DNA of 64,000 nt from a bacterium (GTDB lineage: Bacteria; ARS69), in the NCBI GenBank assembly GCA_025774805.1, contig JALGZR010000001.1, positions 1 through 64,000 on the forward strand, read 5' to 3'. Under the pieces are notes generated by a model, which was not told where the DNA came from, ran no database searches, and saw only the letters and a program-made list of their open reading frames with translations. A program made the translations under genes and the position numbers. Positions within the stretch are counted from its first letter, which is position 1; every line of letters starts with the position of its first letter. Below are positions 1 to 64,000 of this stretch, piece after piece.

Positions 1-282
1 CGGGCCGGAGGTCTGGAGGGAGGCATGACGAACGGCGAGACGCTGATCGTGCGCGGGGCGAAGAAGCCCATCTCCACTCTGGGAAAGAGGCTGCGCTCCA
101 TCGACCTGCGAACGAAGGAGACGGAGGAAGCGGCCTACGAGCGCAGCGACATCTGTGCCCTCCCCGCGGCGAGCGTGATCGCCGAGGCGGTCGTCTGCTT
201 CGAGGTCGCGGACGCCTTTCTCCAGAGGTTCGGCGCGGACACGATGGCGGAGACCCGGCGTCGGTGGGAGGCACGACCGTAG
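1..282 (+). CDS. aroC: Chorismate synthase, C-terminal part (5' end outside window)
   Basis: Last enzyme of the shikimate trunk, converting EPSP to chorismate with reduced FMN. The reading frame is open from base 1 and ends with TAG at 280-282, so only the last 93 residues are visible. The segment [11 protein letters not shown] followed by [11 protein letters not shown] matches the conserved flavin/substrate-binding stretch of the family, and [17 protein letters not shown] matches the C-terminal chorismate synthase signature. The ATG at 25 is internal and is not the start. The gene converges on the minus-strand membrane protein gene, with 113 bp between them. Confidence 0.93.
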
Positions 283-395
283 GCGGCCGGCCCGGAGGCG
301 GCGAGCTCGCGGGCCGCCCGTCCACCTCGGGCCGGAGCCGCCGACGCCCTATCGAATCCTGCGACTGCCCCCGTCGGCGCTCGGCGCGTCGCCCC

Positions 396-1250
396 TCAGA
401 TCTTCACCCCGAGACGGTCCTTGAGCGTGAACGCGAAGACGATCGACAGCACGAAGAAGATGATGAGCCAGTGCAGTCGCAGCCCGAAGAACCACACCGT
501 GGCCCCGGGGTAGGCGACCGAGATGGACCGCACGGGACCCGATCCCGGGAGCGGATCCTCGGCGGGATACAAGAGCTGGTTGAAGAAACCCGGTTTGAGG
601 CGGGAGGGCGCGCGGCGTCTCACGTTCCCGGTCGCGTTGAGGGCCTTCCCGTACGATTCGCCGCCGAGACGGACGCCGATCTCGTAGTCCCCCGGCTCCT
701 CCGCCTGGACGCGCCACGTGATCTCCCCCAGAGACGGAAGCCAGACCGCGGGGGTGGTGACCCGGAGTCCCTCCGGAACATCCAGCTCGACCTGCGGACG
801 GTCGGCGGAGTTCCCGGTGATCGCCGGATGGGTCTCCCGCCAACCCTCGTCGAGCGCCACCTTCAGCAGTGCCGGCTCCCCGGGAGTGAGACCGCGAAAG
901 CCGTAGTGGAACTGGAGCTGGGCGATGACGAGCACCACCGGGACGATCATCCAGAGAAGGGGAACGAGCGAGAGCCCCATGTAGCGGAGATTGTGCCGCA
1001 GGACCTCCCCCTGGGCGCGGAAGATGGCCCCGAGATCGTCGTTGAAGAGCCGAATCTCGAAGACGCCGGCGTGGATTCGACGCTTCACCGCTTCGATCTT
1101 CGCCTGATTGGAGGTCGCCTTGAAGATCAGGAGCATCGCCACCCCCAACGCCGCGGAGAGCACCGTCAGCCCCACGAGGGGATGGAGCTCCCGGAACGGC
1201 AGGAGCAGAGCGTCGAACAGGCCCCGAAGTATGGAGTTGAGAATCGACAT
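396..1250 (-). CDS. EMC3/YidC-like integral membrane protein with periplasmic domain
   Basis: A 284-aa protein with a hydrophobic segment around residues 22-43, a charged cytoplasmic stretch (KATSNQAKIEAVKRRI, then LFNDDLGAIFRAQ) and a second hydrophobic segment around 91-112. A probable beta-rich periplasmic domain follows (120-250), then a final membrane span near 258-276. The first two spans and the charged linker resemble the EMC3/TMCO1/YidC insertase superfamily fold; this is by pattern only. The ATG at 1250 was chosen over an upstream extension because the extension reads as low-complexity Arg/Ser. It is the last gene of the minus-strand phosphodiesterase operon, 28 bp after the 65-aa gene. 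It could insert or present those phosphodiesterases, or take part in lipid-linked transfer. No catalytic residue is recognised. Confidence 0.75.
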   Translation of the reverse strand: MSILNSILRGLFDALLLPFRELHPLVGLTVLSAALGVAMLLIFKATSNQAKIEAVKRRIHAGVFEIRLFNDDLGAIFRAQGEVLRHNLRYMGLSLVPLLWMIVPVVLVIAQLQFHYGFRGLTPGEPALLKVALDEGWRETHPAITGNSADRPQVELDVPEGLRVTTPAVWLPSLGEITWRVQAEEPGDYEIGVRLGGESYGKALNATGNVRRRAPSRLKPGFFNQLLYPAEDPLPGSGPVRSISVAYPGATVWFFGLRLHWLIIFFVLSIVFAFTLKDRLGVKI

Positions 1251-1278
1251 GGCTTCGAGTTCGCCCTCGCCCTCGTGA

Positions 1279-1476
1279 TCAGGAGATGTAGCCGAGCCCT
1301 TGGAGCCGCTTCCGGATCTCCTCCTCGTCCTCGCCGCCCTCCTCGAGCTTGGCAATCTCCTTCTCGAGCGCGTGCGTGATGAACTCCTCGGGTGAGGAAT
1401 AGCCCGCGATCGCGGAGTACTTCTTCACCTTGTCGAGCAGGTCCTTGTCGAGCTTGACCCGGTTGGATCCGAACAT
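1279..1476 (-). CDS. 65-aa small protein, ribbon-helix-helix-like N-terminus
   Basis: ATG preceded by AAGGAG at 7 nt spacing. The first half (FGSNRVKLDKDLLDKVKKYSA then SSPEEFITHALEKEIAKLE) has the strand-helix-helix pattern of small RHH-type proteins. The second half is acidic and ends RLQGLGYIS. That ending resembles the C-termini of the adjacent phosphodiesterase (LEAIGYIAATK) and of the sulfatase at 9.6 kb (LRALGYVGD). It sits between the second phosphodiesterase gene and the EMC3-like gene, probably in one operon. It could be a small regulator or a small interaction partner; the function is not known. Confidence 0.7.
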   Translation of the reverse strand: MFGSNRVKLDKDLLDKVKKYSAIAGYSSPEEFITHALEKEIAKLEEGGEDEEEIRKRLQGLGYIS

Positions 1477-1507
1477 CTCTCACTCCTTCGCCCGCCGGCG
1501 CGGGCGT

Positions 1508-3541
1508 TCACTTCGTGGCGGCGATGTATCCGATGGCCTCGAGCCCCTCCTCGGCGTCGCCGGGGAAACCCCCGATCCCGAACTCGGCCAGAAGCGCCGC
1601 CGGGAGGCTCCGCAACGTGGGGGCCGGCTTCTTCAGCGGCCGCGTCGAGAACAGAACGCCGGGGACCGTCGTGTGGTCCATGCAGTGGTCCGCGCTCCAC
1701 TCCTCGTAGTTGTCCATGAACACCTCGGGAGGGAACTCGCCCAGGGCCGACTCGTTCGATCCCCGCATCCCCTTGGCGTATCCGACGACCATGTCCGGTC
1801 CGATGTCGAGTGCCCCCCGGTCCTGATACGCGTCCTCGGCGATGTACACCTTCGTGATCGCCTGCAACCCGGTCTCGGGATCGAACTCCCGGACGAGCTC
1901 GTGGGCGACCTGCTCCATGAGGCTGCGCCGATCCGCGGGATCGACGGTGCCCCACTTCTCGCGTCCCCGCAGATTCACGTAGAGGCCGTTGATCCCCATC
2001 GCGTAGACGCGGGTCCGGGGCCAGTCGACGTTCATGAAGTAGCCGGGATCGTTCGTGATGTCCGGGTTCTTCAGCGCGAGGTAGCCCTTCTGGTAGAGCC
2101 ACGTGTTCAGGTTCATCGCCCGGCGCCAGCTCGCGAACCCGTGATCCGACATGACGACGAGCGTCGTCTCGTCGTCCATGTTCTCCAGGGTGTAGCCCAC
2201 GAGATCGTCGAGACCCTCGATGATCCGCGGGATCGCGTCCGCGAACTGCGCATGCACCTCCGGATCGTAGGCGGGGTGCTCCGGATCCATCGTCCGGTAG
2301 AGCATGTGGCCGACCTGGTCGTGATTCCCCGTGTAGTAGAAGAGAAGGCCCTCGTCGAACTCGCGCTGGAACTTCTCGAGAACCCAGGGGAATTCCTCGA
2401 GGATCTCGCTTCCCGCGATCGCCGCCTGGGCCAGGAACTCCGCGGGGGTCAGCGCCCCGCCGTCGAGAGCGCTCGTGTCCTCCGGCATGCCCTCGGTGTA
2501 GTAACGCCCCACGGCCTCGGCCATCTCCCGTGCGAACGAGATCGGGTGGGCCATCGGGATGCCCGGGTTGATCGGATCGTAGTCGAGCGGGGTCACGTAC
2601 AGCTTGAAGTGCGGTCGAAGCTGCTTGAGGTAGAACCGGCCCATGACGGGGATCGTCTGCACCGGGATCTTCAGCGGCTCTCCGAACCAGGGGAGAGACA
2701 GGGCGAGGAGCTCCAGATCGAAAGGAATCCAGTCGGTCCACTCCCCCACCTCGAGCAGGTGCTCCTCGCCTCCGATGCGCAGGAAGGCGAACGGCTCCTC
2801 GGGGTCGATGTGAACCGAAAACTCCGCCCGGGCTCGTTTCTTCTCCTTGAGGAACGGGTTCTGGGGTCCCTCCAGCCGGCTCTTCACGGTGTGGTTCCGA
2901 ACGCGGACGTTGTAGATCGTGCCTCCTCCCACGTCCTTGCCCGCGAACTCCGCGCGATCGCTCGTGTAGAAGGAGAACGAGCCGTACGTACCCCGCACGT
3001 CGGGCGTTCCCATCCCGCTGAGCTCGATCGTGGCCTTGCCCGTGACGGGGAAGTTCGCGGGCATCCGGATGATCATGGTGGGGATACCGTTCTCCTCGAG
3101 TGTCTCCCAGAACGGCTTCCCCCGGCGAAGGAGGCGATGCTCACCTCCGGAGAGAGGAATCCGGTACTTCCCGATCTCGATGGCCCGCTCCCCTTCGTCG
3201 GGAACGCTGGTCGAGAAGACGGGAAACATCATCTCCGGGTCGCGGTGAAGGAAGTCGAAGACGCCGTGGCCGCCGCTGTCCATTCCCGTGATGAAGTTGG
3301 ACCACGCCACCGGACTCTGGGGGGGAATCGAGGTCCCGAGCTTCGAGTAGTAGCCTTCCTTCGCGATTCGGCGGAGGTGCGGCAGCCGACCCTCGTCCAT
3401 CATCTTCTCGACGAGGTCGGGATCGAGCCCGTCGAATCCGAGCACGATGACCTTCTTCGCGTCCGTCGGCGCCGCCACGGCGCCGAGGATCAGGCCTGCG
3501 ACGACCGGCCCCGCGAGGGCCCGCAGGAGCTCGCGTTTCAC
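1508..3541 (-). CDS. Secreted type I phosphodiesterase (alkaline phosphatase superfamily)
   Basis: A 677-aa protein with an N-terminal signal peptide (residues 1 to about 28, ending APTDA) followed by VIVLGFDGLDP, the first metal-binding Asp (D37) of the type I phosphodiesterase/nucleotide pyrophosphatase family. The nucleophile position is Ser76 in QSPVAWSNF. Other metal ligands are seen in NHDQVGHMLYR, VVMSDHGF and SADHCMDH. The GTG start at 3541 overlaps the upstream stop as GTGA and has AAGGGA upstream, so it is translationally coupled to the paralogous upstream gene. The substrate may be a phospho-lipid or phospho-glycan headgroup; this is inferred. The two tandem paralogues differ in nucleophile (Ser here, Thr upstream). 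Confidence 0.88.
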   Translation of the reverse strand: MKRELLRALAGPVVAGLILGAVAAPTDAKKVIVLGFDGLDPDLVEKMMDEGRLPHLRRIAKEGYYSKLGTSIPPQSPVAWSNFITGMDSGGHGVFDFLHRDPEMMFPVFSTSVPDEGERAIEIGKYRIPLSGGEHRLLRRGKPFWETLEENGIPTMIIRMPANFPVTGKATIELSGMGTPDVRGTYGSFSFYTSDRAEFAGKDVGGGTIYNVRVRNHTVKSRLEGPQNPFLKEKKRARAEFSVHIDPEEPFAFLRIGGEEHLLEVGEWTDWIPFDLELLALSLPWFGEPLKIPVQTIPVMGRFYLKQLRPHFKLYVTPLDYDPINPGIPMAHPISFAREMAEAVGRYYTEGMPEDTSALDGGALTPAEFLAQAAIAGSEILEEFPWVLEKFQREFDEGLLFYYTGNHDQVGHMLYRTMDPEHPAYDPEVHAQFADAIPRIIEGLDDLVGYTLENMDDETTLVVMSDHGFASWRRAMNLNTWLYQKGYLALKNPDITNDPGYFMNVDWPRTRVYAMGINGLYVNLRGREKWGTVDPADRRSLMEQVAHELVREFDPETGLQAITKVYIAEDAYQDRGALDIGPDMVVGYAKGMRGSNESALGEFPPEVFMDNYEEWSADHCMDHTTVPGVLFSTRPLKKPAPTLRSLPAALLAEFGIGGFPGDAEEGLEAIGYIAATK

Positions 3542-5700
3542 GATGTTCCCTTTCGTCCCGAGCTCCCGACGGACGCCCGGGAGAGCAGCGGCTTCCCCTC
3601 CATGTAGGGAGGAACCTCCACTCCGAACAGACGGAGCGCGGTCGGGGCGAGATCGACGATCGACGGGTCCGCGCTCTCGATGGCCCGGTTGCAGAACAGA
3701 ACCCCGGGGACGAGCCGGGGATCCACGCAGTGATCCCCGCTCCACGCCTTCACGTTGTCCTCGAAGACGGGACCGGAGACGACCCCGCTCGCGCAGTCCC
3801 ACGATGCGCGGTAGCCGTGGTTGTAGCCGATCAGGAGATCGGGGGCGTTTCCCTTGTAGGGCCCGGTGTAGATCACATTCGTGTCGAACGCCTCGACGAT
3901 TCCGATCTCGCCCGCCTCCTCGTCCTCGAGGCCCTTCAGCCCCGCCATGATCTCCTTCTTGAGCGCCTCGGCCTCCGCCCCGGGCTTCACCGTGCCCTCC
4001 GCCTCGCGCCCCTCCAGGTTGAGGAACATCCCGGTGAGGCCGACGCAGTACGCCCGCGTCCGGGACCAGTCGACGTCGCGAAGCCACTCGGAGGACCCGC
4101 CCGCCCCCTCCCTGAGATGGAGATAGCCCTTCGCCAGCAGCCAGGCGTTCAGGTTCACACCGCGACGGAAGGAGGTGAATCCGTGGTCGGACATCGCGAC
4201 GAGGACGTCACCGTCCGTCACCTTCTCCAGAACTCTTCCGAGGATCTCGTCGTTGCGTTCGTACATCGCCTCGACGGCCCCGCCTTGCTCGGGGTCGGTG
4301 ATCCCCGCGGCCGCGGGATGACCGTCCTCGGTGTAACGCCAGAACATGTGCTGGATCCGGTCGATGGCATCGAAGACGCAGACCACCGCTCCCTGCCGCG
4401 TCCGGTCGAGGGCGGAGAAGAACATTCGCTGACGCTCGTCGTCGATGTCCATCGTCTGCCTCCAGAACGTCGCGTCGTCGGTCACCTTCTCGTTGAGCGC
4501 CCAGGTGTCCTCGGCGAGACCGAGCGTCGAGTAGGGCCCCACTTTCTTGGCGAGATAGGTGGAGAAGAACGACGGATGGGAAATCGGCATCGCGGGCCTT
4601 TCGGGATCGATCGTGATGGGAGTCACGTAGAGGGAGAAGTGCTCGTCCATCTCGGTGACCATCATCCGGCAGAGCCCGCTCACCTTGACTCCGGGGGCGG
4701 CCTTGAACGAGAGCGTGATCCACTCCGAGAGCTCCTTGACGTTCAGCGTCCGGACCTCCCCGTCCATCCGGATGTTCGCATACCTCCCCGGCCGGTCGAG
4801 CGCGATCGACAGGGGAATCTGCAGCGGCGGCTCTCCCTCCCGGAAGGGATTCCCCGGACCCTCGAGAACCGTGTCGAAATGGTCCGGTCCCGCGCCGTTC
4901 GAGCTCAGCACCACCCTCACTCCCCCCTCCTTGAACTTCTCGTCGGAGGCCCGCGTCGTGAAGAGAATGAAAGTCCCCTGGGTTCCGAGCAGATCGGGTA
5001 TCGACATCGCCCCGAGCTGTGCTCCGTAGAACTTGTCGGGAGGAAACGTGATCGGAACGCGGAGCACCGTGCTCCAGACGTTGTGCTCCCCGAGAACCGA
5101 CCACCACGGCTTCGATTTGCGGAGAAGGGTCAGCTCCGGCTTCTTCAGCGGAATGCGCAGCTTGCCCAGCCGGAGGAATCTGTCCACGTTTCCGATGCGC
5201 ACGGAGGAGAGGATCGGGAGGTACGAGCGACGATCCCGGTCGAGGAAATCGAAGATGTTGTGCTTGCCCGGATGGGTGCCGGTGCTGAAGGAGGACCACG
5301 CGACGGGGGTGATCGAGGGGTATGTCGTTCCCAACCGGTGGTAGCAGCCCGACTCCGCCAGCTTCCGGAAACTCGGCAGCCGCCCCTCCGCGAGAAGGCG
5401 ATCGGTGATAAGCGGATCCTGTCCGTCGAATCCGACGACGATGAATCGCTTGACCAGAGGCTTCGATTTCTTGCGACGCCTCACCATGCGCCAGAGCGTC
5501 CGGAACGGCCACGCCAGGAGGGCCGCGAACGCCAGAAGGGTCGTGAGAAACACCACCATGAAGGATGAGGCGAGGGCGAAGCCGGCTCCGGGACCGATGT
5601 AGGCGTCGGCGGGTGACGGCAGACCGAGCAGGGCGGTCACGAGAGGGAGGAGAACGGGGAGTCGGAGGATCCCCGACGTTCGGCGCGGGTGCGAGATCAA
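3538..5700 (-). CDS. Membrane-anchored type I phosphodiesterase (alkaline phosphatase superfamily)
   Basis: A 720-aa protein. It has a signal-like segment (residues 11-33), then AYIGPGAGFA and a transmembrane helix (about 43-66) before basic residues. The catalytic domain begins at FIVVGFDGQDP (metal Asp92), has nucleophile Thr131 in SITPVAWSSF, and carries the later metal motifs DAIDRIQH, AMSDHGF and SGDHCVDP. The TTG start at 5700 is chosen because GGAGG lies 10 nt upstream and the extension further upstream lacks protein character. It is the first gene of the minus-strand operon and ends in a GTGA overlap with the next phosphodiesterase. The catalytic domain probably faces the periplasm. 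Confidence 0.87.
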   Translation of the reverse strand: MISHPRRTSGILRLPVLLPLVTALLGLPSPADAYIGPGAGFALASSFMVVFLTTLLAFAALLAWPFRTLWRMVRRRKKSKPLVKRFIVVGFDGQDPLITDRLLAEGRLPSFRKLAESGCYHRLGTTYPSITPVAWSSFSTGTHPGKHNIFDFLDRDRRSYLPILSSVRIGNVDRFLRLGKLRIPLKKPELTLLRKSKPWWSVLGEHNVWSTVLRVPITFPPDKFYGAQLGAMSIPDLLGTQGTFILFTTRASDEKFKEGGVRVVLSSNGAGPDHFDTVLEGPGNPFREGEPPLQIPLSIALDRPGRYANIRMDGEVRTLNVKELSEWITLSFKAAPGVKVSGLCRMMVTEMDEHFSLYVTPITIDPERPAMPISHPSFFSTYLAKKVGPYSTLGLAEDTWALNEKVTDDATFWRQTMDIDDERQRMFFSALDRTRQGAVVCVFDAIDRIQHMFWRYTEDGHPAAAGITDPEQGGAVEAMYERNDEILGRVLEKVTDGDVLVAMSDHGFTSFRRGVNLNAWLLAKGYLHLREGAGGSSEWLRDVDWSRTRAYCVGLTGMFLNLEGREAEGTVKPGAEAEALKKEIMAGLKGLEDEEAGEIGIVEAFDTNVIYTGPYKGNAPDLLIGYNHGYRASWDCASGVVSGPVFEDNVKAWSGDHCVDPRLVPGVLFCNRAIESADPSIVDLAPTALRLFGVEVPPYMEGKPLLSRASVGSSGRKGTS

Positions 5701-5775
5701 GTGGATCGATCCTCCGGAAACGAGCCCTCTGCTGATTCGGGCCCGTTGCCTGACTCGACAGCGGTTTTTCGTATC

Positions 5776-5812
5776 TTGACCCGAAAGCGGAAGCGACCAT
5801 GATATCATGGTC
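5776..5812 (+). promoter_or_regulatory. Candidate sigma-70 promoter overlapped by an 18-bp perfect palindrome
   Basis: TTGACC at 5776-5781 is followed 16 nt later by CATGAT (5798-5803). The perfect palindrome GACCATGATATCATGGTC occupies 5795-5812 and covers the -10 region. It lies between the divergent phosphodiesterase operon and the sulfotransferase gene, so it could be an operator for either side. Promoter assignment is by eye only. Confidence 0.4.
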
Positions 5813-5956
5813 CCGTCGGGTCTTGGGCTCGATTCGGCCGAGTCGATCCGACCGGCCGACCCCACCCGGGCCGTTCCGGGCCCGGGGCGGCTCGGGGCGG
5901 CAATTAGCTGCAAGTTATCGCTCCCGCCCGGCTTCCGTCCCCGGGAGAGGTTTCAA

Positions 5957-6574
5957 ATGGTCCGCGTCCTTCGTCGCCTCTTCGGGAGGGATCCCGGAGA
6001 ACCGATCATCGTCGTCTCCGGCCTTCCTCGGTCCGGAACCTCGATGGCCATGAAGATGCTCGAGGCGGGCGGGGTGGAGCTCGCCGTCGATGGCATCCGC
6101 ACCGCCGACGAGGACAACCCGAAGGGCTACTACGAGCTGGAGCGCGTCAAGGAGCTGGACAAGACGGAGGACAAGTCGTGGCTCCGGGAAGTCCGGGGGA
6201 GGGGGATCAAGGTCATCTCCTTCTTGCTTCGGGATCTTCCTCGCGAAAACCGGTACCGCGTCCTGTTCATGACGCGGCGCTTCGAGGAGATCCTCGCCTC
6301 CCAGGCCAAGATGCTGGAGCGCCGCGGCGAAGAGTCGGAGACCGAAGACGAGCGGATGAAGGACCTGTACGAGAACCACCTCCTCCAGGTGAAAGGCATG
6401 CTCTCCCGCAAGGAGAACTTCGAGGTTCTCTACATTCAATACTCGGATGTCTTGGAGAACGGCCGGAAACACGCCGAGCTGATTCGCGACTTTCTCGGAC
6501 TGGATCTGGACGTGGAGAAGATGCAGGCCGTGGTCGATCGGCAACTCTACCGGAACCGGAGCCCGCAGGCCTGA
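5957..6574 (+). CDS. Sulfotransferase-family protein
   Basis: A 205-aa protein starting at an ATG with GGAGAGG upstream; the frame extends further 5' but without protein-like sequence. The PAPS 5'-phosphate-binding loop is VVSGLPRSGTSMAMKMLEA near residue 20. The rest follows the small bacterial sulfotransferase pattern (TRRFEEILASQAKML and a late FLGLDLDVEKM segment). PAPS-dependent sulfation of a glycan or lipid is the likely reaction, with the acceptor unknown. It is followed 21 bp later by a lipoprotein gene on the same strand. Confidence 0.82.
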   Translation: MVRVLRRLFGRDPGEPIIVVSGLPRSGTSMAMKMLEAGGVELAVDGIRTADEDNPKGYYELERVKELDKTEDKSWLREVRGRGIKVISFLLRDLPRENRYRVLFMTRRFEEILASQAKMLERRGEESETEDERMKDLYENHLLQVKGMLSRKENFEVLYIQYSDVLENGRKHAELIRDFLGLDLDVEKMQAVVDRQLYRNRSPQA

Positions 6575-6595
6575 GGCAGGAGGTCCGAGAGAGAA

Positions 6596-7783
6596 ATGCG
6601 CGCCTCACGATCAGGACCCGATCTTCCCGCCGGGCGCCGGTGCCGACCGGGAACCGAGCTTCGGGGCCGACGAGGGCGGATCCGGCGCCGCGTCGTGCCG
6701 GCCCTCGTGCTTCTGGCCGGGCTCGCCGCGTGGTCCTGCTCCGAGAACAACCCCACCGATCCCGAGGAGACCTCCGGGTTCGAGATCCCCGCCGCGGACC
6801 AGATGCGGCTCGACCTGCCCTCCTCCGTCGCGCCCGCCGGGCCCGGGCAGGGAGGGGGGACCGGCCCGTGTGAGACCATCGACGATTCCTGGGGTCTCCT
6901 CTTCGCGTGTCTCACGCGCCACGGACTCCACTCGATCGCGGTCACGGTGATCGACACGGTCGTGGCGATCATGGAGGACGTTTCCACCAAGATGTCGCGG
7001 TACGACGTGCCGCCCAACACGCAGGTCACGCTCATCGACGAGGGGGACCAGATCCGGTTCGTCTGGTCCGCGGGGGAGGGCTCGCGGAACTTCGAGACGG
7101 ACTTCACCCCCTCCGGTGCCCCGTCGGCGGTGGATCGCTGGGAATGGAGCCTGCGCGAGGACGGGGGCGCGAGCGGCTCGATCACGATCCTGTCCGAGCT
7201 TCTGGGAGCCGAAGCGGACGTGCCGGACGGAATCGCCCTGACGTTCCAGTCGAACGCGGACGCCTCGGAGAAGTCGATCCATCTCGACATCGATCTGCCG
7301 GACGAGCCGCCCCCCGACAATCCGAACGCCCCGACCACGTTTCGCGTCGACGCCGTGAAGAGCGCCGGAACCTGGACGGTCCGGTACGGGATGTTCCTGC
7401 CGAAGTCCGCCTCCAGCTTCGAGGGGTTCGACGGAGTGGCCACCGTGCTGCTCGTGAGCGCCGTCTCGGGCACGGACGCGAGCTCCGAGGCGGTCATGAA
7501 GATGGTCGCGCTTCCGGCGGAGGCGACCGACGTTCCCCCGGACGCCGAGACCGCGAACGGAGTCTGCGACTACGTAGTGGCCGCACTCACCGCCGCCGGG
7601 CTTCTCGACTCGACCGCCACCTGCCCGGAGCCCAACCCGTTTTACGTGATGCCGGACGGGACCGTCCAAGAGGGCGGACCTCACCCGGGCGCGTTCGATC
7701 CGGATCTGGTGGAGGCGCTGGGACGGACCGGGTTCGTCACGGACGATCCGACCGCGATTCGAGACCTGACGGTGAGCCTCTGA
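6596..7783 (+). CDS. Predicted lipoprotein of unknown function
   Basis: A 395-aa protein. A basic N-terminus is followed by a hydrophobic stretch ending LAAWSCSENNPTDP, a signal peptide with a weak lipobox before Cys48. The mature part is acidic, glycine/proline rich and probably beta-rich, without a recognisable catalytic motif. The first ATG has GGAGG about 12 nt upstream. The sequence suggests an outer-membrane-anchored lipoprotein. It is placed between the sulfotransferase and a GT-C-like membrane protein, possibly co-transcribed with both. Confidence 0.7.
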   Translation: MRASRSGPDLPAGRRCRPGTELRGRRGRIRRRVVPALVLLAGLAAWSCSENNPTDPEETSGFEIPAADQMRLDLPSSVAPAGPGQGGGTGPCETIDDSWGLLFACLTRHGLHSIAVTVIDTVVAIMEDVSTKMSRYDVPPNTQVTLIDEGDQIRFVWSAGEGSRNFETDFTPSGAPSAVDRWEWSLREDGGASGSITILSELLGAEADVPDGIALTFQSNADASEKSIHLDIDLPDEPPPDNPNAPTTFRVDAVKSAGTWTVRYGMFLPKSASSFEGFDGVATVLLVSAVSGTDASSEAVMKMVALPAEATDVPPDAETANGVCDYVVAALTAAGLLDSTATCPEPNPFYVMPDGTVQEGGPHPGAFDPDLVEALGRTGFVTDDPTAIRDLTVSL

Positions 7784-7800
7784 CAGCCGTCCGGGGGTTC

Positions 7801-7817
7801 GTGACCGGCCGGGTCAC
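7801..7817. repeat. Short inverted repeat GTGACC-N5-GGTCAC
   Basis: A 6-bp perfect inverted repeat with a 5-nt centre lies in the 58-nt gap between the lipoprotein stop and the next ATG. It could be a small operator or a stem-loop affecting translation of the downstream membrane protein. There is no T-tract, so it is not a standard terminator. Confidence 0.3.
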
Positions 7818-7841
7818 ACCGACGGTGGGGAGACCGGTTCC

Positions 7842-9560
7842 ATGGTCGTGACGCGGATGGTGCCGCTCGGGGTCGCGATCGCTGCCGGCCTCTTCGCCCT
7901 GATCAAGCCATTCGACTCCGACCTGTGGCTGCACCTCGCCACAGGTCGCCTCTTCTGGGAGTCGGGCCTTCCCCGGACGAACACCTTCTCGTACACGCAT
8001 CCGGAATACCCGTGGGAGGTGCCCCACTGGGGCTTTTCCGCCCTGCTCTACGGAATCGAGAGGGTCGGCGGATCGGCCGGCATCGAGCTGCTGCAGATCA
8101 TCGCGGCCGGGCTCGCATTCGCCTTGGTCGCGGGGACGGCGAGCCGGACGGCGAAGCGGCCGAACTGGATCCTGTTCCTGCTGCTCTTCGTCGTCGCGCT
8201 CTCGGCGTGCCGGTTTCGCTTCGTTCCGAGACCCCACCTGGCGAGCTTCGTGGGCGTCGCCGGGATCCTGTACCTCTGGGCGAGAGGAGCGCGCCGGCTT
8301 CCCCTCGCGCTCGCGGCCATCGCGGCCGTGTGGGCCAATCTGCACCCGGGGGTGATCTACGGGACGGCGACGATCGGTCTTCTCTCGCTGGGCCGGCTCG
8401 CCGCTCGGGATCGACCGGGCGCGATGCTCGGGATGAGGTGTTTCGTCGCCTTTCTTCTCGGCTCTCTGATCAACCCTTACCACTGGAAGCCGTACCTGTA
8501 CGCACTCTCGCACCTCGCGATCGCCAGCCGGCACACGTTGCCCATCATCGACTTTCAGCCCGCCGGCCCCGCGGAATTCAAGTCCCTTTACGCGCTGGGG
8601 CTTCTGGGGGGGCTCGCCGTGATCCCCCGGGCGCGGCGGCGGGACTACTTCCACGTGCTGGCCTGGGCCGTGTGGCTCGTCCTGGCGATCAAGTCCCGCC
8701 GGATGATCCCGACGTTCGTCATCTCGATCCTGCCGGGAACGTACGCGGGACTCGCCGCGTGGATCGAGGGCTGCCGGTCGACCCCCTCCCGTCGCAACGT
8801 CACGCGGATTCTGATCCCGGTCGGGGCGGCCGGAGCCCTGTTTCTCCTGGTCGAGGACGCGCGAACCCACCCCGAGTTCGAGTTCGGGTGGGGACTGAAC
8901 TGGAAGCACGTGCCGGAGGGCGCATCCCGGTTCGTCGAGGAGCAGGGTTTGGACGGAAACATGTACAACGACTACGGGGAGGGCGGTTACTTCATGTGGC
9001 GACTCTTCCCCGAGCGGCGCGTGTTCATGGACGGGAGGGCCCTCGCGTACCCACCGGAGTTCTTCCGGGAGATCCTGAGCCGATCCCGCCCCGGGGCCTG
9101 GAGTGAAATCGTCGAGAAGTACCGGATCGACTACGCCATCGTCCATCGGGACCCGCGGGTCGGAACCGGGGACTGGGGATCGCTCTTCGATGGGCTCGGA
9201 TGGCCGCTCGTCTACCTCGACGGGACGAGCGGCGTGTTCGCTCGACCCGGCCTCCTGGACGGACGCTCCCTCGACGAGGTGGTGTACCAGATCGTCGGAT
9301 ACGATGACGACGCGCCGACCCTGATCGAGAAGGCGAGGAGCTCACCGCTTCGCACGCGCCGAGAGCTCGAGAGGATCGATCCCGAGGGCCTCGTCGCGCT
9401 CTACGACTTCTACCGATTCGGCCTCGCCTCCCTCCAGGCGGGAGACCGGGCCGGGGCCGCCGCGTTCTTCCGGAAGGGAATCGAGCGGTACCCGCGGCAC
9501 GCGAAGATCCGCGAGGAGTACGAGCGCCTCTTTCCCGACGTCACGGAGTCCGGTCGCTAA
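7842..9560 (+). CDS. Polytopic GT-C-like membrane protein with C-terminal soluble domain
   Basis: A 572-aa protein with about ten hydrophobic segments in the first 330 residues. The early motif FDSDLWLHLATGRLFWE, followed by FSYTHPEYPWEVPHWGFSALLY, resembles polytopic GT-C-type proteins with an acidic DxD-like motif in the first extracytoplasmic loop. Residues from about 350 on are soluble (MYNDYGEGGYFMWRLFPERR and FMDGRALAYPPEF). The C-terminus has a TPR-like helix pair (ASLQAGDRAGAAAFFRKGIE). It may transfer sugars from a polyprenyl-linked donor, but no acceptor is known. It ends next to a dispersed repeat and converges on the sulfatase gene. Confidence 0.72.
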   Translation: MVVTRMVPLGVAIAAGLFALIKPFDSDLWLHLATGRLFWESGLPRTNTFSYTHPEYPWEVPHWGFSALLYGIERVGGSAGIELLQIIAAGLAFALVAGTASRTAKRPNWILFLLLFVVALSACRFRFVPRPHLASFVGVAGILYLWARGARRLPLALAAIAAVWANLHPGVIYGTATIGLLSLGRLAARDRPGAMLGMRCFVAFLLGSLINPYHWKPYLYALSHLAIASRHTLPIIDFQPAGPAEFKSLYALGLLGGLAVIPRARRRDYFHVLAWAVWLVLAIKSRRMIPTFVISILPGTYAGLAAWIEGCRSTPSRRNVTRILIPVGAAGALFLLVEDARTHPEFEFGWGLNWKHVPEGASRFVEEQGLDGNMYNDYGEGGYFMWRLFPERRVFMDGRALAYPPEFFREILSRSRPGAWSEIVEKYRIDYAIVHRDPRVGTGDWGSLFDGLGWPLVYLDGTSGVFARPGLLDGRSLDEVVYQIVGYDDDAPTLIEKARSSPLRTRRELERIDPEGLVALYDFYRFGLASLQAGDRAGAAAFFRKGIERYPRHAKIREEYERLFPDVTESGR

Positions 9561-9565
9561 GGCTC

Positions 9566-9656
9566 CCGGTGTCCGGGCGGAAGTCCGACGCCGGCGACGA
9601 AGTCAGGCGCGGCTATGCCGCGGACGCAGCAGACGCTGGTGAGATATGCAGGCTAG
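9566..9656 (+). repeat. Dispersed intergenic repeat, copy A
   Basis: The right end carries CTGGTGAGATATGCAGGCTAG (9636-9656). The preceding approximately 70 bp (GGGCGGAAG, GACGACGAAG-like and GCAGCAG-like blocks) aligns with the right half of the element at 45.5-45.6 kb. It lies between convergent genes and overlaps the last 4 bases of the sulfatase gene (stop at 9653-9655). Confidence 0.65.
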
Positions 9657-11065
9657 TCCCCGACGTATCCGAGGGCTCGGAGGGCTTCCACCGGTTCCGT
9701 CGCCGTTCCCGTCCCCCGGTAGTCCCGTCGAAACGTCTCGTGTCGCTCGTCCAGCGCCGCTCGCATGGAGTCGACTCGAGCGGAGTCCTCCGCGGCGAGA
9801 TCGACGAGCTCTCCCGGATCGGACGCGACGTCGAACAGGAGGCTTCGATCTTCCTGTTCGTCGTACATCAGCTTGAAGCCGTCCGAGATGAGGCTTCTCT
9901 CCGTACCTCCGTACAGCATCGCCTCCGAGAAGACGGTGCGGTCGGGTCCGGCGGCGGTGCAGAGCGGGACGAGACTCTCGCCCTGGAGGTCGGAGGGCGG
10001 AGGTCGGCCCACGAGGTCGAGCAGGGTCGGCAGGATGTCGATCGTTCGGACATAGGATTCGACGGCGCGTCCGGCGGGAATCCCGGGAGCGACGAGGATG
10101 AGGGGCACCTGAATCACCTCGCGATGCAGGCTGTGACCGTGCTCGGTCATCCCGTGCTCGCCGATCGCCTCCCCGTGATCCGAGGTGAACACGACGATCG
10201 ACCGCTCGAGTCCCACCTGCTCTTCGATCGTTCGGACGACCTCCCCGATCATCGCGTCGACGGTGCGGATCTCCCCGTCGTACAGCTCCGAGTCGCTCAC
10301 GAGAGTGGGATTCGCCACCGCCTCGGGCGGCATGAACCTCCGGGGGGGCACGTAGGGGAGATGGGGCGTGAGAAGATGCAGAAAGACGAACACCCGCCGC
10401 TCGCGGTGTCGGCTCAGCCAGCGCTCGAACTCCTCCACGAGGCAGGAGTCGATGTGCGCCGCGAAGGACAGGAACGGAGGCCAGCGGCCGGGCGGCAGCG
10501 TTTGCGTGGGATCGTGCTCACGAATCTCGGTCGGACTGGCGGGATAGAACCAGTCGGTGAATCCCTGGAAGAAGCCGCCTCGGGCGTTGAGTCCCGGTTG
10601 GTTCACGAATCCCGCCGCCCGATATCCCGACTCGCGGAGCATCTCCGCGAGAGTCGAGGCGTGGTCGGGGATCGTGTACTCGAGCTGGACTCGCGCCTCG
10701 CGCCACTCGAGTCGGGTCTCGGGCGGCACGGGCTTCTCGACGAGACCCATCTGGCCGGGATAGAGCGACGTCAGCATCGCTCCCATGCTCGGAATCGTCC
10801 AGCTCGCGACCGAATGGGCTTCCGTGAAGCGGGTGCCGAGCGCCGCCAGCCGGTCGATGTTCGTCGTCTCGTGCTCGTCGTATCCGTAGCACGACAGGCG
10901 ATCCGGCCGGAGAGTGTCGACCACCACGAGGAAGACGGCCCGAGGGGAGTCGTCCCCTCCTCGGCCGCACGACGCGGTGCCCAGAAGAACCCCTATCCAC
11001 AGAGCCGTCCGGAGGGCCAGGGCGGCCCCGGGCGTCGTCCGGGGGAGCCGCATTGGTTCGGTCAT
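9653..11065 (-). CDS. Lipoprotein sulfatase (S-type, arylsulfatase family)
   Basis: A 470-aa protein. The ATG at 11065 follows GGAG and opens a signal peptide ending LLGTASCGRGG, a probable lipobox. VFLVVVDTLRPDRLSCYGY carries the first metal-binding Asp. SVASWTIPSMGAMLTSLYP carries the nucleophile region, which has Ser rather than Cys, so this would be the serine-type or an inactive site. VFTSDHGEAIGEHG supplies the Asp-His metal pair. The C-terminus ends LRALGYVGD. It may hydrolyse sulfate or phosphate esters in the periplasm, and it is divergent from the GT2-TPR gene. The neighbouring sulfotransferase genes make polysaccharide desulfation plausible, but this is inferred. Confidence 0.88.
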   Translation of the reverse strand: MTEPMRLPRTTPGAALALRTALWIGVLLGTASCGRGGDDSPRAVFLVVVDTLRPDRLSCYGYDEHETTNIDRLAALGTRFTEAHSVASWTIPSMGAMLTSLYPGQMGLVEKPVPPETRLEWREARVQLEYTIPDHASTLAEMLRESGYRAAGFVNQPGLNARGGFFQGFTDWFYPASPTEIREHDPTQTLPPGRWPPFLSFAAHIDSCLVEEFERWLSRHRERRVFVFLHLLTPHLPYVPPRRFMPPEAVANPTLVSDSELYDGEIRTVDAMIGEVVRTIEEQVGLERSIVVFTSDHGEAIGEHGMTEHGHSLHREVIQVPLILVAPGIPAGRAVESYVRTIDILPTLLDLVGRPPPSDLQGESLVPLCTAAGPDRTVFSEAMLYGGTERSLISDGFKLMYDEQEDRSLLFDVASDPGELVDLAAEDSARVDSMRAALDERHETFRRDYRGTGTATEPVEALRALGYVGD

Positions 11066-11340
11066 CGCGATCTCCGGCGTGGTCGGGATCGCCATGGTAC
11101 CGGAGGCGCCCGAGGCGAGGTACCCCCCAGGCAGGAGGGGGGCGACGGGGCCCGGTGGCGGCGTGCTTGTCAATCTCGACAAGAACCGGCCAGCTTCGCT
11201 CGCTTTCCGCGAAACCTCTCGCCGGCCGGTGCCGATGTGGAAGGGGTGAAGAGATCGGGACCGGGCCGCCCGGTCTCGGGGTGACGCGGGACGTGACCGC
11301 GTCGCGATTCCGGCGCGGTTCCGCCGGAGGAGGTCCCTCG

Positions 11341-12891
11341 ATGGCGACTCCGGGGTTGACGGTCACCTTGATCGCGCGTGACGAGAGAGAGAATCTCGAG
11401 GAGCTGCTCCCGGTGCTGGTGGCCGGCGCGGACGAGGTCGTCGTCGTCGATACGGGATCGCGGGACGGATCCCCCGAGACGGCGCGCCGGCTCGGGGCCC
11501 GGGTCGTCGAGCACCCTTGGGAGGACCACTTCGCGCGGGCGCGCAATCGCGGCCTCGACGAGACCCACACCTCCCACGCGATGTGGGTGGACGCGGACGA
11601 CCGTATCAACGTGACGGACCTGCGCACCGTCCGCCGGGAGGCGCTGCGGCGGGGAGACGTCGGCCTGATGCTCCGTCTCGTGAGCGAGAACCCGAACCCG
11701 GACTTCGTGAGCAGCTGTCATCAGCTTCGCGTCTTTCCCGCCCGCCCGGAGCACCGCTTCGCGGGTCGCATCCACGAGCAGATCCAGCCGTCGCTGGCCG
11801 CCAGTGGAACGAGGATCGAGCGCCTGGACGTTCCGATCCGCCACCTGGGGTACTCCAGCGAGGCGGAAGTGGCCCGGAAATCGCGGCGGAATCTCGAGCT
11901 CTGCCGGCGGGAGTACGAGGAAGGACGGCGCGGAATCGCTTCCGTCTACCACTACGTCAAGGCGGCGTCGCTCTGCGGGGAGCTCGACGAGGGCCTCCGG
12001 GTCGCCCGCGCCTGCGTCGAGAATCCGCCCCCCGACTCCTCGCCCGACATCCTCCAGAATGTCCGGGTGACGCTCGGGCGGATGGAGTGGCAGCGCGGTC
12101 GGCACGGCGAGGCGGAGCTCGTCTACCGGGCGGCCGTGCAGGCGGTCCCGACAGATCCGTTCGCGCGGCTCTTCCTCGGAGAGCTCTTGCTCCGCGACGG
12201 ACGGGTCGAGGAAGCGGTCGAGCACCTGGAGCTCGCACGGGTCTCGCCGCTCTACGGCACCCGCGTCCCCATGCCCGAGGCGGGGTTGCGGCGCGCCGCC
12301 CGGCAGGAGCTCGGGGCGGCGCTCGAGCAGCTCGGCCGACCCGCGGAGGCGGTGGCGGTCTATCGCGAAGGACGCGGGCGGCGCCCGGACGACCCGACTC
12401 TCGGCCTGCGGCTCGCGCGCGCGCTGCTCGCCACGGGCGAGACGGCCGAGGCGCGGCAGGTGCTCGCGGAGATCCCCCGGGGGGAGGCGGATGGTTCGGA
12501 GTCCGTGCGGCTGCGCGCGCATCTGGCCTTCCTGGAGGCCCGGGACGACGAGGCGGAGACGCTGTACGACCGGGTCGCCGCCGCTTTTCCGAGCGCTCCC
12601 ATCGTCGCGTTGCGGCGCGGCCTGATCGCGCGGCGGAGCGGACGGGCGGACGAGGCGCGGACCCTGCTCCTGCAGGCGCTCGACGCCTACGACGACCGGC
12701 TCCGGCGGGGCGGACCCGACCCGGGGGTCCTGACACGGCTCGCCGACTGCTACCGCGGCCTCGGAGAGCCGCAAGCCGCCCGGCTCGGTTACGAAGAGGC
12801 GCTCCGGTGCGCCCCCGGCTTCCCGGAGGCCGTGCGGGCCCTGGAGGAGCTGAATCGCGGCCAACCCTTGCGGGTCGCTCACGGGCGCTGA
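11341..12891 (+). CDS. GT2 glycosyltransferase fused to TPR repeats
   Basis: A 516-aa protein starting at an ATG preceded by GGAGGAGG. The N-terminal GT-A domain (1 to about 200) shows LTVTLIARDERENLEELLP, VVVVDTGSRDGS and the WVDADDR metal site, typical of SunS/WaaE-like GT2 enzymes. Residues of about 200-510 are tandem TPR helices (for example GRHGEAELVYRAAVQAVPTDP and LGEPQAARLGYEEALRCAP). The fusion suggests a protein-binding or glycan-acceptor scaffold, as in O-GlcNAc-type or glycopeptide transferases. Acceptor unknown. Divergent from the sulfatase gene and followed by the M24 peptidase gene. Confidence 0.88.
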   Translation: MATPGLTVTLIARDERENLEELLPVLVAGADEVVVVDTGSRDGSPETARRLGARVVEHPWEDHFARARNRGLDETHTSHAMWVDADDRINVTDLRTVRREALRRGDVGLMLRLVSENPNPDFVSSCHQLRVFPARPEHRFAGRIHEQIQPSLAASGTRIERLDVPIRHLGYSSEAEVARKSRRNLELCRREYEEGRRGIASVYHYVKAASLCGELDEGLRVARACVENPPPDSSPDILQNVRVTLGRMEWQRGRHGEAELVYRAAVQAVPTDPFARLFLGELLLRDGRVEEAVEHLELARVSPLYGTRVPMPEAGLRRAARQELGAALEQLGRPAEAVAVYREGRGRRPDDPTLGLRLARALLATGETAEARQVLAEIPRGEADGSESVRLRAHLAFLEARDDEAETLYDRVAAAFPSAPIVALRRGLIARRSGRADEARTLLLQALDAYDDRLRRGGPDPGVLTRLADCYRGLGEPQAARLGYEEALRCAPGFPEAVRALEELNRGQPLRVAHGR

Positions 12892-12952
12892 TACTCTCTT
12901 CTTTCGGCCGTCTCGACAGAGATCGAATAGCGCCCGCGCAGGGGAGAATTCC

Positions 12953-14047
12953 ATGCGACAGCGTTCGGATCGCATTTTCGAGGCTCTCGATCAGGAGCTC
13001 GACGCGATCGTTTTGATGAACGGCGAGGCCCACCTCGTGGACAGCACGTTCAAGTACGTCTCCGGGGTCACTCGAGGCGGTTACGAGGGGTGCGCGGCGG
13101 TCCTGCGACCGGGGAAGCAGCCGACGCTCGTGGTCTCCAATCTCGAGGAGGAGAGCGCGCACACCGCGCACGACTGCGAGATCCTGGCCTACGAGACCTC
13201 GGCCGCCCGCCACGAGATCCTCTCGGTGGTCCTTGGCGAACCGAAGCGGATCGGGGTGAACGAGCGGGCGATCGTGTTGTCCAAGGTCCGCGTGCTGGAG
13301 AGGCTCTTTCCGGGCGCGGAGATCGTCGAAGTCGGCGACGCCATCATCGAGGCTCGCCTGGTCAAGGACGAGCACGAGATCGAGCGGGTGCGGCGCGCCT
13401 GTCAGGTCACGAGTGACGTCGCGGCCGAGATCCCGTCGATGCTGCGGGAAGGGATGACCGAGATCGAGCTCGCTGCCGAGATCGCCCACGCGATCCAGAG
13501 GCGCGGCGGCAAGGTCGCCTTCGATACGATCGTGTGCTTCGGCCCGAACGGATCGGAGCCGCACTACTCGCCGGGGGATACCACCCTGATCGCCGGCCAC
13601 ATGGTCCTCGTCGACTTCGGGACCATGCTCAGCGACTACTGCTCCGACATCACGCGGATGTACATGTACGGAGATGCGACCCCCGAGCAGAGAACCATGT
13701 TCGACGTGGTTCGCAAGGCCCAGAGGCACGCCCTGTCGCTGACGCGATCCGGCACCGCCGCCCGCGATCTCCATCGCGAGACGGTCGCGGTCATCGACGC
13801 CTCGGAGTTCGCGGGGCGCTTCATTCACGGAACGGGTCACACGATCGGTCTCGACGTGCACGACGGCGGCGGCATCAACGAGGCGTCGGAGCTCACCCTC
13901 GCACCGGGCATGATCCTGACCGTGGAGCCGGGCGTATACGTGCCGGGGGTCGGAGGCGTTCGAATCGAAGACACAGTGCTCGTGACGGAGGGCGATCCGG
14001 AGATCCTCACGCCGGTGACGAAGGATCTGGTGGAGGTTCCCGTTTGA
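12953..14047 (+). CDS. M24 metallopeptidase (Xaa-Pro aminopeptidase family)
   Basis: A 364-aa cytosolic pita-bread peptidase with a creatinase-like N-domain (1 to about 130) and a complete metal site. The ligands are Asp in VLVDFGT, Asp in CSDITR, His in HGTGHTIGLDVHD, Glu in TVEPGVY and Glu in RIEDTV. It would cleave N-terminal Xaa-Pro dipeptides or peptides. The ATG follows GGGGAGA. The stop overlaps the next start as TTGA, so expression is coupled to the membrane protein downstream. Confidence 0.93.
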   Translation: MRQRSDRIFEALDQELDAIVLMNGEAHLVDSTFKYVSGVTRGGYEGCAAVLRPGKQPTLVVSNLEEESAHTAHDCEILAYETSAARHEILSVVLGEPKRIGVNERAIVLSKVRVLERLFPGAEIVEVGDAIIEARLVKDEHEIERVRRACQVTSDVAAEIPSMLREGMTEIELAAEIAHAIQRRGGKVAFDTIVCFGPNGSEPHYSPGDTTLIAGHMVLVDFGTMLSDYCSDITRMYMYGDATPEQRTMFDVVRKAQRHALSLTRSGTAARDLHRETVAVIDASEFAGRFIHGTGHTIGLDVHDGGGINEASELTLAPGMILTVEPGVYVPGVGGVRIEDTVLVTEGDPEILTPVTKDLVEVPV

Positions 14048-15501
14048 CGGAGCTCGAGGCGATTCCGCTTCGCGCCCGTGTGAATGACTTCTTCCGCCCG
14101 GCACGTCTCTATGCCGGGATCGACGCCCAGCCGAACTTCGTTCTTCCGGTGTTCCTGTTCATCGCCTGCGTGATGATCTACTCGCAGACAGCGGTGGGGA
14201 CCGCTCTCCCGCGAATCGTCCCGTCGCTCCTGGAACGCTCCCAGTCGACCGAGACCGACCTCGTCCGCGCCTATCGCCTCCTGGTCCTGGTGGTCTCGTT
14301 CCTGGCGCCGGTTCTCTTCGTGGCCCTCACCGCGACCGTGAGCTGGCTCGTCCTCCGGTTCGGCGCCGCCCGCACTCCGTATCCACTCCTCGTGTCCCTG
14401 GTCGCGTACGCCTCCCTCTGGGTCGGCGTGAACTTCCTGGTCAAGGCGGCGCTCGTCCTGGTCACGGATCGGCCGGAGCCTCCCCTCAACCTCTCGCTAC
14501 TGTTCCGCCCGCGGGGGCATCTCGACCGCGCCGTTCTCTCGCTCACGAACCCCTTCCTCCTGTTGGCCGCGGTGTGGGTGATGCGCGGCCTTCGATCCTG
14601 GGGGGTGGGATGGAAGGAGGGTCTCCTCGGCGGTGCGGTGCCGTGGCTCGCCTGGATGGTCGTTCTGGCACTGGCGTCGGGAGGATCGACGCGCTTCGCC
14701 CCCTCGGGTCCGGTCTCCCAGGAGGGATGGCGGGTGATCGAGAACGATCTGGTCGTGCTGAAGCACCCGCGGGCCTCCCGGATGATGGCCGAGGAGCTGG
14801 CCACGGTCATCGACGGCTTCTCCCGAACGCTCGGGGAGCGATTCGGGTTCGAGCCCCGAAAACTCCGCGTGCGCCTGTACCGGGATCACGCCGAGCTGGA
14901 GCGCGCCACCGGCGAGTTCCTCCACGTGCAGGTCACCGGCTCGATCCGCGGCCAGGAACTCCTCTACCTCGAGACTCCGGGCCGGAGCCTGGCGCTGCCG
15001 CAGGAGGCCGGAATGCGCGACGCCCTGCGCTACGTCGCGATCATGCAGCTCGCGCCGGTGGCGACGGAGACCCCGCGCTGGTTCACGCACGGGATCGCCT
15101 ACGCCATCACGCAGCCCTCCGGGCCGGAGCTCGAGCGAAGGCTGCGCGAGACTCTCCTCGAGCGGGGCGTTCCCACGTACGAGGACATGCTCGATCCGAA
15201 GCTCTTCCGGACTCCTCAGGGGCCGATCCTCGCCGCCTCGCTGGCCGAGTTCATCACCGCGATCCACGGCCGGGAAGGGCTCGAGGGGGTGATGCGGGAC
15301 GCCGTCGCGGGAACTCCCTTCCGCGACGCGCTCTTCGCCCGAACGAGAATGACCACCACGACCCTCGAGACCCGCTGGCAGGCGAGATTGGACGCAATCC
15401 GGGAGGGGAGGAAGGCGGAGGCGGATTCGGTCGGGTTGCGGGCGCCCGCCGAGGCGGAAGAGGACGTGTTCGCGACCGAGCGGGAGGGGGAAGGTTCCTG
15501 A
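14044..15501 (+). CDS. Yip1-like membrane protein with degenerate peptidase-MA-like domain
   Basis: A 485-aa protein starting at a TTG that overlaps the preceding stop. Residues of about 25-210 hold five hydrophobic segments in a Yip1/DUF-like arrangement. Residues of about 225-440 look like a gluzincin peptidase-MA-type domain (VIDGFSRTLGERFGF, then VRLYRDHAELERATG). However, the HExxH helix reads RYVAIMQLAPV and the usual W-x-x-EG-x-A reads WFTHGIA. Both zinc-binding motifs are therefore lost and the domain is probably not catalytic. The tail is acidic. It may be a membrane scaffold; function unknown. Confidence 0.75.
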   Translation: MTELEAIPLRARVNDFFRPARLYAGIDAQPNFVLPVFLFIACVMIYSQTAVGTALPRIVPSLLERSQSTETDLVRAYRLLVLVVSFLAPVLFVALTATVSWLVLRFGAARTPYPLLVSLVAYASLWVGVNFLVKAALVLVTDRPEPPLNLSLLFRPRGHLDRAVLSLTNPFLLLAAVWVMRGLRSWGVGWKEGLLGGAVPWLAWMVVLALASGGSTRFAPSGPVSQEGWRVIENDLVVLKHPRASRMMAEELATVIDGFSRTLGERFGFEPRKLRVRLYRDHAELERATGEFLHVQVTGSIRGQELLYLETPGRSLALPQEAGMRDALRYVAIMQLAPVATETPRWFTHGIAYAITQPSGPELERRLRETLLERGVPTYEDMLDPKLFRTPQGPILAASLAEFITAIHGREGLEGVMRDAVAGTPFRDALFARTRMTTTTLETRWQARLDAIREGRKAEADSVGLRAPAEAEEDVFATEREGEGS

Positions 15502-15545
15502 AACACGGAACCGGCCGGGGTCCGGAGGCCCTGAGAACCGATCAC

Positions 15546-16988
15546 CTACCGGATCCGCAGCATCTTTCGGCTCACCGTACGTCCGTCGAACTCGAGCCGG
15601 CAAAAGTACACGCCGGACGGAAGCGCTCGGCCGAGCCCGTCCCGGCCGTCCCAGGAGACGGCGTGGCTTCCGGCCGACAGAGCCCCGTCCACGAGCCGGA
15701 CCTGCCGGCGCCCGGTCACGTCGAAGACCTGAAGGGTCGCGTGTCCGTCCGCTTCCAGCCGGAAGGGAATCGTCGTCGCCGCCAGGAACGGGTTCGGTCG
15801 GTTGGGAAGGAGCGAGATCGACGCTGCGACCGACACGACCGGCGACGGCGGCGCGGAGGTGGCCTCCCGGACGAGCGGATCGAGCCCCATGAACCCCAGG
15901 TACGCGGTGACCCAGGCCTGATCCTCCGTGTCGAGGTCGGCGGGATTCGCCATGATCCCGCCGTCCTGGTCGGTGTCGTCGAACGCGAGAAGGTAGTTCG
16001 TCAGCGACTCGTGACGGTCCCCCCAGATCGGATCTCCCGTCGACTCCTCGAGCCTCTTCTCCCCCAGGGCGTACCACCCCTGCCAGGCGTTCTCCCAGCT
16101 GCCCGGATCGGCCACGGTATCCATGTCGGCGGCGTACGTCGCCACCCAGCTCGCCTCTTCGGCCGGATTCGCGTCGAAGTACGACTCGAGCAGGCCCCAC
16201 ATGACGGCACCCCCCGACATCGCCCACCTCTCGGTGCCCAGGATCGTCGGATCCGCCTCGACCCACTCCCTCGCGCGGTTCCCCCGGTTCGCTCCCCTCG
16301 CCGACCAGAGCGAGTCCGATTCGATGACTCCGTACCTCCGGAGGTTCGCGGCGCCCCAGGCGAGCACCGGAGGATTCACGTCTTGATTGAAATCGTCCCC
16401 GTCGAGATTGAGAGTGTGGGTGGCCAGGTAGCTGGCACAGGAGTCCACGTACGCCTTGTACGTCAGATCCGAGAAAACCTGTTCGTACTTCATGCCGGCG
16501 CGCACGGCCCAGCCGCAGTTGTAGTAGCGGTAGTACCCGATCGCGGGAAAGGACGAGCCCTCCTCGTCGTACGCGGGGTGGTTCATGACGTAGATCCAGG
16601 ACGCATTGAGGTGCGAGAGGATCGCCGCGTCGCCGCTCAACTCGTAGTAGCGGGAGAACATCCAGATGGATTCGGACGTGTTGTCGGTCTGGATGACGTC
16701 CGGGAGATGCTCGCCCTCCCGAATTCCGCCGTAGTCGGGACTGAGCGAATCGGCGACCTGCATCGAGACGATGAACCAAGTGGCGGCGTAGAGATCGGTA
16801 AGGTAGTTCGAGCGGTCCCGCTGGGGCGGGAGAATCGGTAGCTCGGGTCGTTCGCCGACCTCGAAGGCCTCACGAGCTCTCCGGTCATCGTCGGCCGTCC
16901 AGTAGGGTGTGGCGGACGCCGGCGAGTGCCAGCACCCGAGCAGGATGGCGGCCAGGGCCGCGATCACGGAAGGAATTCGACGCAACAA
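15546..16988 (-). CDS. Secreted protein with FlgD-like C-terminal Ig module
   Basis: A 480-aa protein from a TTG start at 16988 with GGAGG 6 nt upstream. The signal peptide reads RIPSVIAALAAILLGCW up to about residue 27. The middle (DNTSESIWMFSRYYELSGD, GSSFPAIGYYRYYNCGWAVRAGMKYE and AWVTAYLGFMGLDP) is helical and Trp/Tyr rich, like alpha/alpha-barrel glycan-active proteins, but no family is certain. The last 85 residues form a FlgD-like Ig domain (NRPNPFLAATTIPFRL, then GRALPSGVYFCRLE and RKMLRIR), the C-terminal module that often serves in secretion or surface anchoring. The upstream repeat copy supplies its leader. Confidence 0.8.
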   Translation of the reverse strand: MLRRIPSVIAALAAILLGCWHSPASATPYWTADDDRRAREAFEVGERPELPILPPQRDRSNYLTDLYAATWFIVSMQVADSLSPDYGGIREGEHLPDVIQTDNTSESIWMFSRYYELSGDAAILSHLNASWIYVMNHPAYDEEGSSFPAIGYYRYYNCGWAVRAGMKYEQVFSDLTYKAYVDSCASYLATHTLNLDGDDFNQDVNPPVLAWGAANLRRYGVIESDSLWSARGANRGNRAREWVEADPTILGTERWAMSGGAVMWGLLESYFDANPAEEASWVATYAADMDTVADPGSWENAWQGWYALGEKRLEESTGDPIWGDRHESLTNYLLAFDDTDQDGGIMANPADLDTEDQAWVTAYLGFMGLDPLVREATSAPPSPVVSVAASISLLPNRPNPFLAATTIPFRLEADGHATLQVFDVTGRRQVRLVDGALSAGSHAVSWDGRDGLGRALPSGVYFCRLEFDGRTVSRKMLRIR

Positions 16989-16995
16989 GACGCAC

Positions 16996-17054
16996 CTCCT
17001 CGTCAGACACGACGATCCACAGTCTCGCGACGAGCCGGGTGAGAAAAGCGGGCC
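16996..17054 (-). repeat. Dispersed intergenic repeat, copy E, overlapping a gene leader
   Basis: Read on the minus strand it matches the left part of the element at 45454. Both carry CCCGC-x-TTTCTCACC, GGCTCGTCGCGAG, GGATCGTCGT and GACGAGGAG-like blocks in the same order, with only scattered mismatches. The GAGGAG at its end is the likely ribosome-binding site of the FlgD-tailed gene starting at 16988. Confidence 0.65.
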
Positions 17055-17195
17055 AGAGGTCCTCCCCCAGCATACATCCGCCGGGCGAGCCGATTCCAGG
17101 CGAGAGAGATCCGACGGTCCGGTCGGCCCGACGTGAGCCGCCGCTACGGACCCGGAAACCGGCGGCAATCAGAGGGGGAGGTAGAGAACGCCTCT

Positions 17196-17963
17196 TCAGA
17201 CCCTGCCGCGGATCCGGTACCAGGCGATGCCGAGCCACTCGTGGGTGACCCGACCCACGTCCGTCGCGGCTCGGGAGCTGGGCAGGAAATCGGACAGCCG
17301 CCAGGACCGGCGGGTGGCCCGGTGGTTCGTACCCGCGAGGGCCGGCTCGAACCCCTGCCTCCGAAAGCAGAGATCCGCGCGGAGCAGATCGATCGCGTCG
17401 GTCACCAGCACGATCCGGTCGATTCCGCGTTCGCGCAGAATCTTGGCGCTCTCGACGGCGTTCTCGTAAGTGTTTCGTGAACGCTCCTCGAGGATCAGGT
17501 CGTTTCCCGCCACGCCGATTTTTCGGAGGAAGTCGTGCATCGACCGCGCCAGCGTGGGACCGGAACGGCTCGCATCGACGTCGCCCCCACTGACCAAAAC
17601 GGGACAGGGGGAACCGGCCCGGTAGAGCCGCGCCGCGTGCAGACAGCGGTAGATGCTCTCTCGTCCCAGTTCGGCCTCGAGTCGCACGTCGTTGGCCGGG
17701 AGGAGCTCGCCGCCGAACACCACGATCGCCTGCGCGTCGGCCGGACGGTCATTCAGCGGCTCGTAGCGCCACTCCAGCGATCCGGCGGCGAAGTACGAGA
17801 CCACCGGGAGACAGACCACCGCGAGGCCGAGGAAGGAAACGGTCACCCACTTCAACCGTCGACGCGATTCCGCCGGCCCGCTCCAGAGGCGGACCAGGGC
17901 CAGGGCCGTCAGCACGAAGAAGATCAGAAGCGGATCAAGCGCCTCGGTCAGGAGCCGAACCAT
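17196..17963 (-). CDS. YdcF/ElyC-like DUF218 membrane protein
   Basis: A 255-aa protein starting at an ATG inside a longer open frame. It has two membrane helices (residues 9-30 and 44-67) followed by the DUF218 core. Core motifs are AQAIVVFGGE, PVLVSGGDVDASRSG, EERSRNTYENAVES and IVLVTDAIDLLRA. SanA/ElyC/YdcF proteins of this family act in envelope integrity and undecaprenyl-carrier metabolism. That would fit the polysaccharide locus starting 600 bp away on the other strand. Confidence 0.88.
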   Translation of the reverse strand: MVRLLTEALDPLLIFFVLTALALVRLWSGPAESRRRLKWVTVSFLGLAVVCLPVVSYFAAGSLEWRYEPLNDRPADAQAIVVFGGELLPANDVRLEAELGRESIYRCLHAARLYRAGSPCPVLVSGGDVDASRSGPTLARSMHDFLRKIGVAGNDLILEERSRNTYENAVESAKILRERGIDRIVLVTDAIDLLRADLCFRRQGFEPALAGTNHRATRRSWRLSDFLPSSRAATDVGRVTHEWLGIAWYRIRGRV

Positions 17964-18562
17964 GGGGCTCCCGTCTTCCGACCCGCCGTAACCCGGGGCG
18001 GCGCGCAAGTGGTGGGCCCGCCATGAGCCTCGAGCCGACGAAGCCACCCTGACATCGCGCACCTCCTCGACCGGACGGGTCCCTCCGATTCGGAAGAACA
18101 TCCGACGTGACCACCGCGAGCTTACCTCCCCCCAGGGACTCCGAGCCAGTACGGAGCCGACCTGGTTCTCCCCCGTTCACCGGCCCCGTTCGCCAACGCG
18201 GATTCTCGAGAACTCGCACGTCGTCCACCCCTTCGTCGCGTGAATCGGCTGAAGACACGAATCCGAAAGAGGGGTCGAAGTAGAGAAGGAGGGAAATCCT
18301 CCGCCGATCCTCGACGCTCCGGCTTCCCGACGACGAACGGGCGATTCCGGATCGCCCCCTCGGCTTCCTCCCGGACTCGCAGCGGAATAGTCCTTGATCT
18401 CGTCGACAAAGAGGACGTTCTTATCCTCGGGAGCGAGCGGTAGCAGATGTAGCAGATAGAGCATTTCCCGTGCTACCTTGAAGCTGCCGGATCAGGTCTC
18501 CGTCTTTCGGACTCTCGGATTTGCGCCCGCCCGGGCCGGACGGATCACGGCAGGAGCCGACC
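17964..18562. promoter_or_regulatory. Divergent intergenic region before the polysaccharide locus
   Basis: About 600 bp without a supported gene. It contains a 7-bp perfect inverted repeat GGTAGCA (18439-18445) and TGCTACC (18471-18477), with a direct repeat TAGCAGAT between the arms. This lies 86 bp before the GTG of the O-antigen-ligase-like gene and is the best operator or leader stem-loop candidate. Short open frames here have no protein-like composition. Confidence 0.35.
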
Positions 18563-20131
18563 GTGAGCGGAAGTGAAGGGCATCTCCAGGGGCCTCGCCC
18601 CGAGGAAAGACTCCGCGGTCCGTCCTCGGCCGGCCGGAGATCCGCGACCGAGGCCGACTGGCTTCTGGAGAGGCGCCGCTTCGGCCAGATCGAACCCCTG
18701 AGCCCGTTCCGCTTCCACCGTGTGCCCCGGGTAATCATTTCCCGGACGCTCGTGGTGCCGGCCGCAGCGGCCGGCCTCGCGGTCGTCTCCGCCTGGCTCG
18801 CGCTCAATTACGACCTCCGGCCGGCCCTGGCGATCTTCGCGTCCATGCTCGGCGGGATCGTGGTCCTCGCCGAGCCGTACATCGGGGTCGTGGGCTACTA
18901 CTTCATGGCGTTCATACGCCCTCAGGAGACGTTTTGGGGATTCAAGGAGGCGCGGTTCACCCTCCTCATCTCGGTCGCAACTCTGGTTGCCGCGGGATTG
19001 CAGTATGCGGTCCGTCCCGACTTCGGCTTCCTGATGCGCCGGCAGAATTTTTTCATTCTGCTGCTCTGGCTCTCGATCTTCCTGTCCACGCTCTACGGCG
19101 ACTTCGGAGGACCCGAGCCGAAGTGGATGGACTACTACAACAAGATGTTCATCATGTACTTCATGCTGATCGGACTGACGACGTCGGAGAAGAAGCTCTA
19201 CTGGTTGGCATGGGTGCTGATCGTCTCGATCGGGTACCTGGGCTGGTGGGGGAACGAGAGGTATTTCCTCGACGGATGGAACATCGTGCACGGGCCGGGG
19301 ATGCCGGGAGCCGCCTTCTACGACGAGAACGCCTTCAGCATGGTCATCGTCATGGGTGTCCCTTTCGTCTGGTACATGATGCGCACCACGCGCAGCCGAT
19401 TCATCCAGATCGGACTGATCGGGCTGATTCCGATCATGGCCCACACCGTCATGCTGACGTTCTCGCGGGGAGGGTTTCTCGGTCTGGCCGCGACCATGGC
19501 GATCATCGCCCTGCGCGAGCGAAACCGGAAGCTCGGCGGCGCCATCATCGCGTGTGGGCTCGTCTTCTTCGCGCTCCTCGCGGGGGAGGAGTACAAGAAC
19601 CGCATCGGGAGCATCGAGAACTACGAGCGAGACCGGTCGGCGGAGGGCCGCCTCGAGTCATGGGAGGCCGGGATCAAAATGGCCGTGCACAATCCGTTCT
19701 TCGGCGTCGGGTTGAATCGCTACCTGGAGGCGTTCCCCTACTACTCCGTCCACCAGCCGCGGGTGGCACACAACTCCTGGGTCCAAATCGGGGCCGAGTG
19801 CGGTCTGGCCGCCGTGGCCAGCTACGGATTCCTCGTGCTCTTCACGATGACCGCGATCCGGAGAATACGAAAACGGATTCCCCTTCTCCCGGAGGAGAGC
19901 GCCCGTTACGCGGAGATGCTGGCCAACGCGTATCTGGTGTCGATGATCGGCTATCTCGTCTGCGGGTTCTTCCTCTCGATGGAGGATTTCGAGTTCTTCT
20001 ATCTTCTCGTCGGAATGGTCCAGATCCTCGATCGGGTGACGGAGACTCGTGTCCGGGAGGCCTTGGTGAGAAGGGCGACCGCGCCGCCGGTCGAGCCGAG
20101 GAAATCCGAGCCGGAGATGGTGCCGGCGTGA
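18563..20131 (+). CDS. O-antigen ligase/polymerase-like protein (exosortase A-associated type)
   Basis: A 522-aa protein. The GTG at 18563 follows GGAG and was preferred to the upstream TTG. There are about ten transmembrane segments. The early PYIGVVGYYFMAFIRPQETFWGF stretch resembles the XrtA-associated O-glycosylation ligase family. The large loop contains NYERDRSAEGRLESWEAGIKM and NPFFGVGLNRYLE, then AHNSWVQIGAECG. These are the RxxxW and H/NSxxQ features of Wzy_C-type ligases. It would polymerise or ligate polyprenyl-linked glycan at the periplasmic face. It opens a run of six same-strand glycan genes. Confidence 0.87.
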   Translation: MSGSEGHLQGPRPEERLRGPSSAGRRSATEADWLLERRRFGQIEPLSPFRFHRVPRVIISRTLVVPAAAAGLAVVSAWLALNYDLRPALAIFASMLGGIVVLAEPYIGVVGYYFMAFIRPQETFWGFKEARFTLLISVATLVAAGLQYAVRPDFGFLMRRQNFFILLLWLSIFLSTLYGDFGGPEPKWMDYYNKMFIMYFMLIGLTTSEKKLYWLAWVLIVSIGYLGWWGNERYFLDGWNIVHGPGMPGAAFYDENAFSMVIVMGVPFVWYMMRTTRSRFIQIGLIGLIPIMAHTVMLTFSRGGFLGLAATMAIIALRERNRKLGGAIIACGLVFFALLAGEEYKNRIGSIENYERDRSAEGRLESWEAGIKMAVHNPFFGVGLNRYLEAFPYYSVHQPRVAHNSWVQIGAECGLAAVASYGFLVLFTMTAIRRIRKRIPLLPEESARYAEMLANAYLVSMIGYLVCGFFLSMEDFEFFYLLVGMVQILDRVTETRVREALVRRATAPPVEPRKSEPEMVPA

Positions 20132-20219
20132 ACCGGAGCCGACCGCGGCTCGGAGATGTCTTCCTCTCGTTCGGGGTTGCGGGGACCGATCACCGGACGT
20201 TTCCGGCGGAAGGAAGAGC

Positions 20220-21392
20220 ATGATCCGAGGCCAGGCTTTCATCGTCTTCTCCGACGACTGGGGACGCCATCCCTCGAGCTGCCAGCACCTGTTCCGGAGA
20301 ATCGCTCCCGCCAACCGGGTGCTTTGGATCAACACCGTCGGGACACGGACGCCCACGCTCTCCCGCGCCGATCTCGGTCGGGCCGCGGGCAAGCTGCGGG
20401 AGTGGTTGAGCCGCGGCCAGGCCCCGGAGGGGAGGGCGGAGGACGATTCGCCGGTCGAGGTCCTGCGTCCGGTGATGACCCCCTTCGATCGCTGGCGGCC
20501 GTTCCGTCGGCTCAACACGCGGATTCTCGTAGAGAAGATCCGAGGGGCCCTCGGCAATCGGGGGCTCTCGGATCCGCTCCTGGTGACGACGATACCCAAT
20601 GCCGCCGGTGTCGTGGGAAGGCTGGGAGAGGCTGCGACCATCTACTACTGCGTCGACGAGTTCTCCGAGTGGCCGGGGGCGGACCGGGCCGCGATGCTCG
20701 AGATGGAGGGAGAGCTGCTCGAGAACGTGGATCTCGTGATCACGTCGTCTTCCGCCCTCTTCGATGCGAAGTCGGAGAGGCATCCCCGGGTGCGTCTCCT
20801 CCGCCACGGAGTCGACTGGGAGAGCTTCCGCCAGGGCACGGGGCAGGTTCCCGACGTGCTGGCCCGGGCCCCCCGCCCCATCGCCGGATTCACCGGCCTC
20901 GCGGATGCACGCCTGGACGTCGAGTTGCTCGCGGCACTCGCGGAAAGGCGCCCCGACGTCACTTTCGTGTTCGTCGGCCCGCGTCAGTTGCCGCCCGGAC
21001 CGCTCGACGAACGCCCCAACCTCCGCTTCCTTCCGCCGGTCCCCTACCCCGACGTTCCGGCGGTGGTGCGCGCGTTCGACGTGGCGATGCTCCCGTACCT
21101 CGAGTCGACCCTGACGAATCGCATCAACCCGCTGAAGCTGCGGGAGTATCTGGCCTCGGGCGGACCCGTCGTGGCGACCGGGATTCCCGAGGTCCGTCCG
21201 TATCGGCCGTGGGTCCGCGTCGCGCGCGGGATCGACGAATGGCTCTCCGCGCTCGCCGAGGCGCTGGCCGAAGGGGACTCGCGTCGCGCCGAACGGGCGG
21301 CCTCGGTGCGCGAGGAGGGGTGGGACCACAAAGCGGAGGAGTTTTCGGCGCTCTGCCGGGAAGCGCTCACGGAACGGAGCGCCGTGAGATGA
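20220..21392 (+). CDS. Glycosyltransferase, GT-B fold (GT4/TuaH-like)
   Basis: A 390-aa protein. The N-domain has FIVFSDDWGRHPSSCQHLFRR and RVLWINTVGTR, and IYYCVDEFSEWPGA lies in the middle. The C-domain shows RPIAGFTGLADARLD, then VTFVFVGPRQLPPG, and ends with the sugar-nucleotide site LPYLESTLTNRINPLKLREYLASG. This is the arrangement of TuaH/GumK-like retaining transferases. The ATG has GGAAGGAAG upstream. The stop overlaps the next start as ATGA, so it is coupled to the following glycosyltransferase. Confidence 0.88.
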   Translation: MIRGQAFIVFSDDWGRHPSSCQHLFRRIAPANRVLWINTVGTRTPTLSRADLGRAAGKLREWLSRGQAPEGRAEDDSPVEVLRPVMTPFDRWRPFRRLNTRILVEKIRGALGNRGLSDPLLVTTIPNAAGVVGRLGEAATIYYCVDEFSEWPGADRAAMLEMEGELLENVDLVITSSSALFDAKSERHPRVRLLRHGVDWESFRQGTGQVPDVLARAPRPIAGFTGLADARLDVELLAALAERRPDVTFVFVGPRQLPPGPLDERPNLRFLPPVPYPDVPAVVRAFDVAMLPYLESTLTNRINPLKLREYLASGGPVVATGIPEVRPYRPWVRVARGIDEWLSALAEALAEGDSRRAERAASVREEGWDHKAEEFSALCREALTERSAVR

Positions 21393-22600
21393 AGGTCCTG
21401 TCCATCGCGACGCTCTATCCGAACTCTCGTCAGCCCGTGCACGCCGTGTTCGTGGAGCAGCGAATTCGGGCGATGGCGAAGCGCTTCCCGGTGGTGGTGA
21501 TTTGTCCGATCCCATGGTTTCCTCTCGCCGGCCGGCTGGCCCGCTACCGCCACCGCGCCACGATTCCCCGCCGTGAGACCCGCCACGGCATCCCGGTCCA
21601 CTACCCCCGCTTTCTGTCGATCCCCCGCTTCCTCAAGCCGCTGGACGGGGCCTTCCTCTTTCTCACCTGCTGGTGGCTGGCGCGGCAACTCCGGCGGACG
21701 TTTCCCTTCGATCGCCTCGACGCCCATCTCGCCTTCCCCGACGGCTGGGGGGCGATCCTCCTCGGGCGGCTGCTGAACGTGCCCGTGGCCGTGACGCTTC
21801 GGGGCCACGACATCAGCGATCTCCCCCGCTATCCGGTTCGCCGACGGCAGGTGGCCTGGACCGTGCGCCAGGCAGATGCCGTGTTCGCCGTCGCCGACGC
21901 CCTGCGCGAGAAGGCGATCGCTCTCGGCGCCGATCCGGAGCGCACGATCACCGTCGGCAACGGAGTCGACGCGGAGCGCTTCCGGCGGCGTGACCCCGGC
22001 AAGGCCCGCCGGCGCGTCGGCCTGCCGGAGGACGGGAAGGTGGTTCTCTCGGTCGGTCACATCGTCGAGCGGAAGGGATTCCACCACGTGATCCGGGCCT
22101 GGCCGCGGGTGCGCGAAGCACATCCGGGAGCGAGGCTCGTGATCGTCGGCGCCCCGGGCGAAGAGGGGAACTTCACGAACGGCATTCGCCGCGCGATGGC
22201 GGAGGCGGGCGTCGGGGAGGCCGTGCAGCTCACCGGCGCGGTGCCGCACGAAGAGCTGGGGACCTGGTACTCCGCAGCCGACGCCTTCTGCCTGGCCAGC
22301 GAGAAGGAGGGGCGTGCAAACGTCCTCCTCGAGGCGCTGGCCAGCGGGACTCCGGTCGTGGCCACCCGGGTCTGGGGCACCCCGGAGATCGTCTCGAGCG
22401 ACGACGTCGGAATCCTCGTCCCGGACGTGGCGCCCGCGACGCTCGCGGGGGCGATCGCCGAAGCCCTCTCGAGGGAGTGGGACCGGGACGCGATCTCGGC
22501 GGAAGGCCGTCGATTCTCATGGGAAAGGACGGCCGAACTGGTGGAGGATTCCCTGCGGAGGATGATCCCCCCGCCGGGGAAGGGAGGCTCGAACGCGTGA
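21389..22600 (+). CDS. Glycosyltransferase family 4
   Basis: A 403-aa protein with an ATGA overlap with the gene before and a GTGA overlap with the gene after. The N-domain contains MKVLSIATLYPN and VAVTLRGHDISDLPR. The C-domain shows VVLSVGHIVERKGFHHVI and a donor-binding EX7E-like motif in LASEKEGRANVLLEALASG. It should transfer a sugar from a nucleotide donor to a lipid-linked intermediate on the cytoplasmic side. Specificity cannot be read from sequence. Confidence 0.92.
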   Translation: MKVLSIATLYPNSRQPVHAVFVEQRIRAMAKRFPVVVICPIPWFPLAGRLARYRHRATIPRRETRHGIPVHYPRFLSIPRFLKPLDGAFLFLTCWWLARQLRRTFPFDRLDAHLAFPDGWGAILLGRLLNVPVAVTLRGHDISDLPRYPVRRRQVAWTVRQADAVFAVADALREKAIALGADPERTITVGNGVDAERFRRRDPGKARRRVGLPEDGKVVLSVGHIVERKGFHHVIRAWPRVREAHPGARLVIVGAPGEEGNFTNGIRRAMAEAGVGEAVQLTGAVPHEELGTWYSAADAFCLASEKEGRANVLLEALASGTPVVATRVWGTPEIVSSDDVGILVPDVAPATLAGAIAEALSREWDRDAISAEGRRFSWERTAELVEDSLRRMIPPPGKGGSNA

Positions 22601-23235
22601 AGGAGCTGGCCAAGGCGATCCTGCGCGGCGCCACGCGATTGCTCGCGCTGCCCCCCTGGGCGATGTGGCGGCTGCTCGCCCTCTTCGTCGACGCGGACAA
22701 GGCGTTCCACGGCGCGAGTCAGGCCGTGTCGCTCTGGCCCGGATTCCTGGGCGAGTACGTGCGCCGGGAGTTCTACCGGCTCTCGCTCGACGAGTGCTCG
22801 GACGACTGCTGCATCTCCTTCGGGACGATCTTCTCGAAGCGAGGCGCCCGGATCGGGAGGCGGGTCTACATCGGAACGAATTGTACGCTGGGGCTCGTCA
22901 CGATCGAGGACGACGTCCTGATCGCGTCCAACGTGGACGTGCTCTCGGGGTCGAGTCAGCACCGCTACGACGACCCGCGTCTCCCCATCCGCGAGCAGGG
23001 AGGTTCCTTCACGCGGGTCACGGTCGGTGCCGACAGCTGGATCGGAAACCGCACCGTCGTCATGGCCGACGTGGGAGCCGGTTCGGTGATCGGGGCGGGC
23101 AGCGTCGTCACGAAGGCGATTCCGCCACGTTCGCTCGCGGTCGGGGCGCCCGCCCGGCCCGTGGGCCGTCGAGACGCGGATCGGGTCGAAGCGGGTGCGG
23201 ACGCCGGGGTCGACCCGGCGAGGAGAGAGGCTTGA
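22597..23235 (+). CDS. Hexapeptide-repeat acyltransferase (left-handed beta-helix)
   Basis: A 212-aa protein starting at a GTG that overlaps the previous stop, with GGGAGG upstream. The N-terminal segment is helical and partly hydrophobic. From residue 72 on, hexapeptide turns follow (ISFGTIFSKRGARIGRRVYIGTN, IEDDVLIASNVDVL, VGADSWIGNRTVVMADV). GSSQHRYDDPR holds the likely catalytic His, and the end has VVTKAIPPRSLAVGAPARP. This is an O-acetyltransferase of the WbbJ/CysE-like family that would decorate the polysaccharide. It overlaps the FemAB gene as TTGA. Confidence 0.9.
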   Translation: MKELAKAILRGATRLLALPPWAMWRLLALFVDADKAFHGASQAVSLWPGFLGEYVRREFYRLSLDECSDDCCISFGTIFSKRGARIGRRVYIGTNCTLGLVTIEDDVLIASNVDVLSGSSQHRYDDPRLPIREQGGSFTRVTVGADSWIGNRTVVMADVGAGSVIGAGSVVTKAIPPRSLAVGAPARPVGRRDADRVEAGADAGVDPARREA

Positions 23236-24323
23236 GCGAGGTGAACGTGGCGCCGCCGGAGTCCGCGCAGACGGGGAAGACGGAGGCCGTCCGGGTCGAG
23301 GCGCTGACGCCCGCGACGGAAGCGGAGTGGGACGCGTTTGTTGCGTCGCGCCCGGGTGCCTCTCACTACCACCGGAGCGGGTGGGGTCGGGTCATCCACG
23401 AGGCCTTTCGCCAGCGCCCCCTCTACCGGATCGCCCGATCGAACGCGGGAATCGAGGGGGTATTGCCGCTCGTCGCCTTCGCGAACCCGGTCTTCGGCCG
23501 GTACCTCGTCTCGGTCCCCTTCTTGAACCGCGGCGGTCTCCTGACCGCGACCGACCGGGCGCGGGATGCGCTTCTCGAAGATGCGCGCGCCCTGGTCGCC
23601 GAGACGCGATCGACCTTTTGCGAGCTCCGTCACGTAGAGGGGGTCGATCCCGATCTCCCGGCTCGCGAAACGAAGGTCTCGATGTCGATGGCGGTGGACT
23701 GCGAAGAGGAGGAGCTCTGGAAGGCGATCGGCGCCAAGGTACGGAACCTCGTGCGCAAGGCGGAGAAGGGGGGTCTCACCGTTCGCGAGGGCAATCCGGT
23801 CACCGAGCTCGACCGTTTCTACGACGTGTTCGCGCGCAACATGCGTGATCTCGGAACGCCGGTCTACGACCGCGCGTTCTTTCGTGAGATCTTTCGTGAG
23901 TTCCCCGAGGACGCCCGTCTGACTCTGGTGGAGGCGGAGGGAAAGGTCGTGGCGGCGGCCGGGATCTGCGTGGCCGGGCCGGCACTGACGGAGATCCACT
24001 GGGCGGCCTCCCGCCGGGAGTTTCTCCGCCAGTCGCCGAACATGCTCCTCTACTGGGAGGCCATCTCCCATGCCGCCCGACAGGGCGTGAAGGAGTTCTG
24101 CTTCGGCCGCTCGACGAAGGGCTCGGGACCCTACCGGTTCAAGAAGCAGTGGGGGGCGGTGGCGACGCGGCTTCGCTGGGAGTACCTGCTCCCGGAGGGC
24201 GGGAGTCTTCCCGGCCTGAATCCCGACAATCCGAAGTTCCGTCTGGCCGTGGGCCTCTGGAAGAAGCTGCCGCTCCCCCTGACCCGCCTGCTGGGACCCC
24301 CGATCGTCCGCCACCTGCCGTAA
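23232..24323 (+). CDS. FemAB-like GNAT-fold protein (XrtA/PEP-CTERM-associated type)
   Basis: A 363-aa protein with a TTG start in a TTGA overlap and GGAG 6 nt upstream; a GTG at 23241 is possible. It matches the exosortase-A-associated FemAB family along its length. Visible motifs are WDAFVASRPGASHYHRSGW, YLVSVPFLNRGGL, KVRNLVRKAEKGGL, RNMRDLGTPVYDRAFFREI and FCFGRSTKGSGPYRFKKQWG. The C-terminus NPKFRLAVGLWKKLPLPLTR is especially typical. The biochemical role of the family is not settled, but members sit in EPS loci of exosortase bacteria. Confidence 0.9.
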   Translation: MSEVNVAPPESAQTGKTEAVRVEALTPATEAEWDAFVASRPGASHYHRSGWGRVIHEAFRQRPLYRIARSNAGIEGVLPLVAFANPVFGRYLVSVPFLNRGGLLTATDRARDALLEDARALVAETRSTFCELRHVEGVDPDLPARETKVSMSMAVDCEEEELWKAIGAKVRNLVRKAEKGGLTVREGNPVTELDRFYDVFARNMRDLGTPVYDRAFFREIFREFPEDARLTLVEAEGKVVAAAGICVAGPALTEIHWAASRREFLRQSPNMLLYWEAISHAARQGVKEFCFGRSTKGSGPYRFKKQWGAVATRLRWEYLLPEGGSLPGLNPDNPKFRLAVGLWKKLPLPLTRLLGPPIVRHLP

Positions 24324-24351
24324 AGTGAAGACAGCGGGAGCAGAGTGAGCG

Positions 24352-25221
24352 ATGAACCCTCTCGTGAGCGTCATCATCCCGGCGCACAACGCCGCACCGT
24401 TCGTGGCGGCGACGCTGGACAGCGCACTAGCTCAAACGTTGGACGATCTGGAGATCATCGTCGTGGACGACGGATCCACGGACGGGACCGCCGAGGTGCT
24501 GACCGGCTACCGGGACAGGATTCGGGTCCTGCATCAGGAGCCGTCGGGGCCGAGCAGCGCACGAAACCGGGGTGCGGAGGTCGCTCGCGGGGAGTGGCTC
24601 GCGTTTCTGGACGCCGACGACCTCTGGCGCGAGGAGAAGCTCGAGCGCCAGCTCGAGATCGCCGGTGAAGACATCGACCTGGTTCATACGGGGACCGAGA
24701 TCTTCGGCGACTCGTCCTCGCGCGATAGGTACCGCAGTGTGGTGACCGATAGAGGCTGTCTGTTCGAGTCTCTGCTGCGCAGGAATTTCGTGACGACCTC
24801 CAGCGTCATCCTCCGCACCGACCGGTTTCGTCAACTGGGAGGGTTTGAAGAAGACCTGCGCTATTGCGAGGACTGGGACCTCTGGCTGCGGTTCTCGGCC
24901 GGGGGTGGAGTCATGGTCGGTCTCACCGAGCCTCTCACGCTCTACCGCGTTCATCCGTGGCAGACCGAGAAGAACTACCGGCAAATGAAGGATGGCGCAC
25001 TCCGGGTTCTCAAACGAGCTCTCGCCCACCCGCGCGCCCGCGACCTCGATCGAGCGGTCGCTCGACGGGCAATCGCCAAGGTCTGGGAAACGATGGCCTG
25101 GCGGGCGAAACCGGTTGCTCGATGGACGGCGCTCGGGTGGTATGCACGTTCCCTGTGGCACGATCCGACGCTGATGCACTGCTACCGCGAGCTGTTCAAG
25201 TGCGCACTGGGCGTGGACTGA
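24352..25221 (+). CDS. Glycosyltransferase family 2
   Basis: A 289-aa GT-A enzyme. VSVIIPAHNAAPFVAATLDSA opens the protein, EIIVVDDGSTDGT binds the nucleotide, and LAFLDADDLW is the DxD metal site. RYCEDWDLWLRFS is the acceptor-side ED-W motif. Last gene of the plus-strand run, convergent with the minus-strand glycosyltransferase that ends 33 bp away. Confidence 0.92.
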   Translation: MNPLVSVIIPAHNAAPFVAATLDSALAQTLDDLEIIVVDDGSTDGTAEVLTGYRDRIRVLHQEPSGPSSARNRGAEVARGEWLAFLDADDLWREEKLERQLEIAGEDIDLVHTGTEIFGDSSSRDRYRSVVTDRGCLFESLLRRNFVTTSSVILRTDRFRQLGGFEEDLRYCEDWDLWLRFSAGGGVMVGLTEPLTLYRVHPWQTEKNYRQMKDGALRVLKRALAHPRARDLDRAVARRAIAKVWETMAWRAKPVARWTALGWYARSLWHDPTLMHCYRELFKCALGVD

Positions 25222-25254
25222 CGCCCCGGCAGGCAGGGGACGCACTGCCCGGCC

Positions 25255-26433
25255 TCATGTCATTCCAACGACACTTTCGTAGAGGTCCAGATGCCTCTCG
25301 GCAGACCTTTCCCAGGTGAACTCAGCCGCTCGACACAGCCCACGGGCAACGGCCTCCGACCACTCCTGGGGAGAGGAGAGAAGCCGTGCGATTCCCGCGG
25401 CCGCTCCCGAACTGTCGTCCGGAGCAACGGCAACGGCGGCGGCCCCTCCGGCGATCTCGGTAAGCGAGGCGACGTTCGAGCTGACCACCGGCGTTCCGCA
25501 CGCCATGGCCTCTATGACGGGGAAACCGAATCCCTCCTCCCGGGACAGGAACAGGAGCGCTGCCGCCTCCTGCAGCTCGCGCACCAGCTGTTCATTGTCG
25601 ATCCAACCCGTGACCGTCACCTCTTCCCCGAGTCCAAGCTCCACCAGGGCGGCTGACAATGGCGAGTTCTCTCGACCACGAAACCCGACGATTCGCAGCG
25701 GGAAGCGACGTCTCAACTCCTCCGGAACGGCCGCCCAAGCGCGGAGGGCCCCTGCCGGGTTCTTCTGATAGCTGTCGCCACCGAACATGAGGCAGTGACG
25801 GCGCGAGGGGAGCGTCCCCCCATCCGAGTCCGCCCTCGGCCGGAAGTGAGGCTCAAGCCCGTGGTGGATCGCCTCGACCCGGTCCGGCGGAATCCGGAGC
25901 ACTTCTACCACGTCGCGTCGCGAGCTGTCCGAGACCGTGATGACGCGAGCCGCGCGGTGAAAACCCCGACGGTAGGTCCACCTGATATACGCGCGCCAAC
26001 GCCAGAAGTAGGCCCGGGTCCTCAGGTCGGCCCCGGGCGGTGCGGTCTGCTCTCGTCGCATGTACCTCAGTTCCATCACGTCGTGCACGGTCGTCACTAC
26101 CGGTACCCCCGCCCTGAACGCAATTCGATTCGCCGGCATGTGGAGAACGTCGATGCCCAGTTTTCGGACTGCACGCGGCAGCCGGACCTGTTCCCACCAG
26201 ACTTCCCCCTCGCTGTTCATGTTCACGAGCTCGACGTTCGGGGGGTCTGCGAGAGCCTCGATCCTCTCATCGTAAGCCGCCGGGGAGTCGTTGTGGAGGT
26301 ACTCCCGATTGATGAAGAGGGTGAACCGGTGGTCGGGACGCAGAGCCGGCATGTGACGGCAAATCCCGAGGACATAGTGTGGCATACCGCGGAGCGGACG
26401 GAGGACCATCCGGGCGTCGATGCCGATTCTCAC
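25255..26433 (-). CDS. Glycosyltransferase family 4 (mannosyltransferase-like)
   Basis: A 392-aa protein. The GTG at 26433 overlaps the preceding stop as GTGA and leads straight into VVRIGIDARMV, the normal N-terminus of this type; an ATG 45 nt upstream would overlap the pyruvyltransferase gene. Other motifs are VTTVHDVMELRY, RVITVSDSSRRDVVEVL and the donor-binding SREEGFGFPVIEAMACGTPV. Last gene of the minus-strand flippase/pyruvyltransferase group. Confidence 0.92.
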   Translation of the reverse strand: MRIGIDARMVLRPLRGMPHYVLGICRHMPALRPDHRFTLFINREYLHNDSPAAYDERIEALADPPNVELVNMNSEGEVWWEQVRLPRAVRKLGIDVLHMPANRIAFRAGVPVVTTVHDVMELRYMRREQTAPPGADLRTRAYFWRWRAYIRWTYRRGFHRAARVITVSDSSRRDVVEVLRIPPDRVEAIHHGLEPHFRPRADSDGGTLPSRRHCLMFGGDSYQKNPAGALRAWAAVPEELRRRFPLRIVGFRGRENSPLSAALVELGLGEEVTVTGWIDNEQLVRELQEAAALLFLSREEGFGFPVIEAMACGTPVVSSNVASLTEIAGGAAAVAVAPDDSSGAAAGIARLLSSPQEWSEAVARGLCRAAEFTWERSAERHLDLYESVVGMT

Positions 26434-27512
26434 GACGCGGCCTGCCACGCTTTCGTCATGATCTGCCTCCGGATCCATTCACCCCGCTCGGTGTTCCGTC
26501 GCACCTCCCGTTCGAGATAGTCACGGTTATCCGACGTGGACGCGTTCAGCGTTGCGCGAATCACATCGCGGAGCGCCTCGCGCCTGTGTAATGCTTCGAT
26601 CTCCACGGCCTTGATCGCCGGGCAATGCGTATGTAGGAAGGCCTCGATCTTCTCGTCACAGCGAAGGGGAACGAAGGGAATCCCCGTCGCATAGCTGATG
26701 ATGCAACCGTGCAGCCGGCTGGAAAGAACTACGCGCGCTGTCCGGTACCGTTTCAAGACCGCCTCCACGTCGGCGCTCATGTTGTCCTCTTCAACGTAGG
26801 ACAGCTCGAGTTCTCGGGCGATCGCGCGGGCGCTCTCGCGTGCTCTATCGAGATCACCGTGGGCCATACGAAGGTCCGAGGGGTGCACGACATGCAGCAG
26901 GACGTTTCCCGATCTCGACTCCTCTCGCCAGTGACCGGGGAACAGCGCGCTCGTGGCCGGGCACAGGCCCACGGGAACCTCCTCTCGTACCCCGCACTTC
27001 GCGATGGTCTCGCGGGTCATCGTGTCCCGGACGTAGATAAAGGCAGCTCGACGAACAATGGTCTCCAGAAGGCCGGCGTCTGTGATGCTCCGTTGATCCC
27101 CGAGCCGGTTCGCCCCGACCCCGACGATTGCATAAGGGAGTCCACTCGCGAGAATGACCTGCCAAAACTCGCCAAAGCACTCCTGGAACAGCCCCCCACC
27201 TCCGATGACAAGGACCCGGTACCTGGCGCGGAAGCGCGACCCGACCAGGGCTTTCGAGAGCTCCCGGTTGCCGGGCTGACCGGCGAGAAGCTCCAGTCCC
27301 GGCAGCCCGACGATGGATCGCACGCCGAGATGCGAGAGGTAGTCACCCGCGTTCCCGCGCCCCGCGTAGAGGTAGACCACGTTGGATCGACCAAGCAGGC
27401 GCCGGTTCCGGAGCTTCCGCGCGATGAACAGCGGCAAGGACCCGTGGAGGTCCAAGGCGGGAACTACATGCTCCCGATATCGCCAGCCGAGTGCACCCCG
27501 CAGGTCAGGCAT
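26430..27512 (-). CDS. Polysaccharide pyruvyl transferase family protein
   Basis: A 360-aa CsaB/WcaK-type protein. The N-terminal half has YAGRGNAGDYLSHLGVRS and VLVIGGGGLFQECFG, then IYVRDTMTRETIAKCG. The second half has VVLSSRLHGCIISYATGIPFVPL, the conserved SRxH motif of the family. It would add a PEP-derived ketal pyruvate to a sugar of the surface glycan. The start overlaps the flippase gene end by 8 nt and the stop overlaps the next GTG. Confidence 0.9.
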   Translation of the reverse strand: MPDLRGALGWRYREHVVPALDLHGSLPLFIARKLRNRRLLGRSNVVYLYAGRGNAGDYLSHLGVRSIVGLPGLELLAGQPGNRELSKALVGSRFRARYRVLVIGGGGLFQECFGEFWQVILASGLPYAIVGVGANRLGDQRSITDAGLLETIVRRAAFIYVRDTMTRETIAKCGVREEVPVGLCPATSALFPGHWREESRSGNVLLHVVHPSDLRMAHGDLDRARESARAIARELELSYVEEDNMSADVEAVLKRYRTARVVLSSRLHGCIISYATGIPFVPLRCDEKIEAFLHTHCPAIKAVEIEALHRREALRDVIRATLNASTSDNRDYLEREVRRNTERGEWIRRQIMTKAWQAAS

Positions 27513-29010
27513 TGCGTATTCTCAGCCGCCGCAACAAGCCGCGCCGTATCGACACCACGTCGGGATCCCGGACGAAAGACACGAAGATCACGTACAGGAC
27601 CACCCCGACAGCCGTCTTCACCGCGAGAGTCGCGGCGTCGCCGCTGATCCCCAGCGCGCTCGTGGGAAGGCCGAGGACCGCCGCGGCCATGGCGACACTG
27701 AGGAGCAGAGGGAGGCGAAACACGCCCACGAACTCCACCACGGCGATCCCGACAATTCCATGCGCGAGACGGTACACCGTGAACATGTAAACGACGATCG
27801 CGAGCAGGATTCCGTAGGATACTCCGAGCAGCCCGAAGCGCGACCCAATGAGCACGCCGGCGATGACCGCGAGCGAGTAGACCACCTGTAGGATGATGAT
27901 GGCTCGGCGCCTCTCGAAGGCGATGAGGATCACACTGAACAGGGCGGTCAGCACATAACACACTCCCCCGAACAACATGATCTTGAGAGGGGCCACCGCA
28001 CGCAGCCACTTTTCCCCATAAACCACGAGGATGAAACCGTCGGCCACGGCGAGGAGTCCGAGCAGCGCGGGAAGGCATACGTATGCGACGAGCTTGATCT
28101 TGGCCAGGGTGAGGCGCTTGACGTCCTCGGGGTTCCGCCGGATCTCCGTCAGGCTGGGCAGAAAGACGCGGGCCACCACTTCCATCACCTTGTCCTTGGG
28201 GAGGGTGGCCAAATCGTAGGCGCGCTTGTAGATGCCCAGCACCTCGGTCCCCAAGAGGCGTCCGATCAGCAGATAGTCCAGGTGACGGGACAGGTGGTTC
28301 ATGAGCGAGGCTGCGGTCAACGTCGTTCCGAAGCGACGGATCGACGACACGTGTTCCCGATCCCAAGCCAAGGTCGGCACCCGTCTTGCGGCCACCGAGG
28401 ATCCAACTGCCTGAAACAGAATGGCAGCGATCGGGCCCGCCACGAGGGCCCAAACGCCGTAGCCGGCCGCGGCCGTTGCGACCGAGACGATGCCGTACGC
28501 GGCCGATGAGCCGATTTCGATCCCCGAAATCAAATGGAACTTCATCTGTCGTGTCAGGATCGCGGTGGGAACCTGAGTGAAGCTGGTCAGGATGAAGGCG
28601 AAACTCAGCACGTGCAAGAGGCTCCGTAGTTGCGGCTGCTGGGCGAACTGGGAGATCGTGCCCGCAAGAGCGCTCAGGAGCGCGAACAGGCCGAGACCCA
28701 TGAGCAGACTGATGCTCTGGGCGGTGTCGAGGTAGGGCCGGGTTACGCGCTCCCGTTGCACGATGACGTTCGAGAGACCGAACGTGGACACGACTTGGCA
28801 CAGTCCGTAGAAGACCAGCGCGAGGGCGAACAGGCCGAAGTCGCTGGGCGCCAGCAGGCGCGCCAAGGCGACACTGACCCCGAATTCCCAGGGGTTCTTG
28901 ATGAGCTGTGCGAGCGACAGCCACCCGAGGCTTTTCCGGATCACCGTTCGGCGATCCGGCCCGTTCTGGCTCTCTGCGTCGGTCGGGGGTCTCGATTCCG
29001 GGATCGACAT
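27505..29010 (-). CDS. Wzx-like lipopolysaccharide/polysaccharide flippase
   Basis: A 501-aa protein with about 12-14 hydrophobic helices in the Polysacc_synt_3/MOP-superfamily pattern. Motifs include ALARLLAPSDFGLFALALVFYG, FGLSNVIVQRE and FGTTLTAASLMNHLSRHLDYLLIGRLLG. It would move the polyprenyl-linked repeat unit to the periplasm for the ligase/polymerase encoded at 18.6 kb. It is upstream of and overlaps the pyruvyltransferase gene by 8 nt. Confidence 0.9.
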   Translation of the reverse strand: MSIPESRPPTDAESQNGPDRRTVIRKSLGWLSLAQLIKNPWEFGVSVALARLLAPSDFGLFALALVFYGLCQVVSTFGLSNVIVQRERVTRPYLDTAQSISLLMGLGLFALLSALAGTISQFAQQPQLRSLLHVLSFAFILTSFTQVPTAILTRQMKFHLISGIEIGSSAAYGIVSVATAAAGYGVWALVAGPIAAILFQAVGSSVAARRVPTLAWDREHVSSIRRFGTTLTAASLMNHLSRHLDYLLIGRLLGTEVLGIYKRAYDLATLPKDKVMEVVARVFLPSLTEIRRNPEDVKRLTLAKIKLVAYVCLPALLGLLAVADGFILVVYGEKWLRAVAPLKIMLFGGVCYVLTALFSVILIAFERRRAIIILQVVYSLAVIAGVLIGSRFGLLGVSYGILLAIVVYMFTVYRLAHGIVGIAVVEFVGVFRLPLLLSVAMAAAVLGLPTSALGISGDAATLAVKTAVGVVLYVIFVSFVRDPDVVSIRRGLLRRLRIRNA

Positions 29011-29223
29011 CGCACCCTACGCCAGCGGCCGGCGGCCGGTGTGGGCGTGTGCGCGGCCAAGAGGAACTCGATGTGATTCCCCCCGACTCACGACAGAAAC
29101 CACCGATCGCCGATCGGTTCCCGACAGGGGGGTCCGCGTCGGTGCGGGGGTCCAATCGGACACGATTCTACCTCTCGAATGTTGGGCTGTACACTCAGCA
29201 GCGCCCGCGACTATGTGAAGCCC

Positions 29224-31146
29224 TCACCCTTGGGGGGAGACCACGAGCACGTCCGATTCGGACGCTGTTCTGCGCGCCCAGAGCTCGATCATCCAGGCCG
29301 CCCACAGGGGATAGGAGCGGTCCGCGCGTCTCAGGCGATGGTCCTCGAACCAACGACTCAGGACCTTTTGATCGAGCAGGCCGGCAATTCTTGCCCCCGG
29401 ACCCAACACCTCATCCCGGTAACGATCCGCGAAGGCGCCGACCATCCACCGACCGATCGGAGCGGTGAAGCCGTGCTTCGGGAGGCCGAGGTTCTCGGGC
29501 GGCAGCCGGATCTCCGCGAGACGGTGGAGCAGATGTTTCGCTCGGAGTCGGGGCATCTTGCGCTCCGTCGGCACCCGAAAGGCCGCCTCCACGACCTGCC
29601 TCTCCAGAATGGGACAGCGCACCTCGAGGCTGTGCTGCATGCTCATCCGATCGACCTTCACGAGAACATCATTCGGCAGGTAGATCTTCAAGTCTGCGTA
29701 CTGTGCCCTTTGAAGCGGACTCGGCGAGGGACAGCTCATGTACGGCTCCGTGACCGCGGCGTACCCCGCGCCGCGGCGCGGGTCCCGGGCCGGATCTTGC
29801 CCGAGAACGAGACGCGCGTCGTGCGACTTTAGAAACGTGAGGTCCGCGTAGTAGGCGTCCTCTGGGGATCTGCCCACGTTCTCGAGTAGCGTTCCGATTC
29901 GCAGCGGTCGGGGGAGCCTTGGAGATCGCGGCCAGTGCTTTCCGAGCCACCGCGCGAGGCTCCGGCCGGGCGTTCCGGGCAGAAAGCGTCGCACTCCGCA
30001 CTCGAGGGCGTGGGGGACGTAGCGAAAGTCGTAGCCACCGAAGGTCTCGTCGCCTCCGTCGCCGCTGAGGCAGACGGTCACGTGCCGCCGCGCCGCGCCG
30101 CACACGAAGAACGTGGGGATCGCCGACGAGTCGGCGAAGGGCTCGTCAAATGCGTCGACGATCTGCTCGAGGATGCCGTCGAGCCGCGGTTCGAGCGTGA
30201 TCGCGTGGTGCCTCGTCGCGAATCGCTGCGCGACCCGACCCGCGGCGTCGAGCTCGTTGTGCTCGGCATCTTCGAATCCGACCGAGACCGTCAGGGGGCT
30301 CTGGCGGAGGGAAGCCGCCATCCAGGACACCACGAGCCCCGAGTCGATTCCGCCCGATAGAAAAGCCCCGAGCGGCACCTCGCTCTCCAGCCGAGCGGCG
30401 ACCGCCTGCCCCAGGGACTCCTCCAGATCCGTGAGAATGGCGCTCTCGTGCCGCCCGTCCGTGTCGAATTCGGTGACGTCCCAGTAGCGCCGTATCCGGA
30501 AGGCTCCGTCCCGCAGGAGAAGGGTATGGCCGGGCTCGAGCTTGTGCACGTGGCGATAGATCGTGCGGGGCGCGAGGATGTAACCGAGCGGCATGTACAT
30601 CTCGAGCGCCGCCGGGTCGATCTCACCGTCCCAGGCCGGGCTCTGCCGCAGCGCTTTGATCTCACTCGCGAAGTGGACGGCTCCGCCGAGGGCCGCGTAG
30701 AACAGCGGCTTCTTGCCCAGGCGATCCCGCGCCAGGAAGAGGTCGCCTCTGCGCCCGTCGTAGATCGCGAAGGCGAACATGCCCTCAAGATGCTCCACAC
30801 ACGACTCGCCGTACTCCTCGTACGCGTGGACGATCGCCTCGGTATCCGAGTGGGTCCGGAAGCGATGTCCGCGGGCGGTCAGTTTCCGTCGGAGGTCCTG
30901 GTGATTGTAGACCTCACCGTTGAACACGATCCAAACGGACCCGTCCTCGTTCGCGAGAGGCTGCTGCCCGCCCGCGCGGTCGATGATTGAGAGCCGGCGG
31001 TGACCGAGCGCGGCACGTTCGTCTTGATGGAATCCGTCCTCGTCGGGGCCCCGGTGGGAGAGAGTGCTCGTCATGGCCGGAAGCGCGGCATGAATCTCGG
31101 GATCGAGTGTCCCCTCGACGGCTACCGCACCGCAGATTCCGCACAT
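29224..31146 (-). CDS. asnB: Asparagine synthetase-like amidotransferase (exosortase A-associated type)
   Basis: A 640-aa protein. The ATG at 31146 is chosen because it gives MCGICG with the N-terminal nucleophile Cys2. The glutaminase domain keeps LGHRRLSIIDRAGGQQP, VFNGEVYN and SDTEAIVHAYEEYGE. The synthetase domain has the ATP-binding LSGGIDSG at 263-270 and CLSGDGGDETFGGYD. The overall sequence resembles the exosortase-A-associated amidotransferase family more than housekeeping AsnB. It probably amidates a sugar acid or makes an amide donor for the glycan. The 16-bp gap to the upstream GT4 gene suggests one operon. Confidence 0.92.
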   Translation of the reverse strand: MCGICGAVAVEGTLDPEIHAALPAMTSTLSHRGPDEDGFHQDERAALGHRRLSIIDRAGGQQPLANEDGSVWIVFNGEVYNHQDLRRKLTARGHRFRTHSDTEAIVHAYEEYGESCVEHLEGMFAFAIYDGRRGDLFLARDRLGKKPLFYAALGGAVHFASEIKALRQSPAWDGEIDPAALEMYMPLGYILAPRTIYRHVHKLEPGHTLLLRDGAFRIRRYWDVTEFDTDGRHESAILTDLEESLGQAVAARLESEVPLGAFLSGGIDSGLVVSWMAASLRQSPLTVSVGFEDAEHNELDAAGRVAQRFATRHHAITLEPRLDGILEQIVDAFDEPFADSSAIPTFFVCGAARRHVTVCLSGDGGDETFGGYDFRYVPHALECGVRRFLPGTPGRSLARWLGKHWPRSPRLPRPLRIGTLLENVGRSPEDAYYADLTFLKSHDARLVLGQDPARDPRRGAGYAAVTEPYMSCPSPSPLQRAQYADLKIYLPNDVLVKVDRMSMQHSLEVRCPILERQVVEAAFRVPTERKMPRLRAKHLLHRLAEIRLPPENLGLPKHGFTAPIGRWMVGAFADRYRDEVLGPGARIAGLLDQKVLSRWFEDHRLRRADRSYPLWAAWMIELWARRTASESDVLVVSPQG

Positions 31147-31162
31147 GGTCCTCGCTCCGGGT

Positions 31163-32347
31163 TCAACGGTGGTCGAGATAGGCGGCGATGTAGAGGTCCA
31201 GCATCCGATTGAAGCTGAAACGCTCTTCGACCACACGACGTGCCGCGGCACCCCAAGCTCGACGCCGCTCCTCGTTCTCCGCCAGGGAGCGAATCGCCCG
31301 CGCCAGGGCTCCCGCATCCCGCGCCGGCACGAGAACTCCGGTAAGTCCGTCCAGAACGACTTCCGGATTCCCTCCTACCCGCGTCGCGACGACCGGCAGG
31401 GACGCGGCCATCGCCTCGATGATCGTCAGGGAGACACCCTCAGTGAGCGAGCTGTTCACGTAGAGATCGAGGGCCGGCAACAGATCCCTCACGTCCGTGC
31501 GATGCCCGCTGAACACGACCGAATCGCATAGATCCCGCGCCCGGACGAGCTCCTCCAGGTGTGTTCGCTCCGGCCCTTCCCCCACGACGAGGAGGACGGC
31601 ACCGGGGGCCTCCCGCTCCAGGATGGTGAAACCCTCGATCAGGGTGGAAAGGTCCTTGACCGGATCGAGACGCCCCACGGTCCCGACTGCAAAGCGATCC
31701 TCCCCGATTCCGAGCTGGCGCCGGGCCTCCTTCCGAGCCCCCTCGCCGGCCGGCGGTCCAGGATCGACACCATTGTACGCCACCTCCAGGCGGCTCCCCG
31801 GAAACCCTTCGGCCAGTAGGAATCCCCTCAACTCCTGGCAGACCGCGAAGCTCCTTTCGGGAATCCGCCCCAGAAACGGATTCACGAGCCGGCGCTTCCA
31901 GGAAATCGGCGCGTCGGTGAGGCGCCCGTGCTCCGTGAAAACGAGCCGTGTGCCCGGGCGGAGGAGCTTCGCCAGAGAGCCATACACGAAAGGCGTGTAC
32001 TGGTGGCAGTGCATTGCATGGATTCCATGACAATCGATCAAGCGAGCGATCCGCCAGCCCAGCGAGGGTCGAAACCCGGGCCGGCGCCGAAGCGGGATCA
32101 CCGGAATCGCCTCGGGTACAAGCTCCTCGGCCCAGGCGCCGGGATTATCAAGACAGCAGACGAGGGAGACGAAGGGGGCGGGAAGACGCTTCACGATCTC
32201 GAGGACAAGCCTCTCCGTTCCCCCCGGCTCGAGGCTCAGCACGAGCTGAAGGACCCGTACCGGCCGGCCATCCGGTGGGGGACGCCCGCCCTGCCCGACG
32301 CCTCGGCAGGGAAGCCTGCCGGAGGCTCGGTCGCTCTCAGTCTGCAA
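31163..32347 (-). CDS. Glycosyltransferase family 4 (exosortase-associated Stp2-like)
   Basis: A 394-aa protein. The core begins VRVLQLVLSLEPGGTERLVLEIV, but GTA cannot start translation there. The TTG at 32347 has GGGAG 7-8 nt upstream and is the best start, giving a 34-residue leader. Further motifs are AMHCHQYTPFVYGSLAKLL, VGTVGRLDPVKDLSTLIEGF and the donor site NSSLTEGVSLTIIEAMAASLPVV, split over the C-domain. It resembles the PEP-CTERM/EpsH-associated sugar transferase 2 family. First gene of the minus-strand group with the amidotransferase. Confidence 0.87.
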   Translation of the reverse strand: MQTESDRASGRLPCRGVGQGGRPPPDGRPVRVLQLVLSLEPGGTERLVLEIVKRLPAPFVSLVCCLDNPGAWAEELVPEAIPVIPLRRRPGFRPSLGWRIARLIDCHGIHAMHCHQYTPFVYGSLAKLLRPGTRLVFTEHGRLTDAPISWKRRLVNPFLGRIPERSFAVCQELRGFLLAEGFPGSRLEVAYNGVDPGPPAGEGARKEARRQLGIGEDRFAVGTVGRLDPVKDLSTLIEGFTILEREAPGAVLLVVGEGPERTHLEELVRARDLCDSVVFSGHRTDVRDLLPALDLYVNSSLTEGVSLTIIEAMAASLPVVATRVGGNPEVVLDGLTGVLVPARDAGALARAIRSLAENEERRRAWGAAARRVVEERFSFNRMLDLYIAAYLDHR

Positions 32348-32731
32348 TGTTGTTCTCCCGGGATCTTGTGGGGGAAGACGATAGCATGCGTATTCGCCTT
32401 GAGCACGGTGTATGACGAGACGCGATCGCGGCAGGCTCGGCTCCTCTCGGAGGTGCTCTGAGCGTGCTTCACCCTTGCTGAGGGGAGTTATCGGTGCAAG
32501 GTGAATCCGAGCTGAACCCTCAGCCGGAGGATGAACGTGAGGAAGGGTGAGTGGGGCAACCGGATTCGGCGAGCCGTTCACCGCCCGGCTCGATTGCCGC
32601 AGCGCCGCACGTTTCGTCATCCCGCCGTGCCTAAACCCCTTATCGGTTCGGGTCGATTAGCCTACTATCCCGAGCGACTGGCGACCCCGAGCCCGCCGTC
32701 ATCCCTCCCCACGAAAGAGCAGGAGCTGCCT
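32348..32731. promoter_or_regulatory. Divergent intergenic region with nested inverted repeats
   Basis: 384 bp between a minus-strand glycosyltransferase gene and the plus-strand beta-helix gene. It carries GCTGAGGG (32477-32484) with its exact reverse complement CCCTCAGC (32517-32524). Between the arms, a near-match of CACCCTTGC with GCAAGGTG could form a second stem. This is plausible as a leader hairpin or operator. No gene is supported here. Confidence 0.35.
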
Positions 32732-33988
32732 GTGAGAACGCGCACCGTGATTCCGGAGACCGTCGGGAGCATCCTTGGGACAGCACTTCTACTGGGGGGT
32801 GGCTTCGCGGAGTCCTCCGCCCAGCAGATCGTGACGACGGTCGGTCAGCTGTACTCGGCCATCGACAACGCGAACAGCGGGACGGGAGACTCGACCATTC
32901 TCGTCGCGGATGGAACGTACACCCTGGACTCCGGGGCTCTCATCATCCGCGCGGACGGAGTCACCGTCCGTGGAATGAGCGGCTCCCGCGACGCCGTGAT
33001 CATCGAGGGACAGGGGATGTACAACTCGGCGGTGACCCAGGCGTTCCAGATCGCCGCGGACGACGTGACCCTCGAGACTCTGACCATCCGCCTTGTCAGC
33101 ACCCATGCCGTGCAGGTCCACGGGGAGCCTCCCTTCGACGCGGACCGGGTCGTGCTCCGAGACCTGCGGATCCAGGACGCCGGTGAGCAGCTGGTGAAGG
33201 TGAGCTCCGACTACAGCGGGGGCTTCTCCGAGGACGGCTTGGTCGAGGGTTGCGAGCTCGAATACACGGCGGGAATCGGGCCGCAGTGGTACATCGGCGG
33301 AGTCGACGCCCTTTTTGCCCGGAATTGGACGGTGAGAGGAAACACCTTCCGGGGAATCCGCAGCCCCGAGTCGAGGGTGGCGGGACATGCGATCCAGTTC
33401 TGGACGAGTAGCGAATACACCCTCGCCGAGAGGAACATCATCATCAACTGCGATCGGGGGATCGGATACGGCCTGGGAGACCGCGGACACGTGGGCGGAG
33501 TCATCCGCAACAACATGATCTACCACGATGGAAGCCGCGGCGACGTCGGGATCGAGCTCGAGAACGCACCCGGCGCAAAGGTGTACCACAACACGATCTA
33601 CCAGGAGCACGGCTTCCCGGCCGCCATATCCTACCGATGGCCCGGAACGACGGACGTGCACATCTCGAACAACCTGATTCTCAAGAACGGCGGTCTCTCG
33701 GACGCCATCCATTCGAGGGATGGCGGCAGCGCACTCGTGGAGGTCAACTACATCGGCTCCCTCAGCGACTGGTTCGTTAACCCCGCAGAAGGTGATCTCC
33801 ACCTGGCCGGCCAGGGAATTCCCCAAGTGGTCAACCAAGGGATCGCGCTGCCCGAGGTGACGGACGACTTCGACGGCGAGCTGCGGCCGCTGGGAAGCGG
33901 GATCGAGCTCGGAGCGGACGAGATCGCAGCCGGGCCGTCTCCCGTTCTGAAAAGGTCGTGGGGGGCCCTCAAGGGGATCTACCGTTGA
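32732..33988 (+). CDS. Secreted right-handed beta-helix protein ending in SWGALKGIYR
   Basis: A 418-aa protein from a GTG at 32732 with GGAG upstream; the open frame upstream has no protein character. The signal peptide covers residues 1-31 (SILGTALLLGGGFAESSAQ). The mature protein begins QIVTTVGQLYSAIDNANSGTG, typical of pectate-lyase-like parallel beta-helices. Rungs such as VTVRGMSGSRDAVIIEGQ, HAIQFWTSSEYTLAERNIII and VIRNNMIYHDGS follow. There is no obvious lyase triad. After an acidic linker the protein ends KRSWGALKGIYR, almost the same tail as the unrelated protein at 54.7 kb. Confidence 0.85.
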   Translation: MRTRTVIPETVGSILGTALLLGGGFAESSAQQIVTTVGQLYSAIDNANSGTGDSTILVADGTYTLDSGALIIRADGVTVRGMSGSRDAVIIEGQGMYNSAVTQAFQIAADDVTLETLTIRLVSTHAVQVHGEPPFDADRVVLRDLRIQDAGEQLVKVSSDYSGGFSEDGLVEGCELEYTAGIGPQWYIGGVDALFARNWTVRGNTFRGIRSPESRVAGHAIQFWTSSEYTLAERNIIINCDRGIGYGLGDRGHVGGVIRNNMIYHDGSRGDVGIELENAPGAKVYHNTIYQEHGFPAAISYRWPGTTDVHISNNLILKNGGLSDAIHSRDGGSALVEVNYIGSLSDWFVNPAEGDLHLAGQGIPQVVNQGIALPEVTDDFDGELRPLGSGIELGADEIAAGPSPVLKRSWGALKGIYR

Positions 33989-34640
33989 GGTGTTCGTCGC
34001 GGCTCGAGATCGGATTCGTATGCGGGATGGCGGCAATTGCCTACCGGATCGGTCGATTCTGCATCAGTCCGCTTGACGTTTCCGACTTGGGTTTCCAAAA
34101 TCAACAAGTGAGCGGCCGGGATCCCTGAGTTGCTGTTGCTAACGGCATGGTCCCGCACGGTGACTCAGGGATCCTGTTCATGATCTGAAAACCTTGATGC
34201 CGGCACGGGGACTGGGTGCCTCCTGGGAGGAGCCGGCACGGAATCCTCGGTTCCGCTGACGCCCGACCGCTGTTCAATCACATCACAGGCTTGTGCGCAA
34301 ACGAAACAGCCCGCGCGAGAGGCGTCTCTGCGATCTCCCGCCGCGGGGGATCGGGAAGCACCTCGAATGGGAGAGATCGCCCCCGTTTACCGCAATGCCG
34401 GTTCGAGCGGCGCCGATTCTCGGTTTTCGGGCACCTCACAATTCGCACGCGAGCACTCACAGGCCCCGCGGGGCCGGGGTGCAACGGGTGCCAGGGAGGG
34501 CATGTTTTTTGCACTCGGATGCGGGGACTCGTAGCTCGGAGGCGGACGGGAACCTCCGCAGTCCACAACTCAACAGAGGATTCGCAGGATTGGCACGGCG
34601 AGGACGCGTCGAGCCGTGCGGATTCTCGGAGGTCGGTATC
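33989..34640. other. Intergenic region with palindromic element
   Basis: 652 bp without a supported gene. It contains a perfect 12-bp inverted repeat (listed separately) and a 10-bp direct repeat GCCGGCACGG at 34199-34208 and 34232-34241. The last 20 bases hold GGAGG, the ribosome-binding site of the next gene. Short frames in this stretch look like chance. Confidence 0.5.
34119..34174. repeat. Perfect 12-bp inverted repeat, possible mini-transposon or hairpin
   Basis: GGATCCCTGAGT at 34119-34130 is the exact reverse complement of ACTCAGGGATCC at 34163-34174, with a 32-nt spacer. It lies 130 bp after the beta-helix gene stop. There is no T-tract, so it is a weak terminator. The long exact arms suggest terminal repeats of a tiny element or an RNA hairpin. 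Confidence 0.5.
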
Positions 34641-37600
34641 GTGCATCTCTGTGCCTGGCGATATCGGAGAGCTCTCGGGCTCTCTCTCCTGATCGCCTCG
34701 ATGACAATGCTGGGACACGCGACGAGTGCGACAGCCCAGAGCGAGCTGCTGCAACCCCAGGACATGGAGTATCTTGGCGCGTTTCTGCTCCCTTCGGGGC
34801 GTGAATTCACCTATACCAAGGGGGTGAAGGCTTACAGACCGGACGGAGATCCCCAGGGACCGGACGACGGGTTTCCCGGGTCTTTGTTCGGGACCGGTCA
34901 CGTTCACCACCCGTTGGTCTGGGAGGTGAACATCCCGGTACCGGTGAACTCCCGAGACCCCGACGATTTGCACAGTGCCGAAATACTGCAGGAACCGGAA
35001 GACATCATCACCTGGGACATCGAGTTGAAGGGTCTCGAGTACCTTCCTCCCCAAGGTGCCCAAACGACCCCGAAGCTTCACTATGCCACCGGTACGCACT
35101 TTCAGTACGATCTCAACGCGTACCACGGCTGGTTCGAGACAAATCTCAGCTCCCCCCAGCGGGCAGGATCATGGTTCGTCGGTGACCCTAACGAGATCAA
35201 TCCCCTCAACACGAATGAGTACATCTTCACGATTCCGCAGGAATGGGCGGACCAGTACGTTCCGGGCAAGCGGCTTGCGTGTGGTCGGTTCCGGGGAGGT
35301 CAGTGGTCGAGCGGACCGACCATCATCGCCTTCGGACCCTGGAACCACGGCAACCCCCCGCCCGAGGACTACAACCTCGACGCCACCCCGCTCTTGCTGT
35401 ACGAGTACCTCGCGTGCCTCTGCGAGAGTTGCGAAGGCGGAGGCAACGGCGGTAATTGTCTCGAGGGCCACTGCGAGGACGACGAGTGGAGGGGAGGGGC
35501 TTGGATTCACGGGGAGAGGACGGCCGTTGCCATCGTCGGTGTAAAGGGATATGGCGACTGCTGGTACGGCTATGCCGACGGAACCATCTACAGTGAGTGC
35601 GCGCCGAACTGTCCTGAGCTCGGAAGTCGTGGCTATTGGTCCTCTTACTACAAGTCGGTGATACTTCTGTACAATCCCGATGACCTCGCTGCTGTGGCAC
35701 GGGGTGAGCTGAACGCCGATCTACCGCAGCCGTACGAAGTCGTCGATATAGGTCCCTACCTGTTCGGGTACGACGGAGAACTGGACCGAGGCAAGATCAA
35801 GGTGGCCGGCACGGCCTACGACAGCGAGCGCGGCTATCTCTACATCACCGAGATGTATGGATACGACCCCCGTCCGGTCGTTCACGTGTGGAGCGTCGGC
35901 GGATCCCCGTCCGAGCCGGACTCGATTCCGCCCGATCCGGTCACCGATCTCGGAGCAACTCCGGGAGCGACGGGAGAGGTCGAGTTGACATGGACGGCCC
36001 CCGGCGACGACGGCTCGTCGGGACGGGCGATCATGTACCTCGTCCGCCGCTCGGATTCGACCATTGACGACGAGGGCGCCTGGAGCGACGCCACTCCGGT
36101 GACGGGAGCACCGTCTCCTCAGACGGCCGGTTCCTCGGAGTCTATGACGGTCACGGGACTCCAGCCCGAGACCACCTACTACTTCTCGGTTCGAGCGCGA
36201 GACGACGCGTTGAACGTCGGGGACCTGTCCAACTCCCCGTCCGTGACGACGGCCGCCGATGAGGACCCACCGATCCTGATCAATGTCTCGGTCGAGGAGT
36301 CGGAACCCGGAACGCTCCGCTTCACCTGGTCGACGAACGAACCGGCCACCTCGGAGGTCCGGTGGGATGCTGATTACCCGGGCTCCGGACCGCTCGCCAA
36401 CACTCTGAGCGATCCGCTGCTCACGATCGAGCACGATCTGGAGCTCAGCGGTCTCTCCGCGGGGTCACGGATCCACTATCAGGTGAGCTCGACCGACGCC
36501 GCGGGCAACACGCTGACGGATGCGATCGACTACATCGACATCCAGAGCACCGACACGACGCCGCCCGGCATCATCGCCGGTCCCTCCGTCTCGGTCGACT
36601 CCTCGGCCACCATGGCGCTGATCTCGTGGCGAACGGACGAGCCGGCCGTCGGGTGGGTCGAGTGGGGTATGACACCGTCCTTCGGCCGGGGCACGGACGA
36701 GACCACCGAGTATTCCACCAGTCACAATCACCGGCTGGTCGGGATCTCCCACGGCCAGATCATCCACTTTCGCGTGCACGTCACGGACGGGTCCGGCAAC
36801 ACGACCGTCAGCGACGCCGACTCGTTTCTGGTCGAGACCGACTTCGATCCTCCCGTGGTCACGGATCCGGTCATCGTCAGCACCTCCTCGCAGACGCTGC
36901 TGACCTTCTACACGGACGAGCCGTCTTTCGGAACCCTCGATTGGGGGGTCGATCCGAACGATCTGTCGAATTCCATCCCGCTGGCCTCCGCCGATCAGCC
37001 GGCGATCATGCACCTGGCGCTGCTCGAGGGATTGTCCGCCTCAACGACCTACTACTGGCGGCTCTCACTGAGTGACCTGAGCGGAAACGTCACCGAGACC
37101 GAGGGGGACTTCCTGTTCTCCGACGGCACCCCGTTGGACTCGACGGCCCCGCTCGCGCCGGACGGGCTCTACATCGCGAACTTCGACGAGGAGTTCGGTG
37201 TCGCCCTCCAGTGGATGCCGAACTCGGAGAACGATCTCGCCGGCTACGAGGTGCACCGTCGCCCGATCGGTGAAGACGGGGAACCGACCGGGGCATGGTA
37301 TACGATCAACCACGGGTTGCTCACCGAAACGGCGTTTCTCGACGACGGCGTCGGAATCGGATTGAGCTACGAGTACGAAGTGGTCGCCCGGGACGTCAGC
37401 TCCAATGAGAGTCCACCGTCGGAGAGCGTGGAGTTCGATCCCGAATACTGGATGTCGTTGCAGAATCTTCTGGGCACCCCACACCCCAATCCCGTTCCCG
37501 GAGGAGATGTCACGAGGATCGACTTCCGGGCGCCCGCCGTGCTCGGAGCCGAGTCGGTCCGGGCCGAGATGATGGTCTACGACGTTACCGGCCGCAGCGT

Positions 37601-37763
37601 GAGGGGGCTCTTCCGGGGGCTCATGACGCCGGGCCAGATCCGGACGGCACACTGGAACGGCCGCGATCGTTTCGGCGAGCTGGTCGGGAACGGGATCTAC
37701 TTCGTGCGGTTGCAGATCGCGGATCGCCCCGCCGTGACCCGGAAGGTCACGGTTCTGCGGTAG
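34641..37763 (+). CDS. Large secreted multi-domain protein with Fn3-like repeats and FlgD-like tail
   Basis: A 1040-aa protein. The GTG at 34641 follows GGAGG by 8 nt and starts a signal peptide ending GHATSATAQ. Residues of about 35-420 form an unrecognised domain (LQPQDMEYLGAFLLPSGREF) with a Cys-rich insert near 255-283 (ACLCESCEGGGNGGNC). Next come an Fn3 domain (PPDPVTDLGATPGATGEVEL) and three related Ig/Fn3-like domains, each opening with a PP-x-I/V motif and containing a T/S-DEP or NEP-x-x-x-x-x-W core. A further Fn3 domain follows, and the FlgD-like tail (HPNPVPGGDVTRIDF, GNGIYFVRLQI, RKVTVLR) ends the protein. It is probably surface-displayed; substrate unknown. Confidence 0.83.
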   Translation: MHLCAWRYRRALGLSLLIASMTMLGHATSATAQSELLQPQDMEYLGAFLLPSGREFTYTKGVKAYRPDGDPQGPDDGFPGSLFGTGHVHHPLVWEVNIPVPVNSRDPDDLHSAEILQEPEDIITWDIELKGLEYLPPQGAQTTPKLHYATGTHFQYDLNAYHGWFETNLSSPQRAGSWFVGDPNEINPLNTNEYIFTIPQEWADQYVPGKRLACGRFRGGQWSSGPTIIAFGPWNHGNPPPEDYNLDATPLLLYEYLACLCESCEGGGNGGNCLEGHCEDDEWRGGAWIHGERTAVAIVGVKGYGDCWYGYADGTIYSECAPNCPELGSRGYWSSYYKSVILLYNPDDLAAVARGELNADLPQPYEVVDIGPYLFGYDGELDRGKIKVAGTAYDSERGYLYITEMYGYDPRPVVHVWSVGGSPSEPDSIPPDPVTDLGATPGATGEVELTWTAPGDDGSSGRAIMYLVRRSDSTIDDEGAWSDATPVTGAPSPQTAGSSESMTVTGLQPETTYYFSVRARDDALNVGDLSNSPSVTTAADEDPPILINVSVEESEPGTLRFTWSTNEPATSEVRWDADYPGSGPLANTLSDPLLTIEHDLELSGLSAGSRIHYQVSSTDAAGNTLTDAIDYIDIQSTDTTPPGIIAGPSVSVDSSATMALISWRTDEPAVGWVEWGMTPSFGRGTDETTEYSTSHNHRLVGISHGQIIHFRVHVTDGSGNTTVSDADSFLVETDFDPPVVTDPVIVSTSSQTLLTFYTDEPSFGTLDWGVDPNDLSNSIPLASADQPAIMHLALLEGLSASTTYYWRLSLSDLSGNVTETEGDFLFSDGTPLDSTAPLAPDGLYIANFDEEFGVALQWMPNSENDLAGYEVHRRPIGEDGEPTGAWYTINHGLLTETAFLDDGVGIGLSYEYEVVARDVSSNESPPSESVEFDPEYWMSLQNLLGTPHPNPVPGGDVTRIDFRAPAVLGAESVRAEMMVYDVTGRSVRGLFRGLMTPGQIRTAHWNGRDRFGELVGNGIYFVRLQIADRPAVTRKVTVLR

Positions 37764-38860
37764 ACCGGAACGGCACAATTCGAGCGGTCCGGAAGGAGGG
37801 ATTCCGACGATGGACATCCTCCCGGACCCCGATCGATGGCGCCTCGGCTTGGCCGGGGCGCCACCGTCATGATGCCCCGTACGAATCCATGGAGCTTGGA
37901 GGAGAAGGCGACGAAGGAACTATACGGGTGCTCTCCCGGGCCGAGCCGGGGCTCCTTCCTAGGGAGCCGGTGCCGGCCTTTCCGGCGATCGAGGCGGCCT
38001 TCGTAGGTCGGGCCTGCCGTCCCCGTTGGAGAATCGAGTCTCGCCCCCCCCCATTGCACACCCCGTCGCCGGGACACACTTCCTCCCGGTCGGCGGGGCC
38101 TTGTCCGGCGTGACTCGGAGTTGTGACCAATCGGCGAGAACCAATCCAATATCGTCACCATGGTCATTCCGTATCGTCGCAGGTCGGTGTTCGGGTCCGG
38201 CCGGGCACCACCGGAAGCACTGAGGCGCGCTGCCGTGGCGATCGTCGAGTGGGGCGAAACGTTACGATCATTCTCCGGAGTGCGTCCGGCACCGGTTCGA
38301 GCTTACCGGAACCGGGCGTCCCGAGAATCGGACGCAGCCGGAGGAGACCGAGGGTACCGCTCTGGAGGAGGAGGCGATCCCGGTCGGCATCGAAGAAGCC
38401 TCATCCCTGGCCCTGATCGAGCCACGGTGCTATGTTCCGGCGAATTGGGAGGGGAGCATTGGGCGCGATGAGGGCCGGCGGCCGGGCCTGGGGAGCGACT
38501 TCCGGCGGCATCGGACACTTCGGCCGGTGACGGGGCTGGGGGCGGGACAACGCCAGGACAGCCGTTTCCAGAGATACCCGCAACGGCAGGAGAGCCGCCT
38601 CCATCGCCGGTTTACCCGTGACCGAACCATCGGTACCTGCCGCCGCGAGCTATTCCCCGATCCGGACGACACCACGATCAACGACGACGTCGCCGTTCCT
38701 CCGGGAATTCTCTCCCGTGGCGCCCCCGTCACCTTCGAGTTCCTCGCTATCGCCAGCTCCCTCTGGCGGCCATTGTATATGACAGTCGCAGCGGTCCAGG
38801 ATGAGGTGGGCGATCTCATCATCGTCCGACACTTGCCCTGAACCTAGACCAGGAGGAACC
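37764..38860. other. 1.1-kb intergenic region, terminator-like hairpin at its start
   Basis: No supported gene. A strong stem lies at 37838-37862 (GGCGCCTCGG pairing with CCGGGGCGCC, one T-G wobble, loop CTTGG), 75 bp after the preceding stop. It may end that transcript, although no T-tract follows. Several frames of 60-160 codons exist on both strands, but they are Arg/Pro/Ser-rich, lack domains and lack good ribosome-binding sites. Old gene decay is possible but not shown. Confidence 0.45.
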
Positions 38861-39925
38861 GTGACTCAGCGCAAGACGTTCCTGGCGGACACCGCGCTCT
38901 TTGCGGGAACCCTGATCGTATGCCTCGTCGTTGCCGAGGTCGTGCTTCGGGCGGTCGGGATCTACGGCATACGGATCGGCAAGATCGATCACATAGAGCC
39001 CGTCGACGATCCTATTCTTGATTTCCGGCTAGTTCCCGGCTCCGAGTGGGTGTACAACGGAATCCCCTATCGCATCAACGCCCACGGCTGGCGCGACCAC
39101 GGCCACGAGTACGAGAAGCCAGACAGTACGGTACGGCTCGTCATCCTCGGTGACTCCGTCCTCAACGGTCACGGCGTGAAGATGGAGGAGGTCTGGGCGA
39201 AGCAGCTCGAATACCGACTGAATGAAGGCGGTGGCACCCCGCACTTCGAGGTCATCATGCTGGCCATCGGGGCGCTCAACACCAAACAGGAGGCCCATCT
39301 CTTGGAGGTCGAGGGGATGAAGTACGACCCGGATCTGATCCTGGTGGGCTACGTCCTTAACGACCCCGAACCGGGCATGAGCTCCCAGGGCGCACGCGAA
39401 CGCCGCGAGCACATGGGCGCTTTCCACAAGTTTAAGCAAATGCTCAAGTTGTCAAGCGTCGTTTTCCACTCCGTCCGATTGATCGACAGTCTGATCTGGC
39501 GATTGCAGGTGGCGATCGGCAGGAATGACAGCTCGCACTACATCGACCGCGACTACTTCGGCGTTCTCCATGAAAGCGATGAGCAGTGGGCCGACGTCGT
39601 CGCGGCATTCGGCAAGATCCGTGAGCTCGCCGATCCCGAATGCACTCCCGTTGGCCTGGTGATCTTCCCTGTGATCTTCCAGCTCGACAACTACCCCTGG
39701 GAGGACGTGCACTCTCAGGTGCGCGAGGCCGCGGCCGCCGTAGGATTCCGGGTCCTGGACCTGCTAGAGACGTACCGGGCTTACCCGGAAGCTGATACGC
39801 GCATCGGACGCGGAGACCATGTGCACCCAAACGCTCTCGGGCACCGGATCGCCGGCGACGCGGTCGCGAAGTGGCTCGTGGCCGAGAACCTCTTGCCCGC
39901 GGACTCCCTTCGGCTCGCCCGGTGA
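38861..39925 (+). CDS. Membrane-anchored SGNH/GDSL hydrolase
   Basis: A 354-aa protein. The GTG at 38861 has AGGAGG 4-5 nt upstream. There is an N-terminal membrane anchor (residues 10-30). The catalytic core starts with VRLVILGDSVLNGHGV, where Ser99 is the nucleophile. The Gly/Asn blocks are represented by LAIGALNTKQEA and VGYVLNDPEP. The C-terminal RGDHVHPNALGH carries the Asp-x-x-His pair. Such anchored SGNH proteins in glycan loci often act as esterases or acyltransferases on polysaccharides; the exact reaction is unknown. It stands alone between two gene-free regions. Confidence 0.87.
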   Translation: MTQRKTFLADTALFAGTLIVCLVVAEVVLRAVGIYGIRIGKIDHIEPVDDPILDFRLVPGSEWVYNGIPYRINAHGWRDHGHEYEKPDSTVRLVILGDSVLNGHGVKMEEVWAKQLEYRLNEGGGTPHFEVIMLAIGALNTKQEAHLLEVEGMKYDPDLILVGYVLNDPEPGMSSQGARERREHMGAFHKFKQMLKLSSVVFHSVRLIDSLIWRLQVAIGRNDSSHYIDRDYFGVLHESDEQWADVVAAFGKIRELADPECTPVGLVIFPVIFQLDNYPWEDVHSQVREAAAAVGFRVLDLLETYRAYPEADTRIGRGDHVHPNALGHRIAGDAVAKWLVAENLLPADSLRLAR

Positions 39926-40543
39926 CCCTGTAGTAATCCGCAGATTCTCGAATCCCTCGAGGGTCGCCTTTCCCCTGTGACACGTCCGGCGCAAGGAGGC
40001 CGAGCGATGGGTGATTCTCTCCCGCGGCTGAGCGCCTCGATTCGGCGCCATCAGTCGGGTCGAAGTCATCAGACGGTTCGTTGCCGAGAAGCCCGCAAGT
40101 GTCCAGATGTCTTCTCAGTGACAGGGCGAAATCCTGAACGTCGGGCCCACGGAGAGAGCTCTCGACCACGTGGGGAAACCTCTGCAACGATCGGAGGTGC
40201 CCGGACAACGTCATTGAGGTGGTCCGCCCCCCCCTTGCCGAACTCCTCAAAGTTCTCTCGGGTTACCTCGTCCGTGTGACGTTTCTGGTGCGATTCTGAT
40301 TCTCCAGAGACGCGCGAGGTCTCGGCTCCGGTCCGGCGGTCGACCGGAAGCCGTTGGGTGTTCGCCAGGAAGGCACCGGGCCTTTTGGCGTGCAGAGATG
40401 GCTCCTCGTTCACGAGTCTTCACGACCTTGCACGCCGGTCGGAACGTCGAACCATCCGCTCGCTTTGACACTTGAGCTCGAGGAACAGGCGTGGTACCGA
40501 TATGAGATGTAGCAATGTCCCATATCAACCGAAAGGTTGTGCC
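39926..40543. other. Intergenic region, no supported gene
   Basis: 618 bp. It has a good -35-like TTGACA at 40465-40470 but no matching -10 hexamer at the usual distance. Minus-strand frames exist (such as 40069-40413) but have no recognisable domain. AAAGG lies before the ATG of the next gene. Confidence 0.4.
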
Positions 40544-42370
40544 ATGCCCGGATTGGCCGGCATATCCGTGGGGGACCACCGTCACGATCTTCCCGAGCTT
40601 CTCGCCCGAATGACGGGCACCATGACCTACAACAAGTCCGACGACCGCGACGCCTACGTCGATATCGATCGGGGGGTGGCTTTCGGAAGAGTGCACGTCG
40701 GGATCTTCAACTCGTACCCACAGCCGGTCGAAACTTCAGAGGGCGAACTCCTGGTGATGATCGACGGCGAGCTCTACGACAATACAACCGGCCACACCGA
40801 CGCCCGGTATCTCTCCACACTCTACCAGGAGAGCGGAGAGAGATTCGTTGAGCGAGTGAACGGGGTTTTCAACTGCTTGGTCTATGACGTCCGAGAAGAG
40901 GTGCTCAAGATCTTCAACGACCGCTTCGCCCTCGTCCCGCTCTACTATTCCTTGACCGGCAAGAACCTCGCCTTTTGTACCGAGGTCAAGGGAATCCTCG
41001 AGGTCCCCGGTGTTGACAGGACTCGGGATGATGCCGCCATCGCTGACTGCCTCACTTACGGCTTCCCTCTTGGAGACAAGTGCCTCTTCCGATCGATACG
41101 CCTCCTGCCCCCGGGATCGGTACTGCGCTTCGACCTGCGAGGACGCAGACTCGTCATATCCAGATACTGGGACTACCACGACCTCTTCGTGCCCAGGGGG
41201 GCCTATGACACTCAAGTGTCCGACGATGAAGTCGTAGACCGGCTTGTGGAGGCCGTACGGAAACGCGCCGTCAGCCATCGCGACGTCCTCGGCCTCTCCC
41301 TCTCGGGGGGCTTGGACACTCGTTCCATTCTCGCTGCGCTCGAGGGCGACGCCAAGGGCCTCGACTCGTACACTCTTGGGCTCAAGGGATGCCAGGACGA
41401 GCTCTTGGCCTCTCGTATCGCCAGGGTTGCAGGAACCCGCCACGAGTTCGTCGAGCTCGGAGCTCACTATCTCGGCGATTACCATACCATCGCGAACGAC
41501 ATGATCAGGCTCAGCGACGGCATGTTTGTTCCTGTCGAGGGCACTGAAATGCTCGCATGTGAGTACTTCCGAAAAGGAAGATTCAAGGTCCTCCTCCGTG
41601 GGCACGGCGGCGAGATGGCCAAGGCTTCTCTGGCCTTCCCCTCAATGGTAAACGGACTCACCGCCGGTTTGACCCGACGATACGAGATACTGACAGATCT
41701 GTTCTACAAGACCAACCTGGTGACGCCGGATGTCAATTGGAAAGACCTCTTCTCCCCCGCTTACTTTCCTTTGGTCAAGGACGCTGCTTTTCATTCCCTG
41801 GAGGAGACGTGTGGTCGAGCAGTTGACACTATGGCCGCCCCCGACGCGTTCCTGTACTTCTATCTCGACTCGTACATCCGCAGGTTCTCGGTTCTGTCCC
41901 TGACCATCTTCAAGAGTCAGGTCGAGATCCGGATGCCATTTGTGGACTACGATTTCCTGTCTGCATTGCTACGAATCCCGCCCAAAAGGCGCTGGAGGGG
42001 AGAGATCCAGCGCAAGCTTGTCACCCGATGCCAGCCCTCCATGGTCAAGGTCCCCGACTCGAACACCGGGGCGCCACTGGACGCGAATCCTCTGCGGGTC
42101 TTCGTCATCGCCAAGGCGACCGCGGTCCTGCGGAGGCTCAGTGTCCCTGGGTTCCGTCACTACACTGAGTTTCGAGACTGGCAAAGGAATCAGTTCAAAG
42201 AAGCCATCGAGGAGATCATCTTCAGTAGGCGGGCCGTAGAGCGAGATATTTTCAACATGACCGAGCTGCGGAGGGTCTTCCGAGAGCACGTCGGAGGGGC
42301 AAAGGATCACGCGCATCTCCTCGGCGTGGCGGTGGGGATTGAATTGTGGCATCGCCAGTTCATGGACTGA
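40544..42370 (+). CDS. Asparagine synthetase paralogue lacking the glutaminase cysteine
   Basis: A 608-aa protein. The N-terminus is MPGLAGISVG, where active glutamine-dependent enzymes have MCGI, so nucleophile Cys2 is replaced by Pro. The NGEVYN motif reads DGELYD and the RRLSI segment is also changed. The synthetase half keeps the ATP pyrophosphatase loop SLSGGLDTRSI (253-262) and the later RMPFVDYDF segment. It may use free ammonia or make a different acyl-adenylate product, as in beta-lactam-synthetase-like relatives. Codon use appears less GC-biased than in neighbours, suggesting transfer. It converges on the sulfotransferase gene. Confidence 0.85.
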   Translation: MPGLAGISVGDHRHDLPELLARMTGTMTYNKSDDRDAYVDIDRGVAFGRVHVGIFNSYPQPVETSEGELLVMIDGELYDNTTGHTDARYLSTLYQESGERFVERVNGVFNCLVYDVREEVLKIFNDRFALVPLYYSLTGKNLAFCTEVKGILEVPGVDRTRDDAAIADCLTYGFPLGDKCLFRSIRLLPPGSVLRFDLRGRRLVISRYWDYHDLFVPRGAYDTQVSDDEVVDRLVEAVRKRAVSHRDVLGLSLSGGLDTRSILAALEGDAKGLDSYTLGLKGCQDELLASRIARVAGTRHEFVELGAHYLGDYHTIANDMIRLSDGMFVPVEGTEMLACEYFRKGRFKVLLRGHGGEMAKASLAFPSMVNGLTAGLTRRYEILTDLFYKTNLVTPDVNWKDLFSPAYFPLVKDAAFHSLEETCGRAVDTMAAPDAFLYFYLDSYIRRFSVLSLTIFKSQVEIRMPFVDYDFLSALLRIPPKRRWRGEIQRKLVTRCQPSMVKVPDSNTGAPLDANPLRVFVIAKATAVLRRLSVPGFRHYTEFRDWQRNQFKEAIEEIIFSRRAVERDIFNMTELRRVFREHVGGAKDHAHLLGVAVGIELWHRQFMD

Positions 42371-42696
42371 GGTCCCGGGAAATGCCCAAGGGTTTGGGTC
42401 ATTCAGGGTGTCCTGTTTGCCGATACCGCAGCGGGATGCGGGTCTACCTGGTGGGCGCTGGCATGGCAGACCGTTGTCCTCTTGAGAGGCTCTCGCGTCC
42501 TCGGAAGAGCCAGCTCGCCCCGGTAACAGGAGAGCCCGGCGCACCAATGTCTCGTCCTTTCGGTTGCAGGTCGTGCTTCGTGCGGTTCGGCACTTCAAGA
42601 CCATGATGCCGCGACCGAAGACTTTCGGCATCAGATTCTCGAACCGATTCTGGACAGTTGTGACCCGAACATTGCGGACGAAACAGCGGCTCGATC
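42371..42696. other. Intergenic region between convergent genes, nothing seen
   Basis: 326 bp between the AsnB-like stop and the sulfotransferase stop. Composition is mixed; no clear hairpin with a T-tract and no protein-like frame was found. Confidence 0.4.
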
Positions 42697-43677
42697 TCAC
42701 CCGGCGTGGGGCTCGCCCCATTGCCTCCAGTCGGCGTGGGATTCGTAGCCGAATTCCACGAGGAGGTCTCCGGCGAGACGGCTGAACTGCTCCTTCTGCT
42801 CGTCGGAGAAGTGGTTGATCCAGTCCCCCGCAATACCCTTACGATAGAAGTCGCTCGAACTCCCTTTGCCCTCACTGCGGCGAGTAACGAACCGGAAGGA
42901 AGAGCGGTGGATCATATCGTTGAGTACGGGTTCCGCGATGGGCAACTCGAGAAAGTCCAAGAGCCGCGCGACGACCTCGCGGGGTCGCTGTTTCATGTTC
43001 TCGTACGATATCGATAAGATTCCGTAAGAGTTGGCATACTCCGCCTCGAGCTCCATGGCCCGCCGCCACTTGAGGACCCTGTCCTCGAACGCTTCCGTCC
43101 TGTCATACGTGCGCTTGAGATGGAACTCGTCGGATACCACGACGTCGCGACCGTCCCGGTGCACCACGATGAGCTTGGCTTTCGGAAACAGCTCACGAAT
43201 CTTCGGGATGTAGGGGACGTTCGTCGGCGTCTTGTCCACGAGATAGGCGCGTGGGCGCAGCCGGTCGAAAACGAAGGAATAGAACGTACGAATCGTCTCT
43301 TCGGCTGAGTCGCACGCCAGAAGCCGACGCCGGAGTGCGCCTTGATCCCAGAGGGACAGGTCGTGGACGTCAGTCGGTCGCTCCGCCGCACTCAGCGACG
43401 ACTGGCCCCGCGCCAGGCCGAGCGCTTTGCGCAGCGGTCGCGTCCACTTTGCAGCTCGGTGCCGGGGCAGCATTCGCCATCCTCCCCCCGCCCAGGCAAC
43501 CTTGCGGAACAGGGCGTGGGTCGCGGCCTGAGGGCCCTCTTCCAGCGCGTACCGGAGCACGTGGGTCTCGGTCAGCCCGCGAAGATCCGGATGTAGGCTG
43601 AGAAGGTTCACGAGCCAGGTGGTCCCGCTCTTGTACTGACCGACAATGAATGCGAGCTGACGACCGTCTGCTTCCAT
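42697..43677 (-). CDS. Sulfotransferase
   Basis: A 326-aa protein. The ATG at 43677 has GAGGA upstream and directly precedes the PAPS-binding loop LAFIVGQYKSGTTWLVNLLSLHP. The 3'-phosphate-binding element is AKLIVVHRDGRDVVVSDEFH, and YLVDKTPTNVPYIPKIRELFP lies between. This is the classic Sulfotransfer_1/3 arrangement. It probably sulfates a surface glycan. Divergent from the sigma-54 activator gene with 299 bp between. Confidence 0.92.
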   Translation of the reverse strand: MEADGRQLAFIVGQYKSGTTWLVNLLSLHPDLRGLTETHVLRYALEEGPQAATHALFRKVAWAGGGWRMLPRHRAAKWTRPLRKALGLARGQSSLSAAERPTDVHDLSLWDQGALRRRLLACDSAEETIRTFYSFVFDRLRPRAYLVDKTPTNVPYIPKIRELFPKAKLIVVHRDGRDVVVSDEFHLKRTYDRTEAFEDRVLKWRRAMELEAEYANSYGILSISYENMKQRPREVVARLLDFLELPIAEPVLNDMIHRSSFRFVTRRSEGKGSSSDFYRKGIAGDWINHFSDEQKEQFSRLAGDLLVEFGYESHADWRQWGEPHAG

Positions 43678-43976
43678 CGGATTCCTCGGAGGGAAAGACC
43701 TGGGTTCTCGCGACATTATATGATGTCCGGATCCGCGGTCATCCGCAAGGATCGGATTCGCGGCTCGCGGGTAGCCTACCCCGCCCGCCTCGCGGACTGC
43801 ACACCATTCCGGTTGCACAATGCGAGAGGGTGCACGAAAGCCCTTTGCGCACCGTGGGCGAATCGGAGCGATTGCCGGCAAATCTGATCGACTCTGGTCT
43901 GCGTTTGCGTGGCACGGAAACTGCACAGCTTGGTCGCGTCGGTTCGGTTTCGGCCGGAGTCCGGGAGAGGCGCCCC

Positions 43977-45401
43977 ATGCAGAACATCTTGATCATCGAG
44001 CCCGACGCTCGCTATCGATCTCGCGCTCGGGGAGCGTTGGAGAGCCTCTCCTGCCAGGTGCGCGAGTCCGCCTCGATGGAGGAGGGGCTGCGCGCCATGC
44101 TCGAGACCCCCCCCTCCCTCGTCATCGCCGGAAGCAACGAGCCCGAGGCCGCCGACCTGAAGCTCCTGCGCGTCGCGCGCCAGGGAACGCGACCTGTGCC
44201 CGTTCTCGTGCTGGCGTCGTCGGGGACGACGGAGGGCGCCATCGGCTTCATGGACGGCGGCGCGTACGACTACATCGCGAAGCCCGTTAACCCCTCCGAG
44301 CTCTTGGCGGTCGTGCAGGACATCTTGCGGCTCGCCGGCGACGCGTCTCGGCCCCTGCGAATAGCTCCCCCCGCGGATGGCATGTCCTCGCGGAGCTCAA
44401 TCATCGGGCGCAGTCCCGAGATGATCGAGATCTTCAAGATGGTCGGCCGGATCGCAAAGTCCGATGCGGCCGTGCTCGTCCAGGGCGAGAGCGGCACGGG
44501 CAAGGAGCTCGTCGCGAGAACGATCCACGAGAACAGCCGGCGCGCGGGGAAGCCCTTTCTGGCCGTGAACTGCGCCGCCATCCCGGAGACCCTGCTGGAG
44601 AGCGAGCTCTTCGGGCACGAAAAGGGCGCGTTCACCGGAGCGGCCTACTCGCGCAAGGGGAAGTTCGAGCTCTGCCACGGAGGCACGATCCTTCTCGACG
44701 AGGTCGGAGACATGAGCCTCGCCACCCAGTCGAAGATCCTGCGCGTGCTCCAAGAGCACACGTTCGAGAGGGTCGGTGGGGAGCAGACGCTGAGCTCCGA
44801 CACACGAATCATCGCCGCCACGAACAAGAGTCTCGTCGAGGCGATCGAGCGCAGCGAGTTCCGGGTCGATCTCTTCTATCGTCTCAAGGTGGTCTCTGTC
44901 TTTCTGCCCCCGCTCCACAAGCGGCCCGGCGACCTGCCGCTCCTCATCGATCACTTCGTGAAGAAGTACTCGCATCAGGCCAAAGTCGAGATCCGGGGCA
45001 TCTCGCGGCGCGCGCAGGCGCTCCTCGAGGCGCAGACCTGGACGGGCAACGTTCGAGAGCTGGAGAACGCGATCCAGACGGCCGTGGTGTTGAACCGGAC
45101 GGGGACTCTCGACCTCGAGGACTTCCCGTTCCTGCAGTCGGCCGGTCGAACGGGGGCCGACGACGTCCGCCGCTCCGTGCTCGTGGATTTGCGCGGAGCG
45201 GCGAAGAGGGCCGCGCGCGTGCTGCTCGCCGAAGACTCCCCCACGTCCCCCGCCGGGATCTACTATGGGTGCCTCAGCGCCGTGGAGACGGCGGTCGTCG
45301 AGGCGGCGCTCGAGTCCTACGGTGGGAACCAGGTGCAGGCGGCCCGCGCCCTGGGCATCAGCCGCAACACCCTGCGCAGCAAGATGCGCATCTCCTCCTG
45401 A
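43977..45401 (+). CDS. Sigma-54-dependent activator with degenerate receiver domain
   Basis: A 474-aa NtrC-type protein; the ATG follows GGGAGAGG. Residues 1-120 form a receiver-like domain. The phosphoacceptor Asp position is Gly52 (LVIAGSNEP), while the distal Lys102 (YIAKPVNP) remains. The AAA+ domain is intact: Walker A GESGTGKE at 170-177, sigma-54 loop GAFTGA at 217-222 and Walker B ILLDEVGD. The C-terminal Fis-type helix-turn-helix is GNQVQAARALGISRNTLRSKM. It should activate RpoN promoters, but probably without aspartyl phosphorylation. NtrC-like regulators accompany exosortase EPS loci in other bacteria, so control of the neighbouring glycan genes is plausible. Confidence 0.92.
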   Translation: MQNILIIEPDARYRSRARGALESLSCQVRESASMEEGLRAMLETPPSLVIAGSNEPEAADLKLLRVARQGTRPVPVLVLASSGTTEGAIGFMDGGAYDYIAKPVNPSELLAVVQDILRLAGDASRPLRIAPPADGMSSRSSIIGRSPEMIEIFKMVGRIAKSDAAVLVQGESGTGKELVARTIHENSRRAGKPFLAVNCAAIPETLLESELFGHEKGAFTGAAYSRKGKFELCHGGTILLDEVGDMSLATQSKILRVLQEHTFERVGGEQTLSSDTRIIAATNKSLVEAIERSEFRVDLFYRLKVVSVFLPPLHKRPGDLPLLIDHFVKKYSHQAKVEIRGISRRAQALLEAQTWTGNVRELENAIQTAVVLNRTGTLDLEDFPFLQSAGRTGADDVRRSVLVDLRGAAKRAARVLLAEDSPTSPAGIYYGCLSAVETAVVEAALESYGGNQVQAARALGISRNTLRSKMRISS

Positions 45402-45453
45402 TTCGGCATCCCCTTCAGGGGGGTGGCGGTGCATCGGGAAGCGGTTCGGGACA

Positions 45454-45633
45454 AGCCCGCATTTCTCACCAGGCTCGTCGCGAGGCAGCGGATCGTCGTT
45501 TCTGGCGAGGAGATGGCGTGATTTCGCCGAGGCGGGGCCGTAGCCCCGTCCCAGGGCGGAAGGGTGCCGACGACGAAGCCGAGAGCGGCTCGGCCGCAGC
45601 AGCAGCAGAGACCTGGTGAGATATGTGGGCTAG
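45454..45633. repeat. 180-bp palindromic dispersed element, copies B and C
   Basis: The left end is AGCCCGCATTTCTCACCAGG (45454-45473). The right end is CCTGGTGAGATATGTGGGCT (45612-45631), its near-perfect reverse complement with two mismatches. The inner sequences differ; the left half matches copies D and E and the right half matches copy A. The element fills the gap between the sigma-54 activator and the next glycosyltransferase gene. It looks like a MITE/BIME-type element or a long RNA hairpin. Confidence 0.7.
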
Positions 45634-45669
45634 ACTTCCTCCTGCCGCCCCGGACCCGCGAGGAGCCGA

Positions 45670-46884
45670 TTGAACATCCTCTTCCTCTCCCCGAGGATCC
45701 CCGAGCCTCCGAACAAAGGCGACAAGATCCGCTCGCACCATTTCATGCGGCGAATCGCCTCGCGTCACGAGGTCCACTTGGCGTGTCTCCTCGACGACGA
45801 GTCGGAGATCGTGCACGTCGAGGCGGCCGAGAGGTGGGCGGCCTCCGTGACCTGGCGACTCCGGAGTGCGGGCGAGAGCGCCCTACGCGGTGCCGTCTGC
45901 GCGTTGACGGGGAGACCCCTTTCCGCCGGGTGGTTCCGCAGCGGCGGGTTGAGGGGCGCCATCCGGCGGCTCCGCCGCGAGCGGCGGTTCGACGTGGCGG
46001 TCGCCTACTGCTCTTCCATGGCTCCCTATCTTCACGACTGGAGGAGCCCCCGGGTCGTCGATCTCGTCGACGTCGATTCGGAGAAGTGGCGGCAGTACGC
46101 CGACCGAAGCCGGGGCCCGAAGCGAGTCGTCTATGCACTCGAGCACCGCCTTCTCCGCGGATACGAGGCCCGGGTGGTGCGCGAGTTCGATCGCATCGTG
46201 ATCATCTCCCTCGGTGAGCGCGAGATCCTGGGGCGGTTCGCCGACGCGTCGAGAGTCGACGTGGTGACGAACGGCGTGGACGTGGATGCGTTCGCGCGAC
46301 CCGGTCCGCGCGGCCGGGAGCCGGTGCTCGTCTTCGTGGGAGCGCTCGACTACTTCGCAAACGCCGAGGGGATCGCGCACTTCGTCCGAGAGGCCTGGCC
46401 GGACGTCCGGGAGCGCGTCCCGGGGACGCGCCTGCGGATCGTGGGGCGCAGGCCGGGATCCGACGTGCGATCCCTGGGGAGCGTCGCCGGCGTCGACGTC
46501 GTCGGCGAGGTCGACGACGTCCGACCCGAGCTCTGGCGCGCGTCCCTCGCCGTCGTGCCCCTGCGAATCGCGCAGGGGCTCCAGAACAAGGTGCTCGAGG
46601 CGATGGCGGCCGGCTTGCCCGTCCTGACCTCTCCCGCCGCCGTGCGCGGCGTGGAGGGCGAGGCTCCGGTCCACTTCCGCGTCGCGGAGACCCCGAAGGA
46701 GTGGGCGGACGGGGCGGAGCTCCTGCTCCGGAATCGGGAGGCGGCGGAAGCCACCGCCGGCCGCGCTCTCGAGCTCGTCCGATCCCGGTACTCGTGGGAC
46801 CGAAAGGCCGGGGAGTACGAGCGGATCCTCGCCGAGGCGGCGGGGATGCCCGTCCCCCCTGTCCGGGCGGGGGCAACCGACTGA
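45670..46884 (+). CDS. Sugar transferase, exosortase A-associated Stp1 type (GT4)
   Basis: A 404-aa protein with a TTG start preceded by GGAG. The N-terminus (LFLSPRIPEPPNKGDKIRSHH, HEVHLACLLDDESEIVHVEA and LTGRPLSAGWFRS) is characteristic of the PEP-CTERM/EpsH1-associated sugar transferase family. The C-domain shows VLVFVGALDYFANAEGI and the donor-binding VPLRIAQGLQNKVLEAMAAG. It acts on the cytoplasmic side, in glycan assembly. It is separated from the main glycan run but belongs functionally with it. Confidence 0.91.
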   Translation: MNILFLSPRIPEPPNKGDKIRSHHFMRRIASRHEVHLACLLDDESEIVHVEAAERWAASVTWRLRSAGESALRGAVCALTGRPLSAGWFRSGGLRGAIRRLRRERRFDVAVAYCSSMAPYLHDWRSPRVVDLVDVDSEKWRQYADRSRGPKRVVYALEHRLLRGYEARVVREFDRIVIISLGEREILGRFADASRVDVVTNGVDVDAFARPGPRGREPVLVFVGALDYFANAEGIAHFVREAWPDVRERVPGTRLRIVGRRPGSDVRSLGSVAGVDVVGEVDDVRPELWRASLAVVPLRIAQGLQNKVLEAMAAGLPVLTSPAAVRGVEGEAPVHFRVAETPKEWADGAELLLRNREAAEATAGRALELVRSRYSWDRKAGEYERILAEAAGMPVPPVRAGATD

Positions 46885-47338
46885 ACGCGCTCGTTCACTC
46901 CGGCGCCGAACAGAGCGCGACCTCCGGCGGGCCATCTCTCCAAGTCACCTTGGAATAAGCGATTGCCTAACCAGGTCGCGGCTGGCACGGACCGTGCGGA
47001 CGGACTCGGTCGGACGGCCCGGACCCTCGGGGTTCCTTCCAGCTGCCGGCCTCGTTTCCGGGGGTTTCGGGCCGAAGTCATCGGCCGGCGATGACCCCTT
47101 CTCCGGGCGGCGCCGTCTTCGAAACGGCGGGGCGGCGCACCCCCGGCTTTGCCCGGGGCCGCCAAATCTCCCTCAAGTCGGCCAATCCTGCTCACGATAA
47201 CCGAGAGAAGGCCTCGGAGCCCGGACCAGGTCGGTGCGTCGGAGGTCCGTCGGAGCGGGTGGCGGGAGGTGCCGGGAAGGGAGCCCGCGTCGCCGCGCCG
47301 GTGGAGTCGGCTTCGTACGGGCCGGGGAGGAGAGCGTC
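46885..47338. other. Intergenic region with palindromes, no gene
   Basis: 454 bp. GCACGG-A-CCGTGC (46986-46998) is a perfect 13-nt palindrome, and CCCCGGCTTTGCCCGGGG lies near 47150-47160, able to form a short stem. The final 15 bases hold GGAGG before the GTG of the sulfotransferase gene. No protein-like frame was found. Confidence 0.4.
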
Positions 47339-48115
47339 GTGCAGATCCGTTTGAGGCGGCGTCCGGTGTTCGTGATCGGGACGGGCCGCTGCGGGACGAC
47401 GCTTCTCACCGATCTGATCCAGGGTCCGCGAATCGACTGCCTCAAGGAGCGGGCGGTCCGCAGCCGGTTTCCGGCGTTCGGGAACCAGCACATCTTCAAT
47501 CTTCTCTACCGCGGCGACCTGCCCGAGGGGACCTTCCTCCAGTACTTCCGCTCGGTCCGCGAGAAGCTTCTCGAGAGGCACCCCCCGGAGAACGTCTACT
47601 GCGAGAAGATCCCGCACGGTCAGTGGGCGGTCGAGTCGATCCGCCGCGTCTTCCCCGAGGCCCGGTTCATCGAGATCTACCGGGATGGCCGGGACACGGT
47701 CCAGTCGATGCTTCACGTGAGCTGGTACGCGCCGGACGACACGCGGCCCCGCTGGATCCCTCGGGGGGACCTGGCGGAGTGGAAGCGGTCGTCGCAGTTC
47801 GAGAAGTGCTGTACGCGACTCCATCGCACGATCCCGTTCACCATCCTCAACCGTCTCTCTTACGACTCCGACGTCTACCTCTCTTTCGCGTACGAGGAGC
47901 TCATGGCGGAGACCGAGACCGTGATCCAACGGATCGAGGAGTTCGCCGGCACGGATCTCTACCGGGATCGCGTCCAGATTCGCCCGTCCCTCGGAAACTG
48001 GCGGCGCTGGAGTATCGAGCAGACGGAGACGTACGACCGGATCCTGGGGGAGGACGGCTGGAGGGCCCAGCGCTTCCTCGGCTACGAGAGAGAGGCGGCC
48101 GTCCGCGTCTTCTGA
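47339..48115 (+). CDS. Sulfotransferase-family protein
   Basis: A 258-aa protein. The GTG at 47339 is preceded by GGAGG. The PAPS loop is VFVIGTGRCGTTLLTDLIQG at the N-terminus. The second cofactor element is ARFIEIYRDGRDTVQSMLH, and the C-terminal half has LSFAYEELMAETETVIQRIEEF. It is the third sulfotransferase of the window. Only 11 bp separate it from the GT2 gene, so the two are likely co-expressed and may act on one acceptor. Confidence 0.9.
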   Translation: MQIRLRRRPVFVIGTGRCGTTLLTDLIQGPRIDCLKERAVRSRFPAFGNQHIFNLLYRGDLPEGTFLQYFRSVREKLLERHPPENVYCEKIPHGQWAVESIRRVFPEARFIEIYRDGRDTVQSMLHVSWYAPDDTRPRWIPRGDLAEWKRSSQFEKCCTRLHRTIPFTILNRLSYDSDVYLSFAYEELMAETETVIQRIEEFAGTDLYRDRVQIRPSLGNWRRWSIEQTETYDRILGEDGWRAQRFLGYEREAAVRVF

Positions 48116-48126
48116 GGAAATCGAGA

Positions 48127-48909
48127 GTGGTCGACATCTTCCTGCTCGTGAAGGACCGGTGGGAGTTCACGGAGATCGTCCTGTCCTTCCTCCACGAGTT
48201 CACCGACTTCTCCCGCGTGCACCGTCTGGTCTTCGTGAACGACGGCTCCACCGACGGTGTGGACGACGTCTGTCATACGTGGATCCGCCGGACGGGGATC
48301 GGAGAGGTCGTGAGCATACGGGGCGGGTCGGTCACGAACGCTCTCTACCTCGGCACTCATCCCTACCGGAACGATCCGGTGCGCTGGGTTGTCAAGCTGG
48401 ACAACGATCTCGTCCTCTGCGAGGACTGGCTCACGAAGGTGCTCGTGCCGGCCGAGGCCTCCCGCGATCGGTACGACGTGTTCGGGTTCACGACGGTGAA
48501 CGAGTTCTTCCCCTCGACCCCGGAAGAGATCTGGGCCGATCGGCCGGCCTCGGACTACGGCCTGCAGACGGTGCCCTACACCGGGGGAAACTTCCTGATG
48601 CGGTGGGACGCCTTTCTCCGCACCCGTCACCTCGGCGTGACCCGGGATCCCCGGAACTACATCACCGGGTCGATCAGCGAGCTCCATCGCGCCCTGTCCG
48701 CACGGGGCGTCCTCCGGATTGCGACCGTTCGCCCGCACCTCCCGGTGTTCAAGCTCGACAAGGTCGCCGTCTCCGCCTTCGACCGGTACGGGTTCTTCGA
48801 GCGGCGCGGTCTCGACCGCTCTCGGATCGAGTCCCTCGTGGAGAGGTACCACCGCGAAGGCGTGTGCCGGAAGCGGATCGTCGAGGACCGCGTCGTGAAC
48901 CGCTTCTGA
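48127..48909 (+). CDS. GT2-like glycosyltransferase
   Basis: A 260-aa protein with a GTG start and GAGG 8 nt upstream. VDIFLLVKDRWEFTEIVLSFL opens the GT-A fold, VFVNDGSTDG binds the nucleotide, and VVKLDNDLVLCEDW carries the DxD-like LDND motif. The end (VEDRVVNRF) lies next to a truncated minus-strand gene. It is shorter than many GT2 enzymes, without a clear C-terminal domain. Confidence 0.83.
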   Translation: MVDIFLLVKDRWEFTEIVLSFLHEFTDFSRVHRLVFVNDGSTDGVDDVCHTWIRRTGIGEVVSIRGGSVTNALYLGTHPYRNDPVRWVVKLDNDLVLCEDWLTKVLVPAEASRDRYDVFGFTTVNEFFPSTPEEIWADRPASDYGLQTVPYTGGNFLMRWDAFLRTRHLGVTRDPRNYITGSISELHRALSARGVLRIATVRPHLPVFKLDKVAVSAFDRYGFFERRGLDRSRIESLVERYHREGVCRKRIVEDRVVNRF

Positions 48910-49086
48910 GAGGCCGGCCCGCGCGAAGATCGTGAACGCCGTCTCCTCGGAGAGGCCCCGATCGCGATGGACCCGGTACAGATCCTCGAGGTCCGCGGCG
49001 AGCTCCAGGAGGATCCTCGACTTCGCGGGCCGGGGAAGATCGAGACGATCACGAGTCTGCCGCAGGACGTCGGCGAATCGGGTCAC
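48910..49086 (-). pseudogene. N-terminal remnant of a permease/HTH-type prefix-domain gene
   Basis: Read on the minus strand from the ATG at 49086 it gives MTRFADVLRQTRDRLDLPRP, then AKSRILLELAADLEDLYR and GLSEETAFTIFARAGLSE. This resembles the N-terminal helical prefix of larger bacterial membrane or regulatory proteins (R-I-L-E-x-x-x-D-L-E-D-L-Y-x-x-x-x-x-x-G-x-S-x-x-x-A pattern). Protein character stops where the frame enters the antisense of the GT2 gene at about 48910. The gene seems cut off by a rearrangement. Confidence 0.5.
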
Positions 49087-49231
49087 GACGCCAAGGGGCG
49101 CGACCCGGAGGGGGGACCGGCGGGGGGCCTCCGGGCCGGCCGCCGCGGGAGCCCCGACTTCCGCAATCCTTGACGTGAGCGGTAGGTTTCCGGACTCTGG
49201 CCGGAGTCATTCCCAGGAGGTGGCGGCGCCC

Positions 49232-51133
49232 ATGACGGAATCCCCCGACCGGCCGAATCCGGGCCAGGTCGATCAACTGGAGCAGGAAGAGCGGAACTGG
49301 CTCGAGGGTGTCTACCGGGGCGACCGGCTGCCCGAGCTCTCCCTACGGGTCGTCCTGGTCGGCCTGGTGCTGAGCGTTCTCACCATCGTGTTCAACGTCT
49401 ACATGGGGTTGAAGACCGGCTGGGGCGAAGGCGGCGCGATCATCAGCGTGATCCTGGGCTTCACGATCATGAAGCTGTTCGGTCAGGTCGACCGGAAGGA
49501 TCGGCCCTTCAGCGAGCTCGAGAACAACATCAGCCAGACCATGGCTTCCGCGTCGGGATCCCTGGGCAACATCGTGAACGTGATTCCGGCGATGTTTCTC
49601 CTCGCGTCGGCGGGCATCATCGCACGGGCTCCGACGACCCTCGACATCATTCTCTGGTGCTTCTTCACGTCGCTGCTCGGCGTCGTCTTCGCCATTCCCC
49701 TCCGCAAGCAGATCGTCGTCGTGGAGAAGCTCGTATTCCCCACCGGGACGGCGGCCGCGAAGACGATCCAGGCGGTGCACGCTCACGGAGAGGAGGCTCT
49801 CAGCAAGGCGAAAACGCTGTTCCGCGTCGCGGTGCCGTCGTTCCTGATCACTTGGTTCCGAGACGGATGGATCGGTCCGCTCCCGCACCTCCCGGCCTCC
49901 TGGTATCCGTTCACCGGCATGATTCCGGGGGTCGGAGCGGCGCAGACGTACATGGCGGGGCTGTCCATCTCCCCGTTCATGTTGACCGGGGGCTTCCTGT
50001 TCGGCCCGCGCGTGGGGACGAGCCTCCTGATCGGGGGAGTGATCGCCTGGCTCGTCGCGGCCCCCCGCCTCATGGCGAACGGCGTGCTGGAGACCATCGC
50101 GAACGACTTCGGCGAGCGCTACATCAACTTCCTGGAGACGGGGTACATCTTCCCGATCCTCGTGAAGTGGACGATGTGGCCCGCCATCGGGGTGATGGTC
50201 TCCGCCGGCATCACGATGACCGCCATCCGGTGGCCGGTGATCAAGCGGGCGTTCGCCTCGATGATCGCGGGGACGAAGACCGGCGGGAAGGGGGCGATCT
50301 CCCACCTCGAGCTCTCCTTCAAGTGGCTGGGGCTCGTGTTCCTCTTCGCGATGGCCGGCATCCTGTACATGCTCACGGTCCGGTTCGGGGTCCCGTGGTG
50401 GATCGGAATCCTGACTCCGATCATGGCCTTCGCGCTCTCGCTCATCGCCGTGCGCGCCACCGGCGAGACCGACATCAACCCTGTGGGCACCATGGGCTCC
50501 ATCACGCAGATCGCCTTCGGTCTCGCGCAGCAGGGAGCGACCACGAACCTCATGGCGGGAGGGATCTCCGCGTCCGTCGCATCCGAGTCGGCCGACATGA
50601 TGCAGGACCTCAAGACCGGTTGGCTCCTCGGCTCGACGCCCCGTAAACTGGTGATCGGTCAGCTTCTCGGCGTGACCGCCGGGGCCGTGTTCGCCGCGGT
50701 CGTGTTCAACATCATGATCGCCGCCCACGACATCGGATCGGCGACGCTTCCCGCCCCCGCGGCGATCACCTGGGAGGGGCTTGCCCGAATGATGGAGAAG
50801 GGGGCGGGTGCCCTGCCTCCCGGCGCCGGCCCGGCGCTGCTCATCGGCATTCTGGTGGGGACGGTGCTGACCTACCTCGACGGGAAGAAGCTCGTGCCGA
50901 AGAAGTACCTGCCGAGCGCGATCTCGGTCGGACTCGCCATGATCGTTCCCTTCGACTTCGTCGTCGCGATGTTCCTGGGAGGCATCGCGATGCTCATCAC
51001 GACGCGCCGGAATCCTGCCTGGGCGGCCGAGCACGCGGCTCTCATCGGTTCGGGGGGAATCGTGGGTGAGGGGCTGGCGGGGGTTCTCGCCGCGATCACG
51101 ATTCTGGCGACCGGCGGGGGTGCGGGTCACTAG
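49232..51133 (+). CDS. OPT-family oligopeptide transporter
   Basis: A 633-aa protein starting at the ATG 8-10 nt after AGGAGG. About 14-16 transmembrane helices. Family features include PELSLRVVLVGLVLSVLTIVFNVYMGLKTGWGEGGAIIS (split over helix 1-2), PFSELENNISQTMASASGS, KLVFPTGTAAAKTIQAVH and GATTNLMAGGISASVASESADMMQDLKTG. It is a proton-coupled importer of peptides or metal chelates in the inner membrane. It ends at the dispersed repeat copy D and converges on the barrel protein gene. Confidence 0.94.
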   Translation: MTESPDRPNPGQVDQLEQEERNWLEGVYRGDRLPELSLRVVLVGLVLSVLTIVFNVYMGLKTGWGEGGAIISVILGFTIMKLFGQVDRKDRPFSELENNISQTMASASGSLGNIVNVIPAMFLLASAGIIARAPTTLDIILWCFFTSLLGVVFAIPLRKQIVVVEKLVFPTGTAAAKTIQAVHAHGEEALSKAKTLFRVAVPSFLITWFRDGWIGPLPHLPASWYPFTGMIPGVGAAQTYMAGLSISPFMLTGGFLFGPRVGTSLLIGGVIAWLVAAPRLMANGVLETIANDFGERYINFLETGYIFPILVKWTMWPAIGVMVSAGITMTAIRWPVIKRAFASMIAGTKTGGKGAISHLELSFKWLGLVFLFAMAGILYMLTVRFGVPWWIGILTPIMAFALSLIAVRATGETDINPVGTMGSITQIAFGLAQQGATTNLMAGGISASVASESADMMQDLKTGWLLGSTPRKLVIGQLLGVTAGAVFAAVVFNIMIAAHDIGSATLPAPAAITWEGLARMMEKGAGALPPGAGPALLIGILVGTVLTYLDGKKLVPKKYLPSAISVGLAMIVPFDFVVAMFLGGIAMLITTRRNPAWAAEHAALIGSGGIVGEGLAGVLAAITILATGGGAGH

Positions 51134-51164
51134 CCCGCATATCTCACCAGGCTCGTCGCGAGGC
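51132..51164. repeat. Dispersed intergenic repeat, copy D
   Basis: AGCCCGCATATCTCACCAGG followed by CTCGTCGCGAGGC matches the left end of the element at 45454 with one mismatch over 33 bp. It begins inside the stop codon of the OPT gene and lies between convergent genes. Confidence 0.7.
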
Positions 51165-51211
51165 CCCGGGCCCCCGGTGGCGGGTCTCGGGGCCGATCTC
51201 CGATCGACCCG

Positions 51212-52465
51212 CTACCAGTCCCCCTCCTCTTCCTCTTCCGGGCTGCGCCGCCGGGTCCACTTCTCGACCCCGGTGAGGGTCAGCCCGAAGCGGACGAACT
51301 GCTCGTAATACTCGGTGTCATCCTTCGTGCCGCGCCAGCCGTACTCGAAAAACGCGTCGATCGTCCCCCGCCCGCCCGCGAAGCCGAAGCCCGATCCGGC
51401 GGTCAGCACGTGCTCCCGAACCTCCCGGCTCTCGTTGTCGAGCACGTGAAGGAGCTCGGTCCGCCATCCGCCTCGAATCGGCAGAGAAGGACCGCGTCCC
51501 CGGGCGGAGAGAACCCACTCGAAGCCCGCCGCAAACCGGTTCACGTCGACCAGCTCGTCGATCGGGCTGAGCCCGTCCGTCCCTTCCCAGGCCTCGTGCA
51601 CCCAATCGGCGGTCAGGAGCACGTCCTCGAGGGGACGGATCTCCAATCCGAGGCCGTATCGCTCCGCCACCTCGCCCTCGCGATCGAGCTTGACCTCTTC
51701 CGACCCGCCGAGGACGTCGACGTTCTCCAGTCGGCGGCTTCCACTCAGCTCCGAGGGCAGAGAGATCCACGCCCCCGCGGCGACGCGCGATCCGAGCGAC
51801 TTCCGCACCCCGGCGCGGAAGGCGACGCCCCAGAGGCTGAGCCTGTCGAAGTCGCGGCTGTCGCCGAAGCCGGATTCCGCGGGAAAGTCGTTCTCCCAGA
51901 GCACCTCTTGGTTGAGCAGCAGTACATCGAGTCCCGTCCCGAACTGCGTCCCCCATCGCTCGTGGGCGAAGAGGACCGGGATGCGGAGCACGTTCCCGGT
52001 CGCCTCGAAGACCTGACGGTAGCTCTGTCCGTCCACCGTCGTGGTGTCCCTCGCGATCGTGCCCCCCTTGCGTCTTCCGACCAGGAGGCCGGTACCGAGA
52101 CGCAACCCCCTCGGCAGCGGGTAGACGAGGGAGAGATTCGGGATGAGGTTGTCGTACTCCTTGCGGACCTTCTGGCCCCCGGCGCCGAGGGGCTCCTGGG
52201 TCCGGATCCATTCGGTCTCGTAGCTGCCGGTGAATCGGGTCTCCAGGGCGAAGGCCAGACTGGCCGGGTTGCCGGCCAGGCTCGGCGTCGAGCCCGCCGC
52301 CTCCGCTCCTCCCCGGCCCCGCACGGATGCCTCCGACGAGAGGACCGGCTCTCCGAAGCCGCGCACCGAATAGCCGGAATCGGCATCGACGATCGAGGCG
52401 AAGGCGATCGTGAGGACGAGCCCGGCGACGCCAGCCCCCCCGGTTCGGCTCACGCAGGGGCTCAC
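51212..52465 (-). CDS. Predicted outer-membrane beta-barrel protein
   Basis: A 417-aa protein from a GTG in a GTGA overlap with the preceding lipoprotein gene. It has a signal peptide (GVAGLVLTIAFASIVDA). Amphipathic strand patterns follow through the protein (GRGGAEAAGSTPSLAGNPASL, GLRLGTGLLVGRRKGG, RYGLGLEIRPLEDVLLTADW, FVRFGLTLTGVEKW). The NPA motif after the signal is like PorV/FadL-type barrels of FCB-group bacteria. The C-terminus is unusually acidic (PEEEEEGDW). It is coupled to the lipoprotein gene, so the two may form one outer-membrane complex. Confidence 0.78.
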   Translation of the reverse strand: MSPCVSRTGGAGVAGLVLTIAFASIVDADSGYSVRGFGEPVLSSEASVRGRGGAEAAGSTPSLAGNPASLAFALETRFTGSYETEWIRTQEPLGAGGQKVRKEYDNLIPNLSLVYPLPRGLRLGTGLLVGRRKGGTIARDTTTVDGQSYRQVFEATGNVLRIPVLFAHERWGTQFGTGLDVLLLNQEVLWENDFPAESGFGDSRDFDRLSLWGVAFRAGVRKSLGSRVAAGAWISLPSELSGSRRLENVDVLGGSEEVKLDREGEVAERYGLGLEIRPLEDVLLTADWVHEAWEGTDGLSPIDELVDVNRFAAGFEWVLSARGRGPSLPIRGGWRTELLHVLDNESREVREHVLTAGSGFGFAGGRGTIDAFFEYGWRGTKDDTEYYEQFVRFGLTLTGVEKWTRRRSPEEEEEGDW

Positions 52466-53703
52466 GGTTCGTCCCCCTGATCCCCGGGCGTATACCAGAT
52501 GTGGAGCACCGGTCGCCTCGCGGAATCGTCGGAGTCGTGGGCGTGGAAGCGGATGTAATCGGTATCTGGCCGCTCATCGAGGGCGCGGACCTGGAATCCG
52601 TGGTTCTCTTCCCCTTCGACGAAGAGCTCCGCGAGGAGACCGAAAACGTCGATCGAGACGCTGTCGACCTCGGTCACCGCATCGTTCACGCCGTAGAGAG
52701 AGTTGTCGACATCGGTGCCGTCGCCGGCCCACGGCTCGGCCAGCACTCGCTGCGCTCCCACCCCGACTCGGCGAAAGCTGGAGAGAGCCGGATCGATGTA
52801 GAGGATGAGCGCGGCGCGGTTCACCGTGCTCCGAATCCACAGCTCGGGCAACGAGTCCCGATCGGGAATCCCGAAGCGGAGGAGGGCGCGGCCCGGAACT
52901 CCGCGGGCCACCGTGACTCTCTTCGATTGACCGGAGAGGGTCACGAAGTCGGGGGTCGTCTCGAGCAAGAACGTGTCGTCGTCCGATGCGAGAGAGATCG
53001 ACGTGTCCACGCCACCGTCCGACCAGTGGACGTCCAGGACGGGGGGATCGGTGGTCTGTCGGGATCCGAGTTCGATCTGGGAGGCGGTTCCGGCGAGAGG
53101 GGACAGCAGGAATCCGAAGTTCGAGTCGGGAGCATCGACCCAGAAGCGCGCGAGATCGGTGACGGGGATCGCCACCGTATCTCCCCCCGCCGCGAGCGCG
53201 AACGTGACCGTATCGACCGGTTCGGGAAGAAATGCCGGCAGCGTGCTGTCGGCCAGCGAGAAGTTCTCTGTCCAGGGGGCGGTGATCCGGTGAAGGGCCA
53301 CCGGAAGAGGGTCGGTGTCCCCGATTCCGTCCAGGTATTCGAAGCGAACGAAGGCGCTGTCGACCACGGTCCCGGAGTCGGGAAACGCCTCGGAGCCGAA
53401 GCGCACGAGAGCACGCGACCGGTAACCGGAACGCATTCCGACGAGGACCACGCTGGAGAACCCGGGGGAGACCGCGGGACGAGAGAGCTGATAGTCGACC
53501 GAGGTGTCCGGCGGGCTCACGGCTAGGAAGCGGACCGCTTTGAGCTCTCCCTGATTCTCGATGAACCCGACCCCGAGCGTGTTGTCCTCTTTCGTCGCAC
53601 ACGCGGCGAACGGCAGCCAGAGCGCCAACGTAAGTGGTAGAAGAGCCGAACGAAACGGTGACCGACCGTATCGGTCTCCCGTCACTCGAATCGGAAGCGG
53701 CAC
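52462..53703 (-). CDS. Lipoprotein with paired beta-rich (DNRLRE-like) domains
   Basis: A 413-aa protein. The GTG at 53703 is the furthest good start; a downstream GTG is possible. The signal peptide ends LWLPFAACATKED, with a lipobox before Cys35. Two halves each look like a beta-jelly domain (ALVRFGSEAFPDSGTVVDSAFVRFEY in one; RALLRFGIPDRDSLPELWIRSTVNRAALIL in the other). This is the pattern of DNRLRE-type domains found in surface proteins. The stop overlaps the start of the barrel gene as GTGA. Confidence 0.75.
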   Translation of the reverse strand: MPLPIRVTGDRYGRSPFRSALLPLTLALWLPFAACATKEDNTLGVGFIENQGELKAVRFLAVSPPDTSVDYQLSRPAVSPGFSSVVLVGMRSGYRSRALVRFGSEAFPDSGTVVDSAFVRFEYLDGIGDTDPLPVALHRITAPWTENFSLADSTLPAFLPEPVDTVTFALAAGGDTVAIPVTDLARFWVDAPDSNFGFLLSPLAGTASQIELGSRQTTDPPVLDVHWSDGGVDTSISLASDDDTFLLETTPDFVTLSGQSKRVTVARGVPGRALLRFGIPDRDSLPELWIRSTVNRAALILYIDPALSSFRRVGVGAQRVLAEPWAGDGTDVDNSLYGVNDAVTEVDSVSIDVFGLLAELFVEGEENHGFQVRALDERPDTDYIRFHAHDSDDSARRPVLHIWYTPGDQGDEP

Positions 53704-54275
53704 GACGGCGGATTTCCTTCTCGGAGGGTCTTACGAGGCCGGGAGTCTAGCAGCCCTCAGCTCAACACGCCAGCGGGCGAAGTCGCCGAGTTGACGTTTG
53801 CCGAAACCGTTCGGAAAGTGGGTCACACGAGGATGACGGAAGGAGAAATCGGGTCGTGCCCCCCAAGTGAGACACCCGGCCGACCCCGCTTCCAGCTCGA
53901 TCCCTTCCGCTCTTCGTAACTCCGGGACTTGCATCGCGCTCAGAGCAGACATCGGTAGGGCCGGGGTATCACGTGGGACCCCGGAGACGCGATGGTTCCG
54001 GCAGGAGGCCGCGCCGAGTCCTTCGACCCCCAGCCCCTGGCCCCGGTTCTGGGACGGCCCGGGAGAGCCAGGACGGGGCTAGATTCGACTCCGGCGCGGT
54101 CCTCTTCCGGGAGGGGCGACCGGATACCGCAGTGTACCCCAACTGCTTCCGGCTTCGAACCCTTCCCGCTTGAGGGGGGACGTGAGATCCGTGATCCCAC
54201 TCCCCCCGATTCCCCCTCCTTGACACACCCCAGCGCCGCTCGTACTGTCTTTGCCGCGTCTTCGGACGTCCGCGC
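53704..54275. other. Intergenic region upstream of tRNA-Met, no supported gene
   Basis: 572 bp. A minus-strand frame at 53731-53952 (73 codons) has a moderately protein-like composition but no ribosome-binding site or known domain. The stretch before 54276 should contain the tRNA promoter; CTTGACA lies at about 54221, 55 bp before the tRNA. Confidence 0.4.
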
Positions 54276-54352
54276 GGCGGTGTAGCTCAGCTGGTTAGAG
54301 CAGCGGAATCATAATCCGCGTGTCCGGGGTTCGAGTCCCTGCACCGCTACCA
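54276..54352 (+). tRNA. tRNA-Met (CAT)
   Basis: A full 77-nt cloverleaf. The acceptor GGCGGTG pairs with CACCGCT (G1-U72 wobble). The D-arm is GCTC...GAGC. The anticodon stem GCGGA/TCCGC has the loop ATCATAA, giving anticodon CAT. The T-arm is CGGGG-TTCGAGT-CCCTG, and CCA is encoded. The first pair is not the C-A mismatch of initiator tRNA, so this is elongator tRNA-Met. A tRNA-Ile2 modified by TilS cannot be excluded by anticodon alone. Confidence 0.96.
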
Positions 54353-54357
54353 TTTTG

Positions 54358-54386
54358 GGGCCTGGAAGTCGTTGATTTCCGGGCCC
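54358..54386 (+). terminator. Hairpin after tRNA-Met, possible terminator
   Basis: GGGCCTGGAA pairs with TTCCGGGCCC (one T-G wobble) around a 9-nt loop. It starts 6 nt after the CCA end and is preceded by TTTT rather than followed by a T-tract. It may end the tRNA transcript. Confidence 0.45.
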
Positions 54387-54410
54387 TTGCCCGTTCGGGC
54401 CTGACCGCGG

Positions 54411-54512
54411 TCAGCCCGTCTCCAATATCTCTCCAAAAACTTGGGCGGAATCGGGCGGGTCCAGGAGGCGGATCGCCTCCTCGATCACCCTCGGGCTGAG
54501 GTGCATGTACCC
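54411..54512 (-). pseudogene. Tyrosine recombinase (integrase) C-terminal remnant
   Basis: On the minus strand, a frame ending at the TGA at 54411 reads YMHLSPRVIEEAIRLLD followed by PPDSAQVFGEILETG. YMHLSP with the following helix is the catalytic-tyrosine C-terminal motif of phage-type integrases (usual form Y-x-HLS/TP). The rest of the enzyme is missing, replaced upstream by an IS3 fragment in another frame. Position 59 bp after tRNA-Met fits an integration site. Confidence 0.6.
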
Positions 54513-54568
54513 TCGGCCTCCTTCAGGATCCGGACGATGTGCTCCTCAGTGAATCGGGATCGCTTCAT
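54485..54568 (-). pseudogene. IS3-family OrfA (transposase HTH subunit) N-terminal remnant
   Basis: ATG at 54568 with GGAGG 6 nt upstream starts MKRSRFTEEHIVRILKEAEG, the highly characteristic N-terminus of IS3-family OrfA. After this the frame stops within 7 codons, while another frame continues as the integrase tail. So the transposase gene is broken and fused to the integrase scar. Confidence 0.7.
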
Positions 54569-54742
54569 CTTGAGCCTCCTGGTTGCAGAATTCCTCCAGA
54601 AAGCTCTACTTCCAGGCGATCTACGTAGAGGGCGACCTCACGCCACCGGTCCATCCGAGGTCGAAAGGCCATCGGAGCCGTTCAGGGAATCTGCGGACTC
54701 CGAGTCCCATCCTCAGGGCCGTGAAGAGCCACAGCTCTCACG

Positions 54743-55324
54743 TCAGCGATAGATGCTCTTGATCCTACCCCAGCTACCGTCCTCCACCGCAACCGGCTGC
54801 TTAAGGCAACCGTCGAACTTCTTATTGCAGGGTGGATTGTCATCGTTCGAGTATCCGATCCACTGAATCGGCCATATCTCCGGAACCGGCTCCTGGCAGT
54901 CCACTGCTTGCTTCCACCCGTTCATGGATGACGGAGCGAAACAGTACTGCCCCGGTACAGTACTAAAGACATGGATATCCATGACGTTAATGGGAGCATA
55001 CGCACACTCACCCACTTGGAGTAAGAGAGTGGTCCCGCTGCCGTGGTTGACGAAACCGCTCTTTTCAACGAACTCGAGAATCACATTGTTTGGATTCATC
55101 GAAACGATATCGAACTCGGCCCCCAGCGTTCCATCGTTTTCGTCACAGGCGTACCAGAGCTTCAGAATCAGCAGACCGAAACTGAAGGAACCCCAGTTCA
55201 TATACGGATCTGTGTTACTCGCACTAATCGTCCAACCGTAGACGGGATGCTCCGCAGACGCGCTCGGCGCCATGGTTGCGACAAACAGGGACAGAGCGGC
55301 TAGAACCGTCACAAAGCGCTTCAT
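54743..55324 (-). CDS. Small secreted protein ending in SWGRIKSIYR
   Basis: A 193-aa protein. ATG at 55324; the signal peptide KRFVTVLAALSLFVATMAPSASA is cleaved near residue 24. The mature part begins EHPVYGWTISASNTDPY, has Cys residues in several places (WYACDEND, VGECAYAP, QYCFAPSS, VDCQEP, NPPCNKKFDGC) that could form disulfides, and matches no family I know. It ends VEDGSWGRIKSIYR, the same tail type as the beta-helix protein at 32.7 kb. Base composition is visibly less GC-rich than in the core genes. Confidence 0.8.
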   Translation of the reverse strand: MKRFVTVLAALSLFVATMAPSASAEHPVYGWTISASNTDPYMNWGSFSFGLLILKLWYACDENDGTLGAEFDIVSMNPNNVILEFVEKSGFVNHGSGTTLLLQVGECAYAPINVMDIHVFSTVPGQYCFAPSSMNGWKQAVDCQEPVPEIWPIQWIGYSNDDNPPCNKKFDGCLKQPVAVEDGSWGRIKSIYR

Positions 55325-55880
55325 CGTTTGCCTCCATTCCTCTTCTTGCCACATACAAGAGGGGGTACGGTCGCGCATGGCCCCTCTCCTGTAAATGCTG
55401 TGAATTTCGAAGATGGCGGGTTAAGGTGGTACCTCCCGAGTCTGTGATCCCCTGCCATCCGATCGATCGTCGCCCCGGGGGGGCTTCGCGGTCTCGTTTT
55501 CGCTGACGGTGGGGACCCAACTCGATCACGGCCCCGATGGCTCGATCCGACTCCACCGCCATCGAGGGAGCGTCGCCCTTTTGCTCTCTCGAAGCATCGC
55601 TTAGACCAGTTACGACAGCGCCCTTCCCTCCCCTCTTCCTCACCGGTGATCGGGCCGCTGCTGCTAGACGGCGATCGCTCATCGGAACCGATTCCTCCTG
55701 ATGGCCTGCGTCGCCTGCTCCGTCGTGACCGGGCCGCCGGGAAAGGGGCCGGTACTCTCCACATGTGTTTTGCATACGCCTCCTCCCGTTCGAATCGGCG
55801 TCGGGATAACGTCAGCTCTCCCCACCGCCATGTTAGTGCTCACCGCCCGCGTCCGTCATCTCGACCCACGGCGTGACCTG
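55325..55880. other. Intergenic region, nothing clear
   Basis: 556 bp between two minus-strand genes for secreted proteins. The bases just upstream of 55324 contain GAATGGAGG, a ribosome-binding site. No hairpin with T-tract and no supported gene were seen. Confidence 0.4.
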
Positions 55881-58800
55881 CTATCTGAGCAACGTCATCT
55901 TGCGGGTGTCATCGAACCCGCTTCCCTCCAGGCGATAGAAATAGACACCGCTCGCTACGGATCGACCCGCCTCATCCCGGCCGTTCCACTTCACCACGTA
56001 TTCGCCGGGAGTCTGCCGAGTATCCACGAGCCGGCGAACCACTCGACCCGTCACCGAATAGACGACCAGGGTGACATTCCCGGTGGTCGGGATGGCGTAA
56101 CGGATCGAGGTTTCGGGGCTGAACGGGTTGGGTGCATTGGGCTCGAGGGCGAATCGCATCGGCACCACATCCAGGCCACCCGGCGCAACGGAGGTGGGGA
56201 CCACGTCCGACGACCACTCGGAAACCATGAATCCCGAGTCGATCGCGCGCACGCCCCAGTGGTAACCAGCAGCCGGGATATCGACCACGACTTCCGTTCC
56301 CTGGCCGACGTTCCCCATGAGGGGAGTGCCGTATGTGCCGGAGAGGATATTGTTCGCCCCCGGTGTAGTCCCGATGCGCAGGCAATAGTAGTGGCCCGAG
56401 GTCGGGGTTTCGCTGTCGACCGCGGCGTTCCAGGTGAAGTGGAGCCCGCTGGGTGACAGGCCGACAAAAATATCCGTCGGGCTTGATGGCGCACTATTGG
56501 GAAAGCCGCCGATCTTGTCATAGAGCTTGGCATGAGGGGGAACGCCCGCTCCCGTGACGAAAAGGTCGAGCCGCCCATCCCGATCCACGTCGGCCCAGCT
56601 CAGCGATCCGTCGTAGGTGCCGTAGTCAATACCTTGGAAGTAGAAGTCTTGCTCGACAAAGCCACTGCCGGTGTATTCACAGACCTTGAGGTACTCTCTG
56701 GAACTACCCGAGGACGTGTCCTCGGCACAGCCGCAGAAGACAATGTCAAGGTCCCCGTCGTTGTCATAATCGCCCCATGCGCACGAACTCGTGAAGGTAT
56801 CGCTCGCATAAGGGAATTCAATGAGGTCGAAAACTTCGGAGAATTCGCCCGCCCCATCGTTCTCGTAGATTCTGGCGAGAGAGGACTCAGGGTGGTCCGT
56901 CAAGCCGGTAAGGGCCAAATCGAGATCGCCATCACCATCGTAATCGCCGAAGGCAGCATCCGACCAGTACACCCCGGGGAGCCCGTGGTCGCCATCCGCG
57001 GTTAGTGTTCCCACAGGGTCGTTTTTATAGAAGATCGTGCCCGTATTTCCGCCGGCCCCCGTGGTCAGGAGATCAACGTCCCCGTCCCCGTCCCAGTCAC
57101 CCCAGTCCCCGGAACCGCCGACAAGCCCCGTCAGGGAAACGGTTGTATCCGGTGCCAGCAGCCCCAGAGGGTCATTCCTGTAGAGAGTCCCTACAAGATA
57201 CTCCCCAGTCGGTGCTCCGTAGTCCCAGCCCGTCAGTGCCAGGTCGAGATCCCCGTCGCTATCGTAGTCGCCCCAGGCGACAGACGCATGTACGAGTCCC
57301 TGCAGGACGTTCGCCGTGTCCCACGTGAGATTCCCGTTCCCATCGTTCTCATAGACGCGGGCGATCTGATCAGCCGTATCCGGGACGGCGTCGTAGTACG
57401 CAATTCCCGCGATCGCCAGATCCAGATCGCCGTCTGCATCATAGTCTCCCCAGGCCAGATGATCACTGCCCCGGCCATAGACCCCGTCAAGAGTTTGGCG
57501 CTCCACCAGTGTTCCTGCCTGGTTCTCGTAGGTGCGCACGGTGCCGTCCCAACTGCCGGAAAGGGCGCCGCAGAGTGCCAAGTCGAGATCATCATCTCCA
57601 TCGAAATCGCCCCACTTGGCCTCTCCCCAGTGGAGGCCGGGCAATTCCTGCTTGAGAGCAAAGCCGTCAGGGGATGCGCATCCTACCGGGCAGGCTCCGA
57701 TGAGCCCACAATCATCGCCGTCCGGATGATTGCCGGCCACGCACGGGGACTCGCTGTGGATCTCGAAGTTCCCGGTGTCCGGATAGCAGAACTCCGGGTC
57801 GAGGCCGAAGTTGCCCGTGCCCCCGAGGACGCCGGACCATCCCTGAATGCAGTTGTAACTGATCAGAGAAGACTGCGAGAGACCGTTGATCTGATCCGAT
57901 TCAGTTCCAGTGCCGTTGCCCCAAAGAATGCAGTTGCTGATCTCGGACATCCAGGGAGAGTTAAAAAGCAGACCTTCCGCCGAGTTCCCATAGATAGTAC
58001 AGTTGGTCAGAAGTGCGTGTCCGTCGACGATGCCGATTCCAACGTCGTTGGAGGCAAATATGCAGTTCCTGATAGTGGGTGAGGATTCTAAGATGACTGC
58101 TCCCCCCCAGCTGTTCACAACACTCACACCCTCCAGCACGGCGCGGGGCGTTTCGTGCGAATCAAAGACGAAACCGTATCCTGCATCCTCGCAATCAACG
58201 ATGCAATTTTGAGAATTTCCACTAGCCGAGCGAATGGTGATGCTCTTGCCTTCGTAGCGGATGCCTCGGTTTCCTTCACCCGTGAACCTCCCGTCCGCAA
58301 GCCAGATTGTCCAACCGTAGGTGGATTCATCAATCGCGTCCTGGATCGTGGGGAAGTCGCCAGTCTCATCCGGCATCACATACCATTCCCCCCAGTCAGG
58401 TGTTTCAGGCATGACATTGCAAATGACGTAGTCGGAATCTGGGACCGCGGAGTGGTGGAGCGAGTCCGCCCCACTCCAGCCATCCCCGAACCAGCCATTG
58501 TATCCATACTCCCAACCGTAGTTCGCGTGAATATACCTTGTCCCGTCTATGATGGACCAGCCATCGACAACGAGAGCGTGCCACAAGTAGTTCATCCGAG
58601 TGTTGTAGAGCATCGGGCGGCCCTGTTCGACCTCATCCCGTATGAGGGTCCACCATTCAAGGTCCGTATGGCCTACTCTCCTCACTTTGACCATGCTGTC
58701 CGCGTAGTCGAAGAACTGGGGCATGATCGTCCTCGCGTCCTCCAGGTACGCCGAGGAAGCGCACACACCGTAGTCCATCTCGAAGGCCACGCCGATTTCG

Positions 58801-59795
58801 TAGCAGAGTCCGGCGACCGCGTCCTCCTCCCACTGCGGAGATTGTGCCGTGAGACTGTCCGGCATGCTTGCCCAGTCGTAGGGATCGGAGAAATCGGCCT
58901 CCAGGTAGAGTTCTGGTGTGATGCTGTCACAGGAGGTGTCGCCCGGCCACGAGTAGCCGTGGCCGCCCACACCTTGCAGCGGCCATTGGTAGTAGTTCAT
59001 GACCTGAGCTACCGCCGTGGCGACGCAGCCGACATAGGTTCTCGGGAGAGTCGGGTCCTCGTAGCCGTAGAGCTCACAGGTCACACATCCCTCGTCGCCT
59101 ACGGGGCAGTACTTGTTGTATGGCGGTTTCTGGTGCCAGGCTGTCATCAACAGCGGCCAGCGCATTTCATCTGGCAGAGATCGCGCCCCGCCCTCGAGGA
59201 GCCGATCCCATTGCCCCCTGTGAGACTGCCCAGGCAGGGTGTCGTCTCGGGGCGCCATCCGATCCGGGCGACCATGGGTCTCGGTGAAATAGCGTACAGC
59301 CTGGTGAAGCGATTCTTTGAGAAGCAGCGCCATCCCCCCGCCCGCGCGGATGTCGAGGTTGCTCTCGTCGGAAAAGGCCCGGATGGGCGCCATCTCCTTG
59401 AGAATCGACACCACCACATGACCGTGGGGGGAGATGTTGTAGTTGCGGCCGACAAGCGTGCCGTCCACAACGATGTCCTGGACACCGACCACGCTGGGCT
59501 CGCGGCTTCCTCCCCAATGCCCCGTGTGGTTCACGATGTGGGTGAGCCAGTTCTCGCACACCTGTTCCATCTCCCCAGGCGTGGCCCTCTCGGCACGTGC
59601 CTCGCAAGGAGTGAGAAGCCACGGGATGAGAGCGCAGGCGATTGTGAGAGGGATCAACAAGCGTATCGGGAAGTGTGTCTCCGCGTTTCCCCGATGGGAA
59701 GTGCTACACCGGGCTGGGTATCCCTGCGGCCACGGATTGTGCCGCGAACTGCTCGGAACGCTCCGATCTAGCGAGTTCAGGTCCTGCCTTTTCAT
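55881..59795 (-). CDS. Secreted C10 (streptopain-like) peptidase with beta-helix, FG-GAP repeats and FlgD-like tail
   Basis: A 1304-aa protein; ATG at 59795 with GGAGGAGG upstream. A long basic N-region precedes a signal segment (LLIPLTIACALIPWLLTPCEARA, split near 45-67). The C10 peptidase has catalytic Cys257 in YVGCVATAVAQVMNYYQWP and His406 in MNYLWHALVVDGW, then IHANYGW. A right-handed beta-helix (about 480-700) follows, starting PDETGDFPTIQDAIDES. Then come seven FG-GAP/VCBS-like repeats with W-G-D-x-D-x-D-G-D-L-D-L calcium loops, an Fn3 domain and a FlgD-like tail ending RKMTLLR. A secreted, self-processing surface protease is likely. Confidence 0.88.
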   Translation of the reverse strand: MKRQDLNSLDRSVPSSSRHNPWPQGYPARCSTSHRGNAETHFPIRLLIPLTIACALIPWLLTPCEARAERATPGEMEQVCENWLTHIVNHTGHWGGSREPSVVGVQDIVVDGTLVGRNYNISPHGHVVVSILKEMAPIRAFSDESNLDIRAGGGMALLLKESLHQAVRYFTETHGRPDRMAPRDDTLPGQSHRGQWDRLLEGGARSLPDEMRWPLLMTAWHQKPPYNKYCPVGDEGCVTCELYGYEDPTLPRTYVGCVATAVAQVMNYYQWPLQGVGGHGYSWPGDTSCDSITPELYLEADFSDPYDWASMPDSLTAQSPQWEEDAVAGLCYEIGVAFEMDYGVCASSAYLEDARTIMPQFFDYADSMVKVRRVGHTDLEWWTLIRDEVEQGRPMLYNTRMNYLWHALVVDGWSIIDGTRYIHANYGWEYGYNGWFGDGWSGADSLHHSAVPDSDYVICNVMPETPDWGEWYVMPDETGDFPTIQDAIDESTYGWTIWLADGRFTGEGNRGIRYEGKSITIRSASGNSQNCIVDCEDAGYGFVFDSHETPRAVLEGVSVVNSWGGAVILESSPTIRNCIFASNDVGIGIVDGHALLTNCTIYGNSAEGLLFNSPWMSEISNCILWGNGTGTESDQINGLSQSSLISYNCIQGWSGVLGGTGNFGLDPEFCYPDTGNFEIHSESPCVAGNHPDGDDCGLIGACPVGCASPDGFALKQELPGLHWGEAKWGDFDGDDDLDLALCGALSGSWDGTVRTYENQAGTLVERQTLDGVYGRGSDHLAWGDYDADGDLDLAIAGIAYYDAVPDTADQIARVYENDGNGNLTWDTANVLQGLVHASVAWGDYDSDGDLDLALTGWDYGAPTGEYLVGTLYRNDPLGLLAPDTTVSLTGLVGGSGDWGDWDGDGDVDLLTTGAGGNTGTIFYKNDPVGTLTADGDHGLPGVYWSDAAFGDYDGDGDLDLALTGLTDHPESSLARIYENDGAGEFSEVFDLIEFPYASDTFTSSCAWGDYDNDGDLDIVFCGCAEDTSSGSSREYLKVCEYTGSGFVEQDFYFQGIDYGTYDGSLSWADVDRDGRLDLFVTGAGVPPHAKLYDKIGGFPNSAPSSPTDIFVGLSPSGLHFTWNAAVDSETPTSGHYYCLRIGTTPGANNILSGTYGTPLMGNVGQGTEVVVDIPAAGYHWGVRAIDSGFMVSEWSSDVVPTSVAPGGLDVVPMRFALEPNAPNPFSPETSIRYAIPTTGNVTLVVYSVTGRVVRRLVDTRQTPGEYVVKWNGRDEAGRSVASGVYFYRLEGSGFDDTRKMTLLR

Positions 59796-59904
59796 GGCTA
59801 CCTCCTCCTGCAAGCGGGATCCGACGTGTTCTTCGGGGTCTACTTCTCCGTCGGGACAGGGGGGCAAGACATAACAGACTTTCCGTCAAAAACAGGACCA
59901 ACCT

Positions 59905-60073
59905 GACATCCTGGTGAGTCCGAAGCCTGTCGAGCTGGAGGCTCTGGAGCGGGTCTCCTGGTTCAACAGCACGCGCCTTTTCGAGCCGATCGGAAATATC
60001 CTGCCGACCAAGTAAGAGGAGGAGTACTATCGAGGTCAGGAGACTTCAGCCGAGGCCGCGGGAGTCAGATAGA
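59905..60073 (+). pseudogene. IS3-family OrfB (transposase) C-terminal remnant
   Basis: The plus-strand frame from 59905 reads DILVSPKPVELEALERV, then SWFNSTRLFEPIGNILPTK, TAA, then EEEYYRGQETSAEAAGVR, TAG. The WFN-x-x-RLxEPIGNIPP segment followed by EYYR is the C-terminal end of IS3-family (IS51-like) OrfB transposases. An internal stop and loss of the DDE core show it is dead. Confidence 0.6.
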
Positions 60074-60159
60074 AACATCTCCGGAGAGCCCGGCGCGGTT
60101 CAGGTGCCGGGCCGGCGGCCCTTTGGATCATGGGGATGTGACGGTGCCAGGTGACCAGA

Positions 60160-60188
60160 TTGACCACTTCACCCGCGCCTGGTCTGAT
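60160..60188 (+). promoter_or_regulatory. Candidate promoter of the ECF sigma operon
   Basis: TTGACC (60160-60165), a 17-nt spacer and TCTGAT (60183-60188), 56 nt before the sigma-factor ATG. It matches a sigma-70 type better than an ECF type, so autoregulation is not evident. By eye only. Confidence 0.4.
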
Positions 60189-60244
60189 GCCTTGCGCGCT
60201 GTAGGCGGCTCACACTGACGGGCCGCACGCACGATTGGGGAGTC

Positions 60245-61018
60245 ATGACCACCTCCCACTCTGGAAGCCCCCAGTGGCCCGAGCGCTTCCAGGCTCTATG
60301 CTGGGAGATGTGCCATCCCCGGGATGCGCAGTCGCGCGATGATGCCCGGGGTCGTGTCTGGATGCTCGTCAACTCTCTCATTTCCGAGGCCTTGCGGTAT
60401 CACGCCGGCGGCCAAAGCCGGGTGACCCGTGAGGATTTGGAGGACATCGCCGCGGAAAAATCGTTACAAGTGATGCGGAAGATCGAGTTAGGAGAGTGGG
60501 AGGTGGCCGATCGGCAGCCAGCCGAGGTCAGGGGCTACCTTTCCAAAGTGGCCCGAAACGGTCTGGTCGACTGGCTGCGAGCGGTCCGCCGGTTTGTCGA
60601 ACCATCGAAGGATGAGCCGCGCGAGTGGCCTGCGGAGACAGCGGATCCTGAACGCGTGGCCGGCGTGATGAGCACGCCGGTCCCACCTGACGACCTCGTG
60701 GAGGGGACGGAGTTCATCCAAGCCCTGAGGGCGTGCGCCGGCAGGCTGGAACCACGTAGCCGGCTGGTCTGGTTTCTGAGAGTCCTCTGCGGCATGTCCG
60801 GCAAGGAGATCGCCACCCATCCGCGGGTCTCTCTCAGGGCCGGACACGTGAATGTCCTCCTGCAACGAACTCGCGAGAAGATGAGGCAGTGCATGAAGGC
60901 GAAGGGACATGAGCCGCGAGACATGCCGGTAGGAGCCTTCGTCAGAATCTGGGAGATTTGTCAGTTTGATGAGATCCCTAGTCTCGGGGAGCTAGAACAT
61001 GAATCACCCACAGGGTAG
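60245..61018 (+). CDS. ECF-type RNA polymerase sigma factor
   Basis: A 257-aa protein. Region 2 covers about 30-115, with EDLEDIAAEKSLQVMRKI and VRGYLSKVARNGLVDWLRAVRR (DNA-melting and -10 recognition). Region 4 covers about 165-215, with LEPRSRLVWFLRVLCGMSGKEIA and HVNVLLQRTREKMRQCMK as the -35 helix-turn-helix. No region 3. The GGGGAG is very close to the ATG. It overlaps the zinc-finger anti-sigma gene by 20 nt, the usual ECF operon layout. Confidence 0.88.
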   Translation: MTTSHSGSPQWPERFQALCWEMCHPRDAQSRDDARGRVWMLVNSLISEALRYHAGGQSRVTREDLEDIAAEKSLQVMRKIELGEWEVADRQPAEVRGYLSKVARNGLVDWLRAVRRFVEPSKDEPREWPAETADPERVAGVMSTPVPPDDLVEGTEFIQALRACAGRLEPRSRLVWFLRVLCGMSGKEIATHPRVSLRAGHVNVLLQRTREKMRQCMKAKGHEPRDMPVGAFVRIWEICQFDEIPSLGELEHESPTG

Positions 61019-61877
61019 GGGCGGGGATACCAGCGAACCGATTCCCCACATCGATGGGGATCTCTGTCGGGATCTGTTGAACGGTTTCCTGTCGTCCCAC
61101 GAAAGGGAAAGGGCCCTGACGCACATTGCCGGTTGTTCGACGTGCGAGAAGTTGTTCGCCGAGGGGGTCGTCGAGCGGGAGCGCCTGCGTGCCGTGAGAC
61201 GGCTTCGCTCCGAACCCGGCGGCGAATTGGTGATCGAGAAGCTCGGGGAAACCGGCCCGGAACGGGGTCTCCCGCTGATCGGGCAAACTCCTGAAGACGT
61301 GGCCGGCAAGCATGTCCCCCTGCCGGAGATCTGGACCCGGTTGAGGGACCGTGTTCGAGCGGGTTGGCGACGGCCAAGGTACGAGATCGTTGCCGGTCTG
61401 GCGACCGCCGCCGCGGTTCTGTTCGTGATTCTCTGGCCTCATCAGCCTAGAGACCTCGAGAACGACCGGCTCCGCTGGTTGCCCTTCTTCTTCGACGACC
61501 TCCAGGTAAGGGCGGAGGCCGGGAGGGATGTCAGCGAAGATCTGATCGCCGCATTCGATGCGTACGCCGATCATGATGCACCGACGGCCACCCGTCTGCT
61601 GCGGGGGACCGAGGCTACCGGGCAGCTGGAAACGCTCCGCAAGATCTATCTCGGCAGCGCCCTGGCCTGGGAAGGGAATTACGACGAAGCCGTCGCCGTC
61701 CTCCACGGCGTGCGGGCGCAGACGCTGCCCGATCCCTGGGGAAGTGAGACCCGGTGGACACTCTTCGTGGCGTTGAGAGCGTCGGGCCAGGACGGGGCGG
61801 CCGACTCACTTCTTGCCGTATTGGCCGGAGAACGTGGTGAGGTCGCTGAGCGAGCGCGCCGCCTGAGGCAGCGATAG
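60999..61877 (+). CDS. Membrane anti-sigma factor with zinc-binding motif and helical periplasmic domain
   Basis: A 292-aa protein; ATG with GGGGAG upstream inside the sigma gene end. The ZAS motif His42-x3-Cys46-x2-Cys49 (THIAGCSTC) is intact. A single transmembrane helix lies at about 128-146 (YEIVAGLATAAAVLFVILWP). The C-terminal part (150-292) is alpha-helical and TPR-like (ALAWEGNYDEAVAVLHGVRAQ). It should hold the sigma factor inactive at the membrane and release it on a signal sensed in the periplasm. Confidence 0.85.
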   Translation: MNHPQGRGGDTSEPIPHIDGDLCRDLLNGFLSSHERERALTHIAGCSTCEKLFAEGVVERERLRAVRRLRSEPGGELVIEKLGETGPERGLPLIGQTPEDVAGKHVPLPEIWTRLRDRVRAGWRRPRYEIVAGLATAAAVLFVILWPHQPRDLENDRLRWLPFFFDDLQVRAEAGRDVSEDLIAAFDAYADHDAPTATRLLRGTEATGQLETLRKIYLGSALAWEGNYDEAVAVLHGVRAQTLPDPWGSETRWTLFVALRASGQDGAADSLLAVLAGERGEVAERARRLRQR

Positions 61878-61949
61878 CTGACACTGCGCCGCGCGGGCAT
61901 CGGTCGCGTCGGTCCGCAGGAGAAGGGACAGAGAGAAGCGGGTGCCGAG

Positions 61950-64000
61950 ATGACCTCACGGATCACCGAGGACGCGCACCGATCCCCTCTGGGGCTCCAC
62001 GTTGTCACGCCGTTGATCACCGTTGCCTCGCTTGTCTGCTTCCTGCTGATGAGTGCGTCGTGGGGCGTGCCCTTCTCCGTGCAAATCGAGCGCTTACGGG
62101 CCGAGGGCAAGCATGCCGAGGCTCTGGAGGTGGCTCTCGATTTCCTCCAACTGGACGAGGACCCGGGTGTCTACCCCGCAAGTATCGCCATCATGAAAGT
62201 GCGAGTCGCCACCCTGAGATTCATACTGAGCCTTCCGGAATCGGCCCGGCGCGAGATGACGGAAGCGGATTCCCTCTTCCTGGCGATGGATCATCAGTGG
62301 CAGGCGGGAAACTTCTCCACCGCCGAAGCCCTGGCTCGTCGGCGCCTCGAGCTTCAGCGCCGTCACCTGCCGCAGCCTCACGATGAGGTGGCTTGGACCC
62401 TCTATCATTTGGCGAACTGCGTGGCTCCGGCGGGTGACCTTGCCCAAGCCGAAACGCTCCTCCACCAAGCCCTGGAGATGCAGTTGGAGGTTCTCGGGCC
62501 GGAGAACGCCCCCGTGGGAATCACCCTGGAGCACCTGGGCATGGTGCGCGCCGCCCAGGGCGACTTCGCTCAGGCAGAAGGATTCTATCGGCAGGCGTTG
62601 GAGACATACTGGCTGATCACGGGGGAGAACCGTGACTGTTTCTCGGGCGACGAAAACGTCCTTCGTACCTGGAGGAGAATGGCGAAGCTCCACGTCATCC
62701 AGGGTGACTACGCCCGAGCCATCCCCATACTCCGCCGGGCCGAGGCGGGCGCTCGCCGGTTTGAAGCCAGACGAAACCTCGACGATAGATACTGGTTGAC
62801 GGCAACGCTCTTGAATGACCTGGCGGTTGTTCTCGAGAGGCAGGGTGACTACTCAGCGGCGGAGCCTCTTTACCGGGAGGCTCTTGCCATTCGCCGGCGA
62901 GCGCTCGGAGAGGAACATCCTCACGTGATCGGTTGTCTCACTGCGCTGGGAGAGGTGCTCTGTCGTAGCCACCAGGCCGAGGCCGCGCGCCCCTTGTTGC
63001 AGGAAGCGCTCGCAAGGAGCCGGAGGTCACTCGGGAACGAGGATCCACAGACCGCCGCCGTTTTCCTCAGCCTGGCCACCCTCATGCGCTCGACCGGCCA
63101 CTTCGCGGTGGCGGAGTCGCTGGCCCACGAGGCGCTGACCATTCAGCGTCTCGCTCTGGGCGAAGAGCATCTGGACGTGGCCAAGTGTCTGTCTCATTTG
63201 GCCCATACCTGTGTGGCCCGGGGAGAGCCGGACGAGGCCGAGGATCACTTCCGGCAGGCTCTTTCCTTGTACGAGAATCTCCTCGACAATGAGCATCCCC
63301 TGCTGCTCCGGACTACCCACGAGCTCGCCCGCAGCCTGTTGGCGCAACGGGAGCCCTCGGCGGCGGAGTCGCTTCTCTCTCACTCAGCCACGGCCTTCGA
63401 GACCGCGCGGCTGCGAGCGGGAAGCGGATACAGTCGGGCGACGTTTCAGACTTCGCCTTATACCGCACTCGCCGCCTCCCGGCTGGTTTCAGGAAAGGAG
63501 AATGAAGCCTGGCCGGCGGCCGAGAGGGCCCTCGGCCGGGTTTTGGCAGATCTCATCGTCACCGCAGGACACCAACGCCTGAGCTCCCGTGAGATTGCAG
63601 TGCGGGATTCTCTGGCGCGGGTTCTGGGGCGATTGGAAAATCAGCTCTCGGCACTCCGTGAGGCAACGCGCACGAACAGATCCGACCAGGTTGCCGAAGA
63701 TTCGCGCACGTTGCGCGTCCGCCTCGCGGAAGCCGAATCGGCTTGGTCTGCCTTTCAAAGGGAAATCGTTTCCCGGCATCCGGGATCCGAGGGGCACGCC
63801 TTCCCCCTGGAGCGCGTCCAAAACGCGCTGACGGAGAGGACGGCTCTCATGGGATGGGTGCACCTGTGGCTGAGCCCGGGCGAGCTGCTTTCGTGGGGAT
63901 ACGTCATCCGCCGAGACGGAGCGGTTCGCTGGGTCCGGTTGGACGACTCGATCACCGAGGATGCAGCCGGCGCGGGAACCGTAACAGCCGGTGAGCTTCG
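61950..64000 (+). CDS. TPR-CHAT protein, 3' end outside window
   Basis: An open frame from the ATG at 61950 to the window end (683 complete codons, no stop). An N-terminal membrane segment (about 17-38, GLHVVTPLITVASLVCFLLM) is followed by many TPR units of the kinesin-light-chain type (for example GDYSAAEPLYREALAIRRRALGEEHP). The last 40 residues (ALMGWVHLWLSPGELLSWGYVIRRDGAVRWV, then LDD) are the beginning of a CHAT caspase-like domain. The catalytic His and Cys would be beyond 64000. It follows the sigma/anti-sigma pair by 72 bp and is probably their co-operonic output or sensor protease. Confidence 0.85.
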   Translation, partial: MTSRITEDAHRSPLGLHVVTPLITVASLVCFLLMSASWGVPFSVQIERLRAEGKHAEALEVALDFLQLDEDPGVYPASIAIMKVRVATLRFILSLPESARREMTEADSLFLAMDHQWQAGNFSTAEALARRRLELQRRHLPQPHDEVAWTLYHLANCVAPAGDLAQAETLLHQALEMQLEVLGPENAPVGITLEHLGMVRAAQGDFAQAEGFYRQALETYWLITGENRDCFSGDENVLRTWRRMAKLHVIQGDYARAIPILRRAEAGARRFEARRNLDDRYWLTATLLNDLAVVLERQGDYSAAEPLYREALAIRRRALGEEHPHVIGCLTALGEVLCRSHQAEAARPLLQEALARSRRSLGNEDPQTAAVFLSLATLMRSTGHFAVAESLAHEALTIQRLALGEEHLDVAKCLSHLAHTCVARGEPDEAEDHFRQALSLYENLLDNEHPLLLRTTHELARSLLAQREPSAAESLLSHSATAFETARLRAGSGYSRATFQTSPYTALAASRLVSGKENEAWPAAERALGRVLADLIVTAGHQRLSSREIAVRDSLARVLGRLENQLSALREATRTNRSDQVAEDSRTLRVRLAEAESAWSAFQREIVSRHPGSEGHAFPLERVQNALTERTALMGWVHLWLSPGELLSWGYVIRRDGAVRWVRLDDSITEDAAGAGTVTAGEL

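Follow-up and report, generated by a model that had tools for sequence, protein, structure and literature searches.

The window, by which we mean the whole stretch of DNA analysed (64,000 nucleotides), encodes two exported proteins with a common C-terminal tail and three proteins with FlgD-like tails (Table 1). The right-handed beta-helix protein reads SPVLKRSWGALKGIYR at its C-terminal end and the cohesin-like protein reads VAVEDGSWGRIKSIYR, each followed by the stop codon. The first-pass annotation had described a short tail shared by two otherwise unrelated secreted proteins, and we confirmed it: seven of the last ten residues are identical, both tails end exactly at the stop codon (TGA in each), and the alignment between the two proteins is confined to the tail (21.9 bits). 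Full-length homology was rejected, since only the tails align and the mature domains cluster apart.

The cohesin-like gene lies on the minus strand, a detail absent from the first-pass annotation, and an alternative in-frame ATG upstream, at 55378, is also possible as its start. Its product had no Pfam or NCBIfam match, and the predicted structure is a cohesin-like beta-sandwich. The protein is a member of an expanded paralogue family of its own genome, also without a Pfam match, with nine other places at E <= 1e-12 plus weaker matches (loci L001-L008, L025, L042, L043, L071, and L081). Immediately upstream of it lies a gene for a streptopain-like Peptidase C10 with FG-GAP repeats.

Table 1. 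Tagged proteins of the window, their tags, and proteins with FlgD-like or T9SS-type tails.
Feature	Position	Strand	Details
Exported right-handed beta-helix protein, tagged	32732..33988	+	418 aa, GTG start; Pfam PF13229
Tag SWGALKGIYR of beta-helix protein	33956..33985	+	TGA stop 33986-33988; wider tail SPVLKRSWGALKGIYR
Exported cohesin-like protein (predicted fold), tagged	54743..55324	-	193 aa from ATG 55324
Tag SWGRIKSIYR of cohesin-like protein	54746..54775	-	TGA stop 54743-54745; wider tail PVAVEDGSWGRIKSIYR
Exported protein, FlgD-like/T9SS-type tail	34293..37763	+	TIGR04183 17.1 bits, below cut-off 23; neighbour of beta-helix gene
Peptidase C10 / FG-GAP protein, T9SS type A sorting domain	55881..59867	-	TIGR04183 30.0 bits, cut-off 23
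Protein with T9SS type A sorting domain	15546..17168	-	TIGR04183 31.6 bits, cut-off 23

At the genome level, the tail was not limited to these two proteins. We searched with a codon-degenerate pattern, W-[GA]-x-[ILVMF]-K-x-x-[YF]-R-stop, and used the same pattern reversed as a control. The own genome (5.1 Mb assembly) gave 35 pattern matches against none for the reversed control; thus, the tag occurs beyond chance. All five genomes examined in the own phylum contained the pattern, with 18, 46, 24, and 22 matches in the other four. In the phylum of G006, labelled Eisenbacteria, it was present in 44 of 47 genomes (about 680 matches vs. two controls), and in the phylum of G022, labelled Krumholzibacteriota, in 57 of 58 genomes, with three controls. 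A strict pattern was also run over all species genomes. Among the matches listed, titles were mostly Candidatus Eisenbacteria, together with Krumholzibacteriota, Effluviviaceae, and some labelled Latescibacterota, Gemmatimonadota, or 'bacterium'. Twenty-eight genomes, picked because each had a strict match, held from 1 to 71 pattern matches each, about 810 in total, and no controls. The taxonomic range spans at least three phylum-level groups, those covered by the pattern counts.

The tail itself was defined from 214 tagged open reading frames (ORFs) of the fetched loci, with one representative per cluster. The consensus was [VT]-[PA]-V-E-x-x-[ST]-W-G-x-I-K-[ASG]-L-Y-R, and the full tail has about 17 residues: [S/A/P]-[PA]-V-E-x-x-[ST]-W-G-x-[IV]-K-x-[LI]-Y-R-COOH. 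The named loci had been selected by a search on the W, G, I, K, L, Y, and R positions. Positions -16 to -10 (VPVExx[ST]) lie outside the search pattern and were still conserved, at about 1-2.5 bits each. At the DNA level, the 27-mer coding stretch had 200 distinct versions among the 214 ORFs; Gly, Arg, and Tyr were encoded by varying synonymous codons, and conservation did not reach past the stop codon. Because synonymous codons vary and nothing is conserved 3' of the stop, selection acts on the peptide. The same two observations rule out a DNA repeat or copied cassette.

The proteins that carry the tail are diverse. Their mature domains formed 62 clusters without detectable mutual similarity, 43 of them singletons. 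By a simple rule, a signal peptide was present in 146 of 186 tagged ORFs, compared with 116 of 624 conserved untagged ORFs and 250 of 3210 untagged ORFs overall. The prediction that many signal-peptide proteins with varied N-domains would end in this motif therefore held, in this genome as a whole and in related phyla. Lipoproteins occur among the tagged proteins (L055, L061, L131, L150), and the tail is therefore not needed merely for anchoring. Within the last 17 residues, no 9-residue window was hydrophobic in any of 204 tails, and six of them had a transmembrane-like window in the last 45 residues. The tail is amphipathic, with a helical moment of 1.56 vs. 0.94 when shuffled. The AlphaFold model of the cohesin-like family places it as a short, low-confidence helix past a flexible linker, outside the folded domain.

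Extracellular domains of tagged proteins included NHL, beta-helix, PKD, PPC, plastocyanin, cohesin, CBM20, LTD, and beta-propeller, as well as the choice-of-anchor domains C, J, and V of NCBIfam. Relatives of ScyF, a PEP-CTERM protein, were also among the tagged proteins. Choice-of-anchor domains, as named by NCBI, occur with differing C-terminal sorting signals. We also found natural swaps between the tag and T9SS-type tails. At L072, the same domain occurs in two adjacent genes (35% identity over 179 residues); the product of one is tagged and that of the other ends in a FlgD-like/T9SS-type domain, with FlgD_ig above cut-off and TIGR04183 at 19.8 bits, just under the cut-off of 23. L064 and L079 form a second such pair. 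Together, the choice-of-anchor domains and these swaps indicate that the tag occupies the slot of a sorting signal.

The tag had also been described as distinct from the FlgD-like tails of three other proteins in the window, and this distinction was borne out. Those tails match T9SS type A, two of the three passing the cut-off and the third falling under it, and no examined tagged protein has both endings: a FlgD-type domain ahead of the tag was found in none of 196 tagged proteins. Neither T9SS nor FlgD_ig domains appeared among the 25 commonest NCBIfam and Pfam families of 80 tagged proteins, and no Pfam or NCBIfam model was seen to span the tail among the tagged proteins searched. Literature searches on the motif, or on the group with sorting or T9SS, returned nothing about the tail.

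One genome, G040, carries a variant of the tail. It had no exact pattern matches, yet 41 profile matches. In the 12 distinct tails read (loci L187-L197), the core [V/A]Exx[TS]WGx[IL]K was kept in all, and the usual terminal YR was gone, with variable ends such as SNVGE, ATHN, QIYN, and RLF in place of the usual last residues. Such a concerted change over many proteins, read from the tails themselves, suggests one co-evolving reader per genome. Within the G006 phylum, one clade (G061-G069 and G015) is tag-poor, with zero to six tagged proteins per genome, and those remaining are mostly LTD and choice-of-anchor V proteins. Its gene neighbourhoods, at comparable breadth, gave only tagged families and overlapping ORFs as recurrent elements. 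The altered tails of G040 and this clade are natural material for a reader search by phylogenetic profiling.

As for candidate machinery, the own genome encodes SprA, the T9SS translocon, in a 2097-aa frame. SprA_N was found in 101 of 114 genomes, and a full-length model found SprA or pieces of it in several others. The PorV/PorQ family is expanded, each of the 50 genomes tested carrying 6-18 copies. The tag-poor clade G061-G069 has both SprA and PorV as well, so neither tracks the tag. The number of PorV copies correlated with tag number (rho 0.53, shared ancestry ignored). The near-universal presence of both permits a T9SS role without proving it.

The tail resembles the T9SS domains (type A TIGR04183/FlgD-like, type B TIGR04131, and type C) in several respects. 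Both are C-terminal and modular, lie on Sec-exported surface or secreted proteins, occur several times per genome, and exchange on the same domains in the swaps, and tagged genomes hold the SprA and PorV markers. However, T9SS domains are Ig-like and 70-100 residues long, whereas the tag has about 17 residues, was matched by no T9SS model, and shows helical rather than strand periodicity. The tails of PEP-CTERM/exosortase, MYXO-CTERM/myxosortase, GlyGly-CTERM/rhombosortase, and LPXTG/sortase systems are, like the tag, short C-terminal signals with many substrates in each genome, and they too are used with choice-of-anchor domains and ScyF-like proteins. Unlike these tails, the tag includes neither a transmembrane helix nor a basic cluster on the cytoplasmic side, and exosortase presence does not track it. 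Dockerins and the cargo peptides of encapsulins and microcompartments are likewise short C-terminal segments common to unrelated proteins; here, however, the carriers are Sec-exported and no dockerin match was found. The tripartite CTERM tails have an architecture unlike that of the tag (PMC11980579), and this difference, together with that from T9SS domains, sets the tag apart.

We consider it very likely that the tail is a sorting or targeting tag read in trans. The first-pass annotation had proposed a role in sorting, anchoring, or processing for this conserved C-terminus, and its recurrence on many unrelated exported proteins supports that proposal. A C-terminal sorting signal with T9SS as its leading candidate carrier is probably the best full explanation; that a single reader sorts the proteins to the surface is our inference, and T9SS as the carrier, taken by itself, is speculative and we advance it tentatively. 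Judging from sequence features, tagged proteins would leave the cytoplasm through Sec by means of their N-terminal signal peptides. A dedicated reader, one per genome, would then recognise the amphipathic tail, either within the periplasm or at the outer membrane, and direct its protein across that membrane or to the cell surface. The likeliest carrier may be the genomes' own T9SS, with the tail as a short alternative that works alongside the Ig-like type A domain, and one of the many PorV-type proteins could act as shuttle. Known T9SS signals comprise types A, B, and C, and type B has dedicated shuttles (PMC12618676; PMC10202324). A short T9SS signal is plausible because the last 22 residues of HBP35, a type A signal, suffice for secretion of GFP (PMC10202324). 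The tail would probably represent an undescribed class of bacterial C-terminal sorting signal: a 17-residue amphipathic, non-membrane tail served by one co-evolving machine per genome. Many genomes, from at least three related phylum-level groups, would each have tens of surface or secreted proteins that end in it. It would serve T9SS as a minimal alternative signal or else belong to an outer-membrane export system not yet known.

Other explanations deserve consideration. The tail could be a docking peptide, in which proteins secreted by any route bind through their amphipathic tails to a common surface scaffold or receptor, in the manner of dockerins or cargo peptides. Its amphipathic helical character, its flexible position outside the fold, and the very wide range of display-type domains agree with this, and the concerted change in one lineage fits one receptor equally well. 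However, the choice-of-anchor domains and the natural T9SS-type swaps indicate a sorting slot, and the cohesin-like family is itself tagged, so it is not an obvious receptor; we regard docking as rather unlikely. Less probable still is that a membrane transpeptidase or protease of the exosortase, sortase, or rhombosortase kind cuts the tail and anchors the protein. The many-to-one pattern, the choice-of-anchor domains, and the presence of exosortase in 29 of 42 genomes (mostly one per genome) speak for it, but the tagged proteins in those genomes are not PEP-CTERM proteins, and such signals are defined by a transmembrane segment and a basic cluster, neither of which the tail has. Moreover, no exosortase was found in eight tag-rich genomes (G002, G004, G020, G025, G026, G031, G039, and G007), and one is present in four tag-poor ones (G062, G063, G068, and G069). 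Exosortase as the reader is thus not supported, since its presence does not follow the tag. The expected co-occurrence with one conserved membrane enzyme has so far found no support either, exosortase being the one tested.

If a PDZ-type protease read the tail as a signal for degradation or quality control in the periplasm, this would account for the extreme C-terminal position and for the defined carboxylate end in most genomes. Such a role is highly improbable, given that the tail is kept on dozens of unrelated extracellular-type proteins and is exchanged with a T9SS-type domain, and that the G040 ends differ in length and residue after WGxIK, unlike the ligands of carboxylate-reading PDZ domains. 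Least probable of all is a tail without function, left by recent segment duplication or arising by chance similarity. Some tagged families are indeed tandem paralogues (e.g., L120, L084), but 62 unrelated clusters, near-zero controls, synonymous variation, no downstream conservation, and a spread over at least three phylum-level groups stand against it.

Under the sorting-signal reading, whole candidate phyla without well-studied members appear to mark much of their surface proteome with a single short tail. This tail is absent from the family libraries and the literature searched, and giving it a name would annotate very many hypothetical proteins at once. If 17 residues suffice for the surface delivery of a Sec-exported protein, this bears on how cargo is recognised by T9SS or by a new system, and would offer a short tag for protein display.

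At the level of gene order, no conserved neighbour of tagged genes other than tagged families was found in 115 named loci, and linkage between PorV and tagged genes was not significant overall (six cases vs. 8.3 expected). A PorV-type gene in G027 (L228) has no tagged neighbours; similar to it is one PorV subtype that, in G010, G017, and G021 (L225, L233, L245), lies next to one or two tagged genes in divergent orientation, and the tagged neighbours in L233 and L245 are lipoproteins. Finally, an SprA-like gene lies at a conserved place beside ORFs resembling the translation genes rimP, nusA, and infB. This neighbourhood was compared in G000:C50 (L215) and six other genomes (L216-L221), tag-rich and tag-poor alike, and from the resemblance of its ORFs it looks like a set of housekeeping genes.
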